Shown: piece after piece, positions 1 through 64,000 of the stretch
Layout of the letters: the number at the start of each line of letters is the position of its first letter
Numbering within the stretch: the first letter of the stretch is position 1
Assembly (NCBI GenBank): GCA_003024785.1
Contig: PUQB01000923.1
Span: 1-64,000, forward strand
DNA: 64,000 nucleotides
Source: Selaginella tamariscina
Taxonomy: Eukaryota > Streptophyta > Lycopodiopsida > Selaginellales > Selaginellaceae
Direction: 5' to 3'
Notes under the pieces: generated by a model
The model's input: only the letters and a program-made list of their open reading frames with translations
The model's database searches: none
What the model was told of the DNA's origin: nothing
Made by a program: the position numbers and the translations under genes

Positions 1-790
1 GGAGTCACTATCACAGTAAAAGGATTCAAATATAGGATATCCTTGCTTGTCCTACAAAAAGAAGAAAAGGATACTGTTTATACTATGTTCTTAGCCAGAC
101 TATGGATTAAGTCTGATAAGGTTATTCAGAATGGAAGAACAGGAAAGATGATGGTAGAAGAAGGAGAAGGAAAACCAATGATTATAATCATACTAAAAGG
201 TATGTTAAAAAGGAAATCCGACCTCTTGTTTTAGAAGGATGTGATTGGTTTAATGGGCTAGATAATCAGGAAGAAGTAAAATCCTGAAAGCATATCCTAA
301 CTTAAAGGTCTTAACAAATATTGACCTTCACGTAGTGCTGAAAGGAAAGAAAACTGTTCAGCAGAAGAAAACGACAGACCTGAATTAAGGAAAAGTTTTA
401 TAAGGCAATCCTGTATAAGATTGATTTGCAGGAACAACCTTCAGAGTATACATATGTGTATACCACAATCCTTTAAAGCAAGTGAATATAAACACAGAAA
501 AGAAGCCAAAGGAACATGAAGGAAAAACTATTCAGGAACAGGAAAAGAAAGCAAATGCTGATCCTAAGGAACAGATGCAGAAATCAAGTGCTGCAACTTA
601 AGGTATCAACTTCCAACCAAGAACTTAGGAAAGTGAAGAACAACTTTTGGAAGTATAAAGGAGAGAATCCAACAGTACCATGAAGATCAACATCCAAAGG
701 AAGGAGTAGGATAGTTGCCGTGAGGACACAGCAACGAATAAGGAGGGGGCAGTGTTAAAGGTAAAATATTAGGAGCATAGGACATCCTAC
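1..790 (+). mobile_element. Remnant of an LTR retroelement (fossil)
   Basis: The first 230 bases read as a peptide with a segment (MFLARLWIKSDKV) that resembles the stretch after the aspartic protease in plant Ty3-like polyproteins, typically written L-G-R-P-W-L-K-x-A-K-V. Near 735-753 a purine run (GGAGGGGGCAG) is followed by TGTTA, which looks like a polypurine tract next to the start of an LTR. The rest is purine-rich, broken sequence without a continuous frame. I treat it as an old, heavily decayed scrap whose other end lies outside the window. The family call is weak. Confidence 0.35.
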
Positions 791-891
791 TGTGAGAGAA
801 TAAGGGTAGGAAGGTCTGTAGTAACATGGAAGGAAAGGCTGTGAAGAAGGAAAATCCTTACCGAGAGGAAAGGTGCATAAGGAAAAGGAAG

Positions 892-1892
<1,001 letters not shown>

Positions 1893-1954
1893 TTAAGTTT
1901 CTTCAAATAAGCTAACATAAGAAGAACACGACCAAACAAAAGTATGTGTGTGTG

Positions 1955-2430
<476 letters not shown>

Positions 2431-2626
2431 GGATTGTAAAAGTCAGCCCAACTAAGGCAAATTGAAGTGTGTGTGAGAGAGGGAGGGTCATATGCCCACA
2501 TGGTACACATTCATGTTCGAATACCACAATATTCACCGATGATGGCCATGGCTAGTTCACAATATTATGCAATATGACCGATGAGAGTTTACGTGTTAAA
2601 ACTTGTATGCTTGTTTGTTTTGCCAG

Positions 2627-2781
2627 GCGATACATTTGCGTGGTTAGTCAAGGGTATATTTAAAATAGATACGCTAGGATCCAATGGCACATTAATTATG
2701 TGCATGTTTGTTCAACCACAGCAAAAGAGGTTATGGTACTTTGTAGCTCCGCCATCACAACCAAACACCAAAGATGATTAA
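2627..2781 (+). other. Possible exon of an unrecognised gene
   Basis: A pyrimidine-rich stretch ending TTTTGCCAG precedes an open frame starting GDTFAWLVKGIFKIDTLGSN and ending at TAA (2779-2781), which is followed by GGTAATATG, donor-like. The codon pattern looks coding and the acceptor is good, but I do not recognise the peptide and find no partner exon. It sits directly upstream of the acidic/Dof-like pseudogene and may once have belonged to the same transcript. Confidence 0.25.
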
Positions 2782-2787
2782 GGTAAT

Positions 2788-3600
2788 ATGAGAGATGAGA
2801 GAGAGAGATTCATCTTACTCATTTGGGTAGGTGCCGCTGATGAAGACGACCCATATGTGGATCCAACAGTATGGGGGCATCTAGAAAACCACATTGCAAC
2901 ACAACCAAGTTCTTTGCACTGGGGTGAGTTTGTGGAACCTCCTCCTAAGAAAAGAAGGAAATACATTAAGTCTATGGTTGACTTAATACATGACGGGCGT
3001 GTTGGGATTACAAAGATCTACCGCCATGGTTAATTGTGGGTGAATAGACATGAAAGGGAAATGAGGGTGGGAGCATGGAAAAGGCTGAAGAGGCGATGAA
3101 GGGAGTTCCTGTGGAGATGAAAAGGGGGGTAACGTGGATGCTTTGGATGAAAAGTGCAACAAGGTGAAGAGTGAGGAGGTAGAGGTAGAGGCGCATTCAA
3201 ATGACACTATGAATGAGTTTGATGGGTTATTTGAGGAGGATGAGGAGGCAGAGGGCAACAAGGACGAGTTTGATCTTTTGTTGGAGAGGAGATCAAGGGT
3301 GAAGAAGAGGTAACTAGAGGGAAAAGGGTAAGAATAAAGCAATTGAGGGTGGGAAAGAACATTAAGAAAAAAAAGAAAGACATTCGGAGATGGAAAAGTT
3401 AATACAAGAGGCTAAAGCGTTGTGGCCAAGCCAGATACCATGTAAATACCATGGAGTTAAAAATTGTACTAAGTTTTACAACGTTAACAACGGCAATTTG
3501 ACTAGGCCTAGATACAAATGCAAAATAAATAAAAGCCGTTGGACACATTCAATGTTGGGCCAGGATCATGTTTTGGAAATATCCTCAAGATTATGACAAG
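2788..3600 (+). pseudogene. Acidic/Dof-like gene copy 1, decayed
   Basis: The first frame (2788-3033) contains VDPTVWGHLE, GEFVEPPPKKRRKY and HDGRVGI. The same three blocks occur in the acidic-protein genes at 20.7, 22.8 and 55.0 kb (VDPIVWGHLE, GEFSEPPAKIKR, YDGRVAV), so it belongs to that family. Other frames continue with an acidic stretch (about 3190-3260) and, at 3390-3596, a peptide with TKFYNVNNGNLTRPRYKCK followed by SRWTHSMLG. That matches the plant Dof zinc finger (consensus TKFCYYNNYNxxQPRxFCxxC, RYWTxGG), but three of the four zinc cysteines are lost. The coding region changes frame several times, so this is a pseudogene. A second copy lies at 6.33-7.13 kb. Confidence 0.6.
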
Positions 3601-3839
3601 AAGGTATCACGAGCTTGAAAAGGAGCTAGTGTGAATACTATGTTTTAGACCATTTGGATATGAAATGATATTTGATTTTTAAAAGAATTATACTTATGCT
3701 TTCACATGCTTTGTACATATAAGTATATTATATATTCATATATTTTTATTAAATGTATTGTTCTTAAATGAATAAAGAAAAACACATCTCTTTTATTTTT
3801 AAGAGAATTTTATACACACTATTATGTAGCATTTAAGAA

Positions 3840-4130
3840 AAGTTTTGGAATGTAGAAAAATAATAATACATTATATATTAATTGGATATTATGAAATCTA
3901 TATAGGCATATATTGGATTTATTAAAATCTCATATTGATCTTTATATTAGCTATTTTTAGGGATTTATTACATGAAGATAGCCTTCATATATTATTGTAT
4001 ATAAATCAATTATTAAAGATGAATATATAACAAATACAATCATTTTAGTTTAATGAGGGCTACATAATGTTTAAATTTCACATATTTCCACTATTGTTTC
4101 TTGTTTTAAATTTTTTAAATCCTATAGGCT
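3840..4130. repeat. Inverted repeat, arm 1 (arm 2 about 7660-7900)
   Basis: The arm contains ATTAAAGATG..., GAGGGCTACATA and CACATATTTCCACTAT, all found in reverse complement at 7660-7900 in the matching order. The arms enclose about 3.5 kb that includes the macrodomain pseudogene and the second acidic/Dof-like copy. Divergence is considerable, so the event is old. Confidence 0.5.
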
Positions 4131-4280
4131 TTTGTGAGGTCTTTGGAGCACTCACTTTCTTTCTCCTTCTTATAAATAGGACCGACTGTGTGTATTATGC
4201 GAGATACTGGCAACTTAAATCCTTTGGAAATTAAAATGCATAAGAAAATATTTTACTTTCTCTTGCACACACATGCAAAC

Positions 4281-4635
4281 TTATAGTGTGTCAATTGCCC
4301 CACCATTAGCACAATGGACGTCAGGAGATATCTCTTGCAATCCTTCACAAGCGGCACGCAGCTCAGGTCCAACAGCACGATGGATTGCTAATAAATAATA
4401 GGTGACATGGAATAAGTGTGAGAAACGTGTAAAATAATATTATATTATAGAAGTGTATATACTCCATCAACACACCACCCCAAGCATCCTTTATTAGCAG
4501 CATTTACAATGGCGTCTGTTGTGCCATTCACGCACCATTTGGTGATGTCTCCAAAGTTAATAGCGAGCGTGCAAGAATCGGTGATTTTAAATCAAGCCCG
4601 AATGGTTGGTCTTGGTTTTGATCCCATTTTAGTTC
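4281..4635 (-). pseudogene. Macrodomain (ADP-ribose-binding) protein, two-exon remnant
   Basis: Read on the minus strand, 4635-4462 ends with INFGDITKWCVNGTTDAIVN followed by AANKGCLGWCVDG, and 4387-4281 gives AIHRAVGPELRAACEGLQE followed by CANGG. These line up in order with the macrodomain consensus (GDIT..., DAIVNAAN, GGGGVDGAIH, GPEL...). The family binds or hydrolyses ADP-ribose derivatives. Decay is evident: an in-frame stop precedes the first conserved strand, the glycine-rich binding loop has lost several glycines, the junction after VDG no longer offers a clean GT donor in the right phase, and a stop follows the second exon at 4281-4283. No downstream exons are seen. Confidence 0.7.
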
Positions 4636-4639
4636 CTAA

Positions 4640-5856
4640 GGAAAAGAAAAAAGAAAGAGAGAATAATTTATGCGTACATGGTGCCGTGGGAGAGAAATGA
4701 AAAGAATATACCTTGTTCTAGTTTTGGGTGTGAAATTTTCTCCTCTTTACATCATCCTTGTATGATGTACAACGCATCCTTTTAGGAGATCCCATAACAT
4801 ACAGATATGATGAAATCCCTATAATACTTCCCTATTTATATGCACATTTGTGTGTGCATTTACGCCGTTGGTTCTATATCTTGAACCTAGAAACAACAGC
4901 GTGGAATTCGAATAAACATGGTATGGTATTTTCCCATTTGTGCTGATTCCATGTGATGTCAGCTGGTTACTGCTCAAGATGGCATGTTAGTTATATAAAT
5001 GTGTCCCATCCATGGTACATAATGTAGGTAAATACATATACACAATGATCCCCACATTTATACACACAACGAGCTTCCTCTAATTACTACTTCATGCACT
5101 GGTTTACATATAATGCATACATATATACATATAAGCATATGTATACAATAAACATAGATTTATATATTTACAACTCCTTGCATGCTGATGGTACTTGATG
5201 TTCATACTCAAATTTTATAGCACATATAAAAACACTAAAAAACAATACATATCATGAAAAGGGAGAGTCGGATGGGAACACAGAATTACGGGCTACTGCT
5301 GTAATATTGATCTTTTACAATGATTATTTTATATTAAAGTATATATTGGTAACCTCATACTGAGGTTTTTACACACATATGCACACACAATATAGGAATG
5401 TATAAATGTATGTGCATGTTTAATAATCATGTTTGTGTATACATAGAATACAACAATGTACAATTTTATGATTCTAATGATTCCATGTACATATATAAAT
5501 ACATATATTAGGTGGAAGTATGGTATTTATTGCTTACGGCTTTTCAATATATATTAATCACAACCACGTTAACAGTCAAATGTTTAAACAACACATTGCA
5601 TTGTGTGTAATAATCAAAGTCAATTGTTCAAGCCCAAAAAGTAAATATATTTACAAACTTTTCAAATTTTGTACAATGAAATTTTTATATTGACATTACT
5701 ACAGTTCTCTCTCTTCAGTATGATGTGTATGCATGAAGTAAATCTTTTGTCTTTATTAAAACAATTTATTCAATTTACATTAAGTATGAGACATCGGAAG
5801 GGATAAAGTAAATCAATTCTCATGTGCAAACATTATTTTAAGGTTTGCACTCATTG

Positions 5857-5901
<45 letters not shown>

Positions 5902-6190
5902 GTTATTGTGACCTATTTACAAATAAATAAATTAGGGTCTTATTTAAATTATATTATGTATATGTGTGTGTGTGTGTATCTATTATACATACGCAAAAAA
6001 ATAACTACTTTTTTACTTACAAAATTTTTCATTAAATATTTATGTTAAATGTATATTATATTAAGTTATTGTTATTTTTCTTTTTATATTGCATATTCAA
6101 AGAGGTTTCTTTTGTAATTAAGTTCCATTGTGCTAACAATTCAAATTCGACGTTGAGTCCACGTTGCGGCTATTCAAGTCTAAGTAAAGG
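4640..6190. other. AT-rich stretch with no supportable gene
   Basis: I see only short frames, a TA microsatellite at about 5860-5895 and low-complexity AT-rich DNA. No motif, tRNA or conserved exon was recognised. Confidence 0.6.
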
Positions 6191-6329
6191 CCTCTCTTGG
6201 GTGGTTTAATTCCAAAAGACATGGCCTTCAGCAAGTACGTGAAGGAAGGCTTTGTCCACATCTTTTGTCAATGTAAAAGTTTTTCTATGGTGCTTCTCAA
6301 GCTCTCTTGGAGCTTGATATCGGCCTCTA

Positions 6330-7130
6330 AATCCATATGTGGATTCAAACATCTTGAAAACCATGTTGCAGCACAACCAAGTTCTTTGCATTGGGGTGAG
6401 TTTGTGGAACCTCCTCCAAGAAAAGAAGGAATACATTAATTATATGATTGACTTAATATGGATGGGTGTGTTGGGGATTCCAATGATCCACTGCCATGGT
6501 TAAATGTGGGGAAATGAGGGTGGGAGCATGGAAAAAGCTGAAGAGGTGATGAAGGAGTTCCTTAGAGATAAAAAGGGAGGTAGCATGGATGAAAAGTGCA
6601 ACAAGGTGGAGCGTGAGGAGGTAGAGGTAAAGTGGCATTCAAACGAAACTATGGGGCATTCAAAAGACAATTATGATACTATGAATGAGTTTGATTGGTT
6701 ATTTGTAGAGGATGAGGAGGTAGAGGGCAAGAAAAATGCATTTCATCTTTTGTTGGTTGGAGACAAGATTAAAGGTGAAGAAGAGGTAACTAGATGGGGA
6801 AAGGGTTAAAATAAAGTAATTAAGGGTTGGAAGTACATTAAAAAGAAGAAGAAAAAAATCCCAAATTAAAAAAAGTTAATACAGGAGGCTAAAGCGTGAG
6901 GCCAGACCAAGTACTATTAAATACTACAGAGTTGAAAGTTGTACTTATGTAACGAATACTAAATATAGTGAGAAACAACCCTGCTTAGTGCATTTGAGTG
7001 TTAAGGTAGTCCAGCCATTCAATAGATGCTTGATTATAATCTTGTCATTGGAGTATCCTCAAGAACATGTCAAGATTTAAGAAGGTATCATGACCTAAGA
7101 AGTTAATGTGAATACAATGTTTTAACCATT
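6330..7130 (+). pseudogene. Acidic/Dof-like gene copy 2, decayed
   Basis: The sequence is parallel to copy 1 at 2.79-3.60 kb: HLENHVAAQPSSLHWGEFVE (6349-6408) and then an acidic frame (6504-6809) with MEKAEEVMKEFL, MDEKCNKVEREEVEVKWHS and MNEFDWLFVEDEEVEGKK. The longer intact acidic frame here shows what copy 1 encoded before decay. The Dof-like block survives only as eroded sequence around 6900-7010, where the spacing of the copy-1 nucleotides can still be followed. Not expected to encode a working protein. Confidence 0.6.
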
Positions 7131-7659
7131 TGGATATAAAATGGTATTTGATTTTTAATAAAGAATTATACTTTACATGCTTTGTACACAAAGTATATAT
7201 GTTCGTAATATTTTCTTTAAATGTATTGTTCTTAAATGAATAAAAAACACATCAAAACATATCTTTTTAGATTTTTATGATTAAGAAAAACACTTAAAAT
7301 TAACATTAATTTAACATTGTAAATCATAATAACCATGTGCCATGCTTTACTATTTCTTAAATATTTTTAAATAGGAAATGTCATTTATATTCAATTGGAA
7401 TTTCTATAAATCTATTTTTTTCACCTAAAATGTTTAATTCTTAACATGTACAAGTTAAATTGTAGATGGAAAGCAGAGAAATCTAATTTCTAACTTAATA
7501 TTTAAAAATTTAATTTTTATTCATATGCATAACCTAGTTAATCCCAACTTATTTGAAATTAAATATAATATTCATGACAATATTAAATGTGAACATCCCA
7601 TTTATATATGTAATATATTTAAAATAATAAAGCATGGTAAGTTTAATTATGGAATTTTT

Positions 7660-7900
7660 ATTTTTTTTTAAAAAGACAAAAGCAAGAGTCCATAGTGGAA
7701 ATATGTGAAGTTTGAACATATGTAGCCCTCGTTAAATTGTATATGATTATTTCGTTATATCATCTTTAATAATTATGACTTTTATACAATATATAAAAGG
7801 CTATCTTTAATGAGATTTTTATAGGTCTAGTATATGCATAATATAGATTTATAATATACAATTAATATATAATGTATTACATTGTAAATCTTATTTTTTA
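7660..7900. repeat. Inverted repeat, arm 2 (arm 1 about 3840-4130)
   Basis: The reverse complement reproduces the ordered landmarks of arm 1, including GAGGGCTACATA and CACATATTTCCACTAT. Confidence 0.5.
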
Positions 7901-9680
7901 TTCCAGCCTAATTATGAATATTGTTCTTTTTAAGTTTTTAAATGTTGAGAATTCCCAACACTAAATATTAAATAGTCTCTATAACTAGGAACATTGTAAT
8001 GCATGTGTGGTATGTGTGGTATTTGTGGATATCTACTCACATTTATATCAAACATTAATAGTGGAGACAAGGTGTTGTTAAGACTAAATTGTTTTACAAC
8101 ACTAATTGTATTGGTGGTCGCCCCATACTATAGGAGCTAGAACGGAATTTTATGAAATAATGAATGTCTAAAATTAAGATTTTAAAAGATCTTAATGTAA
8201 TAGAGAAGAGATAATACTATGAAGAATGAATAAGAAGAAAGTATATATTATGTTTATATAAAGGTATATAGTATAATAATCAGTATTCATGAATCCCTTT
8301 CTATATTTATTTATACCCTTATTTTTAATAGATATTATAACTTTTTTAAAATCTTATCCAATTAGTTATTAACTTTCTCACTATGTTATAATAATTAATT
8401 CCCTATTAAAGAACGCATTTGAATATAACAATGAAATACTCCCAAAGGAGTTAGTTATCATAACACCCTTAGGAGAACTCTCGTCTTTTCACCATAATAT
8501 ATGTTATTTTTATATTTTTCTCAATCCTTCAAAAAAAACACATGTAAATTTGAACTTCTATGTTGATTAAATTACTATAACGTGTTTGTCTATTACTAAT
8601 TAAGAGATGGTGCTTTTGACGTTTTTAGTATTTTAACAAAATTAATGTCATATTTTGTTTTGTTCCATGCTATATACTTAGAAACTTAATAATCAAGCAC
8701 ACATCCTTAATACATGATACTCATACTCATACCATGAAGTTGATTTGTTTTTTGTGTTTATGTTGGTGTATAAGACACATTATACACACAAGTACATACT
8801 TAAAACATACTTCACATAGTTGTGGGTGTTGTATAGTTAACAAGAAACTATAATTTATGTGTATACATAAGTTCGTACACATACCCAGATATGTATTATT
8901 GTTTTTATATCTATCAAAATAAATATATATACCAATAGTACCAATATTACTAGTGAACATTAATTCAAATGTACACATATAATTTATACATACACACATA
9001 ATGATTATTTATGTACACATAAATCATGGCCAGTGTGTTTGATTTTTATTCATCAACCAATCACTCACTCATGCTATATTATCCTTTCTACATCATCATT
9101 ACAAATTTGTAACGACGTTAAAATATATCTATATGAATATATATTTAAATATATATTTCATAGATATACACACATATATACTTGAGAAATTCAAACTGAC
9201 ATTATTAAATTTGGCAAAATATTATATGAAACAATACAAAAGTAACGTAAGTCTTCAAGCATGTACAATATAAATACAGATTTGTGTAACACAAAATGTA
9301 AATTATGAAAAACTATAATTATTATGGTGATTATATGTAATCACATATATATAGAACTAATCACACATATATAACTTTGGGCAGCTTTATGGCATATACA
9401 TGATAATTAAAGTGTTGTAACACACGATTATAGACATATTTTAAACTATTATGTAGATAATTATTAATAAAATTGAATATACAAAGGGTAATAGTATTAT
9501 CTATTATCATTTTTATTTTTATATAATAATAGTATAAAAATGAATAATTGTATGAATAATAATAAAATAAATTTACAATTTAAGACAAATTATTCTCATA
9601 CACAGTAAATTAAATATATAATGTAGCTGTAGATTATTAAATGGCAAGAAAATTAATAAAAAATATAGATGACGCATTCA
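7900..9680. other. AT-rich intergenic DNA, nothing recognised
   Basis: Homopolymer runs, TA/CA-rich tracts and short chance frames only. No exon with both plausible splice sites and a recognisable peptide was found. Confidence 0.6.
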
Positions 9681-9684
9681 AAGT

Positions 9685-9985
9685 GTGCATGCGTGTTATA
9701 TCAGTCCGTGAGACTGCATACGAAACCTGTATATGATGTCAAACATGTATATAAAATGAATACAAGACTTTTTATTAAATCATAATCAACATTTAAACTC
9801 TACTATAGCTAAAGGTTAAAAGAATATCTTCTAGTTATGCATAATATATATTCATTCACCACAGACGAGAATGATTACTTACAATAATGTTACGTATAAT
9901 ATGTATTATGTACAATAACGTATATACATTAGCTATTTTATAAATTATTTATAAATTAAATCCTTAACCCAGTTGTTATTCTATA
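9685..9985. repeat. Direct repeat, copy 2 (copy 1 about 1955-2430)
   Basis: Carries AATGAATACAAGACTTTTTA, ATGCATAATATATATTCATT and the following ACGTATATACATTA, in the same order as copy 1 but without the long TA tract. Confidence 0.6.
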
Positions 9986-10381
9986 CAAAATAAAAACATA
10001 TACATATATTAAGTATGTGTATATATCCAATCCCCATCAATTAGTGAAGATTGCATTTACTCCTCAAAATAATTAAAGTAATTATTTGATAAATAAATCA
10101 CTAAGTAGGCTTGCACACACACATATCCTTGTTCTGGAGGACATGACATTTCCACATGTCCATTATATGTATCTCGAAATCTCTGCAAACATAGTTTATC
10201 ATCAACTCGTGCATGTGTGTGTGTGTGTGTGTGTGGTGTGTTGTGCGCGTGTGAAACTAATATCTTCACCAGCACAATATTGTATACCGTAATTAATTTA
10301 TAATATTAACTAAACCTCTTTTCTCAATGTTTCACGGGATCTTCTTGGCTAGTTATTTTGAAACTGTTGTGTGTGAAATAT

Positions 10382-13300
10382 TCATTCAGAGTCTGTTGAA
10401 TGTGTGGCCTCTGGTGTAGTAAGTCCGGACATGAGACAGACCCTCTCGTCAATTCTACAAAGCTGTTCACGTAACCTTTTCTCACGTCGCCACCTCGCAT
10501 TCCCCTGTGCGTTTCACATGATACAGTATAAACCACACACACCAACACACACACACACATGTGGCGGACATACATATGAATGTGTGTACCACACAGCATA
10601 TGTATACACTACACATGTACGTATATGCGCTCTTAAAAGTGTGTGTCAGTAACATACATACACCTAACACACACATATGTGCAGGGATCGTTGAACTTAG
10701 CAGTGATGTGTGTGTGTGTGTTTAGTATTGCCAAAAATACAGTATGTATACGTATACACAGATGTTACGGTTTCGGGTTCTAAAGCAGAATCTATACTTA
10801 AGCAACGAGCTCCAACAACAACACACACACACACACAGCTCCACGCGTATGCACAGCATGCATGTACACACCTGTTCTTGCCATAACTGTTTCCCAAACC
10901 GAGCTCCAACAGTTAACACAAAAGCTGCCAAGACCATCTTCTCTTGCTTGTTTGTTACCCGCTTCAATACTCCTGTTACACAAAACATAGTTTGTATATA
11001 TCTTCTACACACACAACGTACACTCATACACACATATTATCATATATATTACACACTATAATACTATAATCGTATATATACACACGCACACGCACACAAG
11101 CACCGTAGCGAGCTGATCTCTTGAGCATGTCCAGTAATGTACGCAAACCGAAGGCTCCTGATACAAGTCCTGCTGCAACTACAAAGTCCTTAAACATTGT
11201 CCACCATGAATAACTTGTTTTCTTTCCATCTAAACACCCTCGCAATCCCTGCACAATATTTTCAACCATTAGTATATCATATAAAACCATTCATACATAT
11301 ATATAAAAAAAGCACACACACGCACACACCCACACCCACACACACACACACACATGTGATATATATAAACATAAACATATATATTAAACTAGTTACATCA
11401 CATATGTGCAACAGACATACATTACATGTGTCTGCAAGTTATACACACACACACACCAGAAAAGAGAGAATCATACATGTTTATTCAAATAATATAATAT
11501 AACGTGACACATAAATACGACCACATACATTCACGCACTCACACACACACACGCACCTTAACATCATCACGAAGAACACCAAGGTTATGTCGCATAATAG
11601 CAGCAGAACATTGTAGAGCCCTTAACTCCCTTGTGTTCATCTCTGCTAACGTGGCAATTATTTCTGCATTTTGATCATTTAAGTTCTTCCTGCGAATATC
11701 ATCTTCATTTAAATTCTTAATTGGAATATCCTCATTGGAACTCTTAATTCGAATATCCTCTTCTACAGTTGTAGATCCTGCCGATGCCACGTCATCACAG
11801 GGATTATGCTTCTTGTGTAGACACCAATGAGGTTTTCTCTCATTATTATTTCTCAAATTTATATCTTTTTTCTCCTGTTTTTCCACGTCTTCCTGTTATT
11901 AATAATAGCATAATATTAATATTATTTATACAATATATATACTATTATTCGACGATTTATCAATATAGTCACTATTACGGAATCTGATATAGGCAGTACA
12001 CTATTAAACTATAACCCCTTAATCTCTTGAAATTAACTCTATAATTTAACATCTTATCTTACATGTATAGAAATACATATATAATATATTGTATTTAAGT
12101 TTACCTTCTTCCTTATTCTTTGGACAGGAGCTTTAGTTGAAGAATTCCAAGTTTTAGGTACTTTGTTCGAATCATTGGACTTCTCGCGAACAACTGCTTT
12201 TCTAGCCTTATTAATGTTGTTTTTTTCAACTTTAACCTGTAATAAACATATTAAAAATTATTAAATAAAAAAAATAAACGTTAATAATTTATTACCTATC
12301 TATGTTATATGAGTATTAAAAAGCTAATTTAGTAACTAATGTTTATTTTCGATATTATTACCGGTTTACGACACTTATTCGTCCTTAATTCAGAGGTATC
12401 TGCACCAATCTCACTTAACAAAATATCTTCTTTATAAGACTCCCTCTTATTTAGTTTTCCACGTCCAATGCCACTACTACACACGCTTCCATCTAATATT
12501 ATGAATTATTAGTCTTATTTTTTTTAAACTAAAATATAAATTGATTATTAGTAATATAAATGTATATATCCATATCATATCTTATAATCTTGGTAGCTTA
12601 TTATTAATTATTAATGTTTAAAACTAAATATATGGAGATACTTGCAATCAAACTGTTTAAATTATATTTATTAAAATTTATCTTAATGTTTAAATTAAAT
12701 GTAGTAATAAAGTTTAAATAAAAATAATAATATATATTAATATTTATACCTCCACTGCAGCTCTGGTAAGTGGACTCCTCCAGACTATGTTCCAAGCTAC
12801 AATTCTTCATATTATAATCTTCTAATATAATATTCTCGCAGATGCCACATGTATCGAACTCCAGATTCCTAGAATATCCTTGGGAATCTGTAATATCTTT
12901 CATGTGTAATAAACACCTGGCACTGGAATATACTGTTTGCTTTGGTATATTCTCCTCGTCTGAGTTGCTTGAGCAGCTGCTTATTACCACCTATCAAATC
13001 TATATTTAAACTTTCATAACGTATAATGTATTTAACATATGTACGTGTATTTATACAGTTGTTCATAACCTAATGTGTATTTAATACGGCATTTATGTTA
13101 ACTTTATACTTGCATGAATTTTCTACATATGTATGTCTAATGTGTGTATATATGGTGTCATCTATATATACAGCAGATATGATATAGAGGCGTACAGTAT
13201 CTGTATATAGTATTGTATCTTACAAATGCATAGATATTACGTTTCAATTCCCGATCTGTATGTACATTGTGTGTAGGTTTCTACACTTGTGTGTGTGTGT

Positions 13301-13804
13301 TTACCGATTATTACGTGTTTATGTATTTCTATATGCTTGTGTATAACATACCTACATATACGTATTTGCGGATTATAATGCAGTCAAATAACGTATACAT
13401 ATTTCACATTGTGTTTCCAGAGCTCAAATATATAACATGTTGTATACGATGGCAATAATATTGTCGATAAGCGTATAAATAAACATGGATTATGAGACAG
13501 CACTGTTACGCATATATACAGTATATACGATGTATATATACATATAGTGAATAATATATGCGACACATATGACATAAATGCGTATAATGTATATATACAC
13601 AGTTACGTAATGGTGTATTACGGGCATCATACTTAATTGCCGTGTACATATGCACTGTGTGCATGTACATGTCTATATATATATTATAATATATATATAT
13701 ATATATATATATTGAATATAGATGCGTTTAATGTGTAAATGCACATTTACGTATTGTCTATATATTATACTTCAGTTTGTATAACTATGTATATACCTGA
13801 ATGC

Positions 13805-13863
<59 letters not shown>

Positions 13864-14355
13864 AGTGTTATCTGGAAGGGTTCCAGGAATTGCGTTCATT
13901 TCAAGCATCTTCTGTTCTGCTGTTCTCCAACCAGCTGGAAGTGCTTTATTAACCTTAAACTCGTCTGCTTTAAGCTCGTTTACTTCATATAATGGACTCC
14001 ATATAATCTGTGTTTCCAAAGGAATATCCTCTTCAGCAGAACACGAATATGCTGGAAATATTACTTGCTTCTGTGGCTGGAATACGTTCGTATTCTGAAA
14101 ATTTTAAATGAATTATTATTAATAGCACGAGGTTTATGTACGTTCATAGAAGTTTTTATATCAGTTTCATTTATTTATATTGGTTTTCAAATGTACATAA
14201 CATGAAACAAATATATATAAACATTATACACATATATAATGTTATATAAGTGTGTGTACCACTCGTGCTATATAGCCATATAAAACGTCGTCGTTTTTAA
14301 GGGCCCCCATTCCACTACTTCTCTCCTTTAAACGTGTACAATAGTCTCTCCACAT
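10382..14355 (-). CDS. Nine-exon gene for an unrecognised, probably membrane-anchored protein (511 aa)
   Basis: Exons on the minus strand, 5' to 3': 14355-14260, 14094-13864, 12990-12750, 12492-12362, 12236-12105, 11892-11557, 11248-11104, 10972-10872 and 10504-10382. All junctions have GT/AG ends, the phases agree and the total is 512 codons including the stop. An in-frame stop lies just upstream of the chosen ATG (MWRDYCTRLKERSS). Exon 2 has a conserved-looking block (KVNKALPAGWRTAEQKMLEM). The middle is serine-, acid- and lysine-rich and looks disordered. Exon 6 ends in a helix (NTRELRALQCSAAIMRHNLG). Exons 7 and 8 each hold a hydrophobic segment (FVVAAGLVSGAFGLRTLL; MVLAAFVLTVGARFG), and the C terminus is a charged helix (WRREKRLREQLCRIDER). 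I do not recognise the family. Its introns are long and microsatellite-rich, like those of the neighbouring omega-amidase gene on the same strand. Confidence 0.65.
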
Positions 14356-14729
14356 TAGTTACTTCATTCATTTACTGAAAAATCAAAAATTTCAAAAATA
14401 GTTAAATAAATATTAAGATTTGATAATGTAATAGCTAAAAAAAGTAATTCTTTAAGCTGATTATATATACATATAAGTGTACGCACATCAATGAATACAT
14501 ACACACACACACACATACGCACACACCTCTTAAAGTGCTGAAATCCGCTAAGTACGGTCACCTACACAAACAAGCTAGGTGGAGGTGATAACCTTGACAG
14601 TTAAACCAACCACGGTAGAATATTCCGTAAGGAATATACATGGGAATATGCCAAGTACAAACCACCAAATATAAATCAAGGAATTTATTTGAAGGTAAAA
14701 TACCAGACTTTACACCTTTGTTACGTCTA

Positions 14730-17700
14730 CTAGCTGATAAAGGTCCCCTCTCTTTGATATTCCAAAGGCATATTCATCCTGAACAACATTCAGATTAAAT
14801 TAATAATATTGCCGTTTAATATATTAATTATTTTATATGAATATCTATATGTCTAGCACACGTACACATACACGCACACACATATACTACCTTCGCTCCT
14901 TGATCTGAGAGTAATCTATTTCTGCGTAGATAATGGCCTCCTCATGCTCAGTTGTGGCTAAAATCTCACCAAACTGCAAAATATACACATACTCACACAC
15001 ATGTATGTATGTGTATCTGCAATATATGCATATATACATACATACATACACGTGCATGCATGCGTGTGTGTGTGATGCGTATGTGCATATGCACATGAGA
15101 CTACGTACAGGCCCAACAACAGTAGAGTGTCCCCAAGCAATATATCCTGCACTTGTATCACGAGCAGGTGAACACGTGGATACAAACAACTGTAAAAAAA
15201 TATTTCATTATTATTATTATCAAAAATATGTAATTTACCTGATTATCCACGGCTCTGGAAAAGAGAAAAGAACCTTGTTAATTCAAAGTATAATACTAAT
15301 AAATCCAGATGCAAAGATATATAATGAGTACGAGATTCAGTACACACACACACGTGTGTGTGTGTGTGTGTGAGATGTGCAAACAATCCACGTGTCTCTG
15401 TATGTGTGTGTTACCTTGCTCTCTGGAGTAATTCCCAATGAGCTGGTCCAGTGGTCATGTTGAAAGCTCCTGGATAGCATACCATATGTACACCTAAATA
15501 GGAGATATATGCTTTAGTTTGAAACCCCTCTCTCTCTCTCTCTCTCTCCCACACACACACACACCTCGAGCTGCATATATCATAGCCATTTCTTGGAATC
15601 GTACGTCGTAGCATATCCCAATACCAATCCTTCCAACATCTAATAAATAATAAAATTAATTCAGTAAGAAAATACACATAAACACACACACACACACACA
15701 TATATAGACACACACACTTACCAGTATCAACAACAGTGTATGTATCACCAGGGGTTAATGTGTCCGACTCTTTGAACTTTATTTTACCAGGTATATCGAT
15801 GTCGAATAAATGAACCTGGTATTTTGAAAACTCAGTGTATTAAATTAATGATTATATTAGTATAATAATATTATTACTCAAGGTATGCCCCGCAACCTAA
15901 TATATCATATATTTTATAAATACATTCTACATTACAAAATTTGAAATAAAATACCCAAATTTAAATAAGTTTATTATACACTTTACATATACATGTGTAA
16001 ATTTATATACTATATACATCTACATATTATGTATTTCTACAATTTACTAAAATAAGAAATTGGTTATCTTTTACCTATTGTTTTGAATTAATTTAAATCA
16101 ATTTTGAAATTTCAAAATTTAAAATTACAGATTTTATACAATAAAAAATTTCTTAACAATATAATATACAAATTAAATAATAATAGTTTTTAGTGATAAA
16201 TATTTTAGATAATTCAATATATAATTTTAACTTAAGCATCTATGGTTATGGTTTGACTAACCTTTCTATGTTTTCCTATGAGAGCTCCATCCATTCCGTA
16301 TATGCAACATGTGTTGTAAAGATTATTGTTACTTTTCTCAGGTATTGATCCACCAACTATCGTAACCTGTTAAACTTTTAGAAAGCTTAATCTCTCTCAT
16401 ATGTACACATACCAAACTTAAACATCCATATTATTATATATAAATACACATATTTATGTATGTGTATGAATAAACTAAGATTAAGAATCTATAACTCAAC
16501 TTAATTAATGAATTATATTTAATTTTTTGTTTTACCTGTTTAGTTCTTGCAACATCCGATAGCATACTTGCTGAAGGAGATTCTCCGGCATCTATGTCTT
16601 CCGCATAATTTGGGAAACTAGCATTTGAATATGGACAATTCCACATCTCCTGTAAAACTTAAGTTACTTTTATTATTTACATTGAAAATCAAGCGTGTAT
16701 GTATGTGTCTATGTATATTATATGTATAGACACACACGTGCGTACACACAAACACGTGTATACATTCGTACAAATTTTAAGTAGTCAAGAAACCAAGACA
16801 TGTAGAATTAACATATTGAAGTATATATGGATATAATGCTATGTGGATGTGTGCACATACATACACACATTACATATGTAATATGTGCGTGAATTTAGTA
16901 TGGAAATACTCACAGGAAGAAGAATCAGTTTACTCCCTTGATCAGCTGCAGTCTCAATTGCATCCCGAGCATGCTTTATATTCTTTTCCTTATCCGCACA
17001 TACAGACAGTTGACACAATGCAAGCTTAAACTGCAAATTTAAATATAAGGTATGCATGAACATACACATATGTTTTGTAAGTATATGTGTGTGCTTAAGT
17101 ACATATATACAGTGAATTACAAAAAGAAATACCACTTATAATGTTTCATACTCTATTTGATACATATGCTCACATTCCCTTTAACAGCTCGTACAGGCTT
17201 CGTTTGACGTTTTCTCTTTCTAAAAATCATACATAGATATATCTACGCGTTATATATGCATCTCTATGTTAAATGTATGCACATAGTAAATTGTAGAAGA
17301 ACTTACTTGGGTCGAACCCAATGTTTCGGGATCAACGCACACACACATGATGCGTATATAAACAAATAACCCATGTACTGTGAGACACAACACATACACA
17401 CACAAATATACATACATATATTAGCTTTAGTCAATATAAACAGTAGAAATCCCTTTATAATGTTTTAATACCACACACACACACACTGAACTTGTGTACA
17501 TACAGAAAACCCAAAAGAAAATTAAATAGTGTGATCCATGCATACAAAATACAATTATATATTGAAGTGCTAAAATGTCATGGATTTATATATAAAATTA
17601 CAATTAAAAACATTAAACCCATTAACATCTAATACACATACACATATTGTATATGCATATATGTGTGTGTGTGATACCTTGGTAAGAAGGACTTCTGGAG

Positions 17701-17812
17701 GAGCCTCAGATGGGGGTTTTCTAGCGGTGGACATGATGGAGGATGCTCTAATTTTGGCACAATTTCTAACAAATGGAAGCCGCTGCGTCTGTAGCCAAGC
17801 ACTACTAATCAT
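14730..17812 (-). CDS. Omega-amidase (NIT2-like, nitrilase superfamily), 11 exons
   Basis: Exons, minus strand: 17812-17678, 17030-16914, 16649-16536, 16366-16262, 15815-15722, 15639-15565, 15493-15415, 15254-15239, 15189-15109, 14973-14891 and 14778-14730. All sites are GT/AG and the sum is 316 codons including the stop. The Glu-Lys-Cys triad is present: E in [12 protein letters not shown] (spanning the exon 2/3 junction), K in [15 protein letters not shown] and C in [32 protein letters not shown] and [19 protein letters not shown] are typical of plant omega-amidases, which hydrolyse alpha-ketoglutaramate and ketosuccinamate. The first 30 residues ([17 protein letters not shown]...) look like an organelle transit peptide before a second Met (MSTARK). 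Exon 8 is only 16 nt. The last exon appears to have gained two bases in a GA run: it ends REGTFIS-stop where the family has [11 protein letters not shown], which remains readable in the next frame. Only the tail is altered. Confidence 0.9.
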
Positions 17813-17829
17813 TGAACATCAAAACATTA

Positions 17830-18197
17830 ACCCTAAACGAGGTTAATTAACGTGGTTAATATCAATAATCAAATTTAAAATTCATTTGCGTTTTAATAGA
17901 ACAACCTCTGCTTGAGTTGTCTTTACCTGGTTACTAGTTTACATAAACATAATTGAAATGAGACATACAATAATAACACTGTTGTTATTAGATAATTCAT
18001 GATAAAATTTTATTTTAAATTATAAAACCCCCACAACATACAATAAATATAAAAAGAACAAGTGAAGTCGGGATAACCTCTCTATTCAATATACTAAAGT
18101 CAAGGTTTATATATATAAAAGAAAATATATATCCTTTATCATATTTAAATTTTTTTAAATCATATATAAATTGTCTTAATAAAAATATCTTTAATAA
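17830..18197. other. Intergenic, upstream of the omega-amidase gene
   Basis: AT-rich region that should contain the amidase promoter. I see no unambiguous TATA box or other site. Confidence 0.4.
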
Positions 18198-18744
18198 GGC
18201 CCACTTTCCACTAGCGGGTGGTTATTTGGCCGGTGGTAAATTAAAATAATGCTACGTCATTAATTATTACTACCACTGTGCTTTTCCACTAAAGTGGTTA
18301 ATTGAATTAAAAAATAAATTAGTAGTACATAATTTTTATTTAATCGATTATTATAAACATATATATATTACACATACATGTAAATGAGTGATATTTTGCT
18401 AAATTTCATGTTTACTTTTTATTTTAAAATTTTAATTTATTTGTTTTTCATTGATCTTTTTGAAATCTAAAAAAAGTAAAACCTAATTTTATTAATCTTG
18501 ATACACGTGTCATTCAATTACGCCCGGTAGCCATACAACCGGGCAAAATTGCCTGGTTATTAGGCTACCACCGAAAAAGCCATGTAGACGCCACATAGGT
18601 GCCACATAGGTGCCACATAGGTACCATGTAAATTATAAATTATAAATAACCAGCAAATGGAAAACTAAATCCATGGTAGAATAAATAATTTCTTTTATTT
18701 TGATTGGTTGAGGCAATTAACCACCCGCTAGTGGAAAGTGAGCC
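18198..18744. mobile_element. Tourist/Harbinger-like MITE
   Basis: The ends are inverted repeats of about 27 bp with one mismatch: GGCCCACTTTCCACTAGCGG on the left, and GGCTCACTTTCCACTAGCGG reading inward from the right. They are flanked by a 3-bp TAA duplication (18195-18197 and 18745-18747). A length of 547 bp, absence of coding capacity, a GGCC-type terminus and a 3-bp TWA target site fit the PIF/Harbinger-derived Tourist class. The interior holds a short tandem array of GCCACATAGGT (about 18590-18627). Confidence 0.85.
18590..18628. repeat. 11-bp tandem repeat inside the MITE
   Basis: The unit GCCACATAGGT (last copy GTACC variant) is repeated about three to four times. Confidence 0.8.
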
Positions 18745-20394
18745 TAACTTCTGAAATATTATATATACTTTAATTACTTTACCCTTCATAAGAAAATACT
18801 TTTCAATGAAAAATGCTGAAGTCCACATGCACATCTTTAATATGTATCAATTAAACTTTAATTGTAATAGAGAGGTTTCTCAAAGGCTCAACATTATATA
18901 CATGGTATATTTAAAGATTAATTTAATAAAGAACTTTATAAAAACTAAACATGACATAATAAATAACTTTGCATATATTGAATTAAATTTTATTATATAT
19001 TCAATTAGTAAAAAGATCATTATAAATTATTTAATGTTGGCTAATTTCTAACATATGTTATATATACTAAGATAACTTATGTATTTATCATAATTACATT
19101 ACATTACTGCGTTCCATGCAGAAAAAAATACAGTATTAAGAACTTCATAATACTAGTTCTTAGGCCTTTTTTAAATAAATTCTAACATCATATAAAAATT
19201 TGATCCATGCACTTATAACTCTCTTCCTTTTATACTGAATATTCTTTAAACAAACTAGTATTTATATTTTAATTTTAAAAATATTATTTTTAAGCATGAA
19301 TTTTAAAATTATTCAATTATAAAGAAAACATGTTATGATTAAGAGAAAGAATAACATTTTAGTTTACCATTTAATTCTTATTGAATATAGATTTTCCTCT
19401 GTAAAATAGCTTTTCCACAAAAAAATTACAAATTTATCTCTAAAGTTTACTAAATTTCCCTAAAAGTTTCATATGTACATATTCAGCTAAGTGAAGTTAT
19501 AATTTATTCTTAAATGCCCTTTAACATTGGAACTTGATCTTTAAAGGTATTAAAAAGGTTTAAATAATTATATTTTAGAATATACTAAAAGATTCTACAA
19601 GTAAAATATATTAAAATAAAAAAAAATTTAATATTTAAAACCTTACATGTATTATAATATAATCTCATGGCAAAATACAAGGAGTTTGATGTTTAAAGAT
19701 CTTAATAAAAATGCTTAAACCACCAAATATATTAGAATAAAAATATTATAAGATTTGAAAGTATTCTAATATTATTACCTTCATAAATACATTAAATGTA
19801 TTATACTTAACTATAAACATTATATAGTGTAATATATAGATAACTGATTTATAATGATTTTCTAATTATAATTTTGTTTCCAGTAATTCAATATATAAAT
19901 TTAAAATTAATTTTCAGTCTAATAATTAATTTGCTAATTATTATTTGCATTTTTTAAAATATTTTAATACATTTATTTTTCTTTACACATTTATTTTACA
20001 TTTATTTATTTTACTTTATACATTTATTTTATATATAATTAATATTCTTATACATTTAAATATATAAATTTGTACTTATAATTAAAATTTTAAGAAAATA
20101 GCAAATTTAATTAATTTATATAAACTTATAAAATTATGTTATTTAAGTTGTTTAAGAAAAAAAATTGATCCAGCACATCTTATATATTTCCTAAAGGAAT
20201 AATACACATTGAATGCACTAGCATGAATCACACGTGTATCTACCCAATTCATTGTGTTATGAAGAGAGAAGAATATAACGTGGGTTGTTTTAACATCTGT
20301 GATCAATCTAACCGCTGGAAACCTTTGACTATGTTTAGACATGCACATGACAAATTAAGAGTATAAAAACTAATGAAATAGGTTTTCCACAATG

Positions 20395-20850
20395 TACATG
20401 CTGGAGCAAAGACAGTGGTGGTATTCCTCAATGCAACCATTGTCGGATGCTGAACGTTCAGAGGATTTGGAGTATGAGTCCATAGCATCAGAGGAGGATT
20501 TGGTGCATGAGTCCATAGTGTCAAAGGATGCTAAACATTTGCAAGATTCAGATTACAAGTCCTAGAGGATGTTGAACATTTGGAGGATTCGGAGGAAGAG
20601 TCTAGAGTGTCAAAAGAGGAGTCCAGATGTAGAAATCAAGATATCTGCATGTGGATCCCATCATCTTGGGTCACATAGGACTGGACCCCTTTGAATTCTT
20701 GGAGCCGCCTGCGAAAATCAGGAGATGCGTGTATGATGGGTGTGTTGCTATGTGTGATTTGCATGCTGCTGTGCTGAACATGGAGAAAGTAGAAGACAAT
20801 ATCAGGGAGACTGAGGGAAAAAGGGGTGGCAAGCGGACTTGAGAGGATCC
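20395..20850 (+). pseudogene. Acidic-protein gene copy, unit A (decayed)
   Basis: The 20651-20842 frame reads HIGLDPFEFLEPPAKIRRC, YDGCVAMCDLHAAVLNMEKV and then RGGKRT, corresponding to the C-terminal half of the better copy at 22422-23069. It keeps only one heptad of the VLNM-type helix where copy B has three. The acidic N-terminal half is recognisable but out of frame, and a stop replaces the end of the exon. The upstream GAGTATAAAAACTAATGAAA TATA region is conserved, but the G-box next to it is lost. Confidence 0.6.
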
Positions 20851-21164
20851 AAAGGTAAAAACTCTAATTGATTTTAATTTATGTGATGATTTTGATTCTT
20901 TTGTTAGATTTCTACATGAGTAACGACATAAGTGGAAAAATATTTTTTTAAATCTTGTTTATTCTGTGGATTTATTTCATTTAATTCAAATCATTTAAAC
21001 TTTTTATTCCATAATCGTCGTGTAATTAGGCATGAGGGTAAAGAGATTTTCCTTGTTTATTCATGTTGTAATTAAAACATGGTTAAATTGTTATCTACAA
21101 GAGATTTCCAAAAAGAGAATGAATTGTTATAATGTAAAAATTAAACCCTAGGAATCAGGGAAAT

Positions 21165-21415
21165 AGTTGAAGTTTTGTACAGATCATTGGACAAGAGTGA
21201 TAATTACACCCGCAACCTCTATGCTAAGTGCGTCTTGTACATGTACATGGATGGTGTTCAATTTGGTATTCCCTCATGCATACACGGGTCTTATTGTTTG
21301 AGATGAAATTGTTGCAGTCGAAATTGTGAGAAGCCTTATAGATGAAACGAGACGATCACTCTAAGTGCCAATTATTGTGACTTGACAGTGAATACACAAT
21401 TAGCTGTTACTGTAA
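21165..21415 (+). pseudogene. VPS34: VPS34 (class III PI3-kinase) 5' exon fragments, unit A
   Basis: One block reads EVLYRSLDKSDNYTRNLYAK followed by CVLYMYMDGVQFGIPS. After an intron-like gap, a block with CEKPYR...ITLSANYCDLT and NTQLAVT ends at a GTAAGT donor. Together they match the N-terminal C2 domain of plant VPS34 (YxECALYIDGAPFGLPxRT, then CWNELITLSTKYRDLTxxSQLAITV). The kinase makes PI3P on endosomal and autophagic membranes. Only a small part of the C2 domain is present, with stops, so this copy is dead. Confidence 0.65.
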
Positions 21416-22359
21416 GTGGGTTTTTGTTTATATAATAAGTATATGAATATGTATATGTAGTGTTTAATCCATGATATATATATATGTATATTGTGCATGT
21501 GTGTGCATGACTGTTGTAGTAGATACTAAATAACTAACACCAACATATACAAATACACATAAGTATACAGAAAATTCACATTGATAGTTACAAATATATA
21601 ATATTTTGATCTGACTTATATGTTTGTGTGTGTGTGTATGAGAGCGTACATAAAAGTATGAACAGCATATATTGCAAAAAAAATATTTTAATATTTAAAA
21701 CTTTACATGTATTATCATATAATTTCATGGCAAAATACAAGAAGTTTGATGTCTTAATATAATTATATCTTCAAATATACTAAGCCAAACATATTAGAAT
21801 CAAAAATATTATAGTATCTGAAAATATTTTAGTATAATTTACTTTTATAAATACATTAAATGCATTATACTTAACTATTGTAACATACAAATACTGATTT
21901 TATTAAGAATTTCTAATTATAATTTTGGTTTACAATATTTCAATATATAAGTACAAAATAAGGTTCAACCTAATAATTAATTTGTTAATTATTAATTGCA
22001 TTTTAAAAATATTTTTCATACATTTATTTTACTTTTGTTATATATTTTTTATATATTTTATATATATTTTATATTTAAATATATAAATTTGTAGTTATAA
22101 TTAAAACTTTAAGAAGATTAATAAATTTAATTAATTCATAACAACTTGTAAAATTATGTTATTTAAGCTGTTTAAAATAAAAAAATTGATCCACCACATT
22201 TTATATATTTCTTATGGAATAATGCACATTGAATGCACTAGCATGAATCACACGTGTATCTACGTGCATAGAGAAATGTGAAGAGAGAAGGATCTAACGT
22301 GGTTGTTTTAACAGGTGTGATCAATCTAACGGCTGGAAACTTATGACTATGTTTAGACA

Positions 22360-22390
22360 TGCACGTGGCACGTTAAGAGTATAAAAACTA
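22360..22390 (+). promoter_or_regulatory. Conserved TATA box with adjacent G-box/ABRE-type CACGTGGC
   Basis: GCACGTGGCACGTTAAGAG is followed by TATAAAAA (22380-22387), about 35-40 bp before the possible start codons. The same arrangement is preserved in unit D at 54543-54570, and the TATA box alone in unit A. CACGTGGC is the core bound by plant bZIP/ABF factors; function here is inferred. Confidence 0.5.
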
Positions 22391-22421
22391 ATGAAATGTG
22401 TAGGTTTTCTCATTAGGTTCA

Positions 22422-23069
22422 ATGTACACGCGGGAGCAAAGACAGTGGTGGTACCCCTCAACGCAGCAGCCATTGTCAAATGTTGAAGAACGTTCGGAGG
22501 ATTCCAAGGATGAATCCATAGCGTCGAAGGAGGATTCAAAGCACAGGTACGAGTCCACAGAGTCGGAGGAGGAGTCCATAGCGTCCGAAGAGGAGTCCGC
22601 AGAGTCGGAGGAGGATTCAGAGCACGAGATCATAGTGTTGGAGGAGGATTCAGAAAATTCCGAGTCCATAGTGTCAGAGGATGCTGAACGTTCGGAGGAT
22701 TCAGAGGCGGAGTCCGGATGTACGGAGGACCATGAGTCCTCGCCAAAGTGCTTGTGCCCTAATTGGGTCCCAGGAAGAAATCAGGATCATCCCCATGTGG
22801 ATCCTATCGTCTGGGGTCACTTGGAGCCCCCTGCGAGAAAGAGGGACCCCTCTGAGCTTTCGGGTGAATTCTCGGAGCCGCCTGCGAAAATCAAGAGATG
22901 CACGTATGATGGGCGTGTTGCTGTGCGTGATTTGCGTGATGCTGTGCTGGATTTGCGTGCTGCTGTGCTAAATTTGTGTGATGCTGTGCTGAACATGGAG
23001 AAAGTAGAAGACGATATCATAGAGACTAAGGGAAAAAAGGGTGGCAAGCGGACTCGAGAGGATCCAAAG
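22422..23069 (+). CDS. Acidic coiled-coil protein, first exon (unknown function)
   Basis: An open 216-codon frame ends exactly at a donor (GATCCAAAG then GTAAAA at 23070). Residues about 20-100 are an acidic, serine-rich low-complexity region built from ESEEES/EEDSE repeats. Next come a Cys pair (KCLCPNW), VDPIVWGHLEPPARKR, GEFSEPPAKIKRCTYDGRVA, three consecutive heptads (RDAVLDL, RAAVLNL, CDAVLNM) and a basic tail (KGKKGGKRTRED). The layout suggests a small nuclear protein with a short coiled coil. The family also occurs, decayed, at 2.8, 6.3, 20.4, 50.7 and 54.6 kb. In the 2.8-kb copy it is joined to a Dof-like finger. An alternative start at 22391 (MKCVGFLIRF) runs in another frame and is soon closed. 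No second exon could be assigned; the next recognisable coding DNA is VPS34-like. Confidence 0.45.
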
Positions 23070-23454
23070 GTAAAAACTCTAATTGTTTTATTTTATGTGA
23101 TGATTTTGATTCTTTTGTTAGATTTCTATGTGAGTAACGGCGTAAGGGGAATTTTTTTTTTTTTATCTTGTTTATTCTGCGGATTTATCTCATTTAATTT
23201 CATTCATTTAAACTTCCTACTGCATAATCATCGTGTAATTAAAACGTGTTAAAGAGAAATCTATTATGAATTGTTATTTGTACAAACGTGTCTTCATATT
23301 GCAAATTATGTGAAGAAGGACATAAGGCTAAAGAGATTTCCCTTGTTTCTTATGTTGTTTATATCTTGTAATTATAACATGGTTAAAAGAATTGAATATG
23401 AATTGTTATTTGCAAAAGATTTCAAAAAGAAAAGAAATTGTTATACTGTAGAAA

Positions 23455-24600
23455 TTTCCGTTCTTCCTCTCCTCGAACATCAATCTGCCTGTGGCATTCC
23501 ATATAGAGTATTTACATTCTAAAGTTTTTGTACAAATCGTTGGACGAGAGTGATAATTACACCCCAAACCTCTATGCTGAGTGATGGTGTTCAATTTGGT
23601 ATTCTCTCCAGAACAAGGTATTTTTGTATATACTTGCACTATAGATGTTAAAATACACACACACACACACACACACACACAACACACACATAATATGTTT
23701 ATGAATGCATACATGAGACTTATTGTTTGAGTTGAAACTATTGAAGTTCGATTTGGGAGAAGCCTTATAGCTGGAATGAGATGATCACTCTAAGTACAAT
23801 AAGCTTTTACTGTAAGTGGGTTTTTATTTTAATAAGTATATGGAAATGTATGATATTATATATGTATATTGTGCGTGTGTTGTCGTAGATATTAAATAAT
23901 TAACAAGCATAGACACCTACAAATACACATTGGTATACAAAAAATTCACATTGATAAAAATTATGATATATATATATAATCTGACTTATATGTGTGTGTG
24001 TGTGTGCAAGAAAGAGAGAGAGAGTACGTACATAAAAGTATAAACACCAAGATAGAATTAGATAATTACTATACTTAATTTGAAAGTGATATCTCATGTA
24101 TCTTTTTAAGTTTTTACTTACATATAATAGAGAATTGAACTAATGAGATATACACTTACATGGATGTATGCATTAGCAAATTTTCATTAACATTATATCT
24201 CCCATATATGCTAGATGAGTCTTTGTGTGTTGTGCGTGTGTGTGTGAGACACATACACATACTTTCACAAGTATAATGAATATTTGAAAGTTGTAGCTTT
24301 GTATATATATTACTACTGAGTACCATATGAGGAAAACACACACAAACGGTGTATACATCATACATATACATGATTGGTTTGTGTAATGACATGTTTGACT
24401 ACATGTCTAGGACACATTTTTTTCATTGCATGAAGTAGCAGTTGTTCAACAGCAAGAAACAACTCAAAATTGGGAAGCAAAAACTTCTTTCCTTTGTAGC
24501 GTTTCGATCGACACAGAATGTGGCTCAAAGTATATACAAACCTTTGGGTCATTCGCTTCAACGAAGTAATAGTAATAGTTAACACCACATGCGTGTGGTA
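23455..24600 (+). pseudogene. VPS34: VPS34 5' fragments, unit B
   Basis: At 23455-23530 the DNA reads FPFFLSSNINLPVAFHIEYL, matching the extreme N terminus of plant VPS34 (FRFFLSCDINxPVTFRIE). This copy lacks the ATG segment that unit D still has. Broken blocks follow: the LYAE/DGVQFGI region (to about 23620), a partial second exon (about 23750-23810) and a truncated third exon (about 24430-24500) with traces of FNSKK...LKxGKQKL. The remaining kinase is absent. Confidence 0.6.
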
Positions 24601-24704
24601 GATATACTAAATTTGTTTATATGTTCGTGGGTGCCCATGTGTGCAGATATATACTGACTTGTGTTCATTGATATCTCATAATCTTTTTTATATGTGTGCA
24701 CATG

Positions 24705-24768
24705 TCCTAAACCCTAAACCATAGACCTTAACTCCTACACCTTAAACCCTAAACCCTTAACCCTTCTT
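24705..24768 (+). repeat. Degenerate interstitial telomere-type repeats
   Basis: Several CCCTAAA-like heptamers (plant telomere, TTTAGGG on the other strand) with substitutions. The same patch recurs in unit C (about 53083-53130) and unit D (about 56949-57007). Confidence 0.8.
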
Positions 24769-24927
24769 TTTTTTATATTCAATATATTAATAATTTATAA
24801 AATCATTTCTTAATAAAGTAAAAATATATATATATTATCTAAGAGCAACTTTTGAATTTCAAAATGCCAACACAACATGGCTCTTGTTTAAGTTAGCTCC
24901 GTATGATATGTAAAAGTGCTAATGTTT

Positions 24928-24975
<48 letters not shown>

Positions 24976-25337
24976 TGCATATGTGTATGTATAGGTTACA
25001 CACACACATATATGTATGCATGTGTGAATACATTCATGTCACATTCATATGTATACTTGTGCATCTATATTATATAAGATTTGTGTTTGTTTGTAGATAA
25101 ACACTATAGTTTTTCTAAAGACACTATGTGCTTTTTTATATTTATTCCCATGCTGTTCTTCATCTCTTTGTCAACCATGAACCCTTTAGTTTTATATAAT
25201 TATGAAACTAACCTTTTAGTTTTTTATAACTCTTAAATTGGCCTTGAGTCGTTAATAAACTTAACAATACAAACATACACCCACACACACAGTTTGATAA
25301 TTATATAAAACTAAGTGTTAATTTAATAATTATATAT

Positions 25338-26686
25338 GAGAGGCATTGTCAGCAACCTGCACAAAAAACAGATGGCCCTGTTGAGAGTTCAGGTTCAGTG
25401 GAGGGATCTAGCTCAAATAGTGTACATGTGTCCTCAACATCAAATAAGCTTCCTCGTCATTTGCTTTTACAGATGGATAATTGTGCAGGCGAGAACAAAA
25501 ATAGGTAAATCATTTTACTTAAGGGTTTCTCAAGCTCATACTTACTTTTATTTTCTAGATATGTGCTAGCATACTTGTCAATGCTTGTTGCCAAAGGTGT
25601 GTTTGAAACAATCACGCTCAGTTTCCTTATGGTTGGTCACACTCATGAAGATATTGATGCGTTCTTCAGCAAGGTCTCCAACTCTACAAAAAGGACAAGT
25701 GCACTTACCTTACCGCATATGATGAATCTTTTTGAAAATTGCATCTCCAAAAAAAGTTGTGCTTTGCTTGTGACTGAGGTGCCAGACTTCAAAAAATTTC
25801 TCAAGGAGTATATAAAAGAAGGGAGTGATTCTTTAGTTGGTCACCTTGTGCCGCTACAATTTTTTTCTCCATACGAGATGGTATACCTATTATGCAGTAC
25901 AAGTTACGGCCATCAGAGCAGGAGTGGTTACCGAAAGAGGGCTTAATGCTCTTCAAAAGTGGAGAGGATGGAAAGCCACTTCTCCCAGAAGGACAACCAG
26001 ACCCTATTCCATTGAGTGCCCAGCTCAAGGAACAAGAGGTTATTATTGATGGCATCAAAAAATATGTGGCATGGGTTCAAAAATCGATGCCAAAGAATTC
26101 TGATAAGGCAACTGGTTACTCAGAACTATATAAGCATGTGGTCAACTATTGGGAGACTGTTGTTCGAGAGTTGGAAGGGCCTACTGTCACAAGTACAGAA
26201 TTGCAACACCCTTTCTGGCCTAAAACAAGGTGGCGAGAGGAGATTGAAATGACATCACTGAGCATAGACGACATAGAAGCCAGTAGTGATGTGGAAGTGC
26301 AAACCCCACACTTTGTTGGACAAAGGAACCAAAAACCTAAAGCATACTTTGATTGCTGCAAGGATCTTCAAAAACTAATGATGGTTCTCATTACTCCAGA
26401 TGCGTCATATAATCAGCCTATTTGGATGGGTCAAATTATCGACACACCTGAAGTAATCACAAAAAATAGTATTGTTAAGGTTGCATGGTTCAAACCACAA
26501 AAAAGGCGACACGAGAAGGAGAGCGAAAGATATAATGGATGCCTAGAGAAAACATGGTCTCCCAATCAAAAAGACCCAGCATGTTTTATAAATGTTAAAT
26601 CCATTCGATATGGGTGGATGTCAAGAAGCGTTGATAAAGTCACGATTAACAAAACTGCAAGGGAATGTATGTTTTCTGAAGCTTAA
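25338..26686 (+). CDS. DUF7869-type candidate transposase, C-terminal half
   Basis: The first exon fragment (25338-25504) reads ...LPRHLLLQMDNCAGENKNR, and a 54-bp GT/AG intron (25505-25558) leads to YVLAYLSMLVAKGVFETITL and then FLMVGHTHEDIDAFFSKVS. Asp in MDNC..ENKN and the HTHEDID box are the signature residues of DUF7869. With IHDKMDHSKT in the N-terminal half they resemble the D, D and E/D positions of an RNase H-fold transposase. The frame changes once in a T run near 25860. After that a 264-residue frame (from 25892, MQYKLRPSEQEWLPKEG) continues to the stop at 26686. The N-terminal half is at 28935-30711 on the opposite strand; the two halves were separated by inversion and their cut edges agree in frame (ATW-E / RHCQQ). 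Biochemical function is inferred, since DUF7869 is uncharacterised. Confidence 0.75.
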
Positions 26687-27166
26687 AGCAATTACAAAAT
26701 TATAAAATATCATATATTTAATATTCATAATTATTATAAACTCTTTAATAATAGTACCAAATTGTATACTTAACTATATAAATTTAAAAAATGATATGGA
26801 AGATTGACTATATTATTATAGGATTTTATATATATATTATTACTACTACAAATTTTTAATTAATAATGTTATATTTAAATATTAATATTTTAATAACAAC
26901 ATCAATATTTATATAATGTACCTCTTATGCTCTTCCTTAATTGTTATATTAGGCAATATATTATATAATTTAATACATTCTACTTTTATAATGTTATTAA
27001 TTTTTGTTCAATGAATGCTATAATTTATTAAAGGGTAGAATACAAAATAGAATATTCTAAAGAATATTCTCTTTTCAAATATATATTCTAAAGAATATTC
27101 CTTTAATATTAGAAAATGCTAATTAAATAGCTAAAATTGCTAATTATTAGGAAATGGGACTATAGC

Positions 27167-27192
27167 CATGCCCATTTTAGTTACACTTGCAT
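27167..27192. repeat. Terminal inverted repeat, left end of the 20-kb element
   Basis: Reading inward (minus strand) it starts ATGCAAGTGTAACTAAAATG and continues GGCATG. The right end (46984-47010) starts ATGCACGTTGTAACTAAAGT and continues GGGCATG. They agree over 26/27 bp with two mismatches and one gap. Confidence 0.85.
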
Positions 27193-27197
27193 ATTTA
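27193..27197. other. Target-site duplication TAAAT (left copy, shown inverted as ATTTA)
   Basis: Directly abuts the TIR. The matching copy is at 47011-47015 and the single unoccupied copy at 59381-59385. Confidence 0.85.
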
Positions 27198-27542
27198 GAC
27201 ATCAGTAACATTGTGTCGGTAAATAAACCATTATAATGTTATAAATGTCCTATAAGTTTACTTAAACAAGAAGTATCTTGTTCTAAAAGACATTCATTTT
27301 AAACAAAATAAAAGATTGTTTTGTATTAACGAAAGAATGTACTTTTAGTCAGTGACTCTGTTCGATTGAAAAAAGTCTTCCACAATTACTTAAAATTAAT
27401 TAAAATTAGGTTTTTTCTTATTGTAATTCAGCTGACAAAGAATATTCTGCTGTCTCTTTTGTCAAACTCATTTTTACCTTTTCAAATTTTTTTACATTTT
27501 TCTAGTACAGTGAAAGTGAAGCTTGTGAGTGAGACTGTGAGA

Positions 27543-27728
27543 ATGGCAGACAGTGACATCGATGTGAGGCAGTATTGTGTATTCAGGAACAATGTTTACT
27601 ACTGCAAGCATTGTGATCACTGCTATGATCAATATTTTAGGCCTCAACAAGTAATCAAACACATCGTGAAAACTCACCCATATCTTAGAAAGAAATGTAA
27701 CGCTTCAGGAGCTGAAAGGAAGTTGTAG
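27543..27728 (+). pseudogene. Small C2H2-like zinc-finger protein (truncated copy)
   Basis: ATG at 27543 opens MADSDIDVRQYCVFRNNVYY, followed by CKHCDHCYDQYFRPQQVIKH and IVKTHPYLRKK. The Cys pair (CKHC) and His pair (KHIVKTHP) form a plausible C2H2/BED-like finger. The frame ends early (ERKL-stop). The paralogue at 58.74-59.04 kb still has the expected downstream codons: AVVEQPEQNPGL followed by RRSTRPSKKRRLS and a stop, a strongly basic nuclear-localisation-type tail. A few missing bases therefore cut the tail off here. The 20-kb transposon inserted about 350 bp upstream of this start codon, in the presumed promoter. Function unknown. Confidence 0.5.
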
Positions 27729-28934
27729 TGGAGCAGCCTGAACAAAATCCGGGGTTGAGACGGTCCACAAGGCCATCCAAAAAACGTAGGCTTTCCTGAA
27801 CATGTTTGTAATTTCATTTGTAATTTAATTATTAAAAATTGATCACTCACACCAGAATATCCAATTATCCTTTATAGAATATAACAAAGAATATAATACA
27901 GAACATTCTATAGTAGATTACTTGGTAATATGAAAGCAAATTTGCTTTCAAACCACTGTTCGGTCACAAATTTAATTACAACTGAATTCACAGCTTTTAG
28001 TACGGTTATCTACAGCTTGAACAAATCTTGCACATGTGAAAAAATATTTAGAGTTGCTCATCAAGAACAAAAAGGATTTTACAAAACGAGTTGTTTATAC
28101 CATGATTTTAATAGAAAACTAGTTAGATCGCTAAGATAATGAAATAATAATTAACATTACTGTTGAATCTATGTTCATTTGAAAGCTCATTCTCCTCCTT
28201 TTGAGCCATTGTGGAGTCGATGCAATTGTAAAATGGACAACAAATGCACTACAAATCTGAAGCAATCAAAGACAAGACATGGATTTATAGAATCCTTAAT
28301 GGTGAAACCACAATAGCAAAATATATAGAAACTTCAATCAAAGACCCAATCCAATCACAAATCCCAATGGCAAAATTAAGAAAAACAATGGCAGATTCCA
28401 TAAAACCCAATTAATAAAATCAATGAATCAATGAAAACTCAAACAAAAAAACCTAAATAATGAATCAATTGTAAAAGTCTATGGAAAACCCCAATGTACT
28501 GAAAATGAATAGAAACTCTTTGAAAAACCTGCTACTACAGAAACTCTCAATATGTGAAATCCAAAATGCATATATTTATCAAATTGACCCTCTAGTTTTA
28601 TTAATTATCAAATTAGTCTTCAATTTCTTATTAGATCATGCATGCAATATTTTTAAGTTAAAATATATAATACAAATGATACATATGTTATTTATAATGC
28701 CAAAATTTGTGTGTGAGGATGTATGTGTGTGTATTATTAAGCTCAAGGCCAATTTAAGAAATATATAAAATTAGGTGGTCAATTTGATAATATAATGTAT
28801 ATATTATATATACATATGTATATATACATACATAATTACTCTAGTTTTATATAATTATCAATTTGTGAATGTTTAATTTGATAATTATATAATGTATATA
28901 TTATATATGTAGATATGTATACATACATACATAT

Positions 28935-30711
28935 TCCCAAGTAGCCTCAAGTGCAGACGTGTTCATGAGAGCATTATGTAAAGGTTGAAGGTGTTGTTTC
29001 TTCACTTTGAGATCACTAATAGGACTTGTCTGTGAGTGGGCTTCAAGGTTTCTGAAACACATGGCTAACGACCCAATAGTGAAATTGGAGTCGCTAGACC
29101 AATGTGGAAGTGAAAAGTGTCCATATGACTCACAACCGTGTCCATGTGTTAGCACACCTGTTAAAGAAATCGGAAGTTTCATGACATTTCCAAGGCACTT
29201 TGGTGTTGCAAAGAGCTTTGGAATGCTGGTCTTTGAATGATCCATCTTGTCATGGATCAAGCACAGGTACTCTGATGGGTGTGATACAGAAAGCATGCGG
29301 TGTGCATAGTACTGAGACCGACAAGTTTGTTGTGCAATCATGTGGGCCTCCATCTTCCTTTGAATGGTAGTGATCTCCACCAAGGTTTTTGCACAAGCCT
29401 CTGCAGCCTTCAATGATGTACAAGTGTCACACTTAGAAAAGCTAGAGTGTTTTGCAATCTCCACATCCTTAAAATGAGTATTCCATATGTTGTTGAAGGT
29501 ACCAGTGTAGATTGCTTGGAGCCCCATCAAACTGAGGCACTTGTTCACATGTTCACACAGTTTCAATTGAGTGTAGATTGAAGGTAAAACCTTGAGATTT
29601 TCCCTGACCCCTGCATTTGTGGTTCGGCATTTGTGAGGCATCCTGTCTGCATTTGCTTCCACAAAAGCCTTGAGTATCTCTATGGCTGCCATGATGTGAG
29701 GAGCGGGTTTTGACCAAGCCAGTGTTCCCATGAACTGAGGTTCGCGCTCCATCTAGCCACTCATCCCTCCGACGGTAGAACGTGGTCTTTGGGATCCCGT
29801 ATATACTGTACCAAGCTTTGAAGCAGATGGCCACCTTATTAAATACCATGGATGTACTCTGATAACCTGTGTCCGAGGCCATTCCATCAATACACCCAGT
29901 TAGTGCAGCATATACAAACTCATGCCTTTGCTTTTGGGTGAGCATACGAAAGACATGTCTACATTGGGTAATTTCATTCCGGTCTGCCATCTGACAACAC
30001 TTCTTCTTGCAACAGTCAATCGTGGAAATGCTCGTAACACTTTCGGAAGATGTAGGATCCATCTTTACCCTCTTGCTGAAACTTGCAGGGGAAGATCTAC
30101 AACCCATGAATCGCCTTTTTCTTACAATAGGACCAATGCAAGGAACCTCTTCAAATATGAGTTGTTCTTCCGGGTTGTTATTATTGAAATCCAACCCAGA
30201 ATATGTTGAACCATCTTGCCGTCTTAATTCAGATGTTCGCCACCTCACGAGGGATCCAGGATACAATGTGCCATTAGGTGAAACCTCTGTCACAACTACA
30301 CCCACGAAGTCGGACCCTAGTTTCTCTTCTGACACTGCTTCCATTGGATTTATAGCTGTGATGATGCCTCTTCCGACTTCAATCTCACGAAGAAAGAGAA
30401 TCACCTCATCCATACAGCAGGCAAGCCATCATCTGGTAAACTCGTGCTACTATTTGTTTGTGACTCTGCATATTTGTGTCAGCCTTGACTTCATCCAAAT
30501 TCCACAATACAGGAGAACCCTCCTCAAATTCCATTCCCAGAACCTCAACATGCTTGTAAATGGTGTTCACCCATACGTACACACAAGATCCTTGGGAAAT
30601 ATTGTGACATGATGCATTATTATCTCGAACTTCCACAGTTCCAGTGCCAACTATCTCGTTGTTCCGAAGAAGACATACTTTATCTCCAGTATTAAACATA
30701 TTGTCCTGCAC
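28935..30711 (-). CDS. DUF7869-type candidate transposase, N-terminal half
   Basis: Starts at ATG 30711 (MQDNMFNTGDKVCLLRNNEI), just below palindrome array 1. Domain order: a beta-rich N-terminal region with GSPVLWNLDEV, then PGSLVRWRTSELRRQDGSTY, a Cys-rich linker, a helix-turn-helix-like segment (WYSIYGIPKTTFYRRRDEWL) with the family's HGN box (SVHGNTG), FNNIWNTHF, FSKCDTCTSLKAAE, and HPSEYLCLIHDKMDHSKT with the presumed first catalytic Asp, then LTGVLTHGHGCESYGHF. The coding frame changes twice, near 30410 and near 29755, so this copy is probably inactive unless these are assembly errors. At 28935 it is cut by the inversion; the remaining third is at 25338-26686 on the plus strand. Confidence 0.75.
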
Positions 30712-30849
30712 ATAAATAATTGTATTATTTATGATATCTGTTTATGCAATATTTTTAAGAAATCTGAATTACGGTTACTTAATAATATGCATATGCAATA
30801 ATACATAATTATGTTTAGAGATAATATCTCATGTTTGATTAATACAACT

Positions 30850-31770
30850 GATGGGCGGGATTAATCCCGCCCACGAATCCCTCCGACGAGGAACGGTCGG
30901 CGGGATTAATCCCGCCGCCGACTCAACCCCTTCGGAGAGAGTCGGCGGGATTAATCCCGCCTTGGACTCCCTCCGACAAGGAAGAGCCGGCGGGATTAAT
31001 CCCGCCGCCTCTTCCTCCTCGGGGGAGTCCGGCGGGATTAATCCCGCCGACTCTCTCCGACGAGGAAGGGAGTCCGGCGGGATTAATCCCGCCGCCGACT
31101 CAACTTCGGAAGAGTCGGCGGGATTAATCCCGCCTTGGACTCCCTCCGACAAGGAAGAGCCGGCGGGATTAATCCCGCCGCCTCTTCCTCCTCGGGGGAG
31201 TCCGGCGGGATTAATCCCGCCGACTCTCCGACGAGGAAGGGAGTCCGGCGGGATTAATCCCGCCGACTCTTCCTCGCCGGAGGAGAGTCGGCGGGATTAA
31301 TCCCGCCGGACTCCCTTCCTCGTCGGAGGAAGAGGCGGCGGGATTAATCCCGCCGGCTCTTCCTTGTCGGAGGGAGTCCAAGGCGGGATTAATTCCCGCC
31401 CACAATTCTTACGACGGGGAATGGGTGGCGGGATTAAACCCGCACATAACTCTCTCCAAAACTATGATTTCAAAGAGATCTCGGGATAAATCCTGTCCCC
31501 AAATCTTTAAAACAGGGAAGTGGTGGCGAGATTAATCCCGCCACCCCTTCCCTGCCTCCTAAAATGGTTGGCGGGATTAATCCCGCCGACAACTCTTTCT
31601 AATAAATTCTGGTAACTCTTCATCAGTTGAGAAGGTTATCGACGGGATTAATCCCGCCACTCTTTTTCAGTGGCGGAGAAGCATTGCCCGGGAGATGGTG
31701 GCGGGATTAATCCCGCCACTTCTTCAAAGAGGCGAAAAAGAAATGGCCGGATTAATCCCGCCGCCCCGGT
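30850..31770. repeat. Palindrome array 1: about nineteen units of GGCGGGATTAATCCCGCC
   Basis: An 18-bp perfect palindrome recurs about every 39-48 bp, with GC-rich spacers such as GACTCCCTCCGACAAGGAAG. Most of the first twelve units are perfect and later ones degenerate (GGCGAGATTAATCCCGCC, GACGGGATTAATCCCGCC). The spacers repeat directly and in reverse complement: the CTTGGACTCCCTCCGACAAG spacer occurs twice on the plus strand and once inverted near 31365-31383. Much of 30.94-31.40 kb is therefore itself one long imperfect inverted repeat. The array lies immediately upstream of the DUF7869 start codon. The DNA is open in several frames on both strands (GGINPA/AGLIPP) only because of the repeat. 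Confidence 0.95.
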
Positions 31771-31779
31771 TAACCTAGA

Positions 31780-32415
31780 ATATTAAGTTAAAAGGATATT
31801 TAAACGTGATAAATCCCTAACGGAATATATTATAATCCTAATGCATTTCTAAACCCCTAAATTGTAATTTTAAGAGAGAATGTAAGAGAGTGAATCTTAA
31901 TAAGTATTTTTAAATTTGTTTATAATACTTACTTGTAAACAGCACTGAAGGCGCCGTGCTTTCCTATAAAGAATAGCACCCAATTTAATCTCGCTCCTGA
32001 GATGATCACTATGAAGAAAAAAGAAGATCTAAAGAGTGAAAAATACAGAAATGAAGAAACCCTTGCCGGAGAAAGAACCAGATCTGAATTTGAGTGGGAA
32101 ATTAAATGCATTTTCAAATTTACATGTCAGACCGACAATACATATGTCAGAAATTCAAATTTTTTAAAAAGAACAGAAAATAAAATTTAAGATGAGTTGA
32201 CACAAATATCCGACACTCTGACATATATACTCTCCAGTTCCAATGAGTATTTTAAAATTGCATTTAATGTTATTCAAGTGATTCAAGCTGTTTAATATTA
32301 CGAAATTTTAGACTATATTCTACATTCTTAGTATTCAAGTATATTTATATTATATATATATATATAAATATATACTTATACAATAAATAAATTGATATAT
32401 TATTATGTATCATTT
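31780..32415. other. AT-rich spacer within the element
   Basis: No gene recognised; a 62-codon frame on each strand near 32.0 kb looks like chance. Confidence 0.5.
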
Positions 32416-32419
32416 AAAA

Positions 32420-33060
32420 TATATTCATAGTCTGTTTATTATTATTATTTTCTTAATTACTCGAGTATTTAGTTTTCATTTCCTAGTATCAATGGGATAT
32501 TCTTTAATATTTTATTAATATTTGAAGAATATTCTAATATTAAACCTGATTATCATAATTAAATTAGTCTTGTTCTTAATTATTGCAGTAATTATTCTAC
32601 ATTTGTATATATTAATGGGATTTTCTCAATTAATTTGTTATTATTTCAAGAATATTCATGTGTTAAACCTTATTATCAATATTAAATTAATACACACTAT
32701 GAACATATTTTAAATTATACATAATAATACATCATTTTATCTAATATATAGTCATATATAGTTTTAATAATATATATATTAATATCATTTCCTTAATTAC
32801 TTGAGTAATTAATCTTCTTTATATTAATGGGATATTCTTTATTATTTTCTTATTATTCCAAGAATATTCCAATATTAAACATGATTATGATAATTAATTT
32901 AGTTAATTATTTGAGTACTTAATTTACATTTGTATATATTAATGGGATTTTCTCAATTAATTTCTTATTATTTCAAGAATATTTCAATGTTAAACCTTTT
33001 TATCAATATTAAATTAATATATATTATTAAAACTATATATGGCTATATATTAGATAAAAT
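32420..33060. repeat. AT-rich tandem duplication with GAATATTC motifs
   Basis: Two units of about 300 bp, each made of two related half-units marked by ATTAATGGGAT.TTCT, AAGAATATTC and TTAAACCT.ATTATCA. The GAATATTC motif is the same as in the element's subterminal regions. Confidence 0.7.
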
Positions 33061-33369
33061 CATATATTATTATGTATAATTTAAAATATGTTCCTAGTGT
33101 GTTTATTAATTTTATTTTCTTAATTATTCGATGTTTGTTTTGCACACATATATAAACACAATCATAAATTTACACACGCATTACAAGAACTTACAAAAAC
33201 ACATATGCACACACATGCACAACCCTAAACCAAACTGAAGAAATAGGTTGCTTCTTTATTGAAAACATCATGTTCAACGCATGTATGATATATGTACTCA
33301 ATCTGTGTGACTGTATGTAACACATTGAATTTACATGTGTAATATTTATATTAAGCTTGTTGGGAGCAA

Positions 33370-33397
33370 ACCCTAAACCCTAAACCCTAAACCCTAA
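33370..33397 (+). repeat. Interstitial telomere repeat, four CCCTAAA units
   Basis: AACCCTAAACCCTAAACCCT continues without mismatch for four heptamers. A matching patch lies at 38769-38796 on the other side of the nested retrotransposon. Confidence 0.95.
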
Positions 33398-33479
33398 TAT
33401 GTAACACAATGAATTTACTCATGTAATATGTATGTATGTCTGTGTGTATACACGTGTGCATGTATATATGTGTACTCTG

Positions 33480-33686
33480 TATGTATATATGTGTACTTTC
33501 TGTCTTCTCTCATACATACACACCATGCATGATCCATGTTAATATGTACTGTCTCTCTTCTCTCAAACATACACACCATGCATGATCTATAATATGTACT
33601 CGGTCTCTCTAATATTATGTACTAATATGTATGTATGTCTGTGTGTATAATACACACCATGCATGATCCATAATATGTACTGTCTC
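33480..33686. repeat. Dispersed CTCTCTTCTCTC...CATGCATGATCC repeat zone
   Basis: Short units containing ACATACACACCATGCATGAT and TAATATGTACT recur here, at 38619-38765 and at 61980-62240. The nested gypsy element split one such zone. Confidence 0.75.
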
Positions 33687-33892
33687 TGAAAGAGCAGATA
33701 TATTAAATGAAAATCTGATATATTAGTTTACAAAAAACCCTGCTTATATACAGAAGGTCTCCTGCCACGTGGCACACATGCGACACGTGGCGCTGACACA
33801 TGGGGGCCAGATCACCACCCATGTGTCACTACGCATGTGCGTATATACACATGCGTATATACGGTACGTTACCTAATATACAGTATCTTACA
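33687..33892 (-). repeat. 3' LTR of the nested gypsy element
   Basis: 206 bp, near-identical to 38417-38619. Contains the palindromic stretch CACATGCGTATATACGG near its outer end. Confidence 0.95.
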
Positions 33893-36800
33893 CTATCCTC
33901 CCCTCTGCGGCTGTGTAGATGGTGATGGATCTGATGGTCCTGGATCCGTGTGAGTTGGGCCATCTAAGGTATGACCAAATGTACTCAACGAGTCTCGAAC
34001 GACAAACCGTTTCATTCGAACCACGTGAACTATCTCAACCTCATGAGATCCCACCAACTTTACTTGATATACCTGAGGACCAACCTTTCGGAGTACTCGG
34101 TAGGACCAAGCCACTTGTGTAATAAACCAGTTGCAAGCCCAGGTGCAGTCAGCTTGGGAAAACGTACCAGGACTAAGTCACCGTCAGCAAAATCTGGTGG
34201 AATTTGATGTCGTGTATTGTAAGAAGATTGCTGCCGCATTTGAGCTCGACCAAAGATGTTCAGCAGACTCTGCACGTAGAAGAGGCAAAACAGCATCCAA
34301 ATGTCGACCCACATCTTTGCATCCTCGGCACGTGGCAGATTCGATGATAACCCCAATTCACTAGGCAACTTAGGATCATATCCATACAATGCCTTGAATG
34401 GAGAGATACCAATCGAACTCTGAATGCCTGTTACATAAGCAAATCTCAAACATCGCAAATACCAATCCCAGTCCGTGTGATTGAAGTTCACATACTTCGA
34501 GATCATACCCTTGAAGGTCCGATTCAAGCGCTCCACCAAACCATCAGTTTGTGGATGATACGGAGAGGCAAATGAATGTTTTTACCCCTAACCTCTCACA
34601 CAACACTCGGAATACCTCTGCAATGAAAGCGGGGCCATTGTCTGATAACATCCGCTCTGGACAAGAATGCTGCAAAACCACATTATCGAACAGAAACAAA
34701 GCTGTTGACATGGCAGTTGCATCCGGAAGAGCACCAACCTCCACCCATCGAGTTAAATAATCAGATACAACAATGATGTACTGGTTACCTTGAGAAGAAC
34801 GTGGAAAAGGTCCCATTAAATCCACTGCAATTAACTCAAAAGGGCGAGAGACATTGATGGATTCCAACACCCCATGGCCCGAGTCGTAGAGGAATTCCGA
34901 GTTTGACAAGTGGGACAACTTTGAATATACCTGATCACATCACCACGCATGCTGGCCAATAAAATGATCGGCGCAGCTTCTCCAACACTCGTTGGTGACC
35001 AAGATGACCTCCAACAATAGGTGAATCATGATATGCTCGAAGAAGGTGTGGAACATATGTAGAGGGTACAGCCAAACGCCATCTGTCCTCTGGATTTGTC
35101 CCAATAAAATACAATAAACCATCCTGAAGTCGAAACTGAGCATGATATTGTCGAAACCGAGGTTCGGAAGACGGATTGCAAACGCATCGCGTAATTGCCT
35201 CGTCCATGGTTCATGTTTTTGAGCATCCTGCCACTGTTCCAAGGATGGTAAGTCGGCATCGAATACCTGAGGGGCTTGTATCAAACCGAATGCTGCAGCT
35301 ACTGCATGAGCAGGCAAAGTGGAATCGGAGAGGGGTGCTCGAGAAAGTGCATCCGCATCCACCATTGTTCGCCCAGGCCTGTGCACCACCTTAAAGTTAT
35401 ATACCTGGAGACGTAATGCCCATCTGGCTACGCGACCCACTAAATTCTTCCGTTTTAATAAGGAAGTGACAGCAGCATGATCACACTCCAAAAGTGTTTC
35501 ACTCCCATGTAAGTAGGCATGAAGTCGTTCAAAACCCCAAACAGCAGCAAGGCATTCTTTTTCAGTAGTGGAATAATTCCGCTCAGCCGGCGTGAGTACT
35601 CGACTAATGTAAGCCACCGGGTGTCGAATTGAAGAATCCACAGCATCAGTTTGCATCAATACACCACCAATACCAACATCTGAGGCATCTACTCGTAAAA
35701 TGAACGGACGAGTAAAATCTGGGTATTGAAGCAATGGTGGAGTTGTCAGGAACTCTTTTAACTGGTCAAATGCCTGCTGACACCTGCGAGTCCACCTGAA
35801 AGATACCTGTGGACGAACTAACTCCCGAAGAGGGGCAGTTCGATCAGTGAGATGATCGATGAATCGACCCAAGTACTGCACCGTGCCCAAGAAACGCTGG
35901 ACTTCCTGTACTGTACGGGGACGAGGGAACTCTCGAACAGCTCGCAACTTCATTGGATCCACCTGTAAACCCTCTCGAGATATACGGTAACCCAAGTAAG
36001 TGGTGTCGGTCGAACCAAACACACACTTTTCAAGTTTCAACTTCAGGCCAACTTCTCGAAATCGATCAAGAACGCGCCGTACATCACGAATGTGATCCTC
36101 CCAAGAACCAGACCCATGAATGAGCACATCGTCGATAAAATCGGCAGTGATATCAGGCATATCGGAAAGAAGCTCATCCATCATGCGTTGAAAGGTGGCA
36201 GGAGCTGAAGTCAATCCAAAAGGCATGACCAAAAACTCGTAAAGACCAAATGGTGTCCGGAAGGCCGTTTTTGGAATATCCTCCTCAGCCATAGGAACCT
36301 GCCAATATCCTGATGCCAAATCCAACTTAGTAAACCATCGACTCTGACCCAAACGATCTAATAGATCGGCAGAGTTCGGAAGTGGATAGACATCTTTGAT
36401 GGTAACATCGTTAAGAGGTCGGTAATCCACACAAAATCGGAGAGATCCATCAGGCTTGGGAACCAAATGAGGTTCACATGCCCATGGACTCCGTGACGGA
36501 CGACACACTCGTTTACCAATCATATCAGTAACAGCTGTTCGCATGGCTGATAACTCCTTTGGTGACCTGCGTCGAACCGGGACTTTGAAAGGCTTTGCAT
36601 TGCCGGTGGGTATACAGTGTCGAGTCTTCACACGTGCACCTTGGGACAGATCAAATTTGAACAAACTTGCATACTGTTTCTTAAGTTGTTCGATGCAGTG
36701 TGCTCGACACTCAGGTGACGGATCCGGCATTTGAACCTGTTGAGATGAACACCACCCAAGACCGGAATCAAAGGAGCTGTATGCGTGATACAAACAGCAA

Positions 36801-38416
36801 CAAGCTTCTCTGGACGTAAAGGAACAGACTGCAAAGACACAGACTCCAAGCGTAATACAGGAGGAGAGAGTGAAAAATCACATGTACCTTTCGACTGCTT
36901 TAACCAATCACATCCCAGAATGATGTCAAAGACCTGGGAAGGGACAACCCTAAGAGACCCAGAGGGAAACTTACAGTTGGCACCCATAACCAGCGTAGTC
37001 GAAGTGGTGTACTGTGATACTGCACGAGACTGCCCATTACCATATAAAATGTGCAAGACCTTATCTGCTCGTCTCAAGGGTAATGAGCACCGATGCGCCA
37101 GAGAAGTAGTTATGGAAGACATACTAGATCCTGTATCCACAAGTACTGTGACTGAAACATCATTCACCGTGCAGAAAATGTGAAAACTGGATGATTTGGT
37201 GGAACTTGCAAACCCTTGATATGCATAGCGAAAAAACATGGAGGTGAGTTTCCATCGCACGGGATCCCTCCGTCGCCCGTACGATTACTGGTTTTCCGCA
37301 ACAGATCCACCCGCAAGAGAGCGTCATCATCTGGAAGCTCATCATCAGACATAATGGCCGCCACAGGTACACCATCCGGAACATATGGTCGCCAGCCTGG
37401 ATGTGGTGGACGCCAATCAGGATACACATCGCATGCCCGCCAAGTATGTCCAGGTGCCCAACAGGCCCAACAATGAACTTGATTGGGTCGACCTGCATTG
37501 TTCCGATTCCTCCTGTCACGAATCCGTGGATTTTGACCACCACGGGCAGGAACTGGAGCAGGTGCAGGACGATTTCGTGGAGGTGGTCCACGGGGTGGGC
37601 CCCGAGGTCGACCACGAAAGGCTTGTCGTGCGGGCACATATGCAGCAGCATCAACCTCCATTGGATCAGCACGCTGAACAAGAGGAGCAGGTAACCCAAG
37701 GGGAACACGGCCCTCACCAGGCACCAACTCAAAACGTTGAGCTAGTGCAAAAGCTTCCTCCAATGTGGTAGGACGAAGAGCCCGAACGAATCGAACAAGT
37801 TCGGGTCGCATAGTTGGCCATAACATACCGAGCTTAATAGGCTCAGGCATGTTAGGATATGCACGCCGAACTAAATCCCCGAACCTAATACTGAACCGCA
37901 TAACAGACTCACCAGGATGTTGTCGTATCGCATGCAGTTGTTGGAAAGCATCATCTGAATCCTCAACTTTGCCAAACGTACGTTTGAGGCATTCCGTTAA
38001 CCGATTACTATTGGCTTGAATCTCCGCAGCCAATCCATTATACCACTTGAGCGCAGGGCCTTCCAAACATGTAGGGAATTCTCTGAGAGCACGGGCCTCA
38101 TCCCAACCATGGTAACGAACAATGACTTGGAAATGATCAAACCAGTGGTATACATCATCTCCCGGATCACCACAAAAAGATCGGGGTCGAACCCTCGGAT
38201 TTGTGGCCTGTGAAGAAGATGAAGGAGTACTAGAAGCAGATCCCCCGGCATGAGGCTCAGACGGGGAAGAGGAGGACGGACCCTCAACAAGCGCTCCAAC
38301 AACTTAGTTTGTGCATCAATAGCAGTAGCAATAATGCTAAAAGCCGTCTCCATGTTCATTGTCATGGAAAAAAAAAAAGAAAAGCGGAAGAAAGGAATAC
38401 CCAACTTCTCCACCAA

Positions 38417-38619
38417 TGAAAGAGCAGATATATTAAATGAAAATCTGATATATTAGTTTACAAAAACCCTGCTTATATACAGGAGGTCTCCTGCCACGTG
38501 GCACACATGCGACACGTGGCGCTGACACATGGGGGCCAGATCACCACCCATGTGTCACTACGCATGTGTATATACACATGCGTATATACGGTACGTTACC
38601 TAATATACAGTATCTTACA
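38417..38619 (-). repeat. 5' LTR of the nested gypsy element
   Basis: 203 bp, near-identical to the 33687-33892 LTR. The primer-binding region lies just inside, below 38417 (TTGGTGGAGAAG on the minus strand), and is not the usual initiator-Met type. Confidence 0.95.
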
Positions 38620-38768
38620 CTCTCTTCTCTCATATACTATGTATGTATATCTGTGTATAATATGTGTAAGTATATATGTGTACTAATATATGCAATGTGT
38701 ACAAAAATAATTTTTCAACACTCTCTCTTCTCTCATACATACACACCATGCATGATCCATCCTAAATC

Positions 38769-38796
38769 CAAAACCCTAAACCCTAAACCCTAAACC
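38769..38796 (+). repeat. Interstitial telomere repeat
   Basis: Four CCCTAAA-type units, as at 33370-33397. Confidence 0.95.
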
Positions 38797-38939
38797 CATG
38801 TAATATGTGTGTATGTCTGTGTGTATACACGTGTGTATGTATATATTATGTGTATTAATATATGCAATGTGTATGTATGTATTGATACACATGAAACTTT
38901 AACACTCTCATGGACACACACATGTTAAATCCCTGCATG

Positions 38940-39180
38940 ATTTATATTTTTGAGGTGTATGTGATACACCCACGCACACGCACGCGCTAATAATAATATG
39001 AAAGAATATTCGTTTAGGGCGAATCTATATTTTATTCTTTTTAGGGTTTAAGTATATTCTCAGAAGGAATATTCTATTAGGGTTGATAATATATATTTAA
39101 TTCCTTTAGGGTTTAGGTATATTCTTAGGGTTTCAAGAGGCGGCGGCTGTGAAATCGGCGGCGGCGGCTGTCCACACAGG
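38940..39180. repeat. AT-rich TTTAGGGTTT/GGCGGC block, first copy
   Basis: GAGGTGTATGTGATACACCC, then several TTTAGGGTTTA and AGAATATTC motifs, then a GGCGGCGGCGGCTG run. The same succession recurs at 62360-62620. Confidence 0.8.
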
Positions 39181-39189
39181 TGAGATCTG

Positions 39190-39456
39190 TGTGTGTGTTG
39201 TGTTGTATGTATGTATATATGTATAGGAGTGTGCGTATAATTTTATTTATTAGTTTTATCTCTCGCACACACACGCACACTCCTGTGTATGTATATGTGT
39301 GTGTGGGTGTGTTTTTTATCTGTATGATTTTATTTGTTTCGCTCACACACGCATACACACGATATACATATACACATATATATATATACCTATATACATA
39401 TATACATACATATATTATGTGTACCAGTTTCTGTAAATTTTTTTTATTGATCTTGC

Positions 39457-39507
<51 letters not shown>

Positions 39508-39571
39508 TATGTGTACCAGTATCTGTAAATTTTTTTTATTGATCTATCTCTCCCACACACACGCGCACTGC

Positions 39572-39613
<42 letters not shown>

Positions 39614-40270
39614 CAACACTAGTTTTATATATGCTTATATATTTCATATGGGTTATATATCTATAACACACATATATATATGTGTGTTTTTCTGTATAAT
39701 TTTATTTATTTATTAGTTTTATCTCTCGCACACACACGCACACTCCTGTATGTATATGTGTGTGTGTGTGTGTGTTTGTTTATCTGTATGATTTTATTGT
39801 TTCGCTCACACACGCATACACACAATATACATATACACATATATATATATACCTATATACATATATACATACATACAACACTATATATATGCTTATATAT
39901 TCACAGACTCTCTCTCTTTCTCTATAGATTATATCTATATACACACATATATATGTTGTGTTTATCTGTATAATTTTATTTATTTATTAGTTTTATCTTT
40001 CGCACACACACCACACTCCTGTGTATATATATATGTGTGTGTGTGTGTTTGTTATCTGTATGATTTTATTTGTTTCGCTCAACGCATACACACGATATAC
40101 ATATACACACATATAATACCTATGTACACACATATATTAGGTGTACCAGTACTGTATAATTTTATTTATTTATCTATCTCTTGCACACACACGTACACTC
40201 CTATACATACATGCATACATACATATATATACACACACACATATATATGTGTGTGTGTTTTTATCTCGCT
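39190..40270. repeat. Microsatellite-rich tandem units (CA/GT/TA)
   Basis: A unit of about 300-450 bp is repeated three times: TCTGTATAATTTTATTTATT, TCTCGCACACACACGCACAC, TGTATGTATATGTGTGTG, GATATACATATACACATATA. It embeds pure CA and TA tracts. A related single copy lies at 62770-63120. The reading frames across it are artefacts. Confidence 0.85.
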
Positions 40271-40282
40271 AAGCCCCTCGAG

Positions 40283-41845
40283 CGGCGGGATTAATCCCGC
40301 CGCTATATAGTTGGGGCCATGGCGGCGGGATTAATCCGCCGCCGAGGCCCTTCAGGCATGGGTGAGCGGCGGGATTAATCCCGCCGCTCATCCATGCCCT
40401 GCGCGGAATGCGGCGGGATTTATCTCGCCGGCAATGGCCTGTGTGAAGGTTCTAATGGGCGGGATTTATCTCGCCGGCAATGGCCTGTGTGAAGGTTCTA
40501 ATGGGCGGGATTAATCCCGCCGGATTCCGTGCAGGGCATTTAGAGGGAATGGGCGGCGGGATTAATCCCGCCGCCGAGGCCCCTCACGCAGGCCATGGGC
40601 GGCGGGATTAATCCCGCCGCTCTTCGGTTTGTCGTAGAGCGGCGGGATTAATCCCGCCGCCCAGGGAATTCACGCAGGACATGAACGCCGGGATTAATCC
40701 GGCCCCACGCTCATGCCCTTCGCGGAGGGCGGCGGGATTAATCCCGCCGTTCATGTCCTGCGTGAATTCCCTGGGCGGCGGGATTAATCCCGCCCCCACC
40801 CATCCCTGTTCAAAAATGCCGCAGCCAATATATATGTGTGAGCGCATGATTTACGAGAGGGCGGCGGGATTAGCCGCCGAACCTTCATTACCCGGTGGCG
40901 AGATTAATCTCCGAACCTTCATTATCCCATTGGTATGTTGAATCAATCCCGCCTAACTCTGTCTGAGACGGAGAAGGTTTACAAAATACCAATGGAGGGA
41001 ACCGAGAAGGGTGGTGGGATTAATTTCACCATCCCTTACATGGTGGGCGGGATTAATCCCGCCGTGTACGCATGCCCTGCGCGGAATCGGGCGGGATTTA
41101 TCCCGCCGCCATTGGCCTGCCTGAAGGGCCTAGGCGGCGGGATTAATCCCGCAAGATTTCGCACAGGGCCTGGAGGCGGGATTATCCCGCGGCCAATGTT
41201 GCGAAATCGGCGGGATTATCCGCCGCCATTGCCTGCCTAAGGCCTAGGCGGCGGGATTAATCCCGCTCGCGGGCGGGAGGCGGGATTATCGCCGACGCAA
41301 TGCCCTGGCGAATCGGGCGGGATTATCCCGCCGCCATTGGCCTGCCTGAAGTGCCTAGGCGGCGGATTAATCCCGCCCGATTCCGCGCAGGGAATTGGCG
41401 TCCGGCGGGATTAATCCCGCCGCATAGGGACGAGTGAAGGCCCTGGGCGGCGGGATTAATCCCGCCGAGTCTTCAATGCCTGTTGGAGAATGAATCTCGC
41501 CACCCTTCCCTTTTTCTCCATTGGTGAGTTGGACCAATCCCAAACGTTTCTGTCTAGACGTAGAAGGTTTACAACATACCAATGGAGGACTGGGAAGGGT
41601 GGCGAGATTCATTTAACCATCCCTTACATGGTGGGCGAGATTAATCCCGCCTCCTTTCTGGAGTCACTGAAGGGGTGTGAGAAATAAATCCTGCCCAGTT
41701 CTCTCTGAGACCGAGAAGGGTGGCAAGATTAATTCCGCACTCCCGTTCAAGGCCTCCAGAAAGGTGGCGAGATTAATCCCGCCCACTCTTTCAGGAGGCA
41801 TTGAAGGGGTGGCGAGATTAATCCCGCCGCACCTTCCATGTGAAT
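40283..41845. repeat. Palindrome array 2: roughly thirty GGCGGGATTAATCCCGCC-type units
   Basis: Same 18-bp palindrome as array 1 but with different spacers (for example CCATGCCCTGCGCGGAAT, TGGCCTGCCTGAAG). Perfect units alternate with variants such as GGCGGGATTTATCTCGCC and GGCGAGATTAATCCCGCC, and spacing is about 40-60 bp. It ends about 330 bp before the ParB/methyltransferase-like start codon, mirroring the position of array 1 upstream of DUF7869. Confidence 0.95.
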
Positions 41846-41942
41846 ATATATGTGTATTAGTATATATAAGTTGCATATCTCATTTTATTTACTTTTATCA
41901 TCTTATCATAATATTTCGAGTAAAAGCTAGGAATCTATGTAA

Positions 41943-42029
41943 AACTGTCCAGAGCTCACATTTGTGGTGGTTCTAAAACGAAATGTTATCTTTCTTTTGC
42001 ACTAACACAAATGTGAGCTTCGGACAGTT
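41943..42029. promoter_or_regulatory. Hairpin with 24-bp arms upstream of the ParB-like gene
   Basis: AACTGTCCAGAGCTCACATT (41943 onward) and its inverted partner ending at 42029 pair over 22 of 24 positions around a loop of 39 bases. It lies between palindrome array 2 and the gene, in probable promoter or 5' UTR DNA; a TTTTGCAG acceptor (42131 region) suggests a 5' UTR intron after it. Confidence 0.6.
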
Positions 42030-42171
42030 AATTACGTCTACTTCTCTCTGTGTATTATTTTTGTATATTCGGGTTTATACAAGTGTGTGTGCGTTTTTAT
42101 ATAATTTATATTTATAGTGTATTATTTTGCAGAAGGACGATTTGATCAAACAAGGAGATCGAGTCATTAGT

Positions 42172-45100
42172 ATGGAGTCGTCGTCAAATTCTGGGTAAGA
42201 ATTAAAATAAAATCTGTTATACTCGGATACTTGAACTAATCATTTTTGTATTCAGATGTGGAATTGAGGTGACATTAAAGACAAGAGCAGGAGAAGAGAT
42301 GGGCAGGGGGATTCTGGAATCAACTTGGCCATATTTTAAGATAAATGGGAAGCGCATTGGAGCAACCATGGTTGCTGTCAAATTAACCTCTGTCACATCT
42401 CATGGACAAGCAAAACAATGGAAAGTTGATTCGCTAGTCAAGCACCCGAAAGCAGGCTGCGAACCCAGATTGGACGATGCTCGACAGATATGCCTTGTTC
42501 CATCCAATGTCACGTTCTCGGATCCAGAGGTCGTCAGTTACAACATTAATCTCGGGTGGTTTTGTCGACTTGTGGATAATGACGTTCACGTGTTCACTAA
42601 TGATGTTGACCTTGGAGTTCTTCTTCAACTCAACGAAAGCCCATCTATGGAGGGGATCCATCTGGATGTCTACTTCGAAGATCTTCAGACTCATCGAGTA
42701 GGTGTATTGTCAGGAGATATTGCTTCACAATACAGAAAATCAGCAAGTGGAGCAATCTTCCCTCTTGACATTGAAGAAGAACACAGCGACATCATAAGGG
42801 AGATTGAGAAGGTGGCTCGGTCTCAGGTTCTCTACAGATCACGTTCAATTTGCTTAGGAAGCTTCGGGAGCTGGAGAGTGTGCCGAGAACACTAGAACAG
42901 CTGCAGTCGGGGATCACACATGTTGATTCGGATCGCAAAAGAAAATCATCAATCGTTTTGTCAGCTGCACCTGTGGCATCTCATGCTGCAATAAGTCACA
43001 AGGAAATGATGTTGGATGATAAGATTTATCCTTGTAGGGTTAAATATTGCAGCGTCAACCCAAACTTCAATTACAGGCCACTCAACCAGGAACGTGTAGC
43101 TGAGCTCATGGAGAAGATGAAGGACGACAATTCTTATACCGTTCCACATAATGCTGTTTTGTGTCCATACTATGAAAGAAGGAAGGGTGCTGACAAAGTC
43201 TGGATCACAACACCAGAACAACTCATGAAGATTCAGACGGAGAATAAAAGATCTATCAAGTACTACATCATTAGTGGCCAGCACACAATAACGGCAGCCC
43301 AACGACTTCTCGATGAACACAACAAAGGAACGATGGCAACAAAACTTTCCGAGCATACCCGTGAGAAGCTGACAAAAAGATCGGCGTTTTTAGCTAAGCC
43401 GAATCTCACAATCGAGCAGTACCATAAGTTATCGGCGGAATGGGACGCTGCCGACACCAACCACTACAACAGCAAAATATGGGAGAAGTTTAAACACACG
43501 CGAGCCGTGTGGGAATCTCTTCAGCGACCACAAAGAGCTACCGCAGGGAATACACAATCTGCGGAATACCGGGTAAGCAAATTGTTTGGGCGGGATTTAT
43601 CTCGCCGGTATATTAATCTGTCTTTTTCCTCAGAGAGTTGAAGAAATTGCAGCAGTTGATTTTGCCCAGGTGGGCGGGAAGGAAACATCATTTCTGATGA
43701 TGTTGATTTCTTGCCCCGAAGATAGGATCTTTGCCAAATGGTTGGGGATTATGGAATCCTTTTCAAAAGGAACACTGAAGAAGAAGCAGACAAGTGAAGG
43801 GGAGCCCTCAGAAAAGTCTGCAAAGAAACCCAGTAAGACGCCGAAGGCTAAGTCTGTTCAATCTACAAAGGATGTAGACAACGATTTCAAGCTCACATGG
43901 TTGAAGCCTTTAAATGGAACAACGATGGAGGAGATGGAAGTCTTGGCTGATTTGGTGATCGATGGCAAACTACAAATTAATAACAGCAGCCCAACCTCTC
44001 CTTTTCATCTCAAGGCAATGGAGTTGAAGACGGTCAGGCATTTCAAGGAGTGGTTGGGAATACACTGCCACAAACTGGGTTGGACCTCGACTTCAACATA
44101 TGAAGAGGTTAGCAAATATTTGCATGTGACGAACGATGATATGCTTGTCGAATGGGTGAACCAATCGGAAGATCTAGGCAAGAATCTATTGCACGCCAAC
44201 GCCAAAAAGGAGAACATTGGGATGACGCCTTCTCTTATGGCAGTCCTTCAGCAGCGGAGAACCGAATTGAACCTTATAAAGGAGGATGCTACGAATCACG
44301 ACAAGCCCTACAGATGTTTGTTGTTAGATTCGGAGACTTTATGGGGTAACATCACTGCTTGTAGGAAACCGTTTCAATTGTTCGTGATGGATCGGCGGGT
44401 GTCAAAAAATCTTTCGACAGATAGGGCACTAGAGGATCTGGTGGAGAAACTTAGCCGTGCAAGCATATACATAGAAGGTATTTATTATTGAATTCATGCT
44501 TGCGCTCTTCACTGATACCTACTTTTTCAGGTATTTATTTCTTGATTCTTGCTCATGTCACCGATACTTTTGCCTTCGCCTTCGCCAAGAAGAATAGACA
44601 TCGTTGGACAGGATTTTATATGAACGATGCTAATCCCAAGTGCATTGATACTGTTGTTCACTTGGTTGTTAGGAATGCGCCAAACAATTTCAAGCTTCCA
44701 AATGACTGGCCAGGCATCTGTTTGCACTCCAACGGCCCTGAACCTCCATCCGATACACCGATAGGTATGAGTGACGTATTCGGCAATGTACGTTATCCAA
44801 ACATTACAAGTCAAGCGGCACGGAGCATCGTCAACTTGATCAGGGGTCCTCACAGTGATGCGTGGGTTTTTGACTACTGCACTAGGGGGTCCGTCTTGAA
44901 GGAGTGTTACCTTCGGCATACATGTGTGTTTGCCGTTGAGAAGGATAAGACCATGGTTGAGGACCTGAACAAGTGGATAGATTGGGTCTCAACTGAGTAC
45001 CCCAACGAATCCATAAAGGCGTATTTGAGAAAGTTCCCTCCAGATAAGTGCGATAGCTCTGAAGGTGAATCTGGTTCAATCTCGGAGTCTGAGAACGAAC

Positions 45101-45276
45101 ATCAATCAGATATTAGACCGGAAGTTATCTCGAGGAGTACAGAACATTCGCACACTCCAGGACCCATGGAAACATCAATAGAAGATGCAGAAGATCTTGA
45201 ACCATCTCACAAGCGGCTTAGACCTTCTTCGCCTCATTCAGAAGGTAATAGCGAAGAAGAATTGATAATGAATTGA
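42172..45276 (+). CDS. ParB-like / DNA-methyltransferase-like protein
   Basis: Exons: 42172-42194, 42256-43572, 43634-44477 and 44531 to either the stop at 45276 or a donor at 45245. The introns are only 61, 61 and 53 bp, all GT/AG with matching phases. An N-terminal region (GIEVTLKTRAGEEMGRG...) of unknown fold precedes a ParB/sulfiredoxin-like domain (exon 2) with NYRPLNQERVAELMEKM and the hallmark KYYIISGQHTITAAQRLLDE. Exons 3-4 resemble a beta-class N4/N6 DNA methyltransferase, where the catalytic block precedes the SAM block: PFQLFVMDRRVSKNLSTDRA at the DPPY position, YFLILAHVTDTFAFAFAKKN, RWTGFYMNDANP, and later AWVFDYCTRGSVLKECYLR with CVFAVEKDK at the FxGxG/SAM position. DPPY is replaced by DRRV, so catalysis is doubtful. 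One frame change occurs near 42840. ParB-methylase fusions are known in phages and bacteria; a plant transposon gene of this type is unusual. Confidence 0.7.
43588..43608. repeat. Palindrome unit inside intron 2 of the ParB-like gene
   Basis: GGGCGGGATTTATCTCGCCGG lies within the 61-bp intron; its core GGGCGGGATTTATCTCGCCG also occurs in array 2 near 40.46-40.48 kb. The intron cannot hold much else besides its splice signals. Confidence 0.9.
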
Positions 45277-45346
45277 TAGAGTGATGAATAGTTGTAAATG
45301 AGTGTAACATAAGGCATTTTTGTATATTTCTTTTATATTTGTACAG

Positions 45347-46722
45347 AAAATAAATTCTCAAGGATTAATGAAGCTTTTAGTTCAAACATGGGTCACACAT
45401 TAACAAGGTAAATAATATACCTTGATAATTTTAAGGTCAGCTAATTATCATTTTGCAGATGTAATGAAATAATTGAGAACATGGATTTTCAGCATTGCCA
45501 TGAGGTAAGAGAGGGGTTTGGCGACAATTTCTTGTGCCACATGTCAGAATGACAGAGTTCATGCAGGAAATGGATAATAATGCAGCTCAAAACATCGTTA
45601 CCATGGGGGCCACTTCAGTTTTTGCATCATTTTTATTGGCTTCAGTTCCGAAATCAATTTCTTCAGCGCATGCAATATCTGAATCTTGTAAGGATGATGT
45701 ACAATTAAATGATGAAGGGATAGGCAACGAAATAGTGGCAACGGATAAATGTGAAAGGGAGCAAACAAGTGATTTGCAAAGTATTCAAGAGGCAACGCTA
45801 TCTCATGTTACTCATGGCCATATTGTGTTGTTGGATGTCAATGGTGTTCTGCTTCATCGACAAAGGCCCGAGGATAGAAAAACAGAAATCAAACAAGGAG
45901 ATTTCATTCCTTGTCATGGTAAATTTCGATATGATATTATTTTTCGTCCAGGGTTGGATCGTCTCTTTCAAAAGCTTAAGGAGATGGGTGCGCTTGTGGG
46001 GATTTGGTCATGCATGCAGATTCATAACTTAACACCGCTGTTGAGTTTACTTAAGAAACATTGTAGTGTTGCAGAAGAGGTGATTCGTAAAGATTGGATT
46101 TTTGACCAGCGAATGTGTCATAAACCTCTCGAATTTCACAATATAAGAAAGGAAAGCAAGCCATACTTCTTCAAGAATGAAAGAATAATTGGGACTCATG
46201 GGGAGGATCAGTCGCTTAAGGATAACGAAGAATGCACATATCTTAGTAGTAGACGACTCTCCTCAGAAGGCTATGCTCAACCAAAACATTGCTTGTATTC
46301 ATCCAATCACTTTCGATCCATATTCTGATATCGATATCATGGATGAGCTAGTGAACTACTTGGATACGTGCCTCAGAAAGAAGAATCTCGAAAATTTTTG
46401 TGAGCAGTATCCACCGTATCATACATTTCCTGAAGCTTTTCTTTCTCGTGATATTGAATTTTATAAAATGAAGGATAGCAACCGGGCGCTTTATAATATT
46501 ATTCTTAAGGAACGTCAGTTTTTAGATGAGCCTTTATGCAGACCTTCTCTTATCACATCTTATGTATTAACAAGGATGGCAACTCCCAATTGCATTCGTG
46601 AGAGTGTTAAGTGGTGGCAACAACATCAAGATATTGACCAAAATGATTTGATTAATCCGGAGAGTGATGATTTAGACAAAATGAAAAGATTTCTTTGTAT
46701 GATAGAAAGAAAGTATTTATAA
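45347..46722 (+). CDS. FCP1/NLI-type HAD phosphatase domain, probably spliced to the upstream gene
   Basis: Exons 45347-45407 and 45459-45504 (FSRINEAFSSNMGHTLTR, CNEIIENMDFQHCHE) join in phase, via a 53-bp intron (45505-45557), to 45558 onward (FMQEMDNNAAQN). The main exon has HAD motif I as HIVLLDVNGVLLH, then FRPGLDRLFQKLKEMGALVG with IWSCM, then WIFDQRMCHKPL, and finally motif III as ILVVDDSPQKAMLNQN. This matches plant NLI-interacting-factor-like phosphatases; the second Asp of the usual DxDx(T/V) motif is Asn. The frame shifts once between about 46190 and 46250. The first exon starts in phase 1 and fits the donor at 45245 of the methyltransferase-like gene, so both may be one protein: ParB, methyltransferase-like, HAD. 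The stop is 290 bp from the right TIR. Confidence 0.65.
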
Positions 46723-46983
46723 AAAATTAACATGTTGATAAGAAAATGATTTCATTTGTAATTATGTTTGATAGTATTTCTTCATTATTGTAAACTATTT
46801 TTAGAATAATATGAATATTCTAAGATATTTTAGGAATATTCCTTACTAAGTAAGGTTATTGAAGGATTAATTAATTAATTAATTAATATTTAAGGCTTAA
46901 TTACATATTAATTAAATGATTAATTAATAATTAAAACTTAAGTATTAATTAGTAATTTATTTTATATTCCCATTTTCACGTAT

Positions 46984-47010
46984 CATGCCCACTTTAGTTA
47001 CAACGTGCAT
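46984..47010. repeat. Terminal inverted repeat, right end of the 20-kb element
   Basis: Reading inward (minus strand) ATGCACGTTGTAACTAAAGT then GGGCATG; matches the left TIR at 27167-27192. Subterminal GAATATTC palindromes follow at about 46808-46842. Confidence 0.85.
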
Positions 47011-47015
47011 TAAAT
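47011..47015. other. Target-site duplication TAAAT (right copy)
   Basis: Abuts the right TIR and continues into TATTAGAATTTATTATTTAG-like flank, which is found directly after the empty site at 59381. Confidence 0.85.
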
Positions 47016-49310
47016 ATTAGAATTTATTATTTAGAACAACTACCATAGAAACTTGTATTACTTAAAGAACGAGATGCTTCTCATTCAATGTGATGTAGAA
47101 TATGAGATCCATCTTGCCTTTGTTTACATTATTAATCACTATTATTGTTCGTTCACATATTAAAATAACTAGCATAGAACCAATACTTCTTTTGAATGAG
47201 ATGCTTCTTATTTTTTATCTAGGTACGTCAACTATATGCGGTGTTATCATTTTGCAATGCATTACTTAAAAGCAAGACATGGACTAAGAGTTCATTTTGT
47301 AGGATAAACCCAATAATTATTAGAACGAGATACCTCTCATTAGATCGATGTATAGATATTTTTAAAATAACAATGACACGATCCTTGTTCTTATATTTTA
47401 ATGACTTCATTCTTATATAATATCTTTTTATATGTTCATGTACAATTTCTTACCATGATCTTACTATTGGGCTTCATGTATGTTTGCAGCTAAAGATGTA
47501 AAAACTTTTGAGTCACAAAGCAACAAAATGATTTTGGAAGCTGTTCTCCAATGCAAGGAAAAAACACAATGTGGTTGAGGAGTCGATTGATCATCTGCAA
47601 GAGAATAAGAAAATTTGGTAGTTGTACTATCATGTCGATCACATATTAATTTCTTTTAACAGGAAAAATCAAAACAATCCACTTGTACTTGAGGAGCTTG
47701 TAGACACGATACCTTTTGTTGTTTCTCAACTTTTACCACTAAAAAATAAAACACCGAGTTTTTTTACGAGTTTATAAATTAAGTAAGTTATATAACATAT
47801 ATGAGTTTTGAACTCATATTATATCTATTAAATACGAAAAGATGGGTTCAATTGTAATAGAGAAAACTCAACTGGTCTCTTTCTTTAGCACCACCATACT
47901 TTGCAGAATACTACATTTATTGATAGTCAGCACTTCCATTGGAGTACACCTAATTGTCGTGTATACTAAGTTATTATAACATACCTCAGCCATATGCAAG
48001 TGTTTAACTTAATCGAGTTGATCACACTAAACATAACATTTGAGATAGTCCTTGATTTGCCGATTTACCTTCTTTGTTTGACAGTGCTGATCGTCGCAAC
48101 CTTGATGCACTTCTTGTACTCACCCCCACAATCCTAGCAGCCTAGCTCGATGCAACCTTAGATGTTATCGGACCGTTTGACAGTGAATGAGAAACCCCTT
48201 TTAAGGCCATACCTACAGACATGCTTGATTAAGCTGTCATGGTTTGGAAATGTTGCATTCGTATTGTAGTGGTGACAGTCAAAGCAATGCACAACATAGT
48301 GTATTTTGTGGTGTGGTGTGGCAATATCAATTCCATATATTATATATATATATATATATATTTACTCACGTTCTTCCAAGGAAGACTTGCCTTGAAGGCA
48401 AGACCTGATGTATTAAATATGTGTTGTGATATGTGTGTATGTAAACAACAAAATAACTTGAATTTGAGAGAAATGTGGGTTTTCTAGAAAGAATTGAGAT
48501 TACAAATTAGAGTTTTACATTTTTTAACATAACTCTTGTAATTTAATAAAATTTTAATTTAACTTTTTTTATAAGTTAATGACTTTGTTGATGCCAGCAT
48601 CGTCTTGGCTGTTGACAGATGGTTCGTCGCAGACGCTGACGTGGGTTACCACTAATCTAAATTGAAAGGACTTGTGTGCATTCTAAAGAAGATTTTCAAT
48701 TACCTAAACATCAAAAGAGGCCAAAATGCAACTAGAAGCAAGGAGAACCTCTTGCCGGAAGCGAGGAGGCCCGATAGCCGAAAGCAAAGAGACCCAATGC
48801 TGCTCATCTACAGTGACCCTAAACCATGGAAACACAACCCCATTCACCAGGCGTCAGCAGCATTGTGTGATGTTGTTGGAATCAATGTACTAGAATCCTG
48901 TCAAAAGGCATGTGTGTTTTTTACTTTATAGCATAATAGTATAAATTGATGTATAATATTCCATGCTTTATTCTCCTTATGGAAAGTGATATAATAATGG
49001 AATCCAAATGTGTTTATAAAACATAATTTAATAATATAAATTATTAATTAATATAAAATCTGACATTATAAGAGAATATAATATAAATATTAAATTAATA
49101 TATTATATAGGATATTCAAATTTTGTACCACAAAGAACTCATATATACTGGAAGATGGCATCACTGTAAACACATGTGTTTACCTTAAACCTCATATGTT
49201 AATATGACTTAAATTGAATTTTATTTAAATTCATATATGTACCCAAGTTTAGCCTTGTTACACGTGTTTATGACTGAGTTTTAAAAAAAATTTCTAGTGT
49301 ACATGTCAAA
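47016..49310 (+). repeat. Right host flank, collinear with 59386-61690
   Basis: Near-identical to 59386-61690 apart from small indels and an extra tandem copy of about 120 bp at 59.45-59.65 kb. It contains exon-like scraps, for example YVNYMRCYHFAMHYLKARHG around 47228-47300, ADRRNLDALLVLTPTILAA around 48090, and a conserved frame at 48662-48931. Confidence 0.9.
48662..48931 (+). other. Conserved reading frame of unknown identity (copy 1)
   Basis: The frame includes IKRGQNATRSKENLLPEARR, then RKQRDPMLLIYSDPKPWKHN and HQASAALCDVVGINVLESCQ. The identical frame survives at 61048-61317. Local base composition is higher in GC than the surroundings, and an AAAG/AGGC boundary near 48907 could be an exon end. 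It looks like one exon of a host gene whose other exons are eroded nearby. I do not recognise it. Confidence 0.35.
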
Positions 49311-49999
49311 GGGAAAAGAAGACATGTAGAAATGGCTGGATGAGAAGGTCAAGGGTTACATTTTCATATTACAAAAACATTGCAAATAAAGGATATCTTT
49401 TAGCAGATATAACGATTGAGTGGATGATGTTGGAAAGAAAATAAGGGAAATTGGTGGATGAGATTGGAAAGAAATGAAGGACATTTTCAATTCAAAAGAA
49501 CAAATATTGTATGGTCAACGAAAATAAGAAAAGACTTGAATTGTTAGTGTTTCTGTAAAAAAAAAAATGAGGATTAATTTGAAACACCCGTGCACGAGCA
49601 ATATCAATTGACAAGGCATATTTGGGACGATTTGAAACACCCACAATTGTGTAAATTAGATTCAAAGTTGGGATACAAATTTTCAGAATCTAATGTCAAT
49701 TCTCATGACCATTGACGTGCCATTGAACCCATGAATGGCCATAAAAGTTCTCAAGAACCACTATGAAAAACTGTGTGGTTGCTTGGAAATGGAAAAAAAA
49801 AACGATCGTAGAATGAACTTGAAAGCTCCAATAGTTCACAATAAATAAGAGAAAATGGCTATGTGTTCGGAAACACCAAAAGAATGACAATTGATTCATT
49901 GTTACAGAAATTGTTAAGGAAAGATGTTCTCTTGGACCAATCAATAATATATAACTAAAATGGTTTTACACATTAGGGTTCTTTGTCGAGTTTTAAGAT
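49311..49999. other. Unique AT-rich stretch, nothing recognised
   Basis: The only frames are short; the homology with the other flank copy ends at about 49310 (61690 in the other copy). Confidence 0.5.
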
Positions 50000-51389
50000 T
50001 TAAAACAACCACATGTATTTAGCTATTTTTTATAAACATTTCACGAATGTTGTTCATGATCATAACATTTGTGTGCGCTATAATAATGAACTATATATTA
50101 TAGGTTTAGAATATTATTGTGATGTTCTCCGTATGGCACGGACCCCAAATAACAGTTTATATGTGGTTTTATAATATGTTTTCCTACCTTACACATACAT
50201 GTTACTAAAAATGACAAGTTCTGATCACAATAACATATGATTTTATAATGGTTTTTTTAACGATTGTTTTTTTAAAGTTACTTGTTCTTATTATGTTTTA
50301 TTGATATGTTTACAAACCATAAATTTATATTGCTGTTACAATCTAAAAACACAACAACATCAATAATATAATTTAATTTTGATTTTAATATAATTTACCT
50401 TTATAAATACTTTAAATGTATTATACACCTTAACTGGGTTTTCTAATTATAAATCTGGTTTCCAATTTTTCAATATATAAACATAAAATAAACTTCAGAC
50501 TAATAATTAATTTGCTAATTATTATTTGCATTTTTTAAAATATTTTTTATACATTTAGTTTACCTTTGTTAAATATATATACATGTATTTTATATATTAT
50601 TAATATTTTTATACACTTAAACATAATTTAAAAAGATTAATAAATTTAATTAATTTACATAAACTTACAAAAATTTTAAGTTGTTTAAAAAAATTTTGAT
50701 CCACCACATTTTATATATTGAGTTTTGGGGTGAATTATGGGAACTACATGTGAAAAAGAGGAGAGTCATGTATAATGATGGGCTTGTTGCTGTGCTAAAT
50801 AGGGAGAAAGTAGAAGACAATGGGGATAAAAAGGGTGGCAAACAAACTCCAAAGAATCCATAGGTAAAAACTCTAATTGATTTTATTGTATCTGATGATT
50901 TTTATTTTTTTATTAGATTTTTATGTAATGGCTAAGGAGATTTTTTTTCTTTTTTATCTTGTTTATTATGTGGCTTTTATCTCATTTATTCTACAGATTT
51001 TATTCAATTAGACTTCTTAATAAACAGATCAAATTGCATAATCATCTTCTTATGAAAACATGCAAAAAAAAACTTATTATGATCTTGGAAAAGGACATAA
51101 AGGTAAAGAGATTTCCCTGTTTATTATGTGTTTGCTTACGTGGAAAGGGAACAAGGGTAAAGAGATTGTTTACTGTGTGTGATTTTATCACAATTTGTTG
51201 CATTCATTTAAATACATTTGATTTAACTTAAACTTCCTAATAAATAGATTAAACTGCAAAATCATTTTGTAATTAAAACATGGTTAAACAATTTATTAAT
51301 GGGGGAATACTGTAAAAATTAAACCATAGTAACATGGGAAATTTTAGGTATAGGAACAGAGGGAGATTTGCTATTGAGGAGGAATAGCA

Positions 51390-51607
51390 AGCAAGAGTTT
51401 CAGTTCTTCCTCTCCTCAAACATCAATCTGCCAGTGGCATTCTGTACAAAGTATTTTTGTATAGATCACTAGATGAGAGTGATAATTACACCCCTAACCC
51501 CTCTATGTTGAGTGCACCTTGTACATGGATGGTGTTTAATTTAGTATTTCCTACAGATTAAGGTATTGTTTTGTATATAGATGTTAAAATGTACACACAC
51601 ATGTATG

Positions 51608-51641
<34 letters not shown>

Positions 51642-52820
51642 CGCGTAATATATATAATATAAATTCATGAATGCATACATGCGTTTTCTTGTTTGATTTG
51701 ACATTGTTGCAGTCGGAACTGTGAGAAGCCTTGCATATGGAATGAGATGATCACTCTCAGTGCCAAGTATCTTGACTTAATAGCGAATGCACAATTAGCT
51801 TTTACTGTAAGTGGCTTTTTGTTTATAATAAGTGTATGAAAATGTATATTTAGTTTCTACTGCACGATATTATATAAATATAAATATTGTGCGTGTATGT
51901 GTGCTTGTGTGTGGTGTGTGACAGTAAATATTGAATAACTGACAAACATACACAAATGCACATAGTATATGGCAAACAATTCACATTGATATATACATAT
52001 ATTATTTGACTTAGATGTTTGTTTGTGAGTGTGTGCGTGCATGAGTACATAAATGTACAAACACCAAGACAGAATTAGATAATCACTTTACTTAATTTAG
52101 AAGTGATATCTCATGTATCTTTTTCAAGTTCTTACTTACATATAATAGAGAACTATCATATTTGACTAGGGATATATACATGTATATGTTAACAGACTTT
52201 CATTAATATTATATATGCCATAAATGCTAGGTGTGTGTTTGTGTGTGTTAAGAGAGAGAGAGAGAGGTGGGAAAGGGAGGAAGGGAGACACATACAAATA
52301 CTTTTACAGGTATAGTAAATATGTAGAAGTTCTACCACTTGAGTCCCATATGTAACTGTATCTATGAGGAAAAACACACACGAACGGTGTATACATACAT
52401 ATATATGATTGGTTTGTCTAGTGACATGTTTTGCTACAGGTCTGGGACATGTCTTATCCATTGCATGAAGTAGCAGTTTGGGGTTTGACCCTTGAGCTAT
52501 TCAACAGCAAGAAACATCTCAAAACTGGGAAGCAAAAACTTCGTCTTTGGCAGGGGAGAACTACACATGGATCTGTTGTAATTACTACATTAGGCAAGGT
52601 ATGAATATATGCGCAATGCACATCCACATAAATACACGTCACATAGGCACACACACAGATATATATAATATTTATAGATACCGAAGAAAGAAAGGGGAGA
52701 AGAAGAGTGCTTAGAAAAGCTGGAAACAATACACATGAGGTGAAATCGAACATATAGACTGGCTAGATAAGCAAGCACTAAAGACTATTAAAAGAGTCAA
52801 GGAAGAAGAAGAAAGCAAAC
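51390..52820 (+). pseudogene. VPS34: VPS34 5' fragments, unit C (most complete)
   Basis: Four blocks occur in the order of the plant kinase: an N-terminal FLSSNINLPVAFC-like block (51395-51460) with LYRSLDESDNYTPN; RNCEKPCIWNEMITLSAKYL then DLIANAQLAFT ending at a GTAAGT donor (51712-51809); LELFNSKKHLKTGKQKLRLW with GRTTHGSVVITTLGK ending at a GTATGA donor (52490-52600); and IDWLDKQALKTIKRVKEEEE (about 52753-52815). These align with the plant VPS34 C2-domain region (WNELITLSTKYRDLT, FNSKxxxKxGKQKLRLWQG, IDWLDRLxLK). Helical and kinase domains are missing, and stops are present in the first and last blocks. Confidence 0.75.
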
Positions 52821-53082
52821 GTAACCAGGGAAAACATATATATTTCCTTGTCGATCTTAGTATCTTTATGCATCATGTTGCATTTCAAGTACTGTACTTA
52901 CACACGTTTGTGCATGTGTGTGCGCGTGTTATAGTTTGTAATGTTAAGTTGATAGGTTTTGGTAACTTCAACTTTGTATATACTGCATGGGTGAGTGCGT
53001 GTGTAGATATCTACTGATTGTGTTCGTTGATATCTCATATGTGCTATATATTTCTCATCTCTTTTATATGTGTGCATATCTC

Positions 53083-53130
53083 TAAAACCTTAAATCCTAA
53101 ACCCTCCTAAAATCCTAACCCTTGTCAACC
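53083..53130 (+). repeat. Degenerate interstitial telomere-type repeats
   Basis: CCTTAAATCCTAAACCCTCC and neighbouring variants, as in units B and D. Confidence 0.7.
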
Positions 53131-54603
53131 CTAAACACTATATATATATAATATAACTAAAGTATTTAGCTTTTTTATAGGTTCCACGAATGCCGTTCAT
53201 GATCAGAACGTTTGTGTATGCTATAATAATAAATTGTACATTATAGATTTAGAGTATTATTATGTTGTTTTACATATGGTACACAATATAAGTTTACAAC
53301 TATATCTATTATTATATGATATTGCAACACTATATATACCTCCATATAAATGTTATTCATATATTATGCACATATAATATATAAGTACGTGTGTAACTAG
53401 CAATTATAATATATATTATAGTGTTTACACTATTATTATGATATATGTTTGTATACATATTTGGTTAGTATATGTTTGTTCACATTTACACTCAAAATTC
53501 AGGTCATAAGTTTTGCCTACCTATCCTTAGTATTGACAAGTTTCAACTTCTTATAATAACCAAGATCAATTATTTAGTCTCGTGTTGTATTTCTATTTTT
53601 GATTTTGAAAATATATTTCTTAAGCGTAGAATTTGATTTTAAAACTGTTCAATTTTAATGATAATTAAGAACAAGAATAACATTTAGTTCAATCGTATAA
53701 TTCTTATTGAATATAGATTTTCCTTTGTAAAATAGTTTTTTCAAGTGGAAATTACAAGCTTACCTCCAAAGTTCATCAAATTATAATTTTGCTCTTTAAA
53801 TGTGCTTTAACATGGAAGGAAAATTGCTTGATCGTTAAAGAGGTTTATATAATTATTTAGAATATACTAAAAGATTCTACAAGTACATATATTGCAAAAA
53901 AAAATATTTTAATATTTAAAACTTTACATGTATTATCATATAATTTCATGGCAAAATACAAGAAGTTTGATGTCTTAATATAATTATATCTTCAAATATA
54001 CTAAGCCAAACATATTAGAATCAAAAATATTATAGTATCTGAAAATATTTTAGTATAATTTACTTTTATAAATACATTAAATGCATTATACTTAACTATT
54101 GTAACATACAAATAACTGATTTTATTAAGATTTCTAATTATAATTTTGGTTTACAATATTTCAATATATAAGTACAAAATAAGGTTCAACCTAATAATTA
54201 ATTTGTTAATTATTATTTGCATTTTAAAAATATTTTTTATACATTTATTTTATTTTTGTTATATATTTTTATATATTATTTTATATTTAAATATATAAAT
54301 TTGTAGTTATAATTAAAATTTTAAGAAGATTAATAAATTTAATTAATTCATAATAACTTGTAAAATTATGTTATTTAAGTTATTTAAAAATAAAAAATTA
54401 AATAATGCACATTGAATGCACTAGCATGAATCACACGTGTATCTACGTGCATAGAGAAATGTAAAGAGGGAGGATCTAACGTGGGTTTTTTAACAGGTGT
54501 GATCAATCTAACGGCTGGAAACTTATGACTATGTTTAGACATGCACGTGGCACGTTAAGAGTATAAAAACTAATGAAATGTGTAGGTTTTCTCATTAGGT
54601 TCA

Positions 54604-55247
54604 ATGTACACGCGGGAGCAAAGACAGTGGTGGTACCCTCAACGCAGCAGCCATTGTCGAATGTTGAAGAACGTTCGGAGGATTCCAAGGATGAATCCAT
54701 AGCGTCGAGGAGGATTCAAAGCACAGGTACGAGTCCACAGAGTCGGAGGAGGAGTCCATAGCGTCCGAAGAGAGTCCGCAGAGTCGAGGAGGATTCAGAG
54801 CACGAGATCATAGTGTTGGAGGAGGATTCAGAAAATTCCGAGTCCATAGTGTTCAGAGGATGCTGAACGTTCGGAGGATTCAGAGGCGGAGTCCGGATGT
54901 ACGAGGACCATGAGTCCTCGCCAAAGTGCTTGTGCCCTAATTGGGTCCCAGGAAGAAATCAGGATCATCCCCATGTGGATCCTATCGTCTGGGGTCACTT
55001 GGAGCCCCCTGCGAGAAAGAGGGACCCCTCTGAGCTTTCGGGTGAATTCTCGGAGCCGCCTGCGAAAATCAAGAGATGCACGTATGATGGGCGTGTTGCT
55101 GTGCGTGATTTGCGTGATGCTGTGCTGGATTTGCGTGCTGCTGTGCTAAATTTGTGTGATGCTGTGCTGAACATGGAGAAAGTAGAAGACGATATCATAG
55201 AGACTAAGGGAAAAAAGGGTGGCAAGCGGACTCGAGAGGATCCAAAG
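54604..55247 (+). pseudogene. Acidic-protein gene copy, unit D (frame-shifted)
   Basis: Near-identical to 22422-23069, including the TATA box and CACGTGGC upstream and the donor at 55248. Several single-base differences within the acidic region break the long frame, which reopens at about 54897 with HESSPKCLCPNW, VDPIVWGHLEPPARKR and the three heptads. An upstream frame (from 54573) starts MKCVGFLIRFNVHAGAK. Its unit-B twin is open throughout. Confidence 0.65.
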
Positions 55248-55692
55248 GTAAAAACTCTAATTGTTTTATTTTATGTGATGATTTTGATTCTTTTGTTAGA
55301 TTTCTATGTGAGTAACGGCGTAAGGGGAATTTTTTTTATTTTTATCTTGTTTATTCTGCGGATTTATCTCATTTAATTTCATTCATTTAAACTTCCTACT
55401 GCATAATCATCGTGTAATTAAAACGTGTTAAAGAGAAATCTATTATGAATTGTTATTTGTACAAACGTGTCTTCATATTGCAAATTATGTGAAGAAGGAC
55501 ATAAGGCTAAAGAGATTTCCCTTGTTTCTTATGTTGTTTATATCTTGTAATTATAACATGGTTAAAAGAATTGAATATGAATTGTTATTTGCAAAAGATT
55601 TCAAAAAGAAAAGAAATTGTTATACTGTAGAAATTAACAGAAGAAATTTTAGGAACAGGAAACAGAGGAAAATTTAGAGCTATTGAGGAGGA

Positions 55693-56825
55693 ATGTCAGG
55701 TGGGGAGTTTCCGTTCTTCCTCTCCTCGAACATCAATCTGCCTGTGGCATTCCATATAGAGTATTTACATTCTGAAGTTTTTGTACAGATCGTTGGACGA
55801 GAGTGATAATTACACCCCAAACCTCTATGCTGAGTGATGGTGTTCAATTTGGTATTCTCCTCCAAAACAAGGTATTTTTTGTATATACTTGCGCTATAGA
55901 TGTTAGAATGCACACACACACACACATATATAATATGTTTATGAATGCATACATGAGACTTATTGTTTGAGTTGAAACTGTTGCAGTTTGATTTGGGAGA
56001 AGCCTTATAGTTGGAATGAGATGATCACTCTAAGTACAATAAGCTTTTACTGTAAGTGGGTTTTTATTTATAATAAGTATATGGAAATGTATGATATTAT
56101 ATATGTATATTGTGCGTGTGTTGTCGTAGATATTAAATAATTAACAAGCATAGACACTTACAAATACACATTGGTATACAGAAAATTCACATTGATAAAA
56201 ATTATGATATATATATATAATCTGACTTATATGTGTGTGTGTGTGCAAGAGAGAGAGAGAGTACGTACATAAAAGTATAAACACCAAGATAGAATTAGAT
56301 AATTACTATACTTAATTTGAAAGTGATATCTCATGTATCTTTTTCAAGTTTTTACTTACATATAATAGAGAATTGAACTAGTGAGATATACACTTACATG
56401 GATGTATGCATTAGCAAATTTTCATTAACATTATATCTCCCATATATGCTAGATGAGTCTTTGTGTGTTGTGTGTGTGTGTGTGTGAGACACATACACAT
56501 ACTTTCACAAGTATAATGAATATTTGAAAGTTGTAGCTTTGTATATATCTTACTACCGAGTACCATATGAGGAAAACACACACAAACGGTGTATACATCA
56601 TACATATACATGATTGGTTTGTGTAATGACATGTTTGACTACATGTCTAGGACACATTTTTTTCATTGCACGAAGTAGCAGTTGTTCAACAGCAAGAAAC
56701 AACTCAAAATTGAGAAGCAAAAACTTCTTTTCCTTTGTAGCGTTTTGCGATCGAACACACAATGTGGCTCAAAGTATATACAAACCTTTGGGTCATTCGC
56801 TTCAACGAAGTAATAGTAATAGTTA
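55693..56825 (+). pseudogene. VPS34: VPS34 5' fragments, unit D, with start codon
   Basis: ATG at 55693 opens MSGGEFPFFLSSNINLPVAF and HIEYL, closely matching the plant VPS34 start (M-x-x-x-E-F-R-F-F-L-S). Stops follow in the YAE/DGVQF region; the second exon is shortened (about 55985-56052) and the third truncated (about 56665-56760). It shows that the VPS34 start codon sits about 450 bp downstream of the acidic-gene exon in these units. Confidence 0.7.
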
Positions 56826-56948
56826 ACACCACATGCGTGTGGTAGATATACTAAATTTGTATATATGTTCGTGGGTGCCCATGTGTGCAGATATATACTG
56901 ACTTGTGTTCATTGATATCTCATAATCTTTTTATATGTGTGCACATGT

Positions 56949-57007
56949 CCTAAACCCTAAACCATTGACCCTAACTCCTACACCTTAAACCCTAAACCCT
57001 TAACCCT
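56949..57007 (+). repeat. Degenerate interstitial telomere-type repeats
   Basis: Twin of the patch at 24705-24768. Confidence 0.8.
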
Positions 57008-57167
57008 CCTTTTTTTTTATATTCAATATATTAATAATTTATAAAATCATTTCTTAATAAAGTAAAATATATATATATTATCTAAGAGCAACTTTTGAAT
57101 TTCAAAATGCCAACACAACATGGCTCTTGTTTAAGTTAGCTCCTATGATATGTAAAAGTGCTAATGT

Positions 57168-57219
<52 letters not shown>

Positions 57220-57574
57220 TGCATATGTGTATGTATAGGTTACACACACACACATATATATGTATGCATGTGTGAATACATTCATGTCACATTCATATGT
57301 ATACTTGTGCATCTATATTATATAAGATTTGTGTTTGTTTGTAGATAAACACTATAGTTTTTCTAAAGACACTATGTGCTTTTTTTATATTTATTCCCAT
57401 GCTGTTCTTCCTCTCCTTGTCAACCATGAACCCTTTAGTTTTATATAATTATGAAACTAACCTTTTAGTTTTTTATAACTCTTAAATTGTTAATAAACTT
57501 AACAATACAAACATACACCACACACACAGTTTGATAATTATATAAAACTAAGTGTTAATTTAATAATTATATAT

Positions 57575-59380
57575 GTATGTATGTATACATATCTACATAT
57601 ATAATATATACATTATACAATTATCAAATTAAACATTCACAAATTGATAATTATAAAACTAGAGTAATTATGTATGTATATATACATATGTACATATATA
57701 ATATGTACATTATATTATCAAATTGACCACCTAATTTTATATATTTCTTAAATTGGCCTTGAGCTTAATAATACACACACATACATCCTCACACACAAAT
57801 TTCGGCATTATAAATAACATATGTATCATTTGTATTATATATTTTAACTTAAAAATATTGCATGCATGATCTGATAAGAAATTGAAGACTAATTTGATAA
57901 TTAATAAAACTAGAGGGTCAATTTGATAATTATATGCATTTTGGATTTCACATATTGAGAGTTTCTGTAGTAGTAGGTTTTTCAAAGAGTTTCTATGCAT
58001 TTTCAATACATTGGGGTTTTCCATAGACTTTTACAATTGATTCATTATTTAGGTTCTTTTGTTTGGGTTTTCATTGATTCATTGATTTTATTAATTTTGT
58101 TTTATGGAATCTGCCATTGTTTTTCTTAATTTTGCCATTGGGATTGTGATTGGATTGGGTCTTTGATTGAAGTTTCTATATATTTTGCTATTATGGTTTC
58201 ACCATTAAGGATTCTATAAATCCACGTCTTGTCTTTGATTGCTTTAGATTTGTAGTGCATTTGTTGTCCATTTTACAATTGCATCGACTCCACAATGGCT
58301 CAAAAGGAGGAGAATGAGCTTTCAAATGAACACAGATTCAACAGTAATGTTAATTATTATTCCATTATCTTAGTGATCTAACTAGTTTTCTATTAAAATC
58401 ATGGTATAAACAACTCGTTTTGTAAAATCCTTTTTGTTCTTGATGAGCAACTCTAAATATTTTTCACATGTGTAAGATTTGTTCAAGCTGTAGATAATCG
58501 TACTAAAAGCTGTGAATTCAGTTGTAATTAAATTTGTGACCGAACAGTGGTTTGAAAGCAAATTTGCTTTCATATTACCAAGTAATCTACTATAAAATGT
58601 TCTGTACTATATTACATTCTTTGTTATATTCTGTAAAGGATAATTGGATATTCTGGTGTGAGTGATCAATTTTTAATAATTAAATTACAAATAAAATTAC
58701 AAGCATGTTCAGGAAAGCCTACGTTTTTTGGATGGCCTTGTGGACCGTCTCAACCCCGGGTTTTGTTCAGGCTGCTCCACTACAGCGAGCTTCCTTTCAG
58801 CTCCTAAAGCGTTACATCTCTTTCTAAGAGATGGGTGAGTTTTCACGATGTGTTTAATCACTTGTTAAGGCCTAAAATATTAATCATAGCAGTGATCACA
58901 ATGCTTGCATAGTAAACATTGTTCATAAATACACAATACTGCCTCACATTGATGTCACTGATCACAATGCTTGCAATAGTAAACATTGTTCCTGAATACA
59001 CAATACTGCCTCACATCATTGTCACTGTCTGCCATTCTCACAGTCTCACTCACAAGCTTCACTTTCACTGTACTAGAAAAATGTAAAAAATTCGAAAAGG
59101 TAAAAATGAGTTTGACAAAAGAGACAGCAAAATATTCTTTGTCAGCTGAATTACAATAAGAAAAAACTTAATTTTAATTAATTCTAAGTAATCGTGAAAG
59201 ACTTTTTTCTGTCGAACAGAGTCACTGACTAAAAGTACGTTCTTTCGTTAATACAAAACAATCTTTTATTTTGTTTAAAATGAATGTCTTTTAGAACGAG
59301 ATACTTCTTGTTCAAGAAAACTTATAGGACATTTATAACATTATAATGGTTTATGTTACCGACACAATGTTACTGATGTC
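57575..59380. repeat. Left flank of the empty site, uninverted paralogue of 27193-28934
   Basis: Continues directly from unit D, as the 27.2-28.9 kb flank would from unit B if the inversion were undone. This is the evidence for the direction and extent of the inversion. Confidence 0.9.
58738..59036 (-). pseudogene. C2H2-like zinc-finger gene, paralogue with internal duplication
   Basis: Minus-strand twin of 27543-27728. It keeps the basic tail (RRSTRPSKKRRLS) that the other copy lost, but the finger region carries a tandem duplication of about 60-70 bp (repeated AATACACAATACTGCCTCAC, about 58905-59025) that disrupts the N-terminal coding part. Confidence 0.55.
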
Positions 59381-59385
59381 TAAAT
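59381..59385. other. Unoccupied target site of the 20-kb element (TAAAT)
   Basis: TTACTGATGTC-TAAAT-ATTAG: the left part equals the flank of the left TIR and the right part equals the flank of the right TIR, with a single TAAAT between. Confidence 0.9.
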
Positions 59386-60861
59386 ATTAGAATTTATTAT
59401 TTAGAACAACTAGCATAGAAACTTGTACTACTTAAAGAACGAGATGCTTCTCATTCAATGTGATGTAGAATATGAGATCCATCTTGCCTTTGTTTACATT
59501 ATCAATCACTATTATTGTTCGTTCACATATTAAAATAACTAGTATAAAAACCAATACTTCTTTTGATGTAGAATATGAGATCCATCTTGCCTTTGTTTAC
59601 ATTATCAATCACTATTATTGTTCGTTCACATATTAAAATAACTAGCATAGAAACCAATACTTCTTTTGAATGAGATGCTTCTTATTTTTATCTAGGTACG
59701 TCAACTATATGCGGTGTTATCATTTTGCAATGCATTACTTAAAAGCAAGACATGGACTAAGAGTTCATTTTGTAGGATAAACCCAATAATTATTAGAACG
59801 AGATACCTCTCATTAGATCGATGTATAGATATTTTCAAAATAACAATGACACGATCCTTGTTCTTATATTTTAATGACTTCATTCTTATATAATATCTTT
59901 TTGTATATGTTCATGTACAATTTCTTACCATGATCTTACTATTGGGCTTCATGTATGTTTGCAGCTAAAGATGTAAAAACTTTTGAGTCACAAAGCAACA
60001 AAATGATCTTGGAAGCTGTTCTCCAATGCAAGGAAAAAACACAATGTGGTTGAGGAGTCGATTGATCATCTGCAAGAGAATAAGAAAATTTGGTAGTTGT
60101 ACTATCATGTCGATCACATATTAATTTCTTTTAACAGGAAAAATCAAAACAATCCACTTGTACTTGAGGAGCTTGTGGACACGATACCTTTTGTTGTTTC
60201 TCAACTTTTACCACTAAAAAATAAAACACCGAGTTTTTTTATGAGTTTATAAATTAAGTAAGTTATATAACATATATGAGTTTTGCCCTAAAAAAAGTTG
60301 ATAAATGTATGTGAGTTTATATATATGAGTTTGCATATAAACTCATATTATATCTATTAAATACGAAAAGATGGGTTCAATAGTAATAGAGAAAACTCGA
60401 CTGGTCTCTTTCTTTAGCACCACCATACTTTGCAGAATACTACATTTATTGACAGTCAGCACTTTCATTGGAGTACACTTAATTGTCATGTATACTAAGT
60501 TATTATAACATACCTCAGCCATATGCAAGTGTTTAACTTAATCGAGTTGATCACACTAAACATAACATTTGAGATAGTCCTTGATTTGCCGATTTACCTT
60601 CTTTGTTTGACAGTGCTGATCGTTGCAACCTTGATGCACTTCTTGTACTCACCCCTACAATCCTAGCAGCCTACCTCGATGCAACCTTAGATGTTATCGA
60701 ACCGTTTGACAGTGAATGAGAAACCCCTTTTAAGGCCATACCTACAGACATGCTTGATTAAGCTGTCATGGTTTGAAAATGTTGCATTCGTATTGTAGTG
60801 GTGACAGTCAAAGCAATGCACAACATAGTGTATTTTGTGGTGTGGTGTGGCAATATCAATT

Positions 60862-60896
<35 letters not shown>

Positions 60897-61690
60897 CTCA
60901 CGTTCTTCCAAGGAAGACTTGCCTTGAAGGCAAGACCTGATGTATTAAATATGTGTTGTGATATGTGTGTATGTAAACAACAAAATAACTTGAATTTGAG
61001 AGAAATGTGGGTTTTCTAGAAAGAATTGAGATTACCACTAATCTAAATTGAAAGGACTTGTGTGCATTCTAAAGAAGATTTTCAATTACCTAAACATCAA
61101 AAGAGGCCAAAATGCAACTAGAAGCAAGGAGAACCTCTTGCCGGAAGCGAGGAGGCCCGATAGCCGAAAGCAAAGAGACCCAATGCTGCTCATCTACAGT
61201 GACCCTAAACCATGGAAACACAACCCCATTCACCAGGCGTCAGCAGCATTGTGTGATGTTGTTGGAATCAATGTACTAGAATCCTGTCAAAAGGCATGTG
61301 TGTTTTTTACTTTATAGCATAATAGTATAAATTGATGTATAATATTCCATGCTTTATTCTTCTTATGGAAAGTGATATAATAATGTAATCCAAATGTGTT
61401 TATAAAACATAATTTAATAATATAAATTATTAATTAATATAAAATCTGACATTATAAGAGAATATAATATAAATATTAAATTAATATATTATATAGGATA
61501 TTCAAACTTTGTACCACAAAGAACCCATATATACTGGAAGATGGCATCACTGTAAACACATGTGTTTATCTTAAACCTCATATGTTAATACGACTTAAAT
61601 TGAATTTTATTTAAATTCATATATGTACCCAAGTTTAGCCTTGTTACACATGTTTATGACATGAGTTTTAAAACAATTTTCTAGTGTACA
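59386..61690 (+). repeat. Right flank of the empty site, paralogue of 47016-49310
   Basis: Collinear with the region after the right TIR. Includes the conserved frame at 61048-61317. The homology ends at about 61690 (TTTCTAGTGTACATG), where the palindrome-bearing composite starts. Confidence 0.9.
61048..61317 (+). other. Conserved reading frame of unknown identity (copy 2)
   Basis: Same peptide as 48662-48931 without stops; the upstream 80 bp found at 48.55-48.64 kb are missing here. Confidence 0.35.
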
Positions 61691-63026
61691 TGCCACGCGT
61701 GCACACACATTAGAAGCGCTTACAGAGACACATATGCACACACATGCACAAGCAGATGAATGAATCATGATATAAATAAAGCATCTAGCTTTGTATTTAT
61801 GATATAGAGTTTAAAACCAAAACCAAATATTTATAATTACACACACTCTACACTAGGACTTACATATGTTTAGTGTTTAGAGTAAATTTATATTAAATAA
61901 TTAGAAAAATGTGCATGCATTTAGTTTATATTAATATAGAGATTTTATATTAATATATATATTTATTAATTTTAATTTGTTAACACTCTCTCTCTTCTCT
62001 CATACATACACACCATGCATGATCCATAATATGTAGTTTGTCTCTCTTCTTTTATACATACACACCATGCATGATCCATAATATGTACTGATGTTACAAT
62101 ATTATGTAATATGTATGTATGTCTATGTATAATATGTGTATGTATATATGTGTACTAATATATGTAATGTGTACAAAATTAATTTTTTAACACTCTTTTT
62201 CTCTCATACATACACACCATGCATGATCCATAATATGTACTGACATGACAATATTATGTACTATGTACATATGTCTATGTGTATATTATATGTGTGTATA
62301 TATATATTGCTACATGTGAAAATTTAACACTCTCATAGACACACATATTTTAAACCCCTATCTGATTTATATTTTTGAGGTGTATGTGATACACCCACAC
62401 ACCCACACACGCACCAAATTAAAAATTAATGAAAGAATATTTGTTTAGAGTCATTATATATTTTATTCTTTTTAGGGTTTAGGTATATTCTTAGAAGGAA
62501 TATTTGATTAGGGTTAATATATATTTTATTCCTTTTAAGGTTTAGGTATATTCCTAAGGTTTCAAGAAGAAAGGTGGCAGAGGCGGCGGTGGTGGATTAG
62601 AGCGGCTGTGCCACAGATGTATAGATCTCTTTCTTATAATGCTTGGCGATGCAAAATAGTGCGATGGCTTAGTAGGGTTTGAAGGTGCATTTAAATAGGT
62701 GAAATATCTCTCTCTCACAAGCACACTCCGGTGTATATTTATTTATCTATATTTACATATACATTTATATGTGTGTTTGTATAATTTTCTATCTATCTCT
62801 CGCACACACACGCACACTCCTATACATATACATATATGTGTGTATATCTGTATAATTTTATTGATTTATTAATTTTATCTCTTACACACATGATATACAT
62901 ATACACACATATATATACCTATATACATATATACATACATATATTATGTGTGTGTATCTATAAAATTTTATATATTTATCTATCTCTCTCACACACACAC
63001 CCTCCTATATATACATACATACATAC

Positions 63027-63062
<36 letters not shown>

Positions 63063-64000
63063 AATTTTATTGATTTATCTATCTTTGGCACACACACACA
63101 CACATTCCTACACACACATACATATATAGAGAGAGACTAATAGTATGAAATAATTAAGAATATATATATATATATAGACTATTGCGTGAATATATATAGA
63201 GACTATTGCGTGAAGGGCGGCGGGATTATATATAGAGACTATTGCACGGAGGGCCTGCATGAAGGGCGGCGGGATTAATCCCACCGCCCATGACCTGCAT
63301 GGAGGGCTTGCGTGAAGGGCGGCGGGATTATATATAGAGACTATTGCGCGGAGGGCCTGCATGAAGGGCGGCGAGATTAATCCCACCGCCCATGACCTGC
63401 ACGAAGGGCCTGCATGAAGGGCGGCGGGATTAATCCCGCCACCATGACCTATGCGGAGGGCTTGCGTGAAGGGCGGCAAGACTAATCCCGTCGCCCATGA
63501 CTTGCATGGAGGGCCTACGTGAAGGGCGGCGGGATTAATCCCGTCGCCCATATATATGTGTGTGTGCGCATGATTTAGGAGAGGGTGATGGAATTAATAT
63601 CACCGCACTCCACGCATGCCATGGGCAGCGGGATTAATCTTGCCGACCCTTCTATGCCTAGTGGCAAGATTAATCCCGCTGTCCCTTCGAGGAGGCATGA
63701 AAATGGTAGAAGGATTAATTCCCTTCACTGGGCATAAGGGGTGGTGAGATTAATCTCACCACCCTTTATGTCTCAATAAGTGTGGGGCGAGATTAATCCC
63801 GCCAACCGCCATTATCCTTATGAGAGTGTCATGGGCGAGATTAGTCCTCCTCATCAAGCATGGAAGGGGTGGCATGATTAATCTCGCCACCCTTCTCTGT
63901 CTCCTGAATTGGTGAGCCAAATCAATCCCGACCACTTTTGTCTGAGACGGAAAAGGGTTACCACACATTAGTTCAGGGGACTGAGAAGGGTGGTGATCTC
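61691..64000. mobile_element. Partial second copy of the 20-kb element's central region
   Basis: In the same order as 33.17-41.0 kb, without the nested retrotransposon: CACATATGCACACACATGCACA, the CATGCATGATCC repeat zone (61980-62240), GAGGTGTATGTGATACACCC (62369), TTTAGGGTTTAGGTATATTC, a GGCGGC run (62580), microsatellite units (62770-63120) and a palindrome array. It runs off the window. No TIR is visible at 61690, so it is an internal fragment, a recombinant, or joined by another event. Confidence 0.65.
63215..64000. repeat. Palindrome array 3 (open at the window edge)
   Basis: About a dozen GGCGGGATTAATCCCGCC-type units, many with variants (CCCACC, GGCGAGATTAATCCCGCC). Spacers such as CATGACCTGCATGGAGGGC differ from arrays 1 and 2, while the last 100 bp share CTGAGACGGA.AAGG and GACTGAGAAGGGTGG with array 2. 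Confidence 0.9.

Follow-up and report, generated by a model that had tools for sequence, protein, structure and literature searches.

In a 64,000-nucleotide stretch of Selaginella tamariscina DNA, which we call the window, a segment of almost 20 kb raises the question of whether it is a DNA transposon and, if so, of which kind. An earlier note on the same letters had described it as a transposon that matches no nameable superfamily. We consider that the segment is quite probably one copy of a recently active family of terminal inverted repeat (TIR) DNA transposons, about 14.6 kb long, from which we infer a cut-and-paste mechanism and a model of its palindrome arrays. The positions of its features are given in Table 1.

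Table 1. Features of the element, its nested insertion and its paralogous empty site in the window
Feature	Position	Strand	Remark
Secondary inversion, ~3.6 kb	25339..28934	.	Breakpoints uncertain by ~5 bp; holds the element's left end and 1.7 kb of flank
Gene A, exon 1, end past inversion breakpoint	25339..25504	+	Motif QMDN; exon end judged by eye
Gene A, exon 2, from the GHTHEDID motif through the stop codon	25559..26686	+	After a 54-base intron; splice sites judged by eye
Left TIR	27167..27192	-	26 bp, one fewer than in the ten fetched copies (27 bp); moved by the inversion
Left target-site duplication copy	27193..27197	-	TAAAT on element strand
Gene A, exon 1, first part from proposed start codon	28935..30699	-	DUF7869 transposase candidate
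Array 1 of palindrome GGCGGGATTAATCCCGCC	30854..31762	.	19 sites (≤3 mismatches); directly upstream of gene A
Nested Ty3/gypsy LTR retrotransposon	33687..38621	-	Foreign to the transposon; missing from copy C87
Array 2 of palindrome GGCGGGATTAATCCCGCC	40284..41828	.	22 sites (≤3 mismatches); upstream of gene B
Gene B, coding for a ~970-aa orphan protein	42172..45276	+	Four proposed exons
Gene C, NIF/HAD-type phosphatase-like protein	45504..46722	+	PF03031, E 2.6e-8; exon boundaries provisional
Right TIR	46984..47010	-	27 bp
Right target-site duplication copy	47011..47015	+	TAAAT
Paralogous empty site	59381..59385	+	One TAAAT

Termini, empty site and inversion

Inverted termini beside TAAAT had been proposed at 27192 and 47010, and both are present in the sequence (27167-27192 and 46984-47010). 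The 18-bp core of the terminus occurs twice in the window, with 0 and 1 mismatch (up to 3 allowed; 0.08 occurrences expected), and two occurrences were reached in none of 100 shuffles. The lone TAAAT noted at 59381 has the same two flanks as the element's TAAAT copies, as flank paralogy confirmed. On the left, 21666-25338 plus the inverted 28934-27191 match 53886-59387; on the right, 47011-49305 matches 59381-61692. The two sets of matches overlap in only the 7 bases TAAATAT.

Most simply, the 59381 site would be ancestral and uninserted. A precise excision would also leave one identical TAAAT, and the junction might then be the scar of an excision or deletion. However, the duplicated flanks around the site are 1.68% and 1.47% substituted, and no residual terminal bases were found at it. 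By comparison, 2 substitutions in 5,111 bases of the right side and 8 in 3,778 bases of the left side separate the window element from its nearest copy; against copies C80, C84 and C87 the rates are 0.04-0.1% over the right 5.1 kb and 0.21-0.29% over the left 3.8 kb. With flanks that diverged by 1.5-1.7% and an element that is only 0.04-0.29% from its nearest copies, insertion after the flank duplication is simpler, and a scar is very improbable.

The single 3.6-kb inversion claimed earlier is borne out in two ways. The DUF7869 profile is broken across it, the part on one side matching profile positions 5-53 (25.6 bits, a little short of the 26-bit cut-off) and the part on the other matching positions 75-164 (94.4 bits), and copy C87 runs uninterrupted through the breakpoints, with 97-99.5% identity to the window in those pieces. 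When the inversion was reversed, the segment came to 1,854 + 18,076 = 19,930 bp and was collinear with ten copies fetched from the host genome. Its size had been taken as roughly 20 kb, but these ten copies measure only 13.9-15.0 kb. About 4.9 kb of the 19.9-kb segment is the Ty3/gypsy element, whose LTRs are identical at 204 of 208 positions. The native transposon is about 14.6 kb, and the window copy is longer because this insertion is nested inside it.

A family of near-identical copies

Searching the host genome with the termini, a check proposed together with the original reading, gave a positive result: paired ends at 14-15 kb with 4-bp duplications. The terminal motif has 2,651 exact matches in the 300.7-Mb genome (1,354 + 1,297), and its reversed control has 0 and 0. 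The ten copies are end pairs chosen for a 14-15 kb spacing. Some other possible pairings were passed over, with ends 28-33 kb apart (on C27 and C91) or, in one case, 48 kb apart (on C30). All ten share the 27-bp ends and the layout, and they align to C87 in one order, C29 and C69 in more pieces.

Among 20 end pairs, the target duplication was an exact 4 bp in 10, 3 bp in one and absent in nine, and it was longer in none; an exact 4-bp duplication is expected by chance in about 1 of 256 pairs. Five of the ten pairs lacking an exact 4-bp duplication are full-length copies (C3, C7, C29, C69 and C87). The TAAAT duplication is real at both ends of the window copy, but its 5 bp is an exception and not the rule of the family.

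The family probably comprises roughly a thousand copies. The estimate of ~1,250-1,325 element equivalents comes from dividing the 27,128 palindromes by the 21.7 found in each copy and from halving the 2,651 termini, and is not a count of the elements themselves. If all copies were full length, their estimated share would be roughly 6% of the 300-Mb plant genome. Judged from the compared copies, the family is very young and recently active, and some of its members look autonomous. The 27-bp inverted termini, the duplications, the empty site, the high copy number, the near-identical copies and the conservation of the coding genes all uphold the reading as a TIR DNA transposon. That the transposon is genuine and that its DUF7869 protein serves as the transposase are, taken jointly, very probable.

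Genes of the element and its relation to known superfamilies

DUF7869 had been recognized in the cargo, and the exon 2 part of gene A indeed matches it (PF25273, E 8.6e-27). It is the only Pfam domain that reaches its cut-off in gene A; Transposase_23 (En/Spm TNP1) scored 12.4 bits in the N-terminal part (E 0.14), below its cut-off of 21. The DUF7869 frames are open over both exons in two of the ten copies. They are interrupted in the other eight and in the window copy, through errors or decay. Over its right 5.1 kb, the window copy shows 2-5 substitutions relative to C80, C84 and C87, as against 10-15 gap openings, and many of the frame changes in the window gene are therefore probably assembly errors and not decay. 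Among 11 copies including the window, 49 of 119 changes in gene A are synonymous against 32 expected (P = 6e-4, with an assumed transition weight, as for gene B below). In exon 2 alone there were 11 synonymous and 33 non-synonymous changes, with no synonymous excess.

We found 92 relatives, all of which contain PF25273. The few with a named source come from a liverwort, a moss, a sea anemone, molluscs and a sea cucumber. In an alignment of 68 of them, D353 is conserved in 68, D195 in 67, D192, D393 and D395 in 66, and E/D392 in 65. The spacing from D353 to E392 is 39 in eight of nine rows measured; E392, D393 and D395, conserved in 65-66 of 68, are all candidates for the third acid. In the plant's own genome, PF25273 gave 300 matches from 150 scored of 4,249 first-look candidates, and it gave none in 14 control genomes. 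The profile had five matches in the PDB, all at chance level (E 0.21-7.3). Among 189 pattern stretches in viral contigs we found no relative of the alignment, and 57 stretches in bacterial and archaeal contigs yielded three loci, all on MAG contigs and probably eukaryotic contamination.

DUF7869 proteins share this domain with gene A, and in this element it sits between defined ends. The gene is likely the element's own transposase. The protein is probably an RNase H-fold D-D-[E/D] transposase, which would work by cut and paste: it would bind the termini, excise the element and link it to the two target strands at points offset by 4 bp. As the domain is placed within an element with defined ends, a target duplication and an empty site, a function is suggested for a widespread domain of predicted plant and animal proteins that previously had none.

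A ParB/methyltransferase-like protein had also been suspected in the cargo. In Pfam and PHROGs, nothing that gene B matched rose above threshold or looked better than chance (the top hits were IL31, E 0.12, and phrog_21535, E 0.092), and there were no matches at E≤10 among PDB sequences or 50,697 phage records. A search of 5.8 billion proteins, which reaches only those with shared short words, found none for residues 200-900 at E≤1e-3 or residues 220-470 at E≤10. Neither a ParB domain nor a ParB/parS partition-type system found support in these searches. Between the same 11 copies, 96 of 208 changes in gene B are synonymous against 56 expected (P = 3e-9). Gene C, expected to encode a HAD phosphatase, is supported as such by its NIF match (Table 1); its 9 synonymous and 15 non-synonymous changes give no significant result.

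The element is best filed as a large multi-gene transposon working like Sola, likened by its described features. Sola transposons have a DDD transposase and 4-bp duplications, and are mostly 2-9 kb long, with some above 15 kb (PMC10741241). Their TIRs span 11-1124 bp, and they occur in Physcomitrella patens (PMC10741241; PMC9033089); the mean length of Sola1 was 5,445 bp in a bivalve library (PMC10294476). By this description (PMC10741241), Sola resembles the element in its 4-bp duplication, in an acid triad that is a candidate one here, in a TIR inside 11-1124 bp, in its known moss host and in the large size (above 15 kb) of some members. With the duplication, the putative triad, the moss and the large size all on record for Sola, the claim that the element matches no superfamily is unsupported, and Sola would be a candidate match.

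It seems somewhat more probable than otherwise that the element is an oversized three-gene Sola, Sola1-like as in the moss. Arguments for it are the 4-bp duplication, seen in half of the 20 pairs, the 27-bp TIR, the conserved D-D-[E/D] acids and a P. patens DUF7869 protein (P0039) among the matches. However, the kinship is one of description, and the third acid may be any of three. The Sola description as given in PMC10741241 also makes no mention of a set of three conserved genes or of a pair of palindrome arrays. Such an assignment would name the family within the best explanation and would not exclude it.

The DUF7869 elements might instead make up a superfamily of their own among eukaryotic DDE/D transposons, one so far undescribed, which we regard as fairly unlikely. 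No paper naming DUF7869 or PF25273 was found, and six of the 68 aligned members had no match to Pfam transposase models at E≤10. However, the literature search extended neither to Repbase nor to most subscription journals, a missing Pfam link is a weak argument, and the 4-bp duplication and moss occurrence suit Sola. Sola may itself have no Pfam model.

Other superfamilies agree less well. Ginger has a duplication of the same length, 4 bp in Ginger1 and 4-5 bp in Ginger2 (PMC10045372), but genes A-C have no integrase-type (rve) match; the segment's only one lies within the nested Ty3 element. VANDAL elements, which are Mutator-like, are likewise DNA transposons with tandem repeats of a short motif in noncoding DNA, and their VANC proteins bind such regions and strip silent marks (PMC10398659). 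The element differs in its 4-bp duplication, against 7-12 bp for Mutator (PMC10741241), and no MULE or VANC-related Pfam match was found in genes A-C. The transposase domains of CACTA, hAT, Mutator, PIF/Harbinger and Tc1/mariner did not reach their Pfam cut-offs in gene A and gave no match in the six relatives. Polintons/Mavericks carry PolB, integrase and capsid genes. These domains are absent from genes A-C, and the 4-bp duplication differs from the 6 bp of Polintons (PMC10045372).

The palindrome arrays

The palindrome arrays reported in the cargo were confirmed as two arrays of one 18-bp palindrome, GGCGGGATTAATCCCGCC, upstream of both divergent gene units. Each of the ten copies carries 12-28 exact and 34-46 near copies of it, and there are 27,128 exact sites genome-wide against 0 for the control. 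Among 364 sites, dyad positions have one base in 90-100% of cases, against ~35-65% at neighbouring positions; the sites were chosen by dyad likeness and come from near-identical copies, both of which favour strong dyad conservation. The observed/expected CpG ratio in C87 is 1.17 and 1.04 in the arrays, figures from one copy that are raised by CpGs within the repeated palindrome, against 0.40 in gene A. It is 0.56-0.62 in the window flanks and 1.10 in the C87 stretch before gene B, outside the arrays.

It is quite possible, if somewhat short of an even chance, that the arrays are tandem repeats with an origin-like or structural role, or products of passive amplification, and not regulatory sites bound by a protein. 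Their copy number varies by element (34-46), as is typical of tandem repeats, and compensatory symmetric changes are scarce among the listed variants. However, the dyad is conserved beyond its neighbours, even with a site choice that favours this outcome, each of the two distinct arrays lies upstream of one gene unit, and CpG is undepleted in the C87 arrays. Tentatively, and as a model that we hold to be less probable than not, we propose that the palindromes are candidate sites for an element-encoded regulator. The gene B protein would be the first candidate to bind them and gene A, less certainly, the second; the bound protein might, again less certainly, control or protect expression of the element, by a VANC-like anti-silencing as in VANDAL. 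The reader of the arrays could also be a host factor.

The element combines a likely transposase, two further genes and ~40 copies of one palindromic site. With its conserved orphan gene B and repeated palindrome, it makes two questions directly testable: whether large land-plant transposons carry anti-silencing or regulatory systems of their own, and whether it is the gene B protein that recognizes the palindrome. It is a rather improbable, wider proposal that DUF7869 defines its own DDE/D superfamily of plants and animals, with plant giants in which gene B, by acting on the ~40 palindromes that precede the two gene units, would counter host silencing and so sustain expression, through a system that arose independently of VANC.

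A distant DUF7869 gene (L001) is flanked on both sides by a different palindrome, a motif chosen from the same data in which it was tested. It is present there in six copies (≤5 mismatches), whereas 100 first-order resampled sequences had none.

Copies in the host genome and their target sites

As the earlier note had proposed, the host genome (a 300.7-Mb assembly of 1,391 contigs, window included) was searched with the terminal motif ATGCANGNNGTAACTAAANTGGGCATG, and many copies were found, with pairs that shared their ends. Exact matches numbered 1,354 forward and 1,297 reverse, compared with 0 and 0 for the control. The host is probably a land plant, judging by GT-AG introns, AAACCCT repeats, a putative class III peroxidase frame and relatives of the DUF7869 protein in Physcomitrium and Riccia. 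From roughly 100 listed places we chose 20 pairs, each a forward end with a reverse end up to about 33 kb further on. Ten near 14-15 kb were taken whole, a few longer listed pairs being omitted, and the other ten, of different lengths or on the same contigs, were taken as 81-base end pieces. The whole elements were 13,925-14,963 bp long, a range partly due to choice because they were selected for spacing; copy C80 was measured from the inner of its two left ends, the one carrying the target duplication. All ten shared one set of 27-bp ends. The proposed size of about 20 kb is not that of these copies, and the window copy carries an extra Ty3/gypsy element.

Counting substitutions only, the right 5.1 kb of the window copy differed from C80 at 2 of 5,111 positions, from C84 and C87 at 5 each, and at up to 213 (C69). 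In the left 3.8 kb the differences were 8 (C80), 8 (C84), 11 (C87) and up to 91 (C29). Over the 45 pairs among the ten copies, divergence of the right 5 kb had a minimum of 0.08%, a median of 0.60% and a maximum of 4.5%. The transposon family is real and young.

Exact 4-bp repeats lay beside ten of the 20 end pairs (AAGA, ATTA, ATGT, TATC, GTAG, TAGA, CGTT, CTAT, TGGT and ATAA). One further pair had 3 bp in common and nine had none; where no duplication is present, near-identical copies may have recombined or been joined in assembly. The 5-bp duplication, earlier taken as the rule, was seen only in the window copy, the 21st pair.

Some copies had unusual ends. At locus L058, one copy seemed to be inserted about 524 bases within another: a terminus at 1780 was followed by 524 bp of left end and a second terminus at 2303. 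L056 (C84:1163-8234) was a 6.7-kb derivative with one palindrome array, both of its ends starting with ATGCATG and resembling the left end; an exact target duplication was absent. C80 (L028/L029) had an additional right-type terminus 249 bp outside the end bearing the target duplication.

Genes and palindrome arrays

Gene A, which encodes the DUF7869 protein, is divided into a first exon of 646 codons and a second of about 375, and both are open in two of ten copies. All 92 relatives found at E<=1e-3, Physcomitrium and Riccia matches among them, carried PF25273. When 68 of these relatives were aligned, acids were seen to be conserved in the order hydrophobic stretch-D192xxD195, LQxD353N and GHTH[E/D]D393xD395. 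Such a layout is that of RNase H-fold transposases, and we infer that the DUF7869 acids may be read in the same way. Gene B, with four proposed exons and a product of about 970 aa, had no relatives in any protein or profile search made, and gene C matched the profile of a NIF-type phosphatase domain.

With possible assembly base errors included, a transition weight assumed and sites treated as independent, comparison between copies gave 38 synonymous and 37 non-synonymous substitutions in gene A exon 1 (expected synonymous 20.5), which is constrained; 11 and 33 in exon 2, where constraint was not seen; 96 and 112 in gene B (expected synonymous 56), a synonymous excess; and 9 and 15 in gene C, where selection was not significant. 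Gene B is a conserved, unexplained orphan gene.

The palindrome GGCGGGATTAATCCCGCC had 27,128 exact sites genome-wide (control 0), and each of ten copies held 34-46 sites with <=3 mismatches. Most adjacent sites in C87 are spaced 38-51 bp apart; one series begins at 3776, a short distance upstream of where gene A starts, and the other begins upstream of gene B, at 7911. A single isolated site near 11 kb was present in nine of the ten copies and absent from C69; in the window it falls within a gene B intron. Across 364 sites with <=2 mismatches, palindrome positions held one base in 90-100% and adjacent positions in about 35-65%, a contrast favoured by site choice and by the near-identity of copies. 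CpG observed/expected in C87 was 1.17 and 1.04 in the arrays, 1.10 in the 411 bases before gene B (outside the arrays), 0.73 between the arrays, and 0.40, 0.74 and 0.69 in genes A, B and C; the window flanks had 0.56-0.62.

Three DUF7869 relatives (L001, L002 and L003) were on contigs assigned to bacterial MAGs and are probably eukaryotic contamination. The L003 match was short (51 residues, E 3e-6), and two palindrome pairs about 45 bp apart lay at 4989-5146. L001, a 4.3-kb contig of a MAG named cyanobacterial, has a DUF7869-related frame that stays open for 947 aa and, on both sides of it, six copies (<=4 mismatches) of a different dyad, a single case with the motif picked from the same data.

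Proposed movement and likeness to Sola

The element is a recent mobile unit with defined limits, coding conservation and repeated dyads. The DUF7869 protein would be its transposase, and movement would be by cut and paste, with joining to the target at a 4-bp stagger. By analogy with VANC of VANDAL elements (PMC10398659; PMC5735166), an element protein may read the arrays and thereby control expression or counter silencing.

In PMC10741241, Sola elements are described with a DDD transposase, 4-bp duplications and sizes of mostly 2-9 kb (some over 15 kb), and are present in the moss P. patens. The reported duplication, size and moss host fit this family, and the reported transposase type may do so as well. 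We suggest that the transposon works like Sola, of which it may be a member. The earlier note could name no superfamily matched by the cargo; the family is probably not outside every known one. Gene B and the dyad arrays merit further study. No paper on DUF7869, PF25273, the palindrome or the terminus was found in the literature searched, which excluded most subscription journals and Repbase.

The window copy and its surroundings

The inverted ends, the TAAAT beside each and the single TAAAT of the proposed empty site were all present as the earlier note described. Self-comparison showed that the element flanks and the 53.9-61.7 kb region form a direct duplication. The proposed single inversion is supported by flank orientation, by the DUF7869 profile, broken at a breakpoint (positions 5-53 on one side, 75-164 on the other), and by C87, whose alignment is continuous across both breakpoints. 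Longer pieces of the window element matched C87 at 94-99.5% in a single order. Its layout departs from that of C87 twice, by the inversion and by the Ty3/gypsy element, which has short LTRs (about 205 bp, 98% identical, 204/208 positions) and an integrase core match under its Pfam cut-off. Further older partial copies of the flank are present, which makes this locus a tandem array of small size.

Features of the window
Feature	Position	Strand	Remark
Inverted end	27167-27192		displaced by inversion
Inverted end	46984-47010
Nested Ty3/gypsy element	33687-38621	minus	gag, RT, RNase H above Pfam cut-offs
Isolated palindrome site	43589
Single TAAAT	59381		proposed empty site
Duplicated flank	53886-59387		matched by 21666-25338 and inverted 28934-27191
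Duplicated flank	59381-61692		matched by 47011-49305
Older partial flank copies	19550-25338; 50440-57575		about 75-88%
Diverged fragment of element interior	61702-64000		matches to 33173-41836
Tandem duplication	2878-3788; 6350-7253		77-82% identity

The diverged fragment directly follows the duplicated flank and continues to the window end. Neither a terminus nor the Ty3 insertion was found in it; it holds 8 palindrome sites, with CpG observed/expected of 0.76 (an older array at 63.2-64 kb). The tandem duplication has no relation to the transposon. The window also contains AAACCCT repeats and, near base 1000, a frame that we take to be class III peroxidase-like.
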